A stretch of DNA of 64,000 nt, from NCBI GenBank assembly GCA_963920765.1, contig OY987243.1, positions 13,454,001-13,518,000 on the forward strand. The letters are read 5' to 3'. A program made the position numbers and the translations under genes. Every line of letters starts with the position of its first letter. Positions within the stretch are counted from its first letter, which is position 1. The notes beneath the pieces were generated by a model. That model was given only the letters and a program-made list of their open reading frames with translations. It searched no databases and was not told the origin of the DNA. Positions 1 to 64,000 of the stretch are shown in pieces. This DNA is from Ulota crispa (taxonomy: Eukaryota; Streptophyta; Bryopsida; Orthotrichales; Orthotrichaceae).

Positions 1-268
1 ACTCTATCAATAATGGGATTCATGATGTTCCTTTGTCAAAAATATGCAAGTGGCATCGATCATCATATTTGATATAAGCAAACAAAACATAGAATTTATA
101 TAATATTTTTCAAAAGAATATTTGTGTGAGGGTATGATTTTGTTTGTCTATGACATTTTATGCATTAAAAATCATGCAATTTTTGAAAAAAAACTTTTTG
201 CAAAATTTACATATCAACATGTTTATAAACAAACAGAAAGTTCAAAACAATTGCAAACAATCATGTGT

Positions 269-570
269 TAAGGTAACAGCACCCATAACCGTCAAATTAA
301 GGGTTTTGAACATGATGATTTTTAATAAACATCTAGCAAATTATAGGATCCTATTAGCAAGAGAAAAGTGGTGAGTTTGCACTTTCAAATGAATTATTTG
401 GATACTATGAGAATAAGTTGTGAATTTTCAAAAAGCCAATTGCAATTGCACCTAATACCAATACTAAGGTTTCATGTTTACATGTTGTACATTCTTGTGA
501 TTATATCTATTCACTTCCACATATTTTCCAAAATTTTAGAGGTGATGATTATGGATTGTTGCTACCTTAA
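269..570 (+). mobile_element. MITE, family M1 (TIR AAGGTAGGAGCACCC), copy 1
   Basis: About 300 bp bounded by imperfect terminal inverted repeats (left AAGGTAACAGCACCCATAA, right reading GCTACCTTAA). The interior, including GTTTGCACTTTCAAA and TTATTTGGATACT, recurs at 7035-7351, 43540-43856 and 58953-59270. No coding capacity. Ends may shift by a few bases. The superfamily is not certain; a TTA/TAA-type target would suit PIF/Harbinger. Confidence 0.7.
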
Positions 571-1609
571 GTAGGGGATGGAGGTATTATTGTAGTCACT
601 TGTAGTTTTGTAATCAAGTCTTTTGGTATCTTGCTTTTGGAAGGTGAGGAATGTTTGGATTTTAAAATATGAAAATGAGGTTAGTAGTTACCAGATTGTT
701 TCTAAGTTAGTATAGAAATGCTTGCCAGTTTCTTTTGCTTAAAATTTAGATTTATGAAATTGCTAGCAATCTTTACACGGTTTGTACGAGAGTTCTGAAA
801 TGCTTGCCTGAATATTTTCTTTTTTATTGAATTATAGTATGTGTCCTAGGAATTTCTTTATAATTTAGTTTATTTTCAAATGTAATAGAATGTCATTTCA
901 TTTTTATAGGTCTATAGCTTAGTAGATGATTTTTTAAATCTTTTTAATGGTTTATGGTAGCATCTTCTTGAACATACTCGTTTTTTTTTAAGTAGCAGAT
1001 TTTATAATAATTTTTTTTGCTTTGTTTAGTTTACAACTGAAGGTTGTTCAATGAATTTTCAGCTTTTGATTTAGACTAGCTTTTTGCCATATGCGCTTAC
1101 AATCATCTGTGGTTTATTGTAGTAAATAACAAAATTTGCTTGCATTTTTTGTTCATAAAAACATGTTCAATAAGTTTATTGCTTCTTATGGACATTCGAG
1201 TTTTGAGGAATGCGTCAATGTTACAGTTTAAATTATAGACTTTGATATCCTAATTAAATGTCAATTAATCGGTGACTTATGATTTTTGTTAGAAAAGTTA
1301 TGTTTCAAACTTGTCTTTCATTTTTTCAATTTGACACAAGTGTTAATACAGTTTAGAAGGTTTCTTCGAATTCACTCCCAAAACTTCATGTCTCTACACC
1401 ATTGTCAATGTTCTCTCCAACCCTAATACCAATATCATGTTAAAATCATCTTCTTTTCATCGTCTCTACATCATCTCTAGTTTTTCCACAACAAGCAAGC
1501 ATACAGGCAAGCACCTCCTCTTTCCATGCAGCCTTCCCTCCAACAGCCCTAAAAGTTCAAAACAAACACACAGAGAAAGAGAAACTAAAACTAAACCCTA
1601 ATTTTACAT
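571..1609. other. AT-rich intergenic stretch
   Basis: I see no gene, RNA or terminal-repeat structure here. It is T-rich with many short homopolymers. The last 200 bases become more pyrimidine-rich. Confidence 0.5.
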
Positions 1610-1835
1610 CTCCCAGCAAATGCAATGCGCAGGCCCGAAGAACGGTAAGGGGCAAGTCAACCCAGTCCTGCACCAAGCCTGCCCGGTCTAACCGGCACCA
1701 TGGCGAGCATGGGTGAGGCTGCTGAAGACTCGAACTGAAACCTTCATGGGGACTTGATATCACGTCCTGCTTGCTGAGCAAGGATATGGAAGCTCGAAGG
1801 ATCATGATTTGAACCCATTCCAATATACTTCAAAA
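1610..1835 (-). mobile_element. SINE-like fragment (tRNA-derived, tentative)
   Basis: Read on the minus strand, this GC-richer island carries two pol III B-box-like motifs, GGGTTCAAATC near 1815 and CAGTTCGAGTC near 1735. They are followed by GGTGCCGGTTAGACC and a CTTGGTGCAGGACTGGG stretch, an arrangement seen in plant tRNA-derived SINEs. There is no clear A box, poly(A) tail or target duplication, and no second copy in the window. A gene fragment remains possible. Confidence 0.3.
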
Positions 1836-2484
1836 AAGTTGTTAATATTTTGACTTCAAAGAGATATTGAACTAAAAACTGCATAAATAAATACTGGTGA
1901 TAGCAACTGCACATTTTAATCAAATATTAAAAATTCAAAACGTGTAACTAAAACACAACACATCGATTCCCAAAATGGAATTTCAGCTTGTTTTCCACAT
2001 ACAGTGCTGTCAATCAAGTTACAGATGAGAGGCACAACATTAGTGATAAGATCAAGTCCCAGTTACTGAAAACGTCTAAAAATAGACACAGCCAGGATAA
2101 ACACACTTCTAAACATGACTGATCTGGCCACATGAGACCACAGCAAAACGCTGCACTCCAGCACATGATAACAGGAAAATGATTCAGCTCAGTCTCTTGC
2201 AAAGTTGCACAACTGAGTTTGGGCAACCAAAAGGAGAAATAGAGAAAAACAACCTCGGTAGTTCTGCACAGCCAGAGTACCTTGAGAGTTCATTCATCAA
2301 CGCCCATAGAAAAATGAGAGCGATACAGGAACTACGTAATCCTTGTAGAGAGTGACCATAAAACCAAAGGACTTCCTGAAGCAGCTTCTGACAACAGGCT
2401 TGCACAATGGCACAGCACGAAAGCTTGATTTGCTGAAGTATGGAATCAGTAGAGAGAAGAGCTCCAATAATTCGTTAAATTTGA

Positions 2485-5400
2485 TCATTCCCTCTTCGTT
2501 GCAGAATTACCATCTCCGCAGTAGCAGAGTCGAGCTGAAGGCTGGTGCGGCCAGGACGTCAGCCTAAATCTCTTCACTTCGTCCTGCTGAATCATACTTG
2601 TCGTATGTTCTTGAATCTTCAGTGATGATAAAATTCACAAAACTGAGATGCGTCACAGGGTTTCACCGGATTGCTAACTCCTTGGATGCACTAGTAACTG
2701 GTAAAGCAATGTAATTGACATGTACCAGACAAGCGTATTGGGCAACACCACTTGTCAATTAGGTCCCCTTTCGAATATAACCGTGTAAAAAGATGAATCA
2801 AGCACTACAGCAACAAAACCGGTTTAGACCTTGAAGTGACCTCTGGCAGAAGCCAAGGTTTTTGTCTTCTCCAATAAAATCTGTGAACCACGTAGACAAA
2901 AATACCGACATAAGTAAAAGGTTCTTCAGCTCATAAGCAGGGCTTTTTGTTTTTCATTTTTTAAGAAGTGTGAAGGTGGCTATTTAAAATGTTATAGTGG
3001 TGCTTCAAATTTCAACATTCATCCACATATTGGCTAGAAAATATCACATTAGTACATACTATATGTCTAAAATTTGATTTTCATCCACAATTTGGCGACT
3101 TCATCCAATTTATTAAAAAAAATTGAAGACTAGTGGCAAAATCATCCAAATTTTTTGGCATTTTTTTAATGTTTTTTAGCCAGATTTTTTTTTTGGGTGC
3201 AATCTGGCACTAAAAAGCCAAAAAAAAAAGCCCTGCTCATAAGACCATGCCACAATTTGAACCTTTACTAGCGCTAAGTGTAACAAAAGTTTGCCTAGCA
3301 GAGACAACCTGAGAAGCAGATTCTCAAGGAACTTACCTCGCGCATGAAAATAGCAACAGCCTTAGCGCCCTCTGTTGCCAGCTCCAAAACTTTCTCGAAA
3401 GTTTCTATTGGCACCTTGGAATCCATCTGTAAGAAGATTTTCAAAAAAAGGCAGATATGCAACATTATTCTTCTGATGCTGAATAAGGTAAACAAACGCA
3501 CGAGCTGACTCAATGACAGCAAATTGAAACCACCATTGCAAACCAGAAAAAGTGGGCCTAGAGGTTAGAAAAGCAGAAGCATTTATACCAGATTAACAGA
3601 TCAGATAAGAACAGAAGACATGGGAAAGTTGTATCCGGTTACAAAAAATAGCAAAACGAATTTGTGCAGCCGTTGCAACAACAGTGCAAAAGTGCAAAAG
3701 TGCATAACGCAGGGTGTTTCTCAAGCATAAATTTTAATACTGCTCATCTGCAGTGTTTTGCAAGGTGAATTGGTGCCTTAAGTTCTATCCCAGTCCATAC
3801 AATGACAAGTGACAGGCACTCTCAAAATCAATCTCTACCACAAAAAGCAATGAATGACAGAAGAAATTCACCTGCAAAAGGGACAGCTTTTCCAGCTTTG
3901 GAAAGTATCCAACAACTAGGTCTGGTCCACCACCACTGTCCTCTTGGTAATTTAGATCTGGACCGGTAAAAAAGTCAAACGCCAGTACCTCAAAATGAAG
4001 CTCTTTCTTAGAATTCTCTAAAGGAAACTAGCTCAAAATAAAAGCACCACAACAAATGACAGCACAAGATAACCTTGTTTGTAAGTATGAATGCTATGAA
4101 ATGAAAGGGACACAAGTACCTAACAAAGGGGTGGAATCCAGAAATCCAGCAGCACAAGAAACAACAAGATCTCGCATTGGAATTCCGGCATCAGCAAGTG
4201 CGATAGAAGCTGCATTAATACACGCTGCCCTCGTTCCTGCAGAGGCCATAAAAGAAGGTGATTTATCACAAATAATACCACTAGAAACTGCCTCCCCCAA
4301 AACATTGCCAACCTACATATTTCCTTCATGAATACACATCTTATTCCTAAACACTTTACAGTTTTGAACAGAGATCATGCATGTAGTTATTACTGCCAGA
4401 GAGAGTACCTCCATCTGCCTGAAGGACCTGAACATATATATCTATCTGCAGATAAGTCGGAGGAAAATTAGAAAACAAAATGGGCATTCAAAGCTGAAAT
4501 CATCAGTACTCCATGATGAACATACTTGATCTCACAAAACTGCTATTTCCATATAAAACGCCACGATCAAGTCTTGGAATGAAAACATTAAAAAGGTAAT
4601 TTTTGAAATACAGATCAAGGAGGCAGCAAACCTGAGTTCGAGGTAACAGGTGTGTCATAATAGCTGCTTCCATGGTTTGACCGATGACAAGAGAGAGTTC
4701 TGTAGAACGTCTGCAAAAAAATCAAGTTCAGCATCTTTCCAAAACGGTGCCGCAAAGTTGCATTGCGTGTAAGAAAAGAAACCAATTCGTGGTGCAGGAA
4801 CAATGCGCCCAGGGCTTTTTTTGGGCAATTTAAGGCCCAATTGCCTCAAAAAAAAAAGGCGAGCTTCAAGCCTACAGAAAAAAAAGGGGAAAAAATTTCA
4901 AAAATGCCAGATTGCAATAATGAAAATTGCATTGCAGCCTATGCTTTCATATAATTCTTATCAAATTGAAAATTGATGCCATCATTTTAAAATTATTTGA
5001 GATATTGTTTAATCAAATTCCATGCAGTAATTAAGTAATGCCAATGGTATTTGGATATTTTCAAAAAAAAGGCTAATGAATACTTTTTGCCTACAAAAAA
5101 AATCCTATAATGTTGCAAAAATCCACGCATAGAAGCCACCTTCAACTCCAACCAAAATAGGGATGGAGCCCGCAAGCTACAAAGCATTTTCAAAGAATGC
5201 CACATAGCCATTGGTCACAAAACCCAAAAAAAAACCCTGAATGCGCCTGAACTACCTACCTGTCGGTCTTGCCTCGACGTCTTCGCTCTCCAGTACTGAA
5301 AGCAGCCATGCTGTACTCACATCGAACAAGAGCTCTGTCATGAAGCTGGTGAGCCTTGTTGGAGACTTCATGAGGGCCGTACACGACGGCCATCACTTTC

Positions 5401-5534
5401 GTGTTACCCATGTGGAAGACAGCGGAGCCATCGGCGGAGGGAGTCACTCCCACAAGAGCATGCAGGTGACGCATCTCGTGAGGACGGCGACCATCTAAGC
5501 GGAGACCCTCGGGGCTCACGAATTCCAACGACAT
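2485..5534 (-). CDS. RRP41: Exosome complex component RRP41 (RNase PH-fold)
   Basis: Core subunit of the hexameric RNase PH ring of the RNA exosome, acting in nuclear and cytoplasmic 3'-5' RNA processing and decay. The plant subunit is reported to retain phosphorolytic activity. Coding exons, in minus-strand order: 5534-5260, 4710-4632, 4445-4409, 4236-4120, 3957-3872, 3426-3337, 2616-2485. All introns are GT..AG and phases agree, giving about 271 residues. Clear family blocks are EGLRLDGRR and ADGSAVFHMGNTKV (residues about 9-46), STELSLVIGQTMEA (about 94-107), QVLQADGGTR, and INAASIALADAGIPMRDL in exon 4, which holds the conserved acidic block of the active fold. The ATG lies directly after a CAG acceptor, so a spliced 5' leader is likely. 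The first six exons are firm. The last exon is inferred from an IQEHT block resembling LQENT of Arabidopsis RRP41; it adds a tail longer than the roughly 241-residue Arabidopsis protein. Introns hold hAT-type MITEs at 2938-3235 and 4810-5239. Confidence 0.92.
2938..3235 (-). mobile_element. hAT-type MITE, 300-bp subfamily, copy 1
   Basis: Starts CAGGGCTTTTTG and ends AAAAAGCCCTG, flanked by the perfect 8-bp target duplication CTCATAAG (2930-2937 and 3236-3243). That is the signature of hAT elements. It lies within the last RRP41 intron. Sister copies, in opposite orientation, are at 29314-29619, 30466-30749 and 30809-31097. No transposase. Confidence 0.9.
4810..5239 (-). mobile_element. hAT-type MITE, 430-bp subfamily, copy 1
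   Basis: 430 bp, from CAGGGCTTTTTTTGGG to AAAAAAAAACCCTG, with a perfect 8-bp target duplication AATGCGCC (4802-4809, 5240-5247). It sits in RRP41 intron 1; the duplication ends 11 bases before the first intron base on the gene strand (5259). A reverse sister copy is at 21869-22300. Shares TIRs, but not the interior, with the 300-bp hAT subfamily. Confidence 0.92.
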
Positions 5535-6584
5535 CTGCACATTCACGCACCTATCAATGCATGACAAAGGTCCTCAAAATACAAAAACACCAAACCAATA
5601 TCGTAGTAATCAGGGTCTCAAAAAGTGTCAACCTAAACTCTGAACCCTGAAAAACAATGCTCTCAAATTTTCGAGCAGAAATTCCAAACTCTAGTAGCTG
5701 CAGCAGTGCTGAGCACAAGCGTTTCATTCTCTGCTCCAGCAAGATGAACACTAGAGCGCCACTCGCACAATAATCACAGAGAAAATTGTTCTGACCTAAA
5801 CCATAAATATGTGCAATGCAAATGTATTCCAGCAATTCTTTAGCCACGGGAGGCATTGAGGAATCAATTGTTCTGACCTAAACCCTAAATATGCATTACA
5901 AATGTATTCCAGCATTTCTTTAGCCACGGGAGGCACTGACGAGTAATTCAAAACCCTAATTACTTCATTTGAGATCTGCATTAGAGCCGAGCACGAGCGT
6001 TTCACAACTGGCTCATGGCAGAACAGCAAGACAGAGTCGTTCATGTAATAATTTCAACGAGATTACACACCATCAAGCGAATGTGAGTCTGCTGCACGAA
6101 ATCATCATGCCGATCATCGAAGTGCTCAACTGTGCAATCACCGTAATGAAAGTAGCCGCTTGCAGATACGACCTCTGATGCCCACAACATTCATTTCGAG
6201 AAAGGCCAAGTGAGGGTGATAAAGAGAGTGAGATGTTTCGTGCACTGCCATTAGAGAAAGGGCTTACCCTAAAATGTTTCAATTGCAATCAAACTTGCGG
6301 TCGACTACGATTAGCTCTGGCTCCAAATGAACAGACTTGCGCTTGTGTCCGTCTCGCAACGCCTGTATCGCGGAAGTGTGAATCACAGTGCCCGCTTGGC
6401 AACCGCACTTGAGCTCTCACAATTCGGAATTGCGCATTCAGATCGCAATCGAGGAAAGGTTTGACGAAGCGTATTGTCGCACGTTGAGCTTCAAACCCTA
6501 AAAACAGAAATCGTGTTCCCACGCCGGCTCGTTCCCTCCTTTGGTTCGCCTGATGGTAACATGGCATTCGCTCTACATATTCAG
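5535..6584 (-). promoter_or_regulatory. RRP41 upstream leader/promoter region with tandem duplication
   Basis: The region upstream of the RRP41 start codon. The CAG just before the ATG suggests the 3' end of a leader intron, but I cannot place its donor. It contains an 81-bp near-perfect tandem duplication (5787-5867 and 5868-5948, sharing TTGTTCTGACCTAAACC and TTTAGCCACGGGAGGCA). Looser similarity extends on both sides (GAGCACAAGCGTTTCA near 5713, GAGCACGAGCGTTTCA near 5991). No TATA box is obvious. The 6290-6580 part is GC-richer and probably holds the transcription start. Confidence 0.4.
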
Positions 6585-7002
6585 GTACTTAGGTAGTACG
6601 CTCGAAAACAGTTCGCTCATTTTGAACCATCCAGTAGCTTATTGTTAAATGGTGCACTGGTGGTTCTTACATTAGCCTCTTATAACTCATTGAATGTATG
6701 GAAGAAAATTTGTTTATAATTGTAAGAGTCAATCATTCTCCTTGTTTTCTCAAATCTTTCACAACTTACAAGTGCATGGTTCTTGGAAGGTTTAAGGTTA
6801 ATAATAGGGACCTATGACACATGCACTTTGAGAATTCATACGTAACTCAAAAATGCTTCAAAAAATATGAAACGACTTGTGTGGCATTCAACAAATATTT
6901 CTCTTTGTCTAAAAAATGAACTAAAAATCCTTCCATCCACGGAAGACCATGAAAAAGAGGGATGAGCCCTTAGATGGGCTATTTTCGAGCATACTACCTT
7001 AA
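6585..7002. mobile_element. MITE with CTTAGGTAGTACGCTCG inverted repeats
   Basis: Left end CTTAGGTAGTACGCTCGAAA; the right end reads TTTTCGAGCATACTACCTTAAG, a matching inverted repeat of about 23 bp with few mismatches. About 418 bp, non-coding. The outer AAGGTAG core resembles the ends of the elements at 10500-10806 and 17866-18421. Confidence 0.7.
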
Positions 7003-7034
7003 GAGCACCTCCACCGCAAACGCAACAACATACG

Positions 7035-7351
7035 TAAGGTAGGAACACCCATAAGCATCAGTGTCTCCATAACCATCACCTCTGAAAGCTTGGAAAATCT
7101 GTGGAAGTGAATAGATGTAATGACAAGGATGTACAACACGTGACCATGAAATCTTAAAAATGGTTATGGGTGTAATGGCAGTTTGCTTTTTAAAAATTCA
7201 TAACTTATTCTCACAGTATCCAAATAATACATTTGAAAGTGCAAACTCATTTTTTTCTATTCCTAATAGGATCCTATAGTTTGGAAATTGTTTATTAATA
7301 GCCATAATGTTCAAAACCCTTAGTTTGACGTTTATGGGTGCTCCTACTTTA
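7035..7351 (-). mobile_element. MITE, family M1, copy 2
   Basis: Reverse-orientation copy of the M1 family: TAAGGTAGGAACACCCATAA at the left, TTATGGGTGCTCCTAC at the right, about 317 bp. The body aligns along its whole length with 269-570 and 58953-59270. It follows the 6585-7002 MITE by about 30 bp. Confidence 0.85.
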
Positions 7352-7719
7352 AAGGCAACTGTTGTAGGAAGGGAGAACTTTTGAGCTCCACCACATTCAC
7401 GCCAAAGCTTTTCCCTACCTCTTGGGCAACGCTACAAGCTCCCGTCCACGTCACTCTCCAAGTCTCTTGCGTTCATGTTACAACTCACAAGAGGATTCAA
7501 ATAGGTTGAGGCTTGTTCTTGCTTGTTTCCTTTCCTGGTGCTGGAGAGAAGAAACAACAAAGTAGCGTGCATGCATGGTAGAAAAGCTCCCCAAAGGCCG
7601 GAGGCAGTACTTGAAGTGACCCGCGTGAAAGCCCGTGAATTCTCCAATCACTACAAAAATGCGGGGGAGATACCCTAATTTCTCAACATTTCACACTATA
7701 TAAATGTTTACCGCTGTCA
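7352..7719. other. GC-richer island without recognisable gene
   Basis: The stretch 7370-7650 is less AT-rich than its surroundings and has short open frames on both strands (for example 7432-7647 minus, 71 residues). I recognise no family, splice structure or RNA. It may be a decayed gene fragment. Confidence 0.3.
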
Positions 7720-7960
7720 ATATCACAGTAATTTGCATCAAAAATTACTGTAAAAAATAGTTTTTAAAGGGTTTGGTAGCAAGAATGAAGTTGTGGAAAA
7801 ATAAAATAGCAATGTCCAAGTCATAAACCATGTGAAATCCAAGAATTTTGAGAGTTGTATGTGCCTTTAGGTGGCCAAGTGCTGAGTCTCCAGGTAACTT
7901 ACTAAGGTAAGGCAACCTAATTGTCAAGACAATCTAAATGTAACATTTAGTGTAGAGGAG
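7720..7960 (-). repeat. Dispersed repeat R1, copy 1
   Basis: Shares, in reverse, the blocks GGCCACTTGG, CATGGTTTACAAC and CAAGGCCATTT-like segments with 11250-11500 and 62560-62770. Boundaries are vague. The blocks CTAAATGTAACATTTAGTG at the right end and CACTAAATATTGCATTTAG at 62553 suggest an inverted-repeat-ended element. Confidence 0.5.
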
Positions 7961-9231
7961 GAGTGGAGGTTTTATTCTTTTTGGAGCACCTCCAATGTTG
8001 CCCTTGTAGGGTCTAACACAATGATCATAATTTGTAATCACATTTATAGAATTAGATTTGTACATACCAATATGCACCAACTAGTTTATGCTAAACAAAT
8101 TCTTTTGAGACTAGTTTTGTGTTGAATATTACAAAAATTTAGAAGAACTTGATTGCCTTATATTTAAAATGGATTTTCTTTTCTTCATGTTTAATTTTTC
8201 TATGTGAAATATGTTGAATTTGTTTTTGAAGGTTTTTTTAATTAGGAATTTTTTTGTATTAAACACAATTGTATTCAACAAAAATAAACTATTATTATAA
8301 ATCTAAATCACACATATTTTTTGAAAAAAAAACACAACAATGTAAGAAATATTAGGTGAACAAAAGAGGAAATCTTTATACATACATAAGTGATTATTAG
8401 TTGTCCAATATGTGGATAGTAAGAGGATTAAGAATAAAAGCATGCTTGTTAGGGGCTCAGTTTTTTTATAAATGTTGCACATGACTTTGATATGACTATT
8501 TACAATGTCTATTAAAAACGTGATTTCAAGTTTCTTGTAGGACAAAAATACACATTTTGCTATAATTTCATAAGTTCTATTTGGTTAAACCGTACTATAA
8601 TTCTCTAATCAATAAGATCTTGTTGATCTAATCTATCTCCTCACCTGTTGATTGAGATTTAGGTCATGATTAGTATTTTCATGTGCAAATTTGCCACCTA
8701 AGCTAGATGCACCTCGTTTTAATACGTTAAAAACATCATATCTTTCCAACAAATCTGATTAGCCCAAATACGTTTGATACATGGCCAATTGCAGTGTTTT
8801 TTTAGAATTACCAAATCAAAATTCAAGTTCTATTAAAAAAAAAAAAAATCAACATGAATTTAATACAATGCATCTCAAAGCAGAAATACACTCATGTATA
8901 GAAGGGGTACATGTCAAAAGTCACATATTTTAAAGTTTTCTAGATTTCATACAAACTGGTTTATGATGCAATGTTGGAACTAGTGTTCCCACCTCCAGTT
9001 CTAAAATCTCCTCAAAGAGAACAAGAATCTTTGTTCCGAGTTTAATAAAGTCCTGTTCAACTCCTAGTTTGGCAGCAGTGAAATTCTTATGTGCAAAATT
9101 TCACCACATGGCCACAGTATAAATTTCGTGACCGACACTCATCAAAGAGCGTTGGGGGACGAGCCAAGAATTAAAGATTTGCTATCCCCAAAATAACCAA
9201 AATGACCTTAAAGCATGCTAACTAAATTTAA
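7961..9231. other. AT-rich intergenic stretch
   Basis: Apart from short homopolymer runs I see no gene, no clear terminal inverted repeats and no repeat shared with the rest of the window. Confidence 0.5.
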
Positions 9232-9753
9232 CCCCCAAACGCCCAAGGGGTAGGGCAAAACATAGATGCGTTATAAAATGATATTTTTGTAATTTTAATG
9301 GAGGTGGTTTAAAAAAATAAAACAAAAATCTTGATTTTTTAGTAATTATTTATATGGTCAAATATTCAAAAAAAGTTTTGGATTCTCATTTAAAGGATTT
9401 AAAAGCATTTATCATTTAATATTCATCAAAATTACAATTTTTATTCATAGAATTTAAAATTTGGCATAATTAGTTTAAAAAAGACATTAATTTATTCAAA
9501 ACTTCAAAAACGCAATCTTTGTAAAGGAGAGAACATTGTTTGTTTTCTGAAATAGTAAATTTTGTAACATTAGCAAATATTGAAATGTTTGTCTTTAAAA
9601 AATTTTCATTTGTGGAGTTTAGCTTGGATTGACATGGTTCAAATTGGATTAGAAAGTAGACTTGCTTTCCTATACAAAAATGTTTTTTTTATATTTTGGG
9701 CATCTTGCAGAAAAAGGTAGCAACTAGACAATGGTCGATTGGGTGTTTAGGGG
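9232..9753. mobile_element. TTAA-flanked MITE (CCCCTAAAGG family), divergent copy L
   Basis: Preceded by TTAA (9228-9231) and starting CCCCCAAACGCC; ends GGGTGTTTAGGGG followed by TTAA (9754-9757). 522 bp. The interior is unlike that of the other members, so this is either an old or a distinct subfamily. Non-coding. Confidence 0.6.
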
Positions 9754-9757
9754 TTAA

Positions 9758-10499
9758 AGCACTTGCAACGTGACTTTGACCTTGGCACATCAATGAGGTG
9801 ATCATGAGTTCAAATTTAGGTAATAACAAGATACTTATCATCATAATGCACTCACTTATGGTGCATGATCAAATGACCTTGTTACCACGCAAGGATTGGA
9901 GAATTTCTTGGAAGAAAGATAATTGTCAACTCTTTACATGGTCTACCTTCTAATGGAAACATCAATTGGACACAATGAAAATGTACAAAAATCAAAGTTT
10001 GCAATTTTTATTGATTTTGCATTGGTCAAGTAACACAAGCCAAGAATGCATGCTAGCAAGGAAAAAATGGATAGAATCATGTATATGTGCACTTTCATTC
10101 TTTCAGTAACTATTATTATTAGTTTTCATCCAAATACGGCACCCTTGAGTTGTTTCATTGAGAGGGATTTGATATACACATTTTTCATATGATCTTTGTA
10201 ATGTTTAAACACTTTATTCAAACTCAACAGCACGTGAAATTACGCATCGATGCAAGAAAAACCCAACAATTCCAAGTTCTGGAAGAAAATAGTGCGTGCA
10301 ATGATTGAACCGGTTGTAAAATTTTGTTTATTCCCTCACACACGTTATGCTCATTTGGACAAAATGGACTACTTCAAGAAATGCTATAACTGGTTATAAT
10401 ATAAAAAAATCAACAATAAAAAGATACCTAAATAAATAATTGATGGCTTGCTTTCTTTTCCGTACCACAAAGCTTCCGCTTGATTCTTGAAAGACAACG
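9758..10499. other. Intergenic stretch with a weak pol III-like motif
   Basis: GATCATGAGTTCAAATTTAG near 9805 resembles a tRNA-type B box and AAAGCACTTGC near 9756 faintly resembles an A box, as in some plant SINEs. Evidence is too thin to call one. The rest is featureless AT-rich DNA. Confidence 0.25.
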
Positions 10500-10806
10500 T
10501 AAGGTAGGAGGCTCAAAAAGCGTCACTTTAATTGCCGATTGCATTTGGGAAGAAATTAAACTCCTTGAAATAATTTTTAGTAAATTTTGGTAGGAAGAAC
10601 AATGGAATTGGCATCTAACCCAAGTCGTTTCATATTTTTTGAATTTTTGTGGAATTAGTTATGAATTTTTCAAGTTGAAATCCAATGGTCACTAAAAGCG
10701 ACCCCCTCCTAGAATGTACATCTTAGGTACATTGGAAAAAACAAAATGTACCTTTGTTTTAGAGGTCGCTTTTAGAACCGGGTCGCTTTTAGAGCACCTT
10801 ACCTTA
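10500..10806. mobile_element. MITE with TAAGGTAGGAGGCTC inverted repeats
   Basis: Left end TAAGGTAGGAGGCTCAAAAA, right end TTTTAGAGCACCTTACCTTA; about 27-bp imperfect inverted repeats, 307 bp. A further internal pair, AAAAGCGACC near 10697 and GGTCGCTTTTAGA near 10764 and 10781, shows local duplication near the right end. Non-coding. Confidence 0.65.
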
Positions 10807-10889
10807 ACAAGTTGCCTAAGGGCATTACCACTTGTATAGGAAAACAACAATTTGAGCAGACTTATGGATGAAAATGGATTAATTACACT

Positions 10890-11110
10890 AAATACTGCAT
10901 TTTGGATGCCCTACACTAATGGTTGATCATGATTGGATTTTGCATGATCTACAACTTGAACTTTGTTAATTTATTTTTGGGCAGCTCTGTAGTGGTTGCA
11001 AGGCCCTTTAAAAATTGTTTTCTTGCAATAATTAGTGGTGAAAATCATTTTTACAACAGTAAAAGTGTAAGATATGAGAATTAGTGTGGGGCAACCTAAA
11101 TGTACTATTT
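10890..11110 (+). repeat. Dispersed repeat R1, partial copy 2
   Basis: Contains CAGCTCTGTAGTGGTTGCAAGGCC, then TGTTTTCTTGCAATAATTA, aligning with 11425-11480 (AGCTCTGTTGTTGTTGC). It preserves the downstream part of R1 that in the next copy is interrupted by an insertion, so it serves as the uninterrupted comparison. Confidence 0.5.
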
Positions 11111-11511
11111 GGTGCATGGCCCAGCCAAAGTATTGTTTTTGGCACAACAGTTCTTTCAAATATTGCCTTTTTTTCACAATAAGTAGGTTGAATAATTGAT
11201 GGTGAAGAATCTACTTGCTTTTGCAAATAAGGATATTGGTCATTGATTCAACATTAATTCACCTATTCTAAATATTGCGTTTAAACTGCTATAACAATCA
11301 AGTTGTCTTATTTTGGAAATGTACCTCATGACTCATTGCTTGGCCACTTGGAGGGGCATGCAACTCTCTAAACATTAGGATTTCACATGGTTTACAACCT
11401 AGATGCTCCTAGTTTGATTTTTAGCTCTGTTGTTGTTGCAAGGCCATTTAAAATTTGTTTACTGCAATAATTATTAATAAAAATCACAATAACACTAGTA
11501 AGCTTATTATA

Positions 11512-12857
11512 GGGAATTGCTAAAGCCACACCCAAAATTGCTAACGCCACACCTTGAGGTGTGCTTTGAGCATGAAATGTGAGAATTTAATGTTGAATTT
11601 TTTGATTTGGATCAAATAAATTGTTTTACCTCTATCTTTCTAAGGCTATATTCACCCCTAAAGGCCCAAGTGTCCCCTTGGGGGACAAATGGACCTCGGG
11701 CATGTACCTGTGACTAAAACAATTTTTATAATTTTTTTGAAAACTTTTGAGGATGGTGGGGAATTAAAAGATGTACGTGCACATCTAATTTTTTCTTCAT
11801 TTTGCCATTTAGTGAAGAAGTTATGCATGAGTTTTTGAACAACAAGGGAGTGTAGGCAGTCCGGGCAGCCCAAAAAACTTCTTTAAAAAATTCTTTTTTC
11901 AAAATTAAAAACCTGAAATTGATTCTTTAGATTTTTACAAATGTGGGAAGCTTTGAATCATTCAATTTTGATTTATGAGTGAGAAGTTTTGGTTTGCGGG
12001 TAGGTATGGGATTCCCAAACCTCCATTCCTTTTGCCCCTTGTAAAATTTGGACCTCTAGTTTTTTTTTGGTTTTTTTTTTTCCAACTCGTAGTAAACTAA
12101 AATTCCTTGGTTTTCATCATTTGGATCAACGTTATTCAGATTTCTCAATTTTACATAAATTCTTCAATTTTGCCTAGTGTATATGCAAATTTCATGGCCT
12201 TCCGGTATTGCAAGATTTTACAAAGTATGTATCACACCTCTTATTCATTTGAAAATTCTCCCACACTTACCTAACTTGGTCTTCTATATGGGAAAAATAA
12301 ACTTCAACTTTGCATAGAGCAAATTTTTTGATATAGGAGAGGTTGAAGGCTTCTGAATTTTTTGGGTAGCAAGGAAAAAACCTTTCTTTTTTACTTCAGA
12401 TGTGAATATCTCACTCTTATACATTTAGAATGAGCTGATTTTTTCTCCACAAGTACCCGCCATAGTCTAGGGCAAGATCCTACAATTGGATTTTCCAAAA
12501 AAACATGTTTTCCTACCTTTCTACTCATTCCCCCAAAAGTGGCAGTTTTGAGTGACTTTCACAAAGAAAAGGCCTTGGCCCTTTAGGGGTTTAAAAAAAA
12601 TGGAGGTACTTGAATTTGAAACTAAAAATATAGGACTTTTGAATTATTTAAAGCAAAAATATATCCAAAAAATAGCAAAGGTGCAATAAAGTTTAGCAAT
12701 TTGTTTTTTTTGTTCTTTCTTCTTTCAAAGAAGTGGTAATGCCATGATTGAATAAATGGTGAACCACTTAAATATAAAAAAATAGCATTAAACTCTCAAA
12801 TTACATACTCACAAGGGTGTGACATTAACAATTTTGAATGTGGCTTTAGCAATTCCC
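11512..12857. mobile_element. hAT-like MITE (GGGAATTGCTAAAGCC ends), itself interrupted
   Basis: Inverted repeats of about 45 bp (left GGGAATTGCTAAAGCCACAC, right reading GTGGCTTTAGCAATTCCC) flanked by the perfect 8-bp duplication TTATTATA (11504-11511 and 12858-12865). Removing the TTAA-family insert at 11655-12589 leaves an element of about 410 bp. 8-bp duplications fit hAT; the terminal sequence differs from the CAGGG hAT family. Confidence 0.85.
11655..12589 (+). mobile_element. TTAA-type MITE, composite form, copy A
   Basis: Starts CCCCTAAAGGCCC, ends GGCCCTTTAGGGG; 935 bp. The flanking target is degraded (TTCA / TTTA instead of TTAA). The left part has GGACAAATGG, GGGCATGTACCT and a run into TTTTTTCTTC; the right part has AAGTGGCAGTTTTGAGTGA. 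These are the two unlike halves also seen at 13301-14190 and 62849-63802. No transposase. Confidence 0.85.
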
Positions 12858-12954
12858 TTATTATATAGTGTAAAATGTCAAGAAATTAGTATGAAACAAC
12901 TTAAATACAATATTTAATGTAGCTGAACATGTAGGGGAAACAAAAAGTCAACAT

Positions 12955-13113
12955 CAGGGTTTTTCAATTGACAGTGTAGACGATCAAGGAAGAAGACTGC
13001 ATTCCATCTTACTGTAGGTAAGGAGAATTTTTTGAGGGAGGCAGGCGCGTTATCCAAAATCTGATAAGGGCAACTTCGAATCTGGTTGCAAAAAGCAACA
13101 AAAAAAAACCCTG
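12955..13113. mobile_element. Short hAT-type MITE
   Basis: CAGGGTTTTTCAATTG at the left and AACAAAAAAAAACCCTG at the right, 159 bp, flanked by GTCAACAT and CTCAACAC (6 of 8 matching). Same terminal motif as the 300- and 430-bp hAT elements, with a different, GC-richer interior. Confidence 0.6.
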
Positions 13114-13300
13114 CTCAACACAGAAAAGAAGAAATACTCTATCCTAGCGCTGAAGTTTCCGAGGTTGGGCGAAGATGCCTGAACTCAACACCAAAATCCG
13201 GCCATGCAAGTGACTCAACACCAAAATAAGGTTGGTGGTAATGCAGTTTTCCTGGTGGAGATGCACTTGAGCTTCAACCAACGTTACAGCCAGCGTTTAA

Positions 13301-14190
13301 CCCCTACAGGACTGAGTCATTTTTTCAGTGAAAATCACTCAAAACTGCCACTTTTGGGGGTTAGTAAGAAGGTACTTTTTTTTGAAAATTTGAGAAATTC
13401 AATTGTAGGATCTTGCCCTAGACTACATTAGGTATTTGTGGAAAAAAAATCATGTCATTCCAGATGGATATGAGTGAGATATTTACATCTAAAGTGAAAA
13501 GAAAAGTTAATTTTCATACTGCTGCAAAATTTCAAAAGCCTTTGACCACTCTTATAACAAAAAAATTGCTCTACAAAACTTTGTGCTTTATTTTTCCCAT
13601 GTAGTAGATCAAGTTAGCTATGTGTGGGAGAATTTTCAAATCAATTGGAACTACACAACTCTTGGGAAAAAAAATAGTAAGTAAGAAAAGTAGAGAATGA
13701 GTCAAAACACTAAATTGTTAAGAATTTAATTATTCAAATGAAAAATGCAAATCCCAACGGTCATAATGTTGTGATAAACAATCTACATCCTTTGGTTTTG
13801 TTTTTTTCCTTTCCAAAATAATAAAAATTGAGTAAAATAAAGGACTTCAAAGTTTATTTTAGAGTAGAGATTCCATAACTGCCCGCAAACAAAAACTCCT
13901 CACAACTTTCATGTCATTGATTGAAATTGAATGATTCAAAGCTTCTCACCTATAAAAAAATCTAAAGAACTTTTTGGGCTGCCTGGGCGGGCAGTCCTCC
14001 CTTGCTTTTCAGATTTTCATGCATAACTTCTTCAATAATTGTTGGAATGAAGAAAAAATTAGATGCTCTTGTAGATCTTTGAATTCCCCACCTTCAATAA
14101 AAGTTTCAAAAAATCACACAAAGTAGCTTATCCAAAGGTACATGCCCAAACTCCCACTTGTCCCCCAAAGGGACAACAGTCCTTTAGGGG
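13301..14190 (-). mobile_element. TTAA-type MITE, composite form, copy B
   Basis: TTAA on both sides (13297-13300, 14191-14194); begins CCCCTACAGGACTGAG, ends AGTCCTTTAGGGG; 890 bp. It is the reverse of copies A and K: AAAACTGCCACTTTTGGGG lies near its left end and GGTACATGCCC near its right end. Internal stops everywhere; no coding capacity. Confidence 0.88.
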
Positions 14191-14194
14191 TTAA

Positions 14195-14271
14195 CCCCTA
14201 AGCGTTTGGGGTATCACTGTGGATACACGGGTTTAATGTATTTCACGCGGACAAAAAACGTGACGCCTAGG
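14195..14271. mobile_element. Miniature TTAA-type element, 77 bp
   Basis: Shares the right TTAA of copy B, starts CCCCTAAGCGTTTGG, ends GACGCCTAGGGG, followed by TTAA (14272-14275). It is either a very short family member or a solo pair of ends. A comparable 65-bp item lies at 21038-21102. Confidence 0.55.
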
Positions 14272-14535
14272 GGTTAATATGTTGGCAAATTTTTGCCTAA
14301 ATCTTACATTGAAAGGTAGCTGGCTGGCGATCGGTACACTAAGATTTTTGCGTGAACAAATGGATGAAATCACCAGATCCATCTTGGAGCAAAATCCCAT
14401 TTGCCAAAATTTTGGATGAAAGTGGCTTATATTAGCAATTTTTCGGATGAACCTCTATAGATCATTCATTCACTCCAGTTTAGCTAAATTTTCCTTACTT
14501 GCCTACATTTTGGGGTGCGGGTTGCTCTACCATGA

Positions 14536-14896
14536 GGGCATCTCCTGCAGCATGCTTTTCAAGCCTTGGAAAAATGAGGTTTCACAGGGAGAATGATGCG
14601 AACCTTCATGGCAAGGCTTGAAGTTCTCCTGCTACCCTGAAGGTTTTAGGGCCTGCACCTGTATTACAACAAATCGCACGAGTATACCTGGCTATGGAGT
14701 GGGGTCATGCGTGAACATTGCTTGACAGGGACCGTGAAGAAGGCCTGGAGAAAGCTTGAATTTGATGGGAACAAGGCTCAATTTGAAAGTCTTGCAACTT
14801 GCACAGGGACACATCGAGAGCGGTTGGGGACTTGAAACGCAAAATCCATTACAGCTAGGGAGCACAAGGCTGTTTTGACGTGCTGCAGGAGATGCT
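14536..14896. mobile_element. MITE with GGGCATCTCCTGCAGCA ends
   Basis: Left GGGCATCTCCTGCAGCATG and right GTGCTGCAGGAGATGCT form near-perfect terminal inverted repeats, possibly flanked by ATGA on both sides. About 360 bp, GC-richer than its surroundings. No other copy is seen in the window. Confidence 0.6.
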
Positions 14897-14917
14897 ATGA
14901 CAAAACCTAAAATTAAA

Positions 14918-15683
14918 GGTGAAATTCCAAAACAAGTAACAATCACAAAAGAAATTATATTTTGGGTAACAATTTCAAAGTAATTACAATTTGGGTAACA
15001 AAATCTGAGAACCTCAATGGATTTTGTAACTGAGGGTGCACGTCGTTGAGGCCAGCATCGACGCCATTGCCAACTTGTCATTGGTTGTGATCCTTGTTCT
15101 CTCAGTCGCGATCACTTGCGACCCTTGCTTGCATTTAGCCGCCGATGTTTGCCAAACTATTGTAGATTGCACTCTATCAAGGAACAATCACTTACCTTTT
15201 GCTCACAAGTACCACTTTAGAACTTCAACCTCACACACTCACCAATTGTATCTCACTCATGGCGTGCATTGTGCATCATCTAATTGATATTCAACTGCTA
15301 TTTACAAATCAACTTATGGAGACGATATGCAATGCACGCCATGAGTGAGATACAATTGGTGAGTGTGTGAGGTTGAAGTTCTAAAGTGGTACTTGTGAGC
15401 AAAAGGTAAGTGATTGTTCCTTGATAGAGTGCAATCTACAATAGTTTGGCAAACATCGGCGGCTAAATGCAAGCAAGGGTCGCAAGTGATCGCGACTGAG
15501 AGAACAAGGATCACAACCAATGACAAGTTGGCAATGGCGTCGATGCTGGCCTCAACGACGTGCACCCTCAGTTACAAAATCCATTGAGGTTCTCAGATTT
15601 TGTTACCCAAATTGTAATTACTTTGAAATTGTTACCCAAACTATAATTTCTTTTGTTTTTGTTACTCGTTTTGGAATTTCCCC
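14918..15683. repeat. Long inverted repeat (about 354-bp arms, 58-bp spacer)
   Basis: Arms 14918-15271 and 15330-15683 are nearly identical in reverse. Because of this the same 79-residue open frame (starting MHVVEASIDAIANL) appears on both strands; I do not regard it as a gene. A transcript across it would fold into a long hairpin. It ends about 30 bp before the GC-rich DNA that leads into the DUF569 locus. Arm identity implies recent origin or ongoing conversion. No target duplication recognised. Confidence 0.9.
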
Positions 15684-16738
15684 CAAGATTAAACCCTGGT
15701 TACAGTAACTTACAGACAGAGCTGCAGCAAAACCCCGCGAGAGTAGCCCCGCCCCGCCCCCAAGCGTAGCTGGTGGAGCACTAGTGAGTGGTGACTGGGC
15801 TTGCCAAAAGGATAAAAGAACTCACCCCGAACCCCACGCCGGAAGATGCCCCACGCGGAGCCTACGACGCGTGTGCGACCAAAGGATGGCTTGACTGCGT
15901 CGACGACCCCGACGACAACATGCCGCTAGCCTCGGAAACTCGGAACTCGAAAGGAACTCTTTTAGGCAGGCAATCGCCTTCGTCGCTCTTTTTCCGACTC
16001 TCGGCTGCTGGAAGCCACCGTCGTCGTCTGTCACTTTGCTTTGGAATTAATCCCGTCTATTGTCTGCTCCCTCTCCCGCGCTCTCTCTGTATCTAGGATC
16101 GATCGGCTGGACTCTGGGGGAAAAAACAGTACTAGTACTGTTCTGCTAGTTTCTAGAATCAAGCTGAATTGGTGGAGTATTGCGCACGGTTTCAGATTCT
16201 TAGACTAGAGCTTCGACTCGGGGTTAAGATCGATCGAGCAAGTGGATGTAGGTTTGGTTTTAGTCGGAATTCAGGTGGCGAGGAGTCGGAGATTCGTGAC
16301 GAGGTTTGGATTTCTGGTAAGTTACAGTAATTGTGTTGCTGTCTGGATGTGGTGTGCGTGTGATGGATTAGACGCACTGGAGTGGTTGTTGAGGTTTAGT
16401 TTAGCATAAGAGTTTTGGTTCGTCGTGTAACGGTAGATTTGAAGGTGTCGCAAGTTGGAGCGAATTTCTCTGAGATTGGGGTTTCGTAGTTGGTGTTTAC
16501 TGTTCTTTTTTAATGTGAATCTATTGTTTCAGCTCTTTTGGCGGTTTGTGAAACGGTGGCTTGAATTTGGTTCAAGCGTAGGATTGGTTTTAGTTTATGC
16601 TTCGCTTCTTTTAATAGTTTTGTGAGAATTTGAGTGATTGTTTAGGTCTTAGGTTGTGAGAAATTTGCCGCGCTGCTTGCAGAGGAACTTGTGTTGGTGC
16701 TTCTTTTGGGTTATGTCGAATTTGCTTTTGGTTTGGTT

Positions 16739-17129
16739 AGAGCATCTGCACCTGTGTACGCGGAACAGGCCCTCAATACCAATTGACATGCTTGCTCAGC
16801 TTGGCGCGCCTTGCACACGCAACCGTCTTATGCTAGCCATGGCTTGCTCAATTGTACCTCAAACATTGAAATGTTCAAGGTTTGATGAATTGTTAATGCA
16901 CCCAAATTTAGGACAATCAAAACTTGTTAACTAATTGATCCAAGAGCTTCACAATTGAAGCTCGACACTTGTCCTCTATGATATGCACTTAGTGCTTGCT
17001 TGTACCTGCTTGAGGGCTAGGGTGGGACATTGGAGATTTGAATGAGCATGTGTTAGTGGATGCACCCTAGACACCTACTTTTGGGATTTTGAGTGCTCCA
17101 CGTTGCGAGCAAGGGTGTGGGTGCTCTTA
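16739..17129. mobile_element. MITE with AGAGCATCTGCACC ends
   Basis: Left TAGAGCATCTGCACCTGTG and right GTGTGGGTGCTCTTAA form short imperfect inverted repeats of a type common in plant MITEs. 390 bp, inside the presumed leader intron of the DUF569 gene. Confidence 0.45.
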
Positions 17130-17221
17130 AGGTGGCGAGAATTTTCATGATTTTATAAAGAGCTGATTGTGGGTGCTCTTAGGGTGGTGAGAATTTTCAT
17201 GATTTTATAAAGAGATGATTT
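17118..17221 (+). repeat. 52-bp tandem duplication
   Basis: Two copies of a 52-bp unit starting TGGGTGCTCTTA and containing GAGAATTTTCATGATTTTAT, with three or four differences. It overlaps the right end of the MITE above and sits just upstream of the presumed acceptor. Confidence 0.8.
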
Positions 17222-17312
17222 CTTTGCGTGTAACAGAGCATTAGGCTAGCTTGTGCAAAGAATTCATGCTAACGAGGGCAAATTTGCGGGTGTGACAGCA
17301 TTGCGCACAAGC

Positions 17313-20298
17313 ATGGAGTTTTTTAGGGATGCGTACTCGGTGCGCTTGTTAGGGCACACGGACAAGTACCTGTGGGCCTCGGATGACAAGAAATCCGTGT
17401 CGCAAAAGAGAGGGAAAGACTCGTACGGCGTCATCTGGCGTGTGGAGCTTATAAAGGATCGGAATACCATCAGGCTGAAAGGAGTGTACGACCTGTACCT
17501 AAAAGCGTCGGACATGGCATTTTTGTTAGGCGCCACGGGGAAGAAGGTGATGCAGAGTCATGCGACCAAGGCCGATTCGGGGCTTGAGTGGGAACCAGTG
17601 AGTGCCGGCACTTTTGTGAAGCTGAGGACGAACGGGGACAAATTCCTGCGCGCCAATGGAGGTGTGCCGCCGTATCGGAACTCCATCACGCATGACGTGC
17701 CTGTGCTGGCCAGTAACCAGCACGTTGTGCTTTGGGATGTCGAAGTCGTGCGGAAGAGAGAAGCCGCATCGTTGCCGCCAAATAGACTAATATCGCCACG
17801 AGTGGTACGGTTCCTCTCCTTTGCTCCTGTCAGTTAGTGTTTAAATTGGAATTTTGTGTTTGGTGCTAAGCACTAGAAGAAAAACGGCAATAAACAATTG
17901 AGTCATTTAGTTGTTGTGCAGTTATTGTGGCCATATAACAATTATGAAATGACTACATATAGTCATGATAACTGCACAACAACTAAATAACTTAATAGTT
18001 TATTGCCATTTTTCTTCTAGTTAAGGTAGCTGCTCTAAAATCGTCATTTTAAGGGCTGTTCTGGATTTTCATGGGCTTTTCAAGACATGAAGATTTTTTG
18101 CCTAATTTTCCATCAGAGAGAAATGGTTGCTAAATGTAACCCAATTCTTTTCATATTTTTTGAAGCATTATTGAATTGTTGATGAATTTTCAAAGATTTT
18201 TCTAGCATACACCTATCTGTGACTCCAGGTCTCCCATAAAGCGTCTCTTTGCAACTTGTAAAGAGATCAAGTGAATAGAGGAGTATGATTGGCTCTTGCA
18301 ATAAAATACACCTTTTCTTTTAAGACTAAGAAGAGTCCATTCAAGAACCATCTCATATCCATTCTTGGATTGGTTATGGAACTCTTTAAATGTGAGGGTG
18401 GCAATTAGAGCAGACTACCTTAGTTTGGTGATTGTCTTTTTTTTTGGGTGCAAATCTAGCTTCTTTCATTTATTTTTTGGTGAAGTTCATAAGGGATCCC
18501 CAGCTTTTTAGTGCAAAAAGACATTTAAAACAAATAATTGTGACATGATATGTAGAAAAAGGAAAATGCAAGCAGTCCCTTCATTGGTAAATTTTGGCAA
18601 ATCACACTTAATGTTTTCACTAGTTATGGTGCTAATTTCAGGCTCTTCAAACAAAATTAACTTTCTGGCTATTTATGGCCCCAAACGAAAACACTGCCTG
18701 TCACCGTGTTCTCCAAGTTCCGATTTCATGTGTTTGTCTTGCAAACTAATCATCTTCTTGCCATTGAGCTTGTTTCTAAAATATCGAATTGTTTTTGCAA
18801 GCAGTCGAATGCATCACGCCCTAGCGTGTCACCACCACCAGAACCACGGCAAGAACCACGGCCACAGCCACAAGCAGAGAGCGACGATGATGACGACGAC
18901 ATCAATGTTCTTGCGATCATGCCCAAACCTCGCCCACGCACGAATCCGGCGCCAGGGAAAATTGAAATTCCTCCAACGCCCGAGGACAGCTCGTCTGCGT
19001 CAGAGCCAGCCTCGCCAAATGCAAACCGTAAGCCACGACGACGTGCAGCAGTAACAGAGGAAAGCTGGCCGCCGAGAAGACGAGGCTCACCCCCTTCCGA
19101 ACCTGTCCGAAATGTGCCGCAACGCAGACGCGAGTCACCTCCTCGTGACGCACGTCAAGATGACAGCCCTCCACCATGGAGCCGCGCGCCAGACGCTGAT
19201 TACGACCCAAGCTCGCCGCCTCGCGGACAGGTGCCGCCGTCTCGCGGTTCATCCTACGACCGTAGCCCGCCGCCGCCTCGCAGACAGGTGCCGCCGTCTC
19301 GCGATTCAGCTTACGACCGTAGCCCGCCGCCGCCTCGCAAATGGGCGTCGCCGTCTCGCGGTTCATCCTACGACCGTAGCCCGCCGCCTCTCGGACGGGC
19401 GTCGCCGACTCGAGATCCAACCTACGACCAAAGTCCGCCGCCTCCCGGACGAGCGTCGGTGGTAGACGAAACCCTAGCGTCTCGGACACGAGCACCGCTG
19501 CAGGATTACGACTCTGCTGCATCGGAGCGGCAGAGACGGCACTACTCGCATGATCTCGATTCCTACTCCGAGCCGTCGCCGGCGCCGGCGCAGGCACGAC
19601 GAAGCGCTAAGCCGGTTGAGTACGAGGATTCGGAATACTCCGCCAGGTCGAGGGGCCAGAAAGTGAAGTCGCCTGACGTCCGGCGCATCTTTTATTCCGT
19701 GGCGGAAGACGATGGCGAAGTGTTGGCCCAGGATGATGAAACTCCTGGCAATTTTGTCTTCAAAGGCCATGGCCTGGAGGATTTGACTGAGGATTTGCAT
19801 ATCGTGACGGGAATCGAGGAGGATATCATCCTGTGCATGCGGAATCCCATGAGTGGCAAGCTTTATAAGATGCGCCTTGCGCTTCCTCCTAACAAAGCTC
19901 CTCTCAACGTCGTCGTCGTCCGCAGCAACTCTCAATGTACGTCTCCGTTTTCTCGATGTCTTCTTTTTCCCATCTCTACATTGACATGTTAGAGTTTAGG
20001 AACCTCGTATCAGTAAATTTCTTAATGTTTCTTGCGTAATTGTTCCCTCACCAGTTTTCATATTCACTTACAATACACGTCTCGTGCTACTGATCATCTT
20101 TTTATCGTCAAACGCAATTTACTTTGCATTTCTTTGATTTTAGCTGTAGAAGATAAATCTTTGGTACTCGTCATACAAAACAGTTAATTATAATATCGTT
20201 GGAATCATCTAAGGGAGACTTCCATGACTGATGTCTATTTTTGTGTGGCTGTGGTTACAGTTGGAAGGACGCTCTTTACGCAAACATCTCGCCAGTGA
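17313..20298 (+). CDS. DUF569 (actin-crosslinking-like) protein with proline-rich linker
   Basis: Three coding exons, 17313-17804, 18805-19936 and 20261-20298, phases matching, about 553 residues. Residues 1-150 are a DUF569/fascin-like trefoil domain (MEFFRDAYSVRLLGHTDKYL, DLYLKASDMAFLLGATGKKV). Residues about 165-455 are low-complexity, rich in Pro, Ser and Arg. They include four to five imperfect 18-19-residue repeats centred on SYDRSPPPP (19216-19455). Residues about 456-553 match the second conserved DUF569 block (RRIFYSVAEDDGEV, then LYKMRLALPPNKAPLNVVVV). The ATG is chosen because MEFF is the usual family start. The exon 2 acceptor is an AAGCAG tandem acceptor, so one extra Gln may be included. 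Plant DUF569 proteins are described as actin-crosslinking-like, but biochemical function is poorly established. The long linker is larger than I expect for the family. An acidic run (DDDDDD) lies near residue 195. Confidence 0.85.
17866..18421. mobile_element. MITE with CTAAGGTAG ends, interrupted by a CACTA MITE
   Basis: The right end reads TTAGAGCAGACTACCTTAG; the left end would be CTAAGGTAGCTGCTCTAA but is split after CTAAG by the CACTA MITE at 17871-18022. The whole lies in the first coding intron of the DUF569 gene. Terminal sequence resembles the elements at 6585-7002 and 10500-10806. Confidence 0.65.
17871..18022. mobile_element. CACTA-type MITE, copy 1
   Basis: Begins CACTAGAAGAAAAACGGC, ends with the inverse (GCCATTTTTCTTCTAGTT), 152 bp, flanked by the 3-bp duplication AAG. 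CACTA termini with 3-bp duplications define this superfamily. The interior is itself a hairpin around GTTGTTGTGCAGTTAT. Confidence 0.85.
18422..18804 (+). other. Remainder of DUF569 intron 1
   Basis: Non-coding intron sequence leading to the acceptor at 18804. The upstream open frame 18545-19054 in another frame is a shadow of the exon. Confidence 0.6.
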
Positions 20299-20920
20299 TG
20301 ATCTCCTCCAGCGTGTGATATTTCGGCTTTTTTTTAGATAAGTCACATGAGCATGAATACTCTCTTGTCTGCTGCACCATTCTTGTTGTCTAAAGATGAC
20401 TCTGCTTGAGTTTGAAAACCTTTTTGTAAATTATAATTGTATTTGTTCGCAATTAGTGATTGGTTGTAAAGAAAGAAATATGATCACTGTCGGGAGGGGC
20501 CATTGCTTTGGTACATGTTGAGAAAAACGAAGCTTCGCGAGGTTTATTTCTTCACGTTGATTTGTAATGAAATTTGTAGAGAAAAGTGTGCGGCATTATT
20601 CAACCTGGGATGTAAATGTTTGACTGGACGAGGAGTGTCGATTGCTGTGGAGCTCGAAGAGTTTTTCAAGCTCCTCCCGGTAATTCTCCTCCTGACAGGG
20701 ATGTGCCAATTTTTTCCTTGTCGCCGGTTTCATCCTTTCGTAATTAAAATCGTTCGGAGTTTTATTTGGTTTTTATTTATTTATTTGCGTCTCCCAGCAC
20801 ATTGAAACTCGAATGAGAAAGTTTTCTGTGATTTGTATCCTCTGAGGGCCAACTGCCATGGTACATCAGAATAAGAAAGATGTTCAATTAAAGATGTCAT
20901 CCTTGAATGTCATTAATTTA
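20299..20920 (+). other. Probable 3' UTR and downstream flank of the DUF569 gene
   Basis: Follows the stop codon at 20296-20298. It has T-rich stretches and several AATAAA-like or AATGAAA motifs, but I cannot fix the poly(A) site. Open frame 20503-20805 has no recognisable domain. Confidence 0.4.
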
Positions 20921-21037
20921 CAGGTAGTTCACACTACGTCCCACATCTCATTTCTACAAGTAACAACATGAATACTCAACTTTATTAGACTCTCAAATTT
21001 CAATGGGACGTGGGACATAGTGTGAATTGCCCCTTAA
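20921..21037. mobile_element. MITE, family M4 (ACACTATGTCCCAC), short copy
   Basis: Left GTAGTTCACACTACGTCCC and right GGGACATAGTGTGAATTGCC form inverted repeats of about 35 bp in a 110-bp element. The longer member is at 58699-59335. Confidence 0.65.
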
Positions 21038-21102
21038 CCCCTAAATGCATGAGGCACAGTTTTGGTTTTTACACTGGAATTCGGTGTCTCAGGCATTTAG
21101 GG
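21038..21102. mobile_element. Miniature TTAA-type element, 65 bp
   Basis: TTAA (21034-21037), then CCCCTAAATGCATGAGGC; ends GTCTCAGGCATTTAGGGA followed by TTAG. Similar to the 77-bp item at 14195-14271, both having a GAGGC/GACGC-type inner motif. Sits at the very end of the M4 MITE. Confidence 0.5.
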
Positions 21103-21289
21103 ATTAGATATCATTTACCTATTGCATCTGCTTCAAACGAAGAGAGTAAGTTGATGGTTTAGAAATAAAGAAAGTCCTTACGTTCAAAACAAGCAGCTAC
21201 GCTACAAGGGAGTCCCTGAAACACTTGCTTCCTACTCAACCTACCTCAGGATAGCTTCTCTCGATGCAAGGAATCCTAGCTGCGGTCCA

Positions 21290-21720
21290 GAACCAATAAA
21301 ATCTTCCAATCAAATCCAAAACTTTTGTCAGCATTCATTCACTAAGCAAATTCATCAAAACATAAGAGTAAGCTTACGTTCTGAACAAAGAAGCAGTGAG
21401 CAAAACGGAGCTCCATGAACAATCTCAAAGAGAAAACTAGAAACACAAATCTGAGTTCTGTCCACGGCCAATTTAGGATTTGGAATTTCCTATCAAAAAA
21501 CTTCTAGAAACAAGTTTACTGAAACATCATGGTTTTACAGATGCAATTACTAGAACCAAATCTACTGAACAATCCAAAACTATGTCAGCATTCATTCACT
21601 AGGAAAATCTACCAAAACATAAGAGTACATTCTTAACAAAGAATCAGTGCATTTGCATGACCAGAAACAGGCAAGCTTGAAGAAAACACGAATCTGGGTT
21701 CTGTGTGCGGCCAATCAGGT
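21290..21720. repeat. Diverged tandem duplication, period about 255 bp
   Basis: The segments 21290-21475 and 21550-21720 share CAGCATTCATTCACTA, CAAAACATAAGAGTA, GAACAAAGAA(G/T)CAGTG and TCTG(A/G)GTTCTGT in order. Non-coding. Possibly an old repeat or a decayed gene flank. Confidence 0.6.
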
Positions 21721-21868
21721 TAAAAAATTCCTTTCAAAAAAAATCCCGGTCAGTCGGAGAAAGAATGAAGTGCAAGTAAGTTACAATGTTCGAGGGAATT
21801 AAGGCCACTAAAATACAGAAAGACTGCTTGGTGCAGAGATTTCGGCTGCTGCATGACCACTTGGGAAT

Positions 21869-22300
21869 CAGTGTTGTTTTTTTGGTTTTTGCACCAATGG
21901 CTGTGTGGCATTCTTTGAAAATGGTTTGTAGCTTGCAGGCTCCATCCCTACTTTTGGTTAGAGTTGAAGGTGGCCCCTATGCATGGATTTTACCAGCATC
22001 ATAGGATTTCTTTTATAGGCAAAAAGTATTCATTGTCCTTTTTTTGAAAATATCCAAATAACCATTTGCATTACTTAATTATTACATAGAATTTGATTAA
22101 ACAATATCTCTAATAGTTTTGAAATGACGGCATCAATTTTCAAGTTGATAAGAATTATATGAAAGCATAGGCCCAACGCAATTTTCATTATTGCAATCTG
22201 GCATTCTTTGAATGTTTTTCCCCCTATTTTTTCTATAAGCTTAAAGCTTGCCTTTTTTTTTAAGGCAATTGGGCCCTAAATTGCCCAAAGAAAAACCTTA
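21869..22300 (+). mobile_element. hAT-type MITE, 430-bp subfamily, copy 2
   Basis: Reverse-oriented sister of 4810-5239 along its entire length (for example GCCACATAGCCATTGG versus its complement). Starts CAGTGTTG, ends ACCTTA; flanks TTGGGAAT / CTTGGGAT retain a partial 8-bp duplication. More decayed than copy 1. Confidence 0.8.
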
Positions 22301-22505
22301 CTTGGGATATAGTCTAAATGTTCTTGAACCCTAGCTTTGGAAGAAAAAAATAGCAAAATCAAGCTGTAGAGCTTTCACTCTCCCATGATGACAATGTAGG
22401 GGTGAGGAGCTTCTTGCCCCGTGGCCGAACAATATTCCGTTCAGCTACAATGAAAGTTGCTCTTATTGACAAGTTTGCACTTGGTGAGGGTGACTGTGTT
22501 GCTAA

Positions 22506-22659
22506 TTGACCCACGCACATGCAGGCAAATCTTAAAGTTTAGGAAGTTCTTTTTGGGGCTGAGGGCTCGTATGTGAGAGAGCCCTCTCTCACGTACATGC
22601 CCTTAGCCCCAAAAAGGGCTCCCTAAACTTCAGGATTTGCTTGCATGTGCGTGGGTCAA
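22506..22659. repeat. 154-bp hairpin
   Basis: Arms of about 75 bp meet almost without a loop: TTGACCCACGCACATGCAGG at the left, its complement at the right, with TTTTTGGGGCT / AGCCCCAAAAA inside. About ten mismatches. A small foldback MITE or a small-RNA source. Confidence 0.7.
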
Positions 22660-24127
22660 ATGTTGCATTCACTCTTGGGCAGGGTTCAAGGAGAACCGGT
22701 GGTTAGTGTAGTGGCAGCCGGTTGAAATTGCAAAAAACCCAATTCAAACTTGAAACTATTGGATAAAAAATTGACCATTTTTTCAAAAAATCTAAATATA
22801 GCATATTTAGAGTAGAAATTTGGAAGTTTTACAGAAATTAAGTGGTATAGTGACTCACAAAATTGAGTCAATGTTTGGACATTTTTCAATAGAGAAGCAA
22901 TATTAGCACATGGAGTGTACAATCCAACAAGTAAAAAATTGTTTTAGAAAGTAAAAGCTTTATTGATTATTCACACAAAAATTGAAAACAAAATACACAT
23001 AACACATGGAAGCATTAAAATTCTAAAATCAAACCCCTCACCGACTCAGTTTTGGACTTGTGTGTCTATACACACTCAAAAATCAGTTTATTTGTCCTTT
23101 GCATAACTAATTGCCCTCATTTTTTGTGGCATGTTTTCATAAAGGTTCTCATGCTCCGTGGAGGTGAGAGAATGGAAAATCTCAAATCCATGCTCTCACA
23201 ATTCTAAAAGACCCTTTGGACGAGTTGATTAACAATTGAGTTTCTGTTTTAGTCTTGCCCACAGGTTATTTATAGGGTTTAGGTTGGGTGATTGAGCATG
23301 TCACTTTAAAACATTGACAAATAGTTCAAATAAAACTCTTTTGTTGTTTTTACTATAAGTTTAGGATTTTCGTCATGTTGAAAAATAACTATAGATGCAT
23401 TTTTGCCATACTTCAAAAAAACAACATAGGGAGATTGGTCTCTAATACTTCACAACAAACATACTAATTTATTGTACCTTCTATTTTGCAAATCAAACCA
23501 AGTCTAATTGCACTTATTCAACCCCAAACCGTTGCAAAACCTTTTCCATGTTTCACAAGTTTCTTCATAGTTCAATCTATAAGACCCTCTCCATCCCAAT
23601 CCCAACATTAGTAACAACCGTCTAAGCAAAAATGATCAATTGAAGTCTCATCTCAAATAATCACTTGGTTACAATCTGCAATAATCTGATTTTCAAGAGA
23701 TTTGGTAAAACTTAAACAAACTTAATTATTATTTTTTGAAAAAAAAAAAAATTCTTCTTCACACAAGCCTTTAGACTTGCAAATTCAATGCACATTGCAT
23801 TGTCCAAATACTCATTTCATTGTCAAATTGTTGCCTAACTAATTTGAATGCTATTGTAGCAATAATAAATCTTCTATTTGTCATTGCTCTTACACATGCC
23901 CTCCTTGCAAGTTTAAAATTTTAGTTGATTTTCCTTCTATAAATAGTTTAGTATAAAATAGATGTTTCTTTTGGATTCTGTAAATATTAGATTAACTAAC
24001 ACCGAACTGTATGGCTACAATTTTGTGATTCCCCCATTTTGTAGCAATGATATTACACTACTTTGCTTTTTTTAAACAATGTTCTTATAATATTGTGGAA
24101 CAATTAAAAGTGCAATATAATATTAGA
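22660..24127. other. AT-rich intergenic stretch
   Basis: No gene or terminal-repeat structure that I can support. The sequence GCAGGGTTCAAGGAGAACCGG near 22679 is an isolated GC-rich patch that may be a hAT-like end without a partner. Confidence 0.4.
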
Positions 24128-24259
24128 CACTACAAGGGAACACTGTCAATTTGGTCATTTATTGTCAATTCTGACATGTCAATTAGGACACTTTTTTGTC
24201 AATTTGGACACATTTAGTCAATTAGGACATGTCAATTTGAACACCATTTCCTTGTAGTG
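24128..24259. mobile_element. CACTA-type MITE, copy 2
   Basis: Starts CACTACAAGGGAACACTG, ends CATTTCCTTGTAGTG, flanked by AGA on both sides (24125-24127, 24260-24262). 132 bp. CACTACAAG is the canonical plant CACTA/EnSpm terminus. The interior repeats GTCAATTTGGACA / TGTCAATTAGGACA units in both orientations. Confidence 0.88.
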
Positions 24260-24580
24260 AGAGGAGTAGAAACACTCTTTCCTACTTATAACATTCACAA
24301 CTAAATTTAAATTCTATAATATATTGTCAATATACGGAGGAGATGGAGATATAGACATGCAAGACCAAAAGTGAGTAAGTGAGTGACTCTCTTTTGAAAT
24401 GAAATATCTCAATCACCCTTGCAAATTTTGTATTAAGATCTCCATGTATTAGTAAGTACTTGGATACCTTTAATCTACTCTTTGTGACACTTGAAAATAT
24501 TTATTAACGCAATTGATATGACAAATTATATTAAGTATCAATAAAAATTGACTCAGTTTTGGAGTTACTATACATGTTAG

Positions 24581-25066
24581 TCAAAATCTCGTTGAAATTG
24601 GAAAATGCCAAATTTCAGCTAGTGAAGCTAAAATTTCTCCCCGAACATTGCTCTTGAGGTTGTGGGCGTGGTACTTCTTGATTGACTTGATGTGCTTCAA
24701 GTACTTCAAGTGAGGCGCGATCCTCGTGACCTCCACGGCCATGGTCTTCTTGTTCAAAGTGCACACCACCCGCCCCTAAATCTTCTTCATTGCCTCTATT
24801 TGCAACGACCCCATTGGCGCTACTACAGCGGCGAGGTTGTTCGCATGCGCAAGCTTCATCTTGATCATGGACGAGCCCAGCGTCAGCTTGGACCCACGCT
24901 CACTGCTAGCGTGGACGCCATAGCCACCAAAATTCAACAAAGCTTTGCAACATGAGTCTGCGAGAAATGCATTACAAGGGGCTGCTGCGCTACCGATGCA
25001 TTTGTGGCGAAGGGTTTGGATAAAGGGGACGAGGAGACCCCTCGTTTTCACGGGCCAGGTGGGCAA
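24581..25066 (-). pseudogene. RPS17: Plastid ribosomal protein S17 (bS17c) pseudogene, intronless copy
   Basis: The minus-strand reading frame gives GRVVCTLNKKTMAVEVTRIA, then PHLKYLKHIKSIKKYHAH, a good match to the OB-fold core of chloroplast S17 (Arabidopsis GRVVC..DKTVAVEV..LAPH..KYQAH). Upstream, in the same frame, lies a Ser/Ala/Leu-rich region of about 96 codons that could be a transit peptide, ending EAMKKI. A TAG at 24776-24778 interrupts between KKI and GRVV where the family commonly has Gln. Similarity to S17 stops after the AHN at about 24640, so the C-terminal RP(I/L)SKTK block is missing. The absence of introns suggests a retrocopy. Alternatives: mitochondrial S17, less similar. 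Confidence 0.68.
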
Positions 25067-26396
25067 TGGAAATACTTGTGGTTCTAAACTCCAAGCAGTT
25101 CCTTATCCACCAGTTTGGTAAATTGCAAATTTTGCCACTCAATGAATTGTCAAAACATACCATTACTATTAAATTTCATTTAAGATCCCAATGATTTTTT
25201 TGGATCTTTAGTCCATCAAGTAAAGTTGAAGTTTGAAACTTAGGATAGTGCTTTGCTTTTGATTTGCTGCTTTGTATCTAAGATAATTTGTCACTATAAT
25301 AGCACATGGTTTAAAAAAGTTCTAATGCACACTACTATAAAAAAGAAATAGTTTGTATGTTCAAAAGCATATTCTTAGATTCTTTGAAAATTGAACAACA
25401 AAGGAGATTGTTTCTTATGTCTTTGTATTTTGTTATTGTTTGCATTTTGTAGTTGTAGTAAGAAATCTGAAAAGTATGTTCTTAGATTTTGCACGTTGGT
25501 TAATAAATTTGGACTTATGAACAATCCACATAGCAAATGGTAATGAAAAATGCCAAGACACTTAATTATCTCCTTTATACTACATTAATTAATTCAAGGT
25601 AAATATATCATAAGATAACACAATAAGAACTAAATCTCATTAGGTGAATTTTCCATTTCTCACCTCTATGATGTGTATTGCCTCTAAACCACATACGAGG
25701 CTTTGTATTAAGAGAAGCTACCTAAACCCTAAATTTGTTTGAATAGGTAACCACTTAAAAAGCGTGCTAGTTCTATACGGGCTTATTTATAATAAAGCAA
25801 ATAAGACGTAAGATCCCTCATCCCAAGGCTCGTCAAGAATAGAAAGAAAATTAACTTAATTGGAGAACAAAACAAACCAAAAGTCTCAAATAGAAATGAA
25901 ACAGAACTTTTTACGATTCAAGACTCAATTACAAACAATTCAGTAAGAGGATTTAACATTCTACAGCTCAAAAATCTTGCATACAATACACCCATAGATA
26001 GCAATAGCCAAAGTGAAGGTCCGCTATCCTCATATTGATGCAGTGCATATCATTTAATAATACACTAACAGATAGATCAATATACGGAAGTGCAGTGCCT
26101 GTCCTTGCTCAAAACGTTTCACTAACAGACAAAATCAAACACGAACTCGAACAACAATCCTTATAATGCTTAAAGTTGGTTTCATTGTTTCAGGCGTCAA
26201 AATAAAGTCACGCTTACAAGTACCATAAACTTGAAATTTTATCCTTCACAACAGAAACTGTGTAAAGTAGAAGCTCAAGGAACCTAAATCCTGAGCCTCA
26301 ACTACCAATACAAACCAAATCATCAAACACTTCAACCTGCAACGATGCGCTATTTGCAAAACCTCTGGACATCAAGTATACTCACACTGTGGTATA
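25067..26396. other. AT-rich intergenic stretch
   Basis: I see no gene. The 3' part (from about 25800) may belong to the far 3' flank of the secreted-protein gene on the minus strand. No terminal-repeat pair recognised. Confidence 0.4.
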
Positions 26397-26959
26397 CTCC
26401 CTCTGTCCCTCTAAAAAGCTCCAAATCAGACACATTTCTTGTACCATTGCTGATTTCAAATGCTGAGAAAGCGTTTGTCATGTTCAATGATCTCATGGGG
26501 ACAAGTTAAGAGATTAAGAAGCATTCCTCTCCTAGCAAGCTTGACCTTGCCCATATGAGGTACCATTGTTGCTACTAATCTTTAAATCATCAATAATGAG
26601 AATCTGGCAACACTCACAAATATGGAACTTTTTGCATGGAATTTGGGTGCCCAAACAACAACATCAAAGTTGGAGATTTTGCATACACTTGGTAGATAGT
26701 ATATTGATTCTACAATGCATGTGTCACTAGCACAAAGACTAAAACAATGAGACAACAGCATTCACAAACTATGCACAAATATGGTACTTTTTGCATGGAA
26801 TTTGGGTGCCTAAATGGCAACATAAAAACTGGAGATGTTGCATACATTTAGTAAGTGGTATATTGATTCTAGAATACATGTGTCACTAGCGCAATGACTA
26901 AAAACACAGTTATCCTTCAAAAGGAAGCTTTTTGAACGTTTTTAGAGAGACAGAGGGAG
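26397..26959. mobile_element. Stowaway-type (Tc1/mariner) MITE
   Basis: TA, then CTCCCTCTGTCCCTCTAAAA at the left and TTTTAGAGAGACAGAGGGAG then TA at the right: the classic Stowaway terminus with TA target. 563 bp, longer than usual because of a 168-bp internal direct duplication (about 26607-26775 versus 26775-26930, sharing TTTTTGCATGGAATTTGGGT). It ends 52 bp from the stop codon of the secreted-protein gene and may lie in its 3' UTR. Confidence 0.85.
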
Positions 26960-27011
26960 TATTTATCACTCACCAAAAACTGAGTATGAAAACCATTGAT
27001 ATTGGCTAGTA

Positions 27012-27461
27012 TTAGCTCCCGCACATCTTCGTAGAGCAAAGCAAGCGGTCATAAACAATTTGGTAATTCGAATTGGACACATTAAGGTTGCAGCTAAAAG
27101 CTGATACTTCGCCAGCATCATGCCAGTAACAGTTGCCAATGTCCCCGCCACGGACGTCACGGAGTTTGCCAAAGTAACCACCGCTGCAAGCGGGTCGAAT
27201 GGTGACACCACTGTAGTCACAAGTGTTATTAGGAACATGCAGATCATAGCCTCCGTGACAATCTGGATACCTCCCTCCAGCAATGGTGTCACTCTGGACA
27301 CCTCCACACCCCCATTTCGTACTGGGAATCACCATCTGGTAATCAAATCCTGCAGCATCGTTAAATCCGTAATACATGTTGACGACGTGAAAGTTAGCAC
27401 TGCATATTAAAGGTTTTATGATCAGAAACACCAGCATCGAAAGAACTAGCAGCTTTCTCAT
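27012..27461 (-). CDS. Small secreted cysteine-rich protein, unknown function
   Basis: 149 residues in one coding exon. The chosen ATG (27461) begins MRKLLVLSMLVFLIIKPLIC, a clear signal peptide with probable cleavage after SA near residue 23. A longer frame upstream (to 27530) would bury it and is probably leader, since a TTTTCAG acceptor lies at about 27490. The mature part has eight cysteines (contexts KWGCGG, YPDCHGG, NNTCDY, RPACSGG, GNCYWHD, FSCNL, LLCSTK, MCGS), consistent with four disulphides, and many Gly, Asn and Tyr. There are potential N-glycosylation sites (NNT, NVS). I do not recognise the family. Secretion is inferred from the signal peptide and lack of other membrane segments. 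It lies downstream of BOLA4 on the same strand. Confidence 0.7.
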   Translation of the reverse strand: MRKLLVLSMLVFLIIKPLICSANFHVVNMYYGFNDAAGFDYQMVIPSTKWGCGGVQSDTIAGGRYPDCHGGYDLHVPNNTCDYSGVTIRPACSGGYFGKLRDVRGGDIGNCYWHDAGEVSAFSCNLNVSNSNYQIVYDRLLCSTKMCGS

Positions 27462-27627
27462 CCTTCCTTGCAAAGGTAGGTCCCTGAAAACACCAAAACT
27501 GAGAGAAAGTGAACAGAAAGGAAGAATCACTTGGTAACACTGGCTCCCTCGCGTGATAATAACGCTTTTTGTACAACTGTACTACCCTTCCTGCACAAGC
27601 CCCGTGACAGTACAAAAGCAGGACAAC

Positions 27628-28030
27628 GCCAGCCATCAAGGACAAGAAGAAAGGATTAGATCAATAATAATATACTCAATATCGCAAACGAGATTTAGCT
27701 CTTAGATTAATACCACAAAATCTGAGGAGGAACAAACATGCTAATCCTTATCAGAAACAGTAATACAAAGCGTAATGGAACGTTGAAAACCTTTGATTTG
27801 AGACTCGCAGGAGTCGAGTGGACTACAAAGTCAGCAGAATTTGTTGGAGTACAGCAAGCTCAAGACCCTGGATTGTCTCTCAACTCTTAACAACTCTGAA
27901 CACGAAGATAACAATCTCTAGAATGTACAAATACAAAAAAAATCTTCTGAAGACACTAGGAGACGAGAAGATTCAAACTCTGAGTTGAAATGGTTACATT
28001 AACAGTAGTTTATTAGAAAGTAATACGCAT
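27628..28030 (-). repeat. 3' flank of BOLA4, copy 1 of a duplicated segment
   Basis: About 390 bp immediately after the BOLA4 stop. It aligns colinearly with 29971-30310 (shared ATTAGATCAATAA, TTGAGACTCGCAGGAGTCGA, AGCAAGCTCAAGAC, AACTCTGAGTTGAAAT). The two are direct repeats on either side of the BOLA4 gene. Probably also promoter/leader DNA of the secreted-protein gene. Confidence 0.85.
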
Positions 28031-29916
28031 TTATAATGATTTCCCGGCCTTCTCAGCCTCGGCTGGGGTTCTAGTCCTAAGCTGGTCAACGGCGTGGACA
28101 GCACTCTGAAGCTCTTCCCAAATTGCTTTGTACACCATTCGTTGTCGGTTCACCCTAGACTGACCCTCGAATGCTTCTGCTGTTACGTCAATGCTGAGGG
28201 ACACGGACAAAAGAAACATATATTAGCATGAGTTAGCACTTCCCTCACCGAATAGCTCAAGAAGAATAAGCATAGCACTCATGCATTGTTAGGTTATATC
28301 ACAGTAGAAAACACTATTTTGTATGCAAGTTTTCTCTTAGTCGTAAGAAACCAAAGATGAAATTTATCAATCCTTTGAAAAGGCACTTTAAAGATTCAAT
28401 ACCATAGACCTAGAAACAGAGACATGTGATTTATATGGAGGTCCACACTCGGGTAACAGAAACGCAATTACCTGACATGACGACCATCTCCATAAGCATC
28501 TACTATGGATACGTCTTCCGCTTTCAATGAATCCTTGATCTGACAAAACCGTTATGTAAGCACGTGGAGTGAGCAGGAATTATGAAAGCTTTAGAAAAAA
28601 CAGCAAAATCATTACACTTCCCGTTCCTCGTAATCTCAATTTTGCGATTTTGTTGTAAAAGAAGGCTAATGACGCATTGCAAAGAAACGCTCAATAATAT
28701 CATGTAATCCCACTAGCACAACTTCCATCACTAGAATTTTGCAAAGGAAAACTAGCTTTCCACCAACAGTCTAGGTGTTCAAATTGTAAGACTCAAGGAC
28801 GACCCTATATTATGACCATTATAATCTTCTACACAAGCAACAGCTTTGACTTCAACATGCATATCCTGCACAAATAATTGATTTCCAGTCCTGCCTCGTT
28901 TTTTATGAATCCTACATGCCCTAACAAAACTGGAAAGAAAATTGCTCAAGAAAATTTGGGAAAATTTCATGGATATCTCTGAAGTTTGCAATATTTACAT
29001 AGATACCCCTGCTTTTTCAGAAATTACACAAATACCCTTGGAGACCATAACTATGAGGCATTTATTTTGTTCTGCTTGTACTTCCTTCATGATCAATGTT
29101 GAAGAAGGGAATGTAATGAAACAAAAAAGAAGCAATATGCACACAAAGGAAGGAGGGAAGTGGCATACACAACAAAACAAACACCTGAAAATTTTGGTCC
29201 GAGGGTATTTATGCAATTTCTGAAAAACCAGGGATATCTATGCAAATATGGCAAACTTCAGGGGTATCCATGAAATTTTCCCAAAAAGTTTCTAATTCAG
29301 TTCCAAATTGAAGCAGTGTTTTTTTTTTTTTGGCGATTTGGAGCAAAAAAGCACCAATTTTTTTTGACTGGCACCAAGCGTATAGAAAAAAACACAATTA
29401 CTTGGATGAAATCGACAAAAAAACCTCAAATTAAAAAAAAAAGAAAACTTTGATGAAATTGCCAAATTATGAAGGAAACCCAAATTATAGATATGTATTA
29501 TGTGCTAATGTGATATTTTCTATCCAATATGTGGATGAATGTTGAAATTTGGAGCACCACTATAACATTTTAAATCGCCACTTTGGCACTTCTTAAAAAA
29601 ATGAAAAAAAAAAACCCTGAATTGAAGATAAGAAAGACCTAATTCGCACCTTTGTTGCCATAGTCTTCATAAGCGGCGAATCAATGGCACCCTGGCTTGC
29701 AGCCTTGACAGTAATCGACCTCTGCCGCTCTGTTCTCAAACTAAACCCCTTCTCCTCATCACGAACTCCATGCGACCGCAAACCACGCTCCACAGAAGTG
29801 GCAACAGAGAATTTGACATGAGAAGAAGAGTGCAATGTAGCCCGAAACAAACTGATGCAGGTGCTGGAACGCCGGCCCGCGAGCGGCGTCAAGCACGACA
29901 GAGCAGCCATGGCCAT
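28031..29916 (-). CDS. BOLA4: BolA-like protein, organelle type (BOLA4)
   Basis: BolA proteins bind monothiol glutaredoxins and act in iron-sulfur cluster and redox homeostasis; the BOLA4 type is plastid and mitochondrial. Exons in minus-strand order: 29916-29650, 28539-28472, 28193-28031, all GT..AG with phases agreeing, giving 165 residues. Residues 1 to about 70 are a Ser/Arg/Ala-rich transit peptide. The conserved region runs from [20 protein letters not shown] through [20 protein letters not shown] to [20 protein letters not shown] and [14 protein letters not shown]. The histidine in GDGRHVS is in the position used for cluster ligation in this family, and [14 protein letters not shown] is the signature helix. 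Intron 1 (28540-29649) carries two MITEs (28958-29282, 29314-29619). A decayed duplicate lies upstream (see 29971-30410). Confidence 0.93.
28958..29282 (+). mobile_element. MITE, family M2 (GGGAAAATTTCATGG), copy 1
   Basis: Left GGGAAAATTTCATGGATATC, right GGTATCCATGAAATTTTCCC; long imperfect inverted repeats of about 90 bp, so the element is a near-hairpin of 325 bp. Sister copies at 32241-32563 and 37577-37877. In BOLA4 intron 1. Superfamily not determined. Confidence 0.85.
29314..29619 (+). mobile_element. hAT-type MITE, 300-bp subfamily, copy 2
   Basis: CAGTGTTTTTT ... AAAAAAACCCTG with perfect 8-bp duplication AATTGAAG (29306-29313, 29620-29627). 306 bp. Lies in BOLA4 intron 1; the duplication ends 22 bases from the exon 1 boundary (29650). 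Opposite in orientation to 2938-3235. Confidence 0.92.
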
Positions 29917-29970
29917 TTCAACTGGCTATGGCGAGAATGCTCCAAACCCTAATTAACAAAAAAAAAAACG

Positions 29971-30410
29971 CCACCCATTAGATCAATAACAATTTACTTG
30001 ATATTGCAAATGCCGTGTAGCTCTCAGATTAAAACCACAAACTCTGAGGATGCCATTTCTTATCGAAACCAAAGCGTAATGGAATGTTGACAACCTGTGA
30101 ATTGAGACTCGCAGGAGTCGAGTGAACTAAAAAATTCAGCAGAATTTGTCGGAGAATAGCAAGCTCAAGACTTTGGATTGTTTCAATTCCTAAGAACTCT
30201 GAAAAAGAAGAAAACAATCTAATGCACAGAAAGAAACCTTCTTCGGATTCTCGGAGATGAAGGGAATCAAACTCTGAGTTGAAATAGTTTCGGAAACAAT
30301 AGTTTAGTGGGGTTGTAGTTAATCCTGAGCTGGTCACCGGAAGAGCAACAAACGTAGCACTCTTGTTGCTAACCCTAAAAGCTCCACGGAAAGACAAATG
30401 GATGGATGAT
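29971..30410 (-). pseudogene. BOLA4: Decayed tandem duplicate of BOLA4: last-exon remnant plus 3' flank
   Basis: 29971-30310 matches the 3' flank of the intact BOLA4 (27628-28020). Beyond it, 30308-30400 continues to match into the coding end of BOLA4: on the minus strand GTGACCAGCTCAGGATTAA corresponds to GTTGACCAGCTTAGGACTAG, which encodes the DQLRT block, and AGAGTGCT matches at the preceding QSAV codons. A stop-free frame no longer corresponds to BolA, and similarity fades towards 30410, with a hAT MITE starting at 30466. So a tandem copy once lay here and only its 3' end survives. Confidence 0.72.
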
Positions 30411-30465
30411 TTCATACGAGTAAAAATGGATGAAGAACTGACTGAGATCATCGATTCATTCGAAG

Positions 30466-30749
30466 CAGTGTTTTTTTTTTATTTTTCGGCGATTTGGAGC
30501 AGAAAAGCACCAATTTTTTTGACTGGCACCAAACATGATTACTATGATGAAATCACCAAAAAGCTTAAAACTAAAATAAACTTGGCTAAAATCGCCAAAT
30601 TGTGAATGAAAACCAAATTATAGACATGGATTATGTGCTAATGTGATATTTTCTATCCAATATGTGGATGAATGTTGAAATTTGGAGCACCACTATAACA
30701 TTTTAAATCGCCACTTTGGCACTTCTTTAAAAATGAAAAAAAAACCTTG
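30466..30749 (+). mobile_element. hAT-type MITE, 300-bp subfamily, copy 3
   Basis: CAGTGTTTTTTT ... AAAAACCTTG, flanks ATTCGAAG / ATTTGAAG (7 of 8). Very similar to copy 2 through ATGTGGATGAATGTTGAAAT and GGAGCACCACTATAACATTT. 284 bp. Confidence 0.9.
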
Positions 30750-30808
30750 ATTTGAAGCAATCATTCATCTGATGCATTTGTTCATCCAACATTTTAAGGG
30801 TTCTATCT

Positions 30809-31097
30809 AGGGCTTCTTTTTGTTGGCTCTTTGGTGCCAGATTGCACCCAAACAAATATTTTGGCTAAATATTGTCAACAAAAATGCCAAAAAACTTGGA
30901 TAAAATTGCCAAAAGGCTTCAAATTTTTTTAAATGGATGAAATTGTCAAATTGTGGATGAAACCCAAATTATAGACATGCAATATGTACTAATGTGATAT
31001 TCAATATCTAATGAATGTTGAAATTTGGAGCACCACTATAACATTTTATTTTGCCACTTTCACACTTCTTAAAAAATGAAAAAGAAAAACTTTTGGC
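30809..31097 (+). mobile_element. hAT-type MITE, 300-bp subfamily, copy 4 (older)
   Basis: Aligns with copies 2 and 3 over its length, with degraded ends (AGGGCTTCTTTTTG and AAAAACTTTTGG) and flanks TTCTATCT / TTCTATCA. It lies 59 bp from copy 3 in the same orientation. Confidence 0.8.
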
Positions 31098-31236
31098 TTC
31101 TATCATTCTATGGGTAGGGTGGCTTGCAAACTCGCTTGCAAATTGTATGAGACAAACACCTTTTGTACTTTTCTAACAAACAAGGACTTGATCTATGAAT
31201 GTGGATGTAGCCAATTGGATAGAGATGGCCTCTTAA

Positions 31237-31879
31237 CCCCTAAAGGACCAAGGGCCCTTTTGGGGAATAAATGGGATTTTGGGCATGTACCTATGGCTAA
31301 ACTACTTTGCGTGATTTTCTGAAACTTTTATTGGAGGTGAGGAATTCAAAGATCTACGTGGGAATGTAAATTTTTCTTCATTCCAACATTTATTGAAGAA
31401 GTGAAAAATGAAAATTTGGAAAATGATGCTCCCTAGGCAACCAAAACTTCTTTAAAAATTGCTTTTTTTTTTAATATAAATATGAAATAGGTTCTTTAGA
31501 CTTAAATAGATGTGTGGAGCTTAGAAACCACACCTACCCGCAAACTAAAACTTCTCATAACTTTTATCTCATCTATCAAAATTGAATGATTCAAAGCTTT
31601 GCCCATCTATGTAAGTCTAAAGAACCTATTTCAGATTTTTATTTGAAAAAAATGCAATTTTTAAAGAAGTTTTTGGCTGCCCAAGGAGCATGATTTTCCA
31701 AATTTTCATTTTTAACTTCTTCAATAAATGTTGGAATGAAGAAAAAATTACATTCCCACGTAGATTTTTGAATTCCTCACCTTCAATAAAAGTTTCAAAA
31801 AATCATGCAAAGTAGTTTAGTCATAGGTACATGCCCAAAATCCCATTTATCCCCAAAAGGACCCTCGATCCTTTAGGGG
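31237..31879. mobile_element. TTAA-type MITE, foldback form, copy C
   Basis: TTAA at 31233-31236 and 31880-31883; CCCCTAAAGGACCAAGGG to GATCCTTTAGGGG; 643 bp. Both arms carry the same half of the family: GGGCATGTACCTATGGCTAA at the left and its complement at the right, plus AATTTTTCTTCATTCCAACA and its complement. Non-coding. Confidence 0.92.
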
Positions 31880-32240
31880 TTAAGAGGCTATGAGTGGGGT
31901 GACCCTTCTTCCCTAACTTGCAAACTAGATTGACAAGTTTTCAAATTGGCTTGCATTTTGGAGGACAGGTGATGATGCTCTTAAGACGTTATTGATTTCC
32001 TTGCAAAAGAAGATACTAAGAAAATTGGATGATAAGTAATGCCTTTCAAGAAATATTTCGGCAATTTGTATCTTGTTATTTTAAATTTCAACTTTAGCTA
32101 AAACAACGATCTTTTCGGAAATTGGTTTCATCTAATGAAATGAAGTAAAATGAATCTGCTTCCTATTCCAACTTGAAATTTTGAATATTTTGTGAAACTT
32201 AGGGGTGAAACTGAACTCTTATGTATATTGAAAATAACTT

Positions 32241-32563
32241 GGGAAAGTGCAATGGATACCCCTAAACTTTGTGATATTTGTATAGATGTCCCTAATTTTT
32301 TGGAAACTGCACAAACACTTTTGACATATTTTCATAATTGCAAAAATATTCTTACACAATTATTAAAGGTGCATGTCACCTAATTTTGAGCAAGACTTGT
32401 ACTAAAATTAGCTTTTCAACATCCTAATAAAACATTTGAGTGATATGTACAACTAAACAAATGCCCTAAAATTATGGTTTGAGGGTGTTTTATGCAATTT
32501 CTAAAAAACCCAAAGGCATCTATATATATATCGCAAGCTTTAGATATATTTATCAAATTTCCC
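32241..32563 (+). mobile_element. MITE, family M2, copy 2 (decayed)
   Basis: Left GGGAAAGTGCAATGGATACC, right end TTTATCAAATTTCCCC; interior matches copy 1 around AATTTTTTGGAAACTGCACA. More divergent than the other two copies. Confidence 0.7.
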
Positions 32564-32594
32564 CTTTAAACTCCAGGCGTACGGCCACAATATG

Positions 32595-32809
32595 CACTAG
32601 AAGAAAAACAAGGATAAACGACTGCCACGAATCACAATGACTAAGTCACCAGAACTGCCTTGCAATTGCACAAACAATTGCACAACAACTGCTTGACTAG
32701 TGCACAACTACAATTTAGTTGTGCAATTGTTTGTGCAGTTGCAATGTAGTTTTGGTGACCTAGTTGTTGTGATTTGTGGCAGTTGTTTATCCTTATTTTT
32801 CTTCTAGTG
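32595..32809. mobile_element. CACTA-type MITE, copy 3
   Basis: Perfect CACTAGAAGAAAAACAAGG / CCTTATTTTTCTTCTAGTG-type ends, 215 bp, flanked by ATG on both sides (32592-32594, 32810-32812). Interior is a long hairpin around GTGCAATTGTTTGTGCAGTT. Related to 17871-18022. Confidence 0.92.
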
Positions 32810-32812
32810 ATG

Positions 32813-33453
32813 TTAGTTTTTAGTTATAAAATTATACAAGAATTTGGATTGCATCATGATGTTTCACACTATAATGTACATCCATGATGAATTTAAGAAA
32901 AAAAATCCCATAATTTTATAAGATGTTTTGTTTCTTCAAATTTAGTCTCAAAATTGTGTTGTTTGCTTATACAATAGTGCCTCCCTAAGATGAACCTTTG
33001 TAAGGAAAAATGCTTGACTAAGATGAAAGAGATGATTGTTCCTGGTGATTGGGGAATTACAAAAACTTGTTTAACTACAATAAATGTTTTCCTTACATGA
33101 AAAGAACATGTTGTCCGAATATCTTCATCGTATCCAGGCACTACTGTAGTATTTTCCTTACTCAAATGACGTTGGTATTTGAGACCTTGTGACAAGGGGT
33201 CTCCACTATGATGACAATGAGACCTCGGAAGAAACTAACAAGAATTGCCATCTCGTTGATTTTCATTAATTGATTGATCTTCCAAGTGCCATAGGTCCAA
33301 TTGGTTTCACTTTAGTCACATCCCACCAAATTTTGCATTTTATTTTTCTGAAAAAAAATTGTTAAAGAAGGGAAAATCCTTGTTGAGTGTATCTCAAAAA
33401 CTTGATACCATCCAATTTGACAAGTGACACGTTTCCATCTCGAAACTAATTAA
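32813..33453. other. Intergenic stretch
   Basis: Open frame 32893-33195 (minus, 100 codons) has no recognisable domain and no exon-like composition; I do not call it. Nothing else supported. Confidence 0.4.
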
Positions 33454-34306
33454 CTCTTAAAGGTTCACGCATTCAAAAAGTGGATGCGCCTTGGTCAACC
33501 CTGATTGTAATTTTCAAAATATCAATTTTTGGTTTGTGATTCAAACTAAGAAAATGAAGCTTGACAAGTTTCCTTTCTATTCCATTTAATTTTTTTGAAA
33601 AATGTCAAAAATCAAAAAAGTTATTGTCATTGAAAGCTGCACGTGTTAGAATCCAAATAACACAATATGATGTGTTTTTCAATTATATTTTCTACTCTTT
33701 AAATGTATTTTAAATTTGAACTACAAAACTATGTTTCTCATTCTTCCATTCATTTATGGTAGAAATTACATATTTTTTTAATATAAATAATAAATGATAT
33801 GATTTTATTTCCACATTTTGCTTTAAAAAATCACAATAATTCAAAATTTTCATCAAATTTATTGAAAATTTAAAGTAAATAAAAAATGAATGTGTCTTTC
33901 AACAAAAACTATCAAATTTCTATATATTGATTGAAATAAGGATAAACTTGGCTTGATAGTCAAATTTGACTTTAAATTCTTTGTAGTGGTTGTTTTGGAT
34001 GTAAAAAATTAAAAAACCAACTAAGATTTTTTCACACTAATCATTAATGCTTCTTGTACCTCTTGAAGAAAATTTAAGTAATTTGGAGTTTTTTTGCTAT
34101 TTTAACTTACTTATGTTCATTTTTTGAAAAAAAATGATAACAATTACAATTCTTCATGAAACAAATTTAAATTTCTTGCAATGATATGTCATTCATAGTT
34201 TCAAGAAATAAAAATATAAAATTGTTGTTTGAACATACTTTAAAAGACAAAATTGAGCTTAGACATGAAGTTTGACCATTTCAAAATGGATCAAGTCCTT
34301 TAGGGG
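33454..34306 (-). mobile_element. TTAA-type MITE, divergent copy D
   Basis: TTAA at 33450-33453 and 34307-34310; starts CTCTTAAAGGTTCACGC, ends CAAGTCCTTTAGGGG. 853 bp. The left end is degraded and the AT-rich interior is a different subfamily. Confidence 0.65.
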
Positions 34307-35663
34307 TTAATCTGGTGTTCACTTTCTTTATAGCACAATAAAATATATTAACCAAAGTTAAGCTAATTTTAGCCACTCTAAAATTTGAAATGGAGGTTGC
34401 GAGAGTCATAATTTAGCTGTCAAATGTTAAAAAAAATCTCAAAGTTTTATAAAATATAGCTGCATTTTATTTATCATTATTTTGAAGCATTTATATATTG
34501 TATGTCCACATCATCAAATTAAAACTAAGTCATATAAGTCATTCTTTGGTTTTTGGTGAGGCACTATCTTTTTAGTGATTTTTTTTTACTTTAGAACTTG
34601 TTAAGTGCTTTATTTCTCATTTTTTATTTTAAAATTAGCGGTTGGTGCTTGCTATGCTATGCATTCACCATTAAAATTGTTGTGAAATCCAAAATTGAGT
34701 AAAGATATGACATTATAGAGGTCATTGTGATTTTAATAATATGATGGTTTATATTTCTTATAAATTATCTTCACATTTTCTCAAATTTCAATATAATTAG
34801 GAATCTTGAAAATAAATAAGGTTTTTGTTTAACTTATCATGACATTCATTGTGAGGGCTATAAGCTTTTCATATCAAAACCCAAGCAATAAACGTTCTTT
34901 TATTGGCAAAAGCTAAAAAGCCCATTCATTTAATCAAAGGAAAATTTGGAATTCATAGGTAATTTTTAGTAAGAAGAATCAAAGCAAGACCAACAAAGAG
35001 TTCAGTAGGAAGCCTTTAAGTCATTTTTTCCTCTTTATGGACTTGAATGATATTTGGCTCCTCTATAGAAAACAAGTGTTTTCTCTTATTTGCAAAACTG
35101 TGATTTTTTTATAAAGTCAAATTTGGTGAATGATGTAATTGAAGTTGGACTACATAATCATTGGCTCAATCTTTTAAAGCTTTACTTAAACTAATGATTT
35201 TAGAAATGTAAGAAACCCAAGCCAACCTTTTCTTGAGGTAATTATCATTAGGTTTCAACAAATTCTTTGAACTTCAATCTCGTAGACTTTTGAGGAAAGT
35301 AATGCAATCATTTAACCAACTTTCCACATAAAGCTGTCGAGAATTGCTAAATTTTTGTTGTTGTAGCTACAGAGTATTCACTAATATTGGAATTTGATTG
35401 TGATTAATTAGATATAAGGTTATCATCATGATAAAACAAAACTTGTTGTGAAAATATGATTTTGTAACATATTTAATCTTCTGAACCTTAGGACAACAAT
35501 TTGTTGTAAGTCATAACTACGCATGTTTACAATTCCTCACCCTCAAAGAACTAGATCGCATCAATAGGCTCACAAATTATAGCAAGCACTTTTCCTCACC
35601 TACAGTAAGTGAAGATAAGTAGACAATATTAGATCATTGAGATTAAGTTAACAAGCTATCATG

Positions 35664-35778
35664 ACAACAAAATGGGCATTTTCTGATTTTGAGTTATGAT
35701 TGTGGTGAGTCATTTATAATCTAAATGACTTGTGATAGTCATAGTTTAGAGTCATAAAATGTCTATTTTGTTGTAATG
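35664..35778. mobile_element. CACTA-like MITE remnant
   Basis: ACAACAAAATGGGCATTTTC to ATGTCTATTTTGTTGTAATG encloses a hairpin around GAGTTATGATTGTGGTGAGT. The same internal hairpin is found at 57066-57183. The ends have lost the exact CACTA. Confidence 0.5.
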
Positions 35779-36124
35779 TGTGTTATACCATGTAAGAAAT
35801 AGGTGTTTTTTTATGAAATTTGTTTAAAACAACTAAGCTTTTTCATCCTACCTTAGACAACATTTTACAGAGTGAGTTATAACAAGTCACATTTCAACAA
35901 CAATCGTTTTGATAAAATGGTGATATAGGCAATTTATTCTATTATCACCAGGCCTTAATTCAAAAGATAATTACAAAAGCTACAATTCATCAGATGTCAT
36001 GGTTATGGTATCATCTAAAAGATAATTGAGTTAAGATTTTGTATCAAGTTTCAAATTCCTATATGAGTGAAGTATGTGTTGGTTATCATGATTTCCATGA
36101 GGTAATGTGAAGGTTGTTAACCTT

Positions 36125-36233
36125 GAATTTTGACCAATGTGGAGTTGTATGTTATGCATATAGTGTATCTAGACATTGCATTGGTCAAGATACACTCCAT
36201 ATATAACATACAACTTCACATTGATTGAAATTC
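36125..36233. repeat. 109-bp hairpin
   Basis: Left arm GAATTTTGACCAATGTGGAG continuing through TTGTATGTTATGCATA, right arm its near-complement ending TTGATTGAAATTC; about 46-bp arms with roughly seven mismatches. Confidence 0.65.
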
Positions 36234-37576
36234 ATGTTTTAAGCTCAAATATGAAATTGCCCTATTATCACTTCCTTAGATATTTTGGTTGTCAAACATG
36301 ATCATGTCTTGCCATTTTCATCTCCTTTGTGGTCATCCATGAGTGCTAGCTATGTTGACAAATTTCAATTTTTTTTGGTAGTTTGCAATTGAAATTGCTG
36401 TAGCTAAGGCGTTGGGGGAATAAAGTGTATATTTAACTCAAGTAATAGGCTATGTTGGAAAAAATTACATTATAAGCAATAAAATTTGAGAGTTTGAAAC
36501 CTTTCTTACAATATCCAGAAATCCAAATTTGAAGCAAATACCTAAAAGATATGAATTTTTGAAGATAGAGAAGTTATAATAGGAGCAAAGTGGTATTTGG
36601 GTAAACTACTTGTATGCCATTATTGTGGTGCAATTTAAATCACACGGTCTAAACCAATGTATGGGGAGAGTCAAAAAAACAATACAAAGTCAGTTAAATG
36701 AAATGTGCATAAACCAATTAAAATTTACAAAAACCAGCTAAAAATTAAGTAAATTTTTGAAAAAATCTAAATATAGTGTAAGTGTATAGGAAATAGCCAA
36801 TACATCCACTAAAAAAACTGGTTGAAAACAAGAAATCTAGGCTTTTTGCCAAAGAAGCTCAAAATCTCCCTACACACTGGTCTAAACTCAAAATCTAGAC
36901 CCATCTTAGTTTTTCAACTAAAATTAGACCTTTGTAAATACTACGTCTCTACTTTTGGCTCATAAATACAGCCATTTGAACAAATTTGACATGTATCTTT
37001 TTGATTGATCAAATTTTGATGCCAATGTCATACAAACCAAAATTACCTATTTGAAAAGAATGAAGAAATATATTGTATTTTTGAAAAATTGGGGGACAAT
37101 CGCTATGCTCAAGGTTTCATTTGTTGTTGTATTAAAGATAACCTCTCCACCATTGTAAGAATGCAAGGCACTCAGAATTGCCAATTTGGATCTAACCAAA
37201 AAGATGGGCGTAAAAATTCAAGTAATATACTTTTACACAAAGAAGTAATTGCCATCACTTGTTCTTTTACAAAAGACCGTTTTGAGAAGCATGTTTCTTT
37301 TTGTGCGGATTGGCTTTGAGAGGTTTGTGGAATTTGAAACTCACAAGTCACAACATACTCTACTCATAACTAGGGTTTTTTTTGCTTAAGAAAATTTTGC
37401 AAAAATCTTACTTCAATTTGACAGTGACTACCAGTACACCAAGAAAAATGGGTGGAAAAGTGGATGTGACTTCACCAAATCCCTCCTCAAACAAACACCA
37501 AATTTGTCAATATGCTGATGGAAATAATTAATACTAACCATTTCTATGAATGAATGTGCATGCATTGTTGATTCAA

Positions 37577-37877
37577 GGGAAAATTTTATGGATACCCCTA
37601 AAATTTGTGATATCTATATAATTGCCCTTAATTTTTCAGAAATTGCACAAATACCCTTGAATCATAATTTGTAAATGTTTATTTTGTTGTGCATATCACT
37701 TCCTCCCTTTGTGCGTATGCGAAATGAAGCAACGCACACACAAAAGGAGATGGAAGTGGCATGAACAGCAAATCAAACACCTGAAAAATTATGGTCCAAG
37801 GGTAATTGTGCAATTTCTGAAAAACCAAGGACATTTGTATAGATATCACAGACTTCAGGGGTATCCATAAAATTTTC
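37577..37877 (+). mobile_element. MITE, family M2, copy 3
   Basis: GGGAAAATTTTATGGATACC to GTATCCATAAAATTTTC, 301 bp, interior matching copy 1 (TTTTTCAGAAATTGCACAAA; AAAGGA(G/A)(G/A)(T/G)GGAAGTGGCAT). Confidence 0.85.
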
Positions 37878-38580
37878 TATCCAATTTTATCAAAATTTTC
37901 CTTATCTGCTTGATTTCTTGGATACGGGTCGCTCTGCCCTGACCCAAAAAAAAGAGAAAAAAACCTGCTGGTAACCGGCTAACCGCCCACTAATATCACG
38001 GTCTCAGTGGTCGGTTTCCTCGGTTTCCCAGGTAGCAACCAGCCTAAATTCCACTGTAGCCCACAACTTTATAATCATAGCTTTACAATGATAACTCTAC
38101 AATAAAAGCAAGCTTTGCAAAGATGCCAAAAGTAGGACCGAAAAGAGGGCTAAAAAGCCGATCCAAAAGCAGGTCAGAAAGTGAGAAAGCTGAAGTTAAA
38201 AAAGCTGGCTCAAGAGGCAGGCCTTTTTCTTACAATTTTTGTTTAAGCTTACTTTGAATCAGAAAGTGGGTGTCTGGATTTTCCTCATCCTGCACGTAGA
38301 TTTTGGTCTCACAAGAACCAGCCTTATTTAATTCAAGTTTTTTTATTTTGTTTATTTTTTCAAATTTCAGAGAGTGCTAGAAATGGCAAAACAAATATAA
38401 TGGTGAAGCCACATACTTGCGTCAGTATGTATATTTTGACTCGACTATCATTAATCCATTTATATGTTATATTATTTCTATCTCAGCCTAATCCAACACT
38501 TTATCCAATATGGAAATTTATAAAGCAATATTTTTCTCAAATTTTGGTTCATTTATAGCCTATGACCTTATCATACTTAA

Positions 38581-38941
38581 CCCCTAAAGGACTAAGGAGC
38601 CCACTTTGGGCTTTTTGGATATTTGGGCAAGCATTTTCCATGTAAATGTTTGAGAAAATACTATGAAAATAAGGGTGTATGTGCTTATATTGAAAAGTTT
38701 GCTTTCTTCTCAAAAAAATTGGAATTGAGTAATTTTCAAGTGAGATATGGTACCATATGTGATTTAGGTGTGAACAGAGGCATCCCTAAAAACATAAAAA
38801 TAAAAAGATTGGGAAGGGTGTTGCCCATAAAGCATTTACAAAATTTTGAACTCTCCAAGAGGCCCTTAAGAAGTCTCAAAAAGGATCCCAAGACATGTAC
38901 TTATTGCAATAAACAAATCACTAATCCCCTATTTCACCCAT
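38581..38941 (+). mobile_element. TTAA-type element, left half only (copy E)
   Basis: TTAA (38577-38580) followed by CCCCTAAAGGACTAAGGAGC, but no matching right end before the M3 MITE at 38942. It contains a 106-codon open frame (38623-38943) whose end reads KKDPKTCTYCNKQITNP. I do not recognise it, and a chance frame is likelier than a gene. Confidence 0.45.
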
Positions 38942-39235
38942 AACGCCGTATTAGGTAATTTGGGAAAAAGGGTACCTTTGGGAACTTTTGAAGGTTTTAG
39001 GTGATCACCTAAAACCGAGCTCCAACTAGATTTGGGTACACGTGCCCTCACTAGAGAGGAGGAAATTGCAAGGGAAAAAATCTTAGTGGCTCATACTGAA
39101 TCTGAAACCTTCAAATCTGGTTTAAGGTGACTTTCTGGGTTTAAGGGGACTTTCTGGGTTTAAGGGGACTTTCTGGGTTTAAGGTGGAATATAAAATGGT
39201 ACCTACCTTTTTCCCAGTTTAACAAATATGGTGTT
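38942..39235 (+). mobile_element. MITE, family M3 (AACACCATATTC), copy a
   Basis: AACGCCGTATTAGGTAATTT to AACAAATATGGTGTT. Shares GATCACCT.AAACCGAGCT and ACACGTGCCCTCA(C/T)TAGAGAGG with the other M3 copies. Contains a 19-bp triplicated unit GACTTTCTGGGTTTAAGGG (39129-39185). Confidence 0.8.
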
Positions 39236-39483
39236 CCATCCTTTGAGTTCAATGCAATCGTGAAAATTATGTTGTTGTGCCATCTCAATAGGACCAATAG
39301 AACCATAAATTCTATTTTACTCTATTTGTATACATGAGTGAAGTACTTGGATAGTGACTAGTGAGTTTATCTACATATTTGATCAATACAAAGCCTTTTT
39401 GTATTACTTTAGATTGTGCATGTGGATAAGGTCCTTCATACAAGGACTAGCTTACCATTTTATATACATGATATTTGTGATGT

Positions 39484-40030
39484 ACTATACAGTACCCTAA
39501 AGAAAGAGTACACAAGTCCCTTCTATAAGATTCAAAGAAGTTTGTACTATAAATTAATTAATTTTTGGCAAAATAAACATATCATCATGTTTAAAGGTAC
39601 AAACAATGTATGAGTCAAATAACAAAAAACTAGTTTCCATAAAGAAATAGATATTTTACTAAATTTGGTCATAATCACCCTAACATTAAAATCTTTATAG
39701 AATTCTTTTTGAATTTTTTTGGAAATATTTGTTTGAAACAAAAATGTGCATATGGATGTCTCCTACATATTCATGCAACCAAATCTCAAAAATTCATCAC
39801 CAATGTTTTTTAATCTATTTTCTTGTAAAACCATGATTTTCACACAAAACAATTTACCAAAAATAGGATTTTGGTTTTTAGTAACTAAAATTTGGTATGC
39901 TTGATCATGATTGCACAAGGTTCACATACAAAAAATCTGAGGATAAAATGCCAATTATATTGTTTGTTATATCAACTTTTATGGATCCATGACAGGGTGT
40001 TACGTACTCTTTCTTTCGGGTATTGTATAG
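39484..40030 (+). mobile_element. MITE with CAGTACCC...AAAGAAAGAGTAC ends, copy 1
   Basis: Left GTACTATACAGTACCC then TAAAGAAAGAGTAC; right GTACTCTTTCTTTCGGGT then ATTGTATAGTAC. About 547 bp. Interior (CATATGGATGTCTCCTACAT; TACCAAAAATAGGATTTTGG) is repeated twice in the next element. Confidence 0.75.
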
Positions 40031-40906
40031 TACCAAAAAGAAAGAGTACATAACATCCTTTTATTTCATCCGAAGAAGTATGCATAACAAAGGATAAACC
40101 TGACATTTCATTCTCACATTTTTAATATGCAATCCTCATGCAACCTTGATCAAGCACACCAAATTTTAGTTACCAAAACCCAAAATCCTATTTTTGGTAA
40201 ATTGTTTTGTGTCAAAATCATGGTTTTACAAGAAAGTTGATTAATAAATAGTGGTGATGAACTTTTGAGATTTGATTGCATGGATATGTAGGAGACATCC
40301 ATATGCACATCTTCCTTTCAAACAAACAATTCCAAAAAAATTCAATATTCCTTTTGTAGAGATTTTAATGTCAGAGCAATTATGACCAAATTCAGTAAAA
40401 TACACATTTTTTCATGGAAATTAGTTTTTGGCAAAAAAATCATATCATCATGTTTAAAGGTACAAACTTAATCACAATGTATGAGTCAAGTAACAAAAAT
40501 TAATTTCCATGAAGAAATATGTATTTCACTAAATTTGGTCATAATCACTCTAACATTAAAATCTCTACAAAAGGAATATTGAATTTTTTTGGAATTATTT
40601 GTTTGAAAGGAAGATGTGCATATGGATGTCTCCTACATATCCATGCAATCAAATCTCAAAAACTCATCACCACTACTTATCAATCAACTTTCTTGTAAAA
40701 CCATGATTTTGACACAAAACCCTTTTACCAAAAATAGAATTTTAGGTTTTAGTAACTGAAATTTGATGTGCTTAATCAAGGTTGCATGAGGATTGCATAT
40801 TAAAAATGTGAGAATGAAATGTGAGTTATATTCTTTGTTATACATACTTCTTTGAATGCCATAAAAGGGTGTTATGTACTCTTTCTTTTGAGTATTGCAC
40901 AATATG
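40014..40906. mobile_element. Foldback element made of two inverted copies of the preceding MITE
   Basis: Shares its left terminus with the previous element (GGGTATTGTATAGTACC) and ends CTCTTTCTTTTGAGTATTGC. The two arms (about 40020-40420 and 40440-40906) are inverted copies of each other: CATGCAATCAAATCTCAAAA occurs at 40642 and as complement at 40265. The result is three alternately oriented arms in a row. Confidence 0.8.
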
Positions 40907-41177
40907 AAAGTCATACAAGGTAGAGGCACTTCACACACTTTCTAATGTATCCGGCCTAGGCTCAATAAATGTTAAGAGTGTCAAATCTTAAGGGCCTCGT
41001 GGAGGGTTCAAATTTTTGCTAATGGTGTTCAAAAGCACTTTACAATGGCTTTAGTCAAGTCTCCTTGACTACATCATAACTTCTATTTTATTTTTTATTT
41101 TTAGAAGAAAATTCCTTTGGCAAGACTCTACATGATGTTCTAGGTTTACATTGTATGGATTTGTAATTGAGATTTAT

Positions 41178-41288
41178 GACTATTGTAACCTAGTAGCAGA
41201 TTTGGCACTACTCATCCATTGCTTCAACTACCAATAGTCGAGGCAGTGGATGAATAGTGCCAAATCTGCTACCAGGCTACAGTATTAA
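41178..41288. repeat. Hairpin, about 50-bp arms (small-RNA-like fold)
   Basis: GTAGCAGATTTGGCACTA and CATCCATTGC at the left pair with TAGTGCCAAATCTGCTAC and GCAGTGGATG at the right across a short loop around CTACCAATAG. About six mismatches. No known miRNA sequence recognised in it. Confidence 0.75.
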
Positions 41289-41887
41289 GAATCTTTTCAA
41301 TGAGGTTTTCTTAGTGTAATACTGTAATGATAATTTCAACAAAGTAGTTCTTGCTTCCAATTTTTTTCCCACTATGTTTTAAGCATTGGAGGATGCTGAT
41401 CATGAAATTTGTGAGAGCATATAGCCAACTTCATGTTCTATAAGAAATTCAAATTGCGCAAGAAATTCATGAAGTGAAAAATATGATTTTGGATGACTAA
41501 AATAAAAATTGACTCTTTACAAAAGCTTCAAAAAAAGTTTTGATCCTACGTTGAGTGTTATTATGTAGTGAAATATGCCTTTACAAAGTCTGAAATTTTG
41601 AGAGGGTGTACGTAAGTAAGCAAAAAAGTAGATCTTATGTTGAATTACTGAAAAAGTTTCAAACATTTAATCCATTTTATTGAGAGAGGTCAATTTGAAG
41701 CCATTTGAGCATGTAAACACAAAGGAATTATGCAGGTTAACGGGTGTATTCTAACACCCAAAATATTAGGACTTAGTATGGTCATATGAGTCATATGATG
41801 GGGAAGAGTTGTTTAGAGGATTGAGTTGAGATTGATAATAGTATGATTTCTTAGTGTTAACTAGAAAGAAATGATAATTTAAAGTTA

Positions 41888-43052
41888 CACGATATTCATT
41901 AGATTGGGAAAAAAAGTACATTTTGAGACTTCTGAATGGTTAAGGTGATCACCTTAACCCCTGAAGGATCAAGCAAAGTTTTCACCAAAACTCTTCAAAA
42001 CTGCCATTTTTAGAGCATCAACCAAATTTGAGAACAAAAACCATTTTGTGCATATGTGAACGTAGGATCTTGTAGAAGGATGGTTGCAGAAGATGTAGAA
42101 AAATTTTCAGAGTTTTCCACCATGTGGATTGGAATTTTGAATGGTTTGAATACTAAAAAACGTCTTGTGAAAAATTGGGTAGCTACCCTTTAGAAGGTGA
42201 AATTCCTAAGGAAAAAAGGCCATGTGGGTGGTGCTTTTCTAAATTCCTTATTCCACCTAAGTAAAGTACATGTCAAAAAAGTTTCAAATCATTTGGAGTT
42301 GTACAACATATGGAAAAAAATTAGTAAGTAAAACAAAGTAGAGAATGATTCAAAACACTAAATTGTTAAGAATTTAATTATGGAAATGAAAAGTGCCAAT
42401 CCTAATGGTTGTAATGTTGTAATAAACAATTCACATCCTTTGGTTTTGTTTTTTCCCCAAAATAATGAAAATTAAGTAAAATAAAGGATTTCAAAGTTTA
42501 TTTTAGTGTAGTGAATCCGTAACTGCTAGGAAACTAAAAATTCTCATAACTTTCATCTTGTTGATCAATATGGAACGATTTAAAGCTTCCTACACTCACA
42601 TAAATCTCCTAAACCAATTTTAAAATTTTGATTTTGAAAAAAGCGATTTTGAAAAATTTGCCTAGGCTGCCCAATGAACGTAAAAAACAACACATTAGGC
42701 CATAATTGTTTACTCATAATTCCAAATGTCATGAAATGTATTGCATATGAAAGATAAACCTTGTCCCCACATTTTGTTAAAATTTTAGCCTAAACTATGA
42801 AAAACTCCAATCACAAGTACCTGCCCAAAATCGCTATGTTTCTAAAAAAAAGGTCTGGTCCTTTAGGGGTTAAACTAAGCTCTAGCATTTTTTTGGTACA
42901 CATGCCCTCACTTGAGAGGAGGAGTTTGCGAGGGAAAAATCTTAGTGGCTCAGATTGAATCTGGTACCTTCAAATTTGGTTTAAGGTGAATTTTTTGATT
43001 TCAAGTGAAGTACAACTTGGGAATTGCATTTTCCCAATCTAATGAATATCAT
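41888..43052 (+). mobile_element. MITE, family M3, copy b, interrupted by a TTAA element
   Basis: Left ACACGATATTCATTAGATTG, right CAATCTAATGAATATC. Without the insert (41958-42869 plus one TTAA) about 250 bp remain, the normal M3 size. The insertion lies at GATCACCTTAA, which is uninterrupted at 51795. Confidence 0.88.
41958..42869 (-). mobile_element. TTAA-type MITE, copy F, nested in an M3 MITE
   Basis: TTAA at 41954-41957 and 42870-42873; CCCCTGAAGGATCAAGC to GGTCCTTTAGGGG; 912 bp. Carries AACTGCCATTTTTAGAG near the left end and CAAGTACCTGCCCAAAATCG near the right, like composite copy B. Non-coding. Confidence 0.92.
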
Positions 43053-43064
43053 GATACTACGTTA

Positions 43065-43331
43065 AACACCATATTCATAATTTGGGAAAAATAGGTGTCC
43101 CACTTTGTACTTCACCTTAAACCCATAAAGTTACCTTAAACCAAATTTGAGGGTATCAGATTTAGTCTAAGCCACTAAGATTTTTTCCCTCACAAATTCC
43201 TCCTCTTAAGTGAGGACACGTGTACAAAAAAAATGCTAAATACAGTTTTAGGAGGCCTCCTAAAACTTTTAATCAAAATTTAAAAGTCCCAAAATGTACC
43301 GTTTTTCCCAAATTAACAAATATGACGTTGT
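43065..43331 (-). mobile_element. MITE, family M3, copy c
   Basis: Reverse copy immediately beyond copy b: AACACCATATTCATAATTTG to CAAATTAACAAATATGACGTT, with CCTCTTAAGTGAGGACACGT in the middle. About 267 bp. Confidence 0.82.
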
Positions 43332-43539
43332 TATTGATTGTGCACATAGCCCAATAGAGACCTATAATAGTATAGAACTTAGGAATCTAAAACACTTGCT
43401 AGTTTTTGATTCTTTCAATCCTTAACCAATTTTACACCATTTTCTTCAAACTGCCAATTTGATCATTTTCAATATTTCACATTCAATTGAAACCAGTTAG
43501 CATTCACAAACATGACAAAATTTAGCAGAAGAATTGAAT

Positions 43540-43856
43540 AGGTAGGAGCACCCCATAAGCGTGAGTTAAAGGGTTTTGAATATGATGACTATTAGTAAAC
43601 ATCTAGGAACTCATAAGATCCTGGTAGCAACAGAAAAATAATGAGTTTGCACTTTTGAATTTATTATTTGGATACTGTGAGAATAAGTTGTGAATTTTTA
43701 AAGAGCAAAGTGCCATTGTACCCATAACCACTATTAAGATTTTCTGTTCACATGTTGTACATCCTTATCATTACATCTATCTACTTCCACAGATCTTTCA
43801 AGATTTGAGAGGTCACGCTTATGGAGACCCTCACGAGGATGGGTGCTCCTACCTTA
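43540..43856 (+). mobile_element. MITE, family M1, copy 3
   Basis: TAGGTAGGAGCACCCCATAA to ATGGGTGCTCCTACCTTA, about 317 bp, interior matching copies 1, 2 and 4. Confidence 0.9.
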
Positions 43857-44233
43857 TACTGTTCCTAGAGTTAGAGCTAAATAGTTATTATAGGTGTATT
43901 AAAAGAAAAAGTGAACATTGTAGTGATAAGTTTGAATTATTAGCACATTGAGTAGTATTTTTAACCACTTTGAGCTAATTACCAAAACCACATTTGAGAC
44001 ACTAAGGCAATAATCAATGCGTGTTACTTTCTTTGATGATTCTGAATGTTGTTTTATAACAATCCTAAGAAAACCATACCTGTGCCTTTGTTCCAATGTT
44101 TGGGGAGAACTGGCATTTAGTGTATTGAATGCAGCATTTGTTAATTTGTAAAAAAATCTTAATTTTGGGATTTTTGAATTTTCATTTTTAAGATTTTTTA
44201 GGTGATTTAGAATGAATTTTATGATGATTTCTT

Positions 44234-45043
44234 GGGCAATGGCACAATCAGGGTACCCCCTAAAGGGCTTGCCAGACCTCCCGGAAAGGACTTTTTCTTG
44301 AGGAGTTTAGATTATTTTTGTTTAGGTAAAAGTTTGAACTTGCAAGTGATGAAACATTTCTCTTAAGCTTTCCTTACGTTAAGACATTCATTTAGAAAGT
44401 GTTCCTTCCATCAAAAAGACTTTCTTGATCTATTTTCGCACCATAAAAGTGATTAGAACCCAAATGTCTTGATTCGGACTTTTTTTGACTCGTAATTTGT
44501 GATGGCTCCCTAAAATGAATCATTGACATTTTAATGATTTTGACCATATGTGCACCTAGAAACAAGTATATATCCATGCTTTTGCCACTTTAAAAAAAAG
44601 ATTACAAATTTTTAGTGTTCTTTATTGGACGTGGAAAAAGTTGCATGAAAGTGTCCCTAAAAGAATTCATAACAACTAGTTTTAATAATGTATGGACTAA
44701 TACACTTCAAATTCATGAACCATAGAAGCTTGCACAACTATAAATGCATTAACCTAATTCCTACTAACCAATTTTGTTGTCCGGATGAGTCTTTTACTTC
44801 ATTTTTATGAGATGAGACAGTTCCGGAACTTCTCACATAATTGCTCATTTAGTCATGATAACATTCATCATTTGAAAAAATGTATTTTTTTTTTTTACTA
44901 ATCTACAAGTATAAGCAACTTCTTGCCAAAAAATAAATAGCAAAGCACTATCTAGTACGACGTAATAAACAGCAAAAGTATCATGGGTATGACCAAATCA
45001 AAGTTAAGGAGTCTTTTTGGGTACCATGATCGTGCCATTGCCC
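44234..45043. mobile_element. MITE with GGGCAATGGCAC ends, 810 bp
   Basis: Left GGGCAATGGCACAATCAGGG then TACCCCCTAAAG; right TTTTTGGGTACCATGATCG then TGCCATTGCCC. Inverted repeats of about 32 bp. Non-coding interior with no similarity to the other families. No target duplication fixed. Confidence 0.7.
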
Positions 45044-45490
45044 TCTTCAAGATCTTAAAACAGTTTGACTTCAGGAATTATTAAAAATAAATAAATAAAA
45101 TCACTATAAATCATCAAAATATTCCCACAAATGCAAAATTTAATCTCCCAAAGTCTGTTTTGTAAAAGTATTTTTCCCTAATTAACTAATATCATCATGA
45201 TATTGTCAACCGAATAAATTTGCAAAAAAGCTGGACCACCGACCAAAAAACCTGTCAAACTTTACAAGGAAAACTAATTATATAGTATATTACACGCAAT
45301 TCATGCAATGGAAAATGAGAAATGCCGGATTTTAGCGGGTGATGTCAAAAAATAATAATCCGAAAGCTGCTTCGTTCAAGTGCGAGAGGGTGAGCGAGGA
45401 ACCTCCCCTTGAAAGCCACAGATCAGACTCCGAAGAAGACTGAGGAATTGTGGACCCTACACACCTCGGCCCTCGCCGGCCTCTGGTCTC

Positions 45491-45498
45491 TTTATATG
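45491..45498 (+). promoter_or_regulatory. TATA box of the MIR390 locus (predicted)
   Basis: TTTATATG at 45491-45498 in a GC-richer block, with pyrimidine-rich DNA (CATCCAATCCTCTCGCATTC) 15-30 bp downstream, as expected for a plant pol II start near 45520-45530. Inferred from spacing only. Confidence 0.5.
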
Positions 45499-45519
45499 CC
45501 CGCTCTGCATCCAATCCTC

Positions 45520-46640
45520 TCGCATTCTCACATCCTCAGGCGCAAGTTTGTCGATCTCTCTACAGCGGGCCGTCTGATTCCTTAGCATTAAGCTTAGTCC
45601 TCGCGCTTCTCTCACACGCAGCTGCTGCCACTGACATTCGCAGTTTGCAACATTAGCACCTCGTTGTTACAGTCCTTTGCTTTGCAAGTACTTCAGCACC
45701 ATGCTGTAACCAGCTGTTGCTTGCTTGCTTGATTGCTTTGAGGCTTCTGTATAGAACCAGCAAGACTTGCACTTCGTTACAGATCTTTGCTTATGCGTAT
45801 AGTACTGCGACACTTGCTGTATCTAGTTGTTGCTTGTGTTCGGGGCTGCTGTGCAGTACCAGAGATCACCAGTTCGTGCAGGAGCCCGTGCAGGAGTCAC
45901 ACTACTCGTTTCTCAAATATATATCCCTGCTATGCCAGTAGTTCGAACTCCCTACACGCTTGAGACCTTGAATTCAGTATTAACTGTCTATCTGCTCATG
46001 TTTGAATTCGATCGATTTACCGCACTATTGCGATACCGGCGGGTACGGTGTTGCTTACTCCTGATTTTATATATTCTAGATCCTTGCTGCGGCACTGAAC
46101 CACCATTTAGACATGGTCACTCACTGGGTGATACGGTTACGAAGCTCAGGAGGGATAGCGCCTCATCTGTAAACCTGCATGGAAATGACACAGGCATGTG
46201 ACAGTGTGGCGTTATCCATTCCGAGCTTTGCAATCGTGTCGTCCTAATCTCTTCAACGACAGTACTGAGCAGTCCAGGACTCCAGGTTTCAGGTGAAGTT
46301 TCATCTGTTGATGTTGTTGTTGTGGTTGTAATTACCAGTTGCTGAATATCTCTAGTTTTCAAATAGTTCTGCTAACAACGTGTGTGTTCCAGGCGTTATC
46401 CAGTACAGCGTTACCTGGTAATTGGCAACAACGTGATTTTGAATGACGTTCTCGATAGTGGTGATTGGTTCGGTGCAAGAGATTCTTGTCAACGTAGTGT
46501 GCCATGTTTAGTTATAATTTGACCCTGGTTTTTAAACCGTGAGTGTTTCAATTAACCATGACGTTGGCTTGGTGTACATGCTGCGTTCAAACTGGGTGTT
46601 GGATATGGATCTAGATTGAGCTTGAGAAATTCCGATAACC
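45520..46640 (+). ncRNA. MIR390: Predicted MIR390 primary transcript
   Basis: The block from the TATA box to about 46640 is GC-richer than its neighbours and has only short open frames, consistent with a non-coding primary transcript. The precursor hairpin lies in its second half. The 5' part has an imperfect tandem duplication of about 113 bp (45657-45769 and 45770-45885). The 3' limit is unknown; an M3 MITE starts at 46664. One or more introns are possible but not resolved. Confidence 0.6.
46125..46245 (+). ncRNA. MIR390: miR390 precursor hairpin
   Basis: The 21 bases at 46142-46162 are identical to the conserved land-plant miR390 (begin AAGCTCAGGAGG, end GATAGCGCC). The opposite arm, 46210-46230 (CGTTATCCATTCCGAGC then TTTG), pairs with it with a 2-base 3' offset and resembles the known miR390* (CGCTATCCAT.C.GAG). 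The stem extends below (GATACGGTTACG pairing with the CAATCGTGTC side) to about 46127 and 46243, and the loop is about 47 bases. miR390 loaded in AGO7 (in angiosperms) directs cleavage of TAS3 transcripts to give tasiRNAs against auxin response factors; it is also present in mosses and liverworts. Confidence 0.95.
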
Positions 46641-46663
46641 GTCACATGGTGGGGGTGGATCCA

Positions 46664-46957
46664 ACACTATATTCGTTAAAATGGTACCATTTTTACAAAT
46701 TGGAACTTCTGGTTTTTTTTTTTTTTTTTTCTCTGAGAATTCCATAATCATCGAATTGGGAATCTGTATATCATCCAAAAATACACTCTTTTTGGACAGA
46801 AAGTCTGAAATTTGAATAAAAAGTTTGGAATTGTAGATAGAAGTTCCATTAAAGCAAGTTTCAGGTGACCTACTTAATTAAATTAAATGGGACTTTTTGG
46901 ATTCAGGTGAAAAACAAATGGGACCTATGGTTTTCCCCTTTTAACGAATATAGTGTT
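46664..46957 (+). mobile_element. MITE, family M3, copy d
   Basis: AACACTATATTCGTTAAAAT to TTTTAACGAATATAGTGTT, with possible 4-bp duplication ATCC on both sides. Contains a run of about 18 T. Immediately downstream of the MIR390 locus. Confidence 0.85.
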
Positions 46958-48017
46958 ATCCCTGGTTGGTGTAAAAACAGTATGTGCTTGACAACGATTC
47001 ACTACCCATGTATTGATTTCAGTAAATGCAATTATTACACTCAGATTGAGGACCAATTGACATTTGTACCCAAGACGGAGATCTGGTTTGCCACAAAGGT
47101 GTGTACTCAAGGAATCAGAGAACTTAGCCAGCGCACCATCTGGCATAGGTAACTTACGAGCTAGAAGGTCAGAAACTAGTAGTAACTTACTAGGAAAGGC
47201 TAGAAATTAGTATTAGTAGACTAGGCAAAGAGAGTTTAGTCAAATTGGCAATATTCCATTACTTTTGTACAATTCAAGTTGCATAGCTTAAATCCATTAC
47301 CTTGCGACCTTAAGACCTTCGTAGACTGATTATAACTCTTGTGAAGATATATGTCACAACTTTTGACTCATGATTATAGTAAATGAAATGCAATGATGCA
47401 CAAATGAATACAATACACCTAATACTCCCTAATTTTTATGGGTGTGTAGAGAATTTTCTAAGTTATATATAGCAACATTCTACTGCTACTAGAATACAGT
47501 TGACACATCTGTATTGTCATGATATCCAGTATCTCGCTTCTGTTGTTTGGTGATGAATTACACTTACTCTCACAAGCTTGTGTTCTTCTATCTTAAGCCT
47601 TTGTAAAACTATCAACATTTCACACAGACCATGGCTACTCAAAACTCTAGATGAGAAACTCTAAAAGAACAGAATTTTCATGAAAAACCGAGTCAATACT
47701 ATTTGGTTTTGTAGATTTAAAAAATAGTATTCTCTTTTCCAGTCCTCCCTGCAATGATTGTTTTCTTATTTCTCTTGGACTATTTGTGAGGAAATAGAAT
47801 GTATCCTTTTTTGTCAAAATCAAAAGTTTAGATTCCGTTTCACTTGGAATACTCTACTCTTTTTTAATGTGACGTTTCTTCCTTGTCAGGAGCTTTGTAA
47901 ATTTTGCTATTATCTCTGTCGATTGATCAAAGTATCAATGGTTTACATACCTGAATTGGTACAAACCCGACTGTTGAATTCCAGCTGAAGGTCTCTCTTT
48001 TCTTTGTTTTTGACGTT
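46958..48017. other. Intergenic stretch
   Basis: No supported gene. Open frames (for example 47758-47988 plus) lack recognisable domains. Confidence 0.4.
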
Positions 48018-48259
48018 AACACCATATTCATTAAATTGGAAAAAAGTGTATATTTTGGGACTTTGAGGTGATCACCTCAAACCGAGCTAACTTTTTTTTG
48101 ACACGTGCCCTCATTTGAGAGGAGTAATTTGCAATGGAAAAAATCTTAGTGGCTCTAACGAAATCTAATACCTTTGAGTCTATTTTAAAATAACTTTTTG
48201 GGTTTGAGGGGAAAACAAAGTGGGACACCTCTTTTTCCCAAATTAATGAATATGGTGTT
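48018..48259 (+). mobile_element. MITE, family M3, copy e
   Basis: AACACCATATTCATTAAATT to AATTAATGAATATGGTGTT, 242 bp; the best preserved M3 ends in the window. Confidence 0.9.
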
Positions 48260-48692
48260 TGTTACCTTAGGAAAATTTTCTCATTTAAATCTTTCTTTTG
48301 TATATAGTGAAAAGAAAATCCCATTGTCCAGCCCATTCCAAATATCTTAATGATTCCAGAAACTCAACCCCTCCCTCTTAGTCTAGCCACTCCTTACATT
48401 TTCTAAGAACATAGGAGATAACATCTTTGATGATATAATTGGTTATCCAAGATTTGAGCACTTCTTCAATTCTAGCTCCTTAGATTTCAAAACCTAGAAG
48501 ATGGGTGTCTTTGATGGCATGGCCACGTGGTTGGTTGTCCAAAAATATTTTAGGCTTGCCTTTTGAATGATAACTTCAAAAAAACTAGTTATGAGTCTTG
48601 TGACATTCCAAAATCAATACTTTCTATTTAAACATGATTTTTTACAAATTTAATTTGCACATCAAAAAATCTATGGCAAAAAATGCAAAAGC

Positions 48693-49422
48693 GGGTAGTT
48701 GCAAGAAACACTTCATAGTTTTGTCTCAAACACCCTTAGTACTAGTAGTACTAGGTAGTACTATGAGCTTTTGGAATAATCTTTTTTAAATAAAATAAAA
48801 TATGGACAATTTGTAAAGCACTTAAAATAGTATACTTGTGAAAATTCAGACCTAGAAATTTTTTATTCTAAAAGTTATGCACAAAACAAAATTACCAACA
48901 AAAATCCAATTTCTTTCTTGATTTTTAGAAAATAGTAAAATAATTCAAAAAAATAAAATAAAAGTTAGGCATTTGAGAACCCATTAAACCCATTCACATG
49001 GTACAACTATTTTGATGAGGAATTTTTTGATATTTTGCCAATGAAGAGAGATAGGATGCCCACTTTGAGACAATGTAGATGCCATGAAATTTATAATTTT
49101 GCAAAACCCTTTTACAAATGCATGTAAGCATGCTCCATAAACAACATTTTTGATTTATAGCCCTAGAAAAGCTTTTTTGGACCCAAAATAGTACTATAAA
49201 CCCCCAAAATGGCGAAGGTAGACACCTATTTGGGGGCTGTTCAAAAATAGTAAAATTATTTTAAAAAAACCACAAAACCTAAAGAAGGTCTGTAATTATG
49301 ACATGTGCCTTACTTTGAAATTTCAACTCAAAAGACCTTACTGCGCAAAAGTTACAAGCCAAAAAGCACTTGCGAGAGGTGAAAGGGACAAAAAATAGTA
49401 CAAGTGTTTCTTGCAATCACCC
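48693..49422. mobile_element. MITE with GGGTAGTTGCAAGAAACAC ends, 730 bp
   Basis: Left GGGTAGTTGCAAGAAACACT, right AGTGTTTCTTGCAATCACCC; inverted repeats of about 30 bp. The left part also has the short repeat AGTACTAGTAGTACTAGTAG-like array at 48738-48760. Non-coding. Confidence 0.7.
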
Positions 49423-50630
49423 AAGTATTGTTTACTATGCCTACAACTTGTACATATGTCATGTGATGTTTTTTACTAATATTGTTAGAAGAATAGATTG
49501 ATATACCAATAAGTAGTATAGGAGCTCCTTTTTAAGTCCTTAAAAGGCCATCACCACCTTTCTTTGCTAGGCCGTCAACAACTATTTGCAAGTCTCTCCA
49601 TCCCTAGGGCAGACATGGTTTCTAGGATTATTGGTGTGCTTGTGCCTCTTGCAAAATTACACCTCTAGGATTAAGAGCGTCTTCAACTAAAGATTGAATA
49701 AAGCCCTTAACACCACTTCGCTAGCTTGCACTCTGTAGAGCGCCCACACAATTGTTGCTCCAGGCCTCCAACTCCAATTTTGAGCCACGGGTAACCAAAG
49801 TTTGTCATTCATAATCAAATGTTCAAGGCTTGAGCATTATGTGAGCTTGCTCAACATCCATTTTATTTTTATTTTTAGTCAATTTCTTGACATGATCAAC
49901 AATGGCAAGCCGGGTTATGATTTATGATGGAGAGTTGAGGTTTGAGAGAGAATTATCAAAGGAAGCCAAGCCGGATGCTAGGGGTGATACAGCCAATCAT
50001 CCAAATTTTTGTTAATTTCCCTATGTCAATTTCAGGAAATTTCCACATTTTCCTTGTGAGTATTCACAAATTTGTGGTGTGTCCTATGATTGTGCTACTG
50101 TTAACTTCAAAGGGACTGCTAAAGATTTTTGTCATGTTACAAAATACTTTCCCTGCTTTCTGTATAATACACATGCAAATCCCTGCAGGGAAATGGAAAA
50201 GAGTTTGTTGTGAATTCAAGGGCAATTATGAGGGGCCTCAAAATGACTAAATGGCAAAACTTTTGCCGTGAAATTCTGTCTTTCAGCGTTTGCTTTTCTG
50301 TGGTAGGGTGCAGATGCTCCAAGGACAGACATCCCCTAGGCCGGCAACAAAAAAAACCCCATGTTTTTTTTATGCAAACCCGTGGACAGAAAGTACAGAA
50401 ATTCAACTGCCATGTCTGTCCGCACCCGGGCTGGGCAGCATGGCCTTAATCCTGAGCGCCCAGGCCATATTCACTCAAATTCATACCCTTGTATACTTAG
50501 TCCAATAAAAGTATTACTTAAGTAGAGCCAAATAGATTGAATTTTTTTATAGTGGTAGTAGACACATGCCTAGAGATACATGAAAAAGTACAAGTCCTTT
50601 TACTATACCATTAAGAAGAGAATAAAAGTC
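49423..50630. other. Intergenic stretch
   Basis: No gene supported. The 50270-50450 part is GC-richer (CAGATGCTCCAAGGACAG) but its open frames on both strands are not recognisable. Confidence 0.35.
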
Positions 50631-50639
50631 AAACATGGA

Positions 50640-51400
50640 CATTTTTCAAAGCTGAGCGCTCAGGGGTTAAGTTCAAATCCCCCTAGTCGGGGGTTCCTTA
50701 CCCACTACGTAAAGTCCGCCGAGGTTGGAACGGAGTCAGTTCGGAGCTCACTGCCCTCAGTGTCCTATACTGTACTTGAGGAGTTGAGGGCTGTTAGTAG
50801 TGTTGCACTTGAGGGGAGGAAAGTGGAAGAAAATCTCAGTGGAAATCTGGGAAAAAATTCCTGGCAAACCATGCCAGCTCTCCTCTCGATAATCATGCAA
50901 TAACTGCAAAACCATGTTATAACACTAGCAAGTCAGAGACACTCACAGAGACAGAAACAGAGACAGAGAGAACTCCTCAGTTCTGCACTAACTTAACTTT
51001 CGGTTTAATAGGGGAAAAAGGTTTCGGTGATTGTGAGAGGGAAATGGTGGAGGCAGCGGTTGCGCCTCTGCCTCTGCACCAGCCTCAGAAACCAGAGATA
51101 CGTTACGACAGAGAACTTGGAAAGCAACAACCTGCCAGTGAGGGCTGCCAGCAGGGGCCAAGTCCTGACCAGGTCGACTGAATATCAAGTCTGATCAGGT
51201 CTAAGCTTAACTTAATTTACATCGATGATTTTCCATGTGGAACAAACTTACTGCACCGCAACTCCGCAACCTCTGCATGGGACTGACATCTCTGAGCTAC
51301 GTGCCTCTTGTACCACACGGAGGGTCCATGCAGTGCAACATTCCCTTGGGCCCGCTGCTTTTTGTTGATTCTACAGTGCAAGGCATGCAGCATAAAGCAG
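50640..51400 (+). other. GC-richer island with a 45-codon open frame
   Basis: A GAGA-rich leader-like run (50936-50975) is followed by ATG at 51043 in the context GGGAAATGG. It opens a 45-codon frame, MVEAAVAPLPLHQPQKPEIR onward, ending TGA at 51180. Composition is exon-like. It may be a first exon, a small protein or a decayed fragment. GTTCAAATCC near 50671 is a lone B-box-like motif. I recognise no family. Confidence 0.25.
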
Positions 51401-51726
51401 CAAACACATAACAGTCATATGAGCTGTTCCTATCACTCCTCATTAAGTTGAAACTCTTTGTAACTATAAGCAAGACTGAAGGTCTTAGGATAAAAAGTTA
51501 CATAGTTAAAAAGTTACATAGTTAGATTGAGGTTATTGTTTGTATGTTAATGAAAGTTTTTGACATTTGAAATTGGTAATTTTTTGACATTTTAAGCCTA
51601 AAATTTGGTGGTTCATGGTGTCTTGCACTAAATGAGCACCTCTCATTTACATTTCTTTCATCTAAGATGGTTTTTCATTTCTTGATTCACAAGATGACAA
51701 CTTCAATACTGTTTTCTTTAGATCCT

Positions 51727-51988
51727 AACGCCATATTTGTTAATTTGGGAACTATATTTGAATTTGGGACTTTTGCAGGTTTAAGGTGATCACCTTAAAC
51801 CTAGTTTTAGGTTTAAGCAACATTTCCTTGGTACACGTGCCCTCACCTAAGAGGAGTTTGGGATGGAAAAAATCTTAGTGGCTCAAATTGAATCTGATAT
51901 CTTCGAATTTGGTTTAAGGTAACTTTTTAGGTTTAAGGTGAAGTTCAATTTGAGATCCGCATTTTCCCAATTTAATGGACATGGCATT
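51727..51988 (+). mobile_element. MITE, family M3, copy f
   Basis: AACGCCATATTTGTTAATTT to AATTTAATGGACATGGCATT; contains the uninterrupted GATCACCTTAAACCTAG that serves as the empty-site comparison for copy b. Confidence 0.85.
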
Positions 51989-53927
51989 TACTACTTTACA
52001 TTGAGAACGGCTTGAGAAAGGCTTCCAAATAGGGACAATGCATATTCCCTAGTAAACATAATAGGGGTAGTCACACCTTCTTCACCCCATTCTCAATTTT
52101 CAAAGAACAGGGATATGACAAAATTTTATTAATTTGTCAAGGTTCCATTCTTTGATGATTGAGAAGTTTTCTTCTTCACCTCCAAAGGAGAAGAACATGT
52201 GTGAAGACATTTCTTACCCAAAGTTTCTACCAATGCATGTTTCTTTTTCATCTTGCTCTCCACCACATGTTCCTATTCAATGAGAATGTAGCATTCTTAT
52301 TGCATCTAGAAGTTATGTTCTATTTTTCATTACTTACAAAAAGAGAGCCACACTTTTTTTTGTGGAAAAGTACTCCCACTAACTCCTATTTCCACTCCGC
52401 AACTTCTTATCTTTCAAGAATGTGTGACTACCAATGTCCAAGGAGGTTTTTTTTTAAAAACTAGGTACATTTCCTAGTCTTATCTGGTCCACTTGGGGGT
52501 TTTTTTTTTTTAATCGGTCATGGCCTAGACATGTATTTTTTGGTTAGCAAATAGCCTTTGCTTTTTTTTTTTTCACTCGGTTGATTTTCTAAGTTTAGGA
52601 AAATAGTTTGGTTGAAATTTGAATTTCAATGTATTATATCAAATTTTTTTTCTTACAAATGTTGCAAACAAATCAATCTTTTGTTACCATGCGCATGGCA
52701 TAGCACAGCAAGACAATGATCAAGACATCAAAAACTTGTCAAGTTACCCCCAACTAATGCAATTTTTTTATACTTTAAAAGGATTTGTTGTTGACTTTTG
52801 TTACTTAAGCATCTTTGGCTGGATTTGAACTAGGTCAAGTCCCACCATTTTGGGATTGAGCACCATGTTTCCTTTAAGGATTGGTGCACCAAGTGCACCT
52901 CTTATCCCATTAACCATCAAGTGCACCGTTTCTCCCATTAACCATCACATAGTCACCCACTCACCCTCTCATTTCCTCACCCACTCACCCTCTCATTTCC
53001 TCACCCACTCACCCTCTCATTTCCTCACCCACTCACCCTCTCATTTCCTCACCCACTCACCCTCTCATTTCCTCACCCACTCACCCTCTCATTTACTCAC
53101 CCACTCACCCACTCACTTGCTCACCCACTCACCCACATGGCCACCTCACCCATGTTTCTTGTTTTTAAAATTTCTAAACTTTTAGCACCCTGTAATTGCT
53201 TGTGAAACATTAAAAAATTTGGTTTTTGTTTAGAAGGGCGGAAAATTTCCTTATTGTGGAAAAGTTCATAGGTTGATTTCCCATAGCTTCAAATTTCATT
53301 CGACCCATCGACCCATTTCCGCATCTACAAGTGCACCTTCAGCTAAATTTCCTAAAGATGAAATTGTAACTCAGTTGATTTCCTAAAACCATGATTTTAT
53401 GATCAAAAGCAAATCTGACAATTTTTTTTTTTGGCAATCTTCAAAAAAAAGTCGGCTGACTTGTAACTAAAACTCCGTTCTCTCCGGACACTGGTGACCA
53501 CCCGAATGCGTATGATGAACAGGTGAACATTTCTTCAGGTCAAACATTAATGTTGTACACCACAAACACAAGGGCTAGTAAAGGAAACTTAGCAAAAGCA
53601 TCTCATCAAAAATTTAATGTCCTTCAAGTTTGTTGTAAGAGGATCATTGGATGGTTTTGTCGTGTAGGTAATTGTTAATACAAACGCCATTATTTTGACT
53701 TTGCTCCACATTAGCTTTTCAAAGAAACTTCCACAAATTAGAATCCACTAGAAAAGTCCATCGTAAGGAAAAATGCATTAATTTGGCTGGTTTTTGGAGT
53801 TGAAAATTCAACAAACAAGTGTAAGAGCAAGAATTTAGCTGTTTTGACTTTTGAGTGAATACGCTGAAGGGCAAACTTTCATGTGCCGGCCAGGTTGGCA
53901 AATAGCCAAAGGAGTTTCTAATGTTAA
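51989..53927. other. Intergenic stretch with a tandem repeat
   Basis: Apart from the 24-bp array at 52955-53133 I see only AT-rich non-coding DNA. Open frame 52850-53185 is produced by the array. Confidence 0.45.
52955..53133 (+). repeat. 24-bp tandem repeat (minisatellite)
   Basis: Six almost identical 24-bp units (CCCACTCACCCTCTCATTTC then CTCA) to 53098, then degenerate CCCACTCA repeats to 53133. One open frame reads it as HSPSHFLT repeats; there is no sign that it is translated. Confidence 0.92.
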
Positions 53928-54888
53928 CCCATAAAGGGTCAAGTGGCTGTTCAATAGTCACTTGAGGATTTGGTAGGATTATATGGAGTCAATTTTTGTT
54001 GGATGTTCTTGAAATTGTTACACAAGGTGTGAATATGTATCCCGTAAGTGGAAATGTAATTTTTTCCCCAATTGGATGCCCAATTCAAAAGTTATGTTAC
54101 CCAAAAGAATTTGGGCAGCTCGGGCAGCTCGGGCATCTTTGGAATATCTTATGCTAAAACTCTCATCAACTTTTGAAATTCGGCCGATATGTAACTAAAA
54201 CAATAGGGTATACAATGTCAAAAAAAGACAAAAAAATTGAACTCTCACATCACATTTAGGAGTCAAACTTTGTTAACTTTGTTTGGGCAATTTCAAGAAA
54301 AAAAAATAAATAAATAAAATCCTCTAACTTCAAGCCCTATTATCTTTCAATCTACAAATCCAAAACTCTTGAAATTTTTTTTCACATGTTTCAAATGATT
54401 GTCTCTAAGTTTTCACTGTTCAAATTTCAAATAAAAGACTTCCTCATTGCATAAGAAATTATGAAAGAATGACTATTGTATTGCCAATTCACTTAACCTC
54501 CTTGCATTGCAGGGTGATTTAGAATAAGCTAGATTCTATCTTTGCATCTAAAAATTTTCAGGAGTGAACCTAACATCATATACTTGTGAATGGTCAAAAA
54601 GCTCAAATTTGTGTAAAGCAAAAATTTTACTCTAGGAAGGCTCAAAGTTTGCTGACCTTGTTTTGCAAGAATGAAAAAAAGCTATATTTCTCACTTCAAA
54701 CGTTATAACCTTACAATCCACGAGGTCAAATGGGCTGAATTTTTTTACATATGTTAACTAATTTGTTTGACACACTTTTGTAAGGTTGATATTGAAAAAA
54801 AAGGTTTTTATTTTTAATTTCGGACAATGCACCAAAAGTTGACAGTTTCTGAGATTTTTTCTCAAAAACACCCTTGGTCCTTTAGGGG
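53928..54888. mobile_element. TTAA-type MITE, copy G
   Basis: TTAA at 53924-53927 and 54889-54892; CCCATAAAGGGTCAAGTGGC to CTTGGTCCTTTAGGGG; 961 bp. Contains a duplicated GGGCAGCTC unit (54113-54134), comparable to the GGGCAGCC motif of copies A, J and K. Interior otherwise a separate subfamily. Confidence 0.82.
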
Positions 54889-54892
54889 TTAA

Positions 54893-55741
54893 TAAAACAA
54901 ATTTCTACATTGGCAAACAAAAATATTGCAAATCACTTTCATGTGGGTAAGGAGGAAACAAGTGAACAAGTAGGGTTGCCTTGTTGTCAAACAAAATCTG
55001 AAATTTGTTGAAATCCAAAATGTACTGCCAGTTTGCCATCATGTTTTCAACAAAGTCTTACAAGTGGATTTTTTATCCAAATGAGATGCATGCTATATGA
55101 TATTATTACTGACAAACTCGTGACAACACTTTTTTGAGAATAATTTATGTGACCCATTTGGTACAAAATTTGCAATATTCAATACAAAAATGTGGTAACT
55201 TTCTACAACGAGTCAAAATCTTACCAAATTTGGCCATTTTACAGCAAACAAAACTCCTAAAAATTAATACTTCTAAAAAAATGACGACAAGTTTGCAAAT
55301 TGCTCTTTTGCAAATAATCCCCACTTCCATACATGGGTATTAGTTTACTATACACCTTTTGTAGACTTCATAAAAAATCGTCCTCAAATGGAAGTCCATC
55401 CTAAGAAAAGGCAATGAGAAGAAATGATTGTCATTAATGAGTTAGGTAGGCTTAGCAAAAAGCTAAGCCTACCTACCTCATTAATGACAATCATAGATAT
55501 TTCTTGTAAAATGTCAGAAGTTCCTATAGCTGATTTGAATTAGAAACTGATTGGAATTAGAACCTTTGACCTTAGTAAGAGTCAAGTATAGATCTTTCCT
55601 ACCTCACTATACTTTGGTGTTAGTAAAAAGAGGTGGCTTTCCTTCATGAGTACTTTTGAGTTCTATTGTAAGTGATATAAGTTAGTCACCTCAAGTGTAT
55701 ACCATTACTTTAACCCGATTGTACTCACTAATTTTCACTAC
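54893..55741. other. Intergenic stretch with one tight hairpin
   Basis: No gene recognised; the hairpin at 55424-55494 is listed separately. Confidence 0.45.
55424..55494. repeat. 71-bp near-perfect hairpin
   Basis: Two 33-base arms (left ATGATTGTCATTAATGAG, then TTAGGTAGGCTTAGC) with a single mismatch and a five-A loop. No known miRNA recognised. May be a tiny foldback element. Confidence 0.88.
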
Positions 55742-55743
55742 TA

Positions 55744-56133
55744 AGGGCGGCTTCACAATATGGCCAAAGGTTGAGAGGTCGTGAGTTTGCACCAATCTGA
55801 TTGCATGAAATTGAGAGTCTGGCCGCTCAAGCCTTCACAGTAGAGGCCAAACTCCAAAAGTCATCATTCGCCATTTGTTTACATGGCAGCACTTTATCAT
55901 TCAAGATTGACGACCTCTCAAAGGGAAGTTTGGGTTTAGCAAAAATGGAGACCCAAACTATGAGCGAGAGGCCATCCATTTCAACATTTATTGTTATAAG
56001 TTTCAACATTTATTGTTATAAATTTCAACATTTATTATCTATTTTCAACAAATTTTCTTGACCTCTTGGCAAAGTTTGGCCACCCAATTTGAAGGCCTCT
56101 CGACTTGACTGGTCACGATATGAAGCGGCCCTA
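55744..56133. mobile_element. MITE with AGGGCGGCTTCACAATATGG ends
   Basis: Left AGGGCGGCTTCACAATATGG, right CACGATATGAAGCGGCCCT; imperfect inverted repeats of about 23 bp. The interior contains three copies of ATTTATTGTTATAA(G/A)TTTCAAC. 390 bp. Confidence 0.68.
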
Positions 56134-57065
56134 ATACAAACATGGCCGGTCCAAGGACGTGGCCCCAAAAGCCCTGAAAAGGTATTCAATCATAGTCCTC
56201 AAGGAAGCATAACTTTGTTGAGCATAAGAGCTTAGATGACATGATTAGGCAATTATGGGTTTTCTACATTTTTGAAAATATGAAGATCTCATCATGTTTT
56301 GAATATATTTCTTGGTGTTTTTCGAATTCTAGTTTTGCATGTGTCTTCTAATGTTTTACAAAACAATGCAATCAAGGTTGTTCTTTAATTGATATTTATA
56401 AATTTTGGATATGTTTATGAATGTTTCATGCAAAGAAACCTAGTGAAGTTCCTTACAATAATCGCACCAACAAAGTGGCGTGTGAATATGGTTTTTTTTG
56501 TAAGGTTGGTCATTTTCAACTAAGTAGACAATGAATTTGGTTGTTCACACGTAGAAAAATTGTTGTTTATGACAATATATAATTCAATGTAAACGTTTTT
56601 TTAGAAGTTTTTATGTATTGTATATTTATCACAATATGCAACTTGCCTTCCTTGAACTTGCAAGATTGTAATTTATGACAGTTTCATATGTCATATGACT
56701 TTTTAATATCATTTATATTATGAATCGATTCTTATTTATTTACTCAAATATGGAGAAATTTATCATTTTGCCTTCAATAATCAAGAACCACTCTTGGAGT
56801 TTTGGATATTCCACGCACAACGCCAAATGTAAGCAATGGAGTCACCTTTTTGTTTTTACCTAACTAGGTAAGAGAATCTTACTACCTCAAATAAATTCTT
56901 TTACTCGATGTGAGCCCTATGGTCAATCAAAAATCACATTTTGAAGGTTTGAACATCTAAGAAAATTACTAGGCAATAAGAGCAAGCTTTCATGCTAGTA
57001 AGCAATTACAAAACTTAGGAACAAAAACAATAAACAAGATTGATATTACTTGTGATTTTTAATAA
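56134..57065. other. AT-rich intergenic stretch
   Basis: Nothing supported. Confidence 0.45.
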
Positions 57066-57183
57066 CCACAAGGAAACGGACATTTTATGACTTTGAGTTA
57101 TGACTATTGTGAGTCATTCATAATTATAAATGACTCACAATAGGCATAATTTAAAGTCATAAAATGTTCATTTTCTTGTAGTG
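57066..57183. mobile_element. CACTA-type MITE remnant
   Basis: CCACAAGGAAACGGACATTT to AATGTTCATTTTCTTGTAGTG, 118 bp, enclosing a hairpin around GAGTTATGACTATTGTGAGT; sister of 35664-35778. The right end keeps the CACTA terminus. Confidence 0.7.
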
Positions 57184-57452
57184 TTTGTTGGATTTCAATA
57201 CTAGGACTAGCATAGATATTTGCTCTAAGTCCAATGTCCAATGATATTACCCACCAAATTTTGTTTGATTGGTTTGAAAAAAACTCAAAAATCAGAAAAA
57301 ATCTGCAGTACTTCCTCTAGTTTAAAAAAAAGTTCTATGGAACAAGTAAATGAATATTATTGTTAAAAAGTTGAATTTTCTAACACATTTAATAGTATTT
57401 ATTACACCACATAGAGCTACTTATGAAATTTGTATTTGGGGTCATTGGTTAA

Positions 57453-57662
57453 CCCGTGAAGGGCCCTTGGGCTTTAGAGATACGGTACCAAATATGGTCG
57501 CAATTAATATTCAGAAGTTTGAATCAACTGAAATTAAGTGTTACAACCATACATATTGAAGGGTTGTATGATGGTGGGTGCATAAAAAAATCGAAAAACC
57601 CTCAGAGCAGCTCAAACACGCCTGTACATACAGCTGCAAAGGACTTTCAAACCATTCAGGGG
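57453..57662. mobile_element. TTAA-type element, short copy H
   Basis: TTAA at 57449-57452 and 57663-57666; CCCGTGAAGGGCCCTTGG to AAACCATTCAGGGG; 210 bp. Degraded ends. Confidence 0.55.
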
Positions 57663-57666
57663 TTAA

Positions 57667-58698
57667 TGCCACCCACAAGTCATAGGGTTTAAATTGTTGG
57701 CAAATGACTGTTGAGTTGTCCACTGTATATTGGAGAATTTCCGAAGGGAAGGGCAAGCAGTGGACGAATTCTGTCAGAATTCGCCAGCAATTTAAACCCT
57801 GCCACAACATTCTAGATATTTCTGCACCTCTTGACTCCATTGCAAAGTCTTGTCTGTAACACACGTAATGGAAGAAGATTGGTGTTCCCCTCCTGCTTGC
57901 TGAGGAGTACCACGTGTCAGATATAGTTGGTGGTACCGTAGGAGCATTCATTCTACTCTTTTGTTTTTGCTTAATTCTATAATTCTGACTAATTTGCAGT
58001 ATTGCACCAAGGGGTTTAATTTTAACCCAAACTAATGTGGCATATGATGTGGCGAGTGAGTTTATATCTCTAAACTTGTGAGGGCTATAGTTTACTCTCA
58101 TAAGATTATAATCATCGAAAATTTAGATGTTGGGAGGGAACAATTAAGCCCCATGGAAAGGGTGGAATCTTTTGGTTCCATGCTCACTCCTGAAAGGTAA
58201 ATTTTCACCCTTTTGAATGAATGCGTTCTCAACTCCGAAGGTATATTTGTTGTATTTTAAATTCCTTTCAAACTTGCAAGATAACTTTTTTTGCTCGCAT
58301 TTTCATCACCCTAGGTATGAATGTACCCTAGGAGTGTCAATATCTAGATAGTTGACAATGGATGATTTTGAGTGCGTATTGTATGAGCTACTTGAAATGT
58401 ATGAAGTACATCCAAGTATGGCTAGAAACCAAATTTTTGTTTATTTTTCAAACACGTAAATATTTCTGTCATTGGATGCTTCATGGCTTTCGCGGAGGGT
58501 TTTGAATCAATTCATGTAAAGATAGAGAAAAGAAGTAGAACTTGCAAAATGAAGATCTTTGTTTCTATTATCTTCTTGGACCATAATTTTGCCTCAAAAG
58601 CTCCATATCGATATGCTACCACCTTCTTGCACTCTTAGAGTTCAAAAGCCTAACAATTTTGTTTTTAGTCAAAGACAATTTCAAGTCTTCTTTCATTT
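57667..58698. other. Intergenic stretch with a 186-codon minus-strand frame
   Basis: The frame 57541-58101 (minus) overlaps the end of the short TTAA element, has no recognisable domain and lacks exon-like composition. I treat it as chance. Nothing else supported. Confidence 0.35.
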
Positions 58699-59335
58699 AG
58701 AAGTGCTTTACACTATGTCCCACTTCCCATCTTTACAAGTCCCACCTCAAAACCAGAAAAAAATTAATTCCAACTTCATCGAGTCATCAACGGCAATAAG
58801 GAGCACCAACAAAAGCCATGAGAATTTTAAAAAAAAGTATTGGTGGGACTTGGGTTAAAAGCTAGATCTAGCATAGCATTCAACTCAAAACTTGAGTGAA
58901 ATTCCACCATCTCAATGCCAAAGCTTCCAAAAAAGTGTTGCCCATGCCCATGCAAGGTATGTACACTCATAAACGTCAAACTAAGGATTTTGAACATGAT
59001 AGGTATCAATAAACAAGTAGCAAATTATAGGATCCTATTAGGAACAAAAAAATAATGAGTTTGCACTTTCAAACGTATTATTTGGATACTGTGAGAATAA
59101 GTTATGAAATTTTAAAGAGCAAACTGCCATTGCAGCCATAACCACTTTTAAGATTTCATGTTCACATGTTGTACATCCTTGTCATTACATCTATTCGCTT
59201 CCACAGATTTTCCAAAATTTTAGAGGTGACGGCTATGGGGACATTGACGCTTATGGGTGTTCCTACCTTATGCAAATTACAGTGAATTGGAACGTGGCTT
59301 GTGGGACATAGTGTGAAGTGCCGCCCCTTATAATT
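58699..59335. mobile_element. MITE, family M4, interrupted by an M1 MITE
   Basis: Left GTGCTTTACACTATGTCCCA, right GGGACATAGTGTGAAGTGCC then GCCCC. The M1 element at 58953-59270 lies inside, leaving about 315 bp of M4. Confidence 0.8.
58953..59270 (+). mobile_element. MITE, family M1, copy 4, nested
   Basis: AAGGTATGTACACTCATAAA to TTATGGGTGTTCCTACCTTA; flanked by TGC on both sides. Aligns with copy 1 throughout. Confidence 0.9.
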
Positions 59336-59557
59336 GTAAGCATTTTCTAATGTAATCATGGAAGTAGTTTAGTAAAGTAATTTTATTATGTAATAGTTAG
59401 ATCAAACGTTGCTAGAATGTACATTTTAGTAAAAGTATGGAAATAGAAAGGAATGAGAGTTTTATTAAGTTGATTTTCAATTCAAGTTTCTTTGATTGTA
59501 GATTAAAGTAATAGTTTTTATATACAGGAATCACTGCAACCAGATTGATACATTTAA

Positions 59558-60284
59558 CCCTCAAGGCCTAAGCACTATTTCTTGACAACTAGTGATTTTG
59601 GGCAGCTTACTACAAGTGGATGTTTCATTTTTTTTCTTTGAAATTTGCACGCATGATGTGCCCAAGGAGTAACTTAAGATCCAACAATTTTCATAAATTT
59701 TGACTACATCAAAAGTTATTATATGATATGTTGTTTTTTTTGAACTCCAAGCAGCCTAGGAAGCTCAAAAAACTTCTTTAAAAATGATATTCTTTTGAAT
59801 TTTTTTTTGGAATTGGTTCTTTAGACTTGTATGTCTGTGGGAAGCTTTGAATCATTTGATTTTGATTAATGAAATGAAAATTATGAGAAGTTTTAGTTTG
59901 TGGGTAGGTATGAAGTCTCTCAAAACCATACCTACCAGCAAACTAAAACTTCTTGTAACTTTCATCTCATAATCAAATTCAAATGATTCAAAGCTCCCCA
60001 CATATATATAAGTAAAAAGAACCAATTCAAAAATATAAATAAAAAGAATGTCATTTTTAAAAAAGTTTTTGAGCTGTCCAAGCTACCAAGAGTTCAAAAA
60101 AAAACAACATATCATGCAATAACTTTTGAACCTTGTAGTCAAAAGCTTTGAAAATTGTTGGATCTTAAAGCTACTCCTTGGCACATCATATGTGAAATTT
60201 CTCAAAAAAAAAAAAAAAATCCACTTATAGTGAGCTGCCCAAAATCCATTTTGTCCCCCAAAAGGACAAGTGAGCTTTTAGGGG
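59558..60284. mobile_element. TTAA-type MITE, foldback form, copy I
   Basis: TTAA at 59554-59557 and 60285-60288; CCCTCAAGGCCTAAGC to TGAGCTTTTAGGGG; 727 bp. Arms mirror each other around about 59930 (TGGGAAGCTTTGAATCATTT against its complement near 59980). Confidence 0.85.
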
Positions 60285-60288
60285 TTAA

Positions 60289-61101
60289 TGTCCATTTTCA
60301 ACATTTCCACTCTAAACTACTGATTTTCTTGATTATAATTATAAGTGAGTTGCTGGAATTTGAAATTCAGCTTTATGTGAATATATATGTGACTGTATTG
60401 GGATATTGGTAGATTCAATCACATGGAAATACTCAAAACTTCAAAACCTACAACTCATGCCCACAAACCACTTCCAAAATATTCCTCCTTGTTGTATTTT
60501 ATTAACAGATATTTCTGTATTTTTTTTAAACGGAGAGATTTAGTGACCTATTGTGAGTATTTTGGTTAAATTCATTGATACAAAATAATTCGTAGTGATC
60601 ATCAACAAATCCTGTTGGAATCTGGCTAAACGATTGCATGGTTGTTCTTTCAAAATCATACATGCTCTACATTAATTCCAAAATTTGTTGAAATCTTGCA
60701 AATTTTGGTTCAAAAATTAATTTCTACTAGGAAGAGCAGCCTTAGTGAAAGGAATAATAATATTTGTTTGTTTGCTTGCTTACCAGTTTATTTATATATT
60801 TAATTTTGAACAAAGATTTATAGCAAAATGAATAAACGCGTACTATTTCATTAGAAGTGCACATGCAGTGTTTCTAAAGTGCTTAGGATGCAAAATTCTT
60901 GTAAGAGAAATTAGCTATTGCCACTCCTATTGTAAAAAAAAATTGACCTTGCACACATACAAACCTTGAAAAGAGAATAATATGTTATGATCACATTTAT
61001 TACAATAAAAAAAAAAAAAAATCTACTACCAATTGAAAAATAATAGCTTATTTCATTTTAGAATACAACAAAAAAACAAAATTGCAACTATCACTGCTTA
61101 A
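60289..61101. other. AT-rich intergenic stretch
   Basis: Nothing supported. Confidence 0.45.
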
Positions 61102-61840
61102 CCCCTAAATCTCTAAGTGTCCCCTCGAGGGACAAATGAGATTTTGGGCAGGTACCTATGACTAAACTACTTTGTGTGATGTTTTGAAACTGTTCTGGAA
61201 GATGGGGAATTTGAAGATCCGTGTGCACTTCTTTTTTTTTTTTTTTTTCATTTTAACATTTTTTGAAAAAGTAAAAAATGAATTTCTGATTTTTTTTGGA
61301 GATGGGGCAGTCCGGGCAGCCCAAAACTTTTTTAAAGTTTACATTTTTTTGAAATAAAAATCTGAAATTGGTTCTTTGAGTTTACATATACATGGGAAGC
61401 TTTGAATCACTTGTTTCTAGTAAATGAAATGAAAGTTATGAGGACTTTTAGTTAACTGATAGATATGACTCCATATCTACCAGTTAACTAAAAGTCCTCA
61501 TAACTTTCATTTCATTTACTAGAAACAAGTGATTCAAAGCTTCCCATGTATATGTAAACTCAAAGAACCAATTTCAGGTTTTTATTTCAAAAAAATGTAA
61601 ACTTTAAAAAAGTTTTGGGCTGCCTGGACTGCCCCATCTCCAAAAAAATCAGAAATTCATTTTTTACTTTTTCAAAAAATGTTAAAATGAAATTTTAAAA
61701 AAAAAAAAAAAAATGTGCACACGGATCTTCAAATTCCCCATCTTCCAGAACAGTTTCAAAACATCACACAAAGTAGTTTAATCATAGGTACCTACCGAAA
61801 TCTCATTTGTCCCCCGAGGGGACACTTAGAGATTTAGGGG
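61102..61840. mobile_element. TTAA-type MITE, near-perfect foldback, copy J
   Basis: TTAA at 61098-61101, TCAA at 61841-61844; CCCCTAAATCTCTAAGTGTC to its exact complement. 739 bp. Two arms of about 365 bp meet at 61465-61475 with almost no loop and only a handful of differences. Each arm is the half found at the left of copies A and K. Youngest-looking member. Confidence 0.95.
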
Positions 61841-61844
61841 TCAA

Positions 61845-62552
61845 ACACATGACCAATTATTAATGTGCTTGATATGTGATTAGTCATTAGCATGTGTTTG
61901 ATCTGTCACCAGTCATTGACATGTTTACAATAGTTTTGATATTTCTGCATTCAATTTTTTTTCTTCTTGCCCATGCGGAAGTGTGACCAATCTTCTAGAA
62001 CACAAGTTCATAATAAAAGGTCAAAATTGAAAAATGAATGGTCATTGATATGTTCACAGTAAATTCCTTCACTTGAATTACAAAGACGCACGTGCCTATG
62101 AAACAAAATCTAGGACCCAAATGTCTATCAACTTAAGGTCAACGTTTCACGAGGTCCTTTTCAAATATTGGAGGATTTACCTGGAATTCTTAATTGCAAA
62201 ACCTCATGAATCCAAGTGGCTCAACAATTCTAAGAAAAGAATACAACAATGGTGTTCACAAATCATTGACAGACAAAGGAATACCTGGCTTGTGGACATA
62301 CCCAAGCCCACTTCTAAATTCATAACCTCTACAATTATCAATATACAATAGACAAAGATCAACATTACAACCCTTCTCATGCCAAGCCATCGAACTTTAA
62401 TTAAGAACAAATTTCTACGCTAGTCTATAATGGTAAAACTAAAAAATAACAAACAATATTGCACTGTAAAATCATATGACACTTTTGGCTAGCATGAAAG
62501 TTCACTCTAAATTTACCAAAATGAATTATTCAAAAATGTTTACAATGGGTAC
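61845..62552. other. Intergenic stretch
   Basis: Open frame 62073-62351 (plus, 92 codons) has no recognisable domain. Nothing else supported. Confidence 0.4.
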
Positions 62553-62775
62553 ACTAAATATTGCATTTAGTTTGTCTTGACAATTTGGTTGCTTTGACAA
62601 TTAGATTGCCTTACTTTGGTAAATTACTTCGAGACTCATTACTTGGCCACTTGGAGGTGCATGCAACTCTTTAGATACTTGGGATTTTTCATGGTTTACA
62701 ACTTCAACAACACTAGTTTGTTTTTTAGTAACTTTGTTCTTGCTACAATGGTGCTTGGTTAGCGTCAATCTTTGT
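62553..62775 (+). repeat. Dispersed repeat R1, copy 4
   Basis: Shares CTTGGCCACTTGGAGG(T/G)GCATGCAACTCT, in blocks, with 11340-11370, followed by CATGGTTTACAAC. Left end CACTAAATATTGCATTTAG. Confidence 0.65.
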
Positions 62776-62848
62776 AAGAGCAACAATTGGATAAGATCAC
62801 AGCCCCATCCCCCTTTTGCTCAAAAGCATGTATTATGAGATTGGTTAA

Positions 62849-63802
62849 CCCCTAAAGGACCGTTGTCCTTGCAGGGGACAAATGAGATTTCGGGCATGTA
62901 CCTATGGCTAAAGTACTTTGCATGATTTTTTGAAACTTTTATTGAAGGTGAGGAATTCAAAAATCTATGTGGGAATGTAATTTTTTCTTCATTTTGACAA
63001 TTATTGAAGAAGCTATGCATGAATAACTGAAAAACAGGGGACTATTGGGCAGCCAAAAAAAAATTGAAGTTTTTTTTAATTTTCTTTTGAAATTGGTTCT
63101 TTAGATTTTTATGTATTTAGGAAGCTTTGAATCATTCAATTCTAATAAACGAGATGAAAGTTATGAGAAGTTTTAGTTTGCAGGTAGGTATGGGACTCCC
63201 AAACCTCCATTCCTTTTCCCCCTTGTAAAACTTTTTGCTTTACTTTTTTGAGCTCTTTGTGTATTTGTTTTTTTACTTTTTTTTTTCCAAGTTGTAGTAG
63301 ACTAAGATTCCTTGGTTTCTACCTTTTGGATCAAAGTAATTCAGATTTCTAAATTTTACATAAATCCTCCAATTTTGCCTAGTGTATTTGTAATATTCTA
63401 GACCTTCCACCATTGCAAGATTTTACAAAGTATGATCCACATGTCCAATTCATCTGAAAATTCTCCCACACATACCTAACTTGGTTTTGGACATGATAAA
63501 AAAAATCCTCAACTTTGCATAGAGTAATTTTTTTGGGTTATCAATGGTCAAAGGCTTTTGAAAGTTTTGGGTAGTAAAGTAAAAAACTTTTTTCTTCACT
63601 TTGGATGTAAATATCTCACTCCTCAACATTTAGATTGAGCTGATTTTTTCCCAAGAAGTACCTCCCATAGTCTAGGCCAAGATCCTATGGTTGGATTTTC
63701 CAAAAAAAAGTTTTTTTTTTTTTTTTTTCTATTCTACTCACTCTCCCAAAAGTGGCAGTTTTACATTGAAATTTACAGAAAAAGGCCACGGTCCTTTAGG
63801 GG
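62849..63802 (+). mobile_element. TTAA-type MITE, composite form, copy K
   Basis: TTAA at 62845-62848 and 63803-63806; CCCCTAAAGGACCGTTGTCC to CACGGTCCTTTAGGGG; 954 bp. Same orientation and order as copy A: GGGCATGTACCTATGGCTAA in the left half, AAAAGTGGCAGTTTTAC in the right. Both ends and TTAA intact. Confidence 0.93.
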
Positions 63803-63806
63803 TTAA

Positions 63807-64000
63807 GGTCAAGTGCTTGCATATGGTCAACATTTTCTTTTCATCAATTCCCATTTTGACTCTTTAGTTAGAAAGGCGTTTGGTTAGTGTCACAATAGTA
63901 TGGGTGGAAAAACACCTCCAAAGTTGCAACCCCTAAAATTAGGAAAAATAACACAAATAAAGGATTTGTTTATGATCAATGCTTGGATAAGGTCAACACT
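63807..64000. other. Window end
   Basis: AT-rich DNA without a supported feature. Confidence 0.4.

Follow-up and report, generated by a model that had tools for sequence, protein, structure and literature searches.

The repeats of the 64-kb window, by which we mean the whole stretch of DNA that was analysed, are almost certainly non-autonomous MITEs that belong to a DNA transposon of the piggyBac superfamily and reside in the nuclear genome of a plant, with DDD-transposase source elements of 8.2–8.8 kb. A piggyBac-like MITE family in a plant had been proposed by a sequence-only reading of the window, and it is supported by a transposase domain (PF13843) located between MITE ends. The superfamily itself, familiar mostly from animals, is already known; what is unusual is the size of the elements and their copy number.

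Elements of the window and their ends

As outlined in Table 1, the window contains eleven elements whose termini are of the CCCC(T)AAAGG type, and their paired ends were located (elements are named here by their left coordinate). All eleven starts given by the sequence-only reading (ten, plus 11655 with a degraded target) were real, and the elements, flanking four bases excluded, sum up to 8,346 bp or 13.0% of the window, in accordance with the roughly 8–9 kb estimated before. TTAA was found on both sides of nine of the eleven, corroborating the earlier statement that it is mostly kept, the exceptions being 61098 and 11651. The variation of the ends is wider than CCCCTAAAGG, 33450 starting with CTCTTAAAGG, 57449 with CCCGTGAAGG and 9228 with CCCCCAAACG.

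Table 1 Elements and isolated ends in the window. Element coordinates comprise the paired ends and four flanking bases on each side.
Feature	Coordinates	Strand	Left/right flank	Remarks
MITE, 522 bp, own subfamily	9228..9757	.	TTAA/TTAA	ends CCCCCAAACG / CCCCTAAACA; family tie by ends and target only
MITE, main subfamily, deletion derivative	11651..12593	+	TTCA/TTTA (degraded)	75.6% identical to 62845
MITE, main subfamily, reversed	13297..14194	-	TTAA/TTAA	
Palindromic (foldback) MITE	31233..31883	.	TTAA/TTAA	arms 85.8% alike
MITE, separate subfamily	33450..34310	.	TTAA/TTAA	family tie limited to ends, target site and copy boundaries
MITE inside another repeat	41954..42873	-	TTAA/TTAA	
MITE, separate subfamily	53924..54892	+	TTAA/TTAA	3' terminal 61 bp alone match T42 (82%)
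Short MITE, 210 bp	57449..57666	.	TTAA/TTAA	family tie by ends and target only
Palindromic MITE	59554..60288	.	TTAA/TTAA	arms 82% alike; terminal 53 bp alone match T41 5' end (83%)
Palindromic MITE	61098..61844	.	TTAA/TCAA	arms 95% alike
Best main-subfamily MITE, 954 bp	62845..63806	+	TTAA/TTAA	
Isolated end	21034..21047	+		TTAACCCCTAAATG; no convincing partner; absent from the sequence-only reading
Isolated end	38577..38590	+		TTAACCCCTAAAGG; no convincing partner; absent from the sequence-only reading

In most window elements the inverted repeat is confined to the outer 10–20 bp, and comparison of the two ends over their first 20 bases gave 8 matches for 33450, 10 for 57449 and 9 for 59554. 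When gaps were allowed, 31233, 59554 and 61098 turned out to be near-complete palindromes; the 9228 element entered this analysis, as well as the comparison with the full-length elements, as 9228–10000. For 61098 a single hairpin of 739 nt was predicted at -585.7 kcal/mol, versus -151.2 kcal/mol (sd 6.0) for 20 shuffles. A plant-type DUF569 gene adjoins the MITEs of the window.

By eye, no direct repeats beyond TTAA were seen in the flanks of the window elements, and a longer target with TTAA belonging to the ends was rejected on this ground.

Ends, copies and empty sites across the genome

A genome-wide search for the ends returned 40,957 occurrences of the 14-mer TTAACCCCTAAAGG with at most one mismatch versus 133 for the reversed control, so that the end pattern is not a product of chance. 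The reversed-pattern controls in the two end scans used for the TTAA count gave 0 and 1, and a chance occurrence of the ends was rejected with respect to all three controls. Exact TTAA was present at 5,283 of 6,164 ends (85.7%), the count being limited to those ends of the genome whose -4 base is not A.

These values bear on the proposal that the repeats are Tourist (PIF/Harbinger) or Stowaway (Tc1/mariner) MITEs whose TTAA target is merely apparent. Both are common plant MITE classes, TTAA includes TTA, TAA and TA, and like the repeats described here they are short, high-copy, non-coding elements with inverted repeats, which are thought to be mobilised in trans. They differ in their transposase classes and in their targets, given in a passage of PMC10004981 as 3-bp TTA/TAA for Tourist and 2-bp TA for Stowaway. 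A target of 3 or 2 bp leaves the outer base free, yet the full TTAA prevails at the ends counted above; furthermore, the missing direct repeat past TTAA (by eye) and the piggyBac-type transposase between the ends (see below) contradict both classes, and we consider this proposal practically untenable.

In order to locate copy boundaries, four elements (33450, 57449, 9228 and 53924) were searched together with about 100 bp of flank and a border tolerance of 5 bp. Among the non-self matches, copies of 33450 (83–91% identical) started at the border in 38/39 and ended there in 35/39 cases; the respective values were 39/39 and 31/39 for 57449, 35/39 and 36/39 for 53924, and 38/43 and 33/43 for 9228 (76–84% identical; 40 of 1,523 candidates scored). 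For 62845, 39 further full-length or near-full-length copies with 87–94% identity were obtained from 40 scored out of 9,895 candidates. The flanks differ among ten 62845-type copies (nine fetched plus the element itself), of which all ten carry the left TTAA and seven carry TTAA at both ends, as aligned.

The repeat that hosts 41954 also occurs in uninterrupted copies at about 38941, 48009 and 51726, which represent the target region without the element. At the insertion point the 51726 copy reads CACC-TTAA-AC, the 48009 copy TCAA and the 38941 copy TAAA; for this one element exact TTAA is therefore found in one of three empty-site copies, the other two differing by one base. The comparison of filled and empty sites, a single case in the window, is consistent with a TTAA target. 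The target is further indicated by two transposase loci with 90% identity, L009 and L018, whose likeness stops one base past their TTAA.

Transposase genes and full-length elements

Matches to the piggyBac transposase family PF13843 (DDE_Tnp_1_7) number at least 120 in the genome (best E 1.3e-73), and none of the 14 control genomes was positive. The matches are present on every one of the contigs C1–C11. Contamination by animal sequence was rejected, given the transposase on each of these contigs and the window MITEs beside the DUF569 gene. The contig starts read N where they were inspected and are without telomere evidence.

Stops lie inside 110 of 120 transposase matches, and a complete undamaged gene was not seen, the three full-length elements described below all carrying damaged ones. 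In 34 aligned domain readings, aspartate occupies the first column (TvDE) in 31 readings, the second (DN) in 25 (otherwise 7 N, 1 E and 1 gap) and the third (GVD) in 27 (otherwise 4 N, 1 E and 2 gaps); we take these three to be the catalytic DDD residues of piggyBac transposase. The first two columns align with T. ni piggyBac. At locus L043 a frame of 476 aa matches PF13843 at 8e-60 and the solved structures of piggyBac (6x67, 4.1e-20) and piggyBat (9c0f, 5.8e-17), the reading frame being lost at the end of the domain. With regard to the C-terminal cysteine-rich (zinc) domain of the superfamily, 5 of 30 loci showed its motif 3' of the transposase domain and at comparable spacing, versus 0 of 30 on the antisense strand; a first, different pattern had given 4 of 30 loci. 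A conserved coding-like stretch lies about 4–5 kb before the transposase domain, and no Pfam name was found for it.

The sequence-only reading had advised looking for longer elements that share these termini and encode a DDD piggyBac-type transposase. Such elements, with damaged genes, were found at three loci, T39, T41 and T42. These loci, which had been selected because MITE DNA matched their flanks, show TTAA on both sides and MITE ends with a PF13843 domain in between. They measure 8,522, 8,821 and 8,247 bp, a size of 8.2–8.8 kb that is owed partly to nested repeats, and all six ends are CCCCTAAAGG or CCCCTAAAAG, in keeping with the CCY start of piggyBac ends. The spacing amounts to 5,645, 5,977 and 5,476 bp from the 5' end to the domain and to 1,752, 1,701 and 1,628 bp from the domain to the 3' end. 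This like spacing and the shared interior speak against an unrelated gene having been enclosed by two MITEs through chance nesting. Two of the three elements have additional MITE-like ends in their immediate vicinity, situated 80 bp ahead of T42 and about 50 bp beyond T39, indicating that nesting is common here. No MITE-type ends (at most 2 mismatches) were detected within 1.5 kb of the 30 best transposase domains; the ends lie further out. For two further widened loci, L040 and L043, a pair of ends was not obtained, and the 5' end of L043 was not found.

With respect to the TTAA duplication alone, the repeats could also be Kolobok-superfamily MITEs with the piggyBac genes of the genome as unrelated neighbours, as Kolobok likewise gives TTAA duplications (stated in a passage of PMC9587614). 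The same passage gives the Kolobok termini as 5'-RR...YY-3', against 5'-CC...GG-3' here. Furthermore, the transposase between the ends belongs to PF13843, and in the elements examined these ends did not enclose a transposase of any other class. The three full-length elements thereby weaken the Kolobok reading to the point that it is mostly refuted, and its chance of being correct is minute.

Returning to the piggyBac assignment, eight of the eleven window MITEs share DNA with T39, T41 or T42 (E<=1e-3), five of them over long stretches and 41954, 53924 and 59554 mainly over the terminal 53–61 bp. The 62845 element matches the 5' ends of the three with 79–86% identity over 178–197 bp and their 3' ends with 72–76% over 364–552 bp; relative to T41, its left 197 bp correspond to the 5' end and its right ~545 bp to the 3' end. 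Since it aligns with the source elements at either end, we regard it as having arisen from them by internal deletion. Accordingly arranged are 11651, whose left part resembles the 5' ends and whose right part the 3' ends of T39, T41 and T42, and the reversed 13297, whose left end resembles the 3' end (76%, 357 bp) and whose right end the 5' end (83%, 217 bp) of T41. Main-subfamily MITEs retain both ends of the source elements without the middle. In 31233 each arm matches the 5'-terminal part of the full-length elements. The 41954 element shares just its terminal 58–60 bp with T41 and T42, and its interior resembles another main-subfamily MITE in L040 (78.6%, 364 bp). As expected for MITEs, the window elements are short, high in copy number and devoid of a transposase gene; internal deletion is shown for the main subfamily only.

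For 9228, 33450 and 57449 no DNA match to T39, T41 or T42 was detectable, and their ends CCCCCAAACG, CTCTTAAAGG and CCCGTGAAGG deviate. The family could accordingly be of mixed origin, the 62845 type and the palindromes being piggyBac-derived and these three stemming from a different TTAA-targeting element that shares CCC-type ends. Against this stand the same target, the similar ends and the copy boundaries at TTAA in 39–43 copies of each. Furthermore, the transposase loci are diverse, mostly 64–70% alike where alignable, and other TTAACCC-type ends were found at L009, L014, L018, L030 and L040. Further subfamilies are therefore to be expected, and we regard a mixed origin as improbable compared with subfamilies of one piggyBac family.

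Proposed mechanism and relation to known elements

Following established piggyBac biology, the transposase would bind both ends and cut the element out, which would then insert into TTAA and thereby duplicate it; the MITEs, possessing the ends only, would be mobilised in trans. Some MITEs were remodelled into palindromes that consist of 5'-end sequence, and the transposase copies decayed afterwards, probably largely via C-to-T change.

Like T. ni piggyBac and Myotis piggyBat, the elements have TTAA on each side, CC-starting ends and a DDE_Tnp_1_7 domain with DDD residues. Unlike both, they reside in a plant, contain the conserved coding-like stretch before the domain and are accompanied by very many MITE ends; unlike T. 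ni piggyBac, with a length of 2,472 bp (quoted from a passage of PMC10140906), they reach 8.2–8.8 kb. The MITEs mPok1 and mPok2 of Daphnia Pokey (PMC4912750) are likewise short non-coding members of a piggyBac family, whereas the repeats reported here occur in a plant and form several subfamilies, including near-perfect palindromes.

The sequence-only reading had called piggyBac seldom reported in land plants. The literature found here agrees without proving it, while several reviews name plants as hosts, at least in general statements (passages of PMC10813416, PMC10140906 and PMC10794571), and PiggyBac is among seven angiosperm MITE superfamilies in a list of PMC10004981. Repeat tables give 376 piggyBac elements (0.03%) for Rosa rugosa (PMC8213826) and 1,230 piggyBac entries for Ceratopteris (PMC6890710), far fewer copies than here. 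In the parts of these sources considered, plant piggyBac entries are annotated or claimed, and neither complete elements nor a transposase nor evidence on target sites is given.

We consider it possible, though short of probable, that a plant-adapted piggyBac lineage of unusually long, possibly intron-containing elements settled in the plant genome, either through horizontal transfer or as a very old, retained component, and gave rise to some 20,000 or more MITEs. These would account for several per cent of the sequence and make the lineage one of the principal DNA transposons of the genome; related sources may have kept their mobility and would then excise without a footprint. According to a statement in a 2023 review, footprint-free excision is absent from all known plant transposons. 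With its transposase matches, at least 120 in number, and its roughly 40,000 MITE ends of the TTAA type, this plant genome is a pointer to plant-derived relatives of the piggyBac tool, for which a moth is the present source, and it is well suited to examining whether horizontal transfer brought piggyBac into plants.

Window elements and abundance of their ends

All element starts named by the sequence-only reading were present in the window (64 kb, G+C 36.1%, contig C2 from 13,454,001, genome 275 Mb), and each was given a partner end, resulting in eleven elements of 210–961 bp apiece, which total 8,346 bp or 13.0% of the window. TTAA was found on both sides of nine of the eleven. Unpaired ends at 21034 and 38577 were absent from the earlier list. 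Three elements are palindromic over nearly their whole length (arms 85.8, 82.3 and 95.0% alike), and the predicted fold of the element starting at 61098 is a single long hairpin (−585.7 vs −151.2 kcal/mol, sd 6.0, for 20 shuffles). The assignment of the genome to a plant is based on genes of the window, among them one for a DUF569 protein (PF04601, 1.6e-46), a family typical of plants.

Against reversed end patterns searched in the same genome as controls, the end patterns are more than chance: TTAACCCCTAAAGGNNCAAG occurs 5,283 times vs 0 and TTAACCCCTAAAGG, with at most one mismatch, 40,957 times vs 133. Since 16 ends of the latter type lie in the window vs a genome mean of ~9.5 per 64 kb, the window is ~1.7 times richer in ends than average; scaling 13.0% by this factor suggests, as an estimate and not a count, a genome share of very roughly 8%.

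TTAA target, copy borders and age

When the four outer bases were left free, save that the first base was not A, 6,164 ends fitted the pattern (control 1), with exact TTAA in 5,283 (85.7%). Among the first hundred ends listed, 13 were non-TTAA, 11 of them one base off. The element at 41954 interrupts another repeat. Three uninterrupted copies of that repeat, aligned across the insertion point, have TTAA (~51726), TCAA (~48009) and TAAA (~38941) at this place, and TAAA also stands in a fourth copy, which is more distant. Exact TTAA thus stands in a single empty-site copy, the others being one base off, as old copies may be.

Four elements were searched with ~100 bp of flank, and the non-self rows within 5 bp of the TTAA border were counted: starts 38/39 and ends 35/39 for 33450, 39/39 and 31/39 for 57449, 38/43 and 33/43 for 9228, and 35/39 and 36/39 for 53924. 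Ten copies of 62845, the best MITE of the main subfamily (itself counted), have different flanks; TTAA is present on the left in all ten and at both ends in seven as aligned; of the other three, two have alignments that do not reach the right end and one has GTAA there. These copies diverge by 3.8% from the majority base, and 167 of their 363 changes are C>T or G>A, a pattern consistent with decay of methylated cytosines. At plant rates, a burst a few million years ago would fit this divergence.

Full-length elements and their transposase

A genome search with the piggyBac transposase model PF13843 returned at least 120 matches (best E 1.3e-73), a lower bound because 116 of 528 candidates were scored, and none in 14 control genomes. 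Within the 1.5-kb flanks of the 30 best loci no MITE-type ends were found; MITE interiors align with outer parts of four of the 30 (L025, L026, L034, L038). Five loci were widened, namely L025, L026 and L038, picked for their MITE matches, and two picked for stop-free frames, L040 and L043, for which a complete pair of ends was not recovered. The first three, once extended further, proved to be complete elements (T41, T39 and T42, see table), in which the larger element with the same termini and a piggyBac transposase, proposed earlier as a check, was found. Their spacing is alike, with 5,645, 5,977 and 5,476 bp from 5′ end to domain and 1,752, 1,701 and 1,628 bp from domain to 3′ end (T39, T41, T42). 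Bases 1–197 of the 62845 MITE correspond to the 5′ end of T41 (85.8%) and bases 418–962 to its 3′ end (72.5%), and alignment to the ends of T42 and T39 is likewise. Matches to these three full-length elements at E≤1e-3 were obtained for eight of the eleven elements in the window, in the case of 41954, 53924 and 59554 mainly over the terminal 53–61 bp; 9228, 33450 and 57449 gave none at this threshold. Other repeats are nested inside all three, and such repeats, of the other palindromic family in the table and of further kinds, may account for part of the 8–9 kb length. Two of the three have extra MITE-like ends just outside them, at 80 bp before T42 and at ~50 bp after T39.

A 476-aa frame of L043 matches PF13843 (8e-60) as well as the solved piggyBac 6x67 (4.1e-20) and piggyBat 9c0f (5.8e-17), and is lost at the end of the domain. 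Of 34 aligned domain readings (30 loci and four others, one partial; stops as X), 31, 25 and 27 retain D at the first, second and third of the D columns, and seven have N at the second. A cysteine-rich motif follows 3′ of the domain at like distance in 5/30 loci (antisense 0/30). Stops interrupt 110 of the 120 matches listed, the ten stop-free ones are mostly partial or split, and no complete undamaged transposase gene was seen among the at least 120 matches. L047 and L048 are candidates for late-surviving or host-adopted copies.

T39, T41 and T42 further have in common a coding-like stretch ~4–5 kb before the domain. Its 322-aa reading in T39 gave 47 genome matches, merging into 35 loci, of which 11 have a listed transposase domain at most 9 kb downstream on the same strand vs 0.07 expected; the other 24 are without one in the transposase list, itself a lower bound. 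A Pfam search of this reading matched no family. The most probable reading of the stretch is an N-terminal exon belonging to the transposase; it may instead be a second gene.

Further end types are suggested by the end pair of L043 together with the 3′ end of its transposase, which reads TTAACCCTTTAGCGACCA. The likeness between L009 and L018 ends one base past TTAA.

Full-length elements and further features (L, loci matching PF13843; C, contigs)
Feature	Location	Extent	Description
T39	C9, from L026	8,522 bp	CCCCTAAA-type ends, TTAA both sides, transposase domain inside
T41	C5, from L025	8,821 bp	CCCCTAAA-type ends, TTAA both sides, transposase domain inside
T42	C8, from L038	8,247 bp	CCCCTAAA-type ends, TTAA both sides, transposase domain inside
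L009, L018	G000:C3, C10		90%-identical piggyBac copies; different end type, TTAACCCTTCATTGCC
L043 end pair	G000:C4	~1233-2133	MITE-like, CCCTTAGAGACCAC / CCCTTTAAAGACCAC; upstream of piggyBac transposase
L047	G000:C1	1250-2938	Stop-free frames over domain, two pieces ~270 bp apart
L048	G000:C8	1351-2766	Stop-free 472-aa frame over domain; looks out of frame after second D
Possible 79-bp element	window	14191-14277	Adjoins MITE 13297-14194, TTAA common to both; ends CCCCTAAGCG / CCCCTAGGCG, 9/10 bases alike
Host repeat of 41954	window	38941-43329; 48009-48269; 51726-51998	Second, unrelated repeat
Tandem 19-bp unit	window	39119	GGTTTAAGGGGACTTTCTG, within host repeat of 41954
Palindromic repeat family	window; L039; L043	39556-40897; 6567-7193; 155-1029	Another family, in or near piggyBac loci; arms 91.5% alike (L043)

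Assignment and standing among plant elements

The earlier piggyBac reading was right, and its basis is now the transposase as well as the ends. That the window MITEs belong to the piggyBac superfamily in a plant genome we hold with very high confidence, slightly reduced because of the nesting near T39 and T42. PMC2528002 (2008) restricts the superfamilies described from plants to five, PMC10004981 (2023) counts PiggyBac among seven angiosperm MITE superfamilies, and PMC10794571, PMC10813416 and PMC10140906 state generally that piggyBac is present in plants; PMC8213826 and PMC6890710 hold repeat tables with small PiggyBac rows, and PMC10905368 states that every DNA transposon found in plants leaves a footprint. 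No description of full-length plant piggyBac elements together with their MITEs was recognised in the literature covered, subscription journals being mostly outside it and the sources partial. The superfamily is already known, and reviews name plants among its hosts; the size of the source elements, 8–9 kb, and the number of copies within a single plant genome are unusual.
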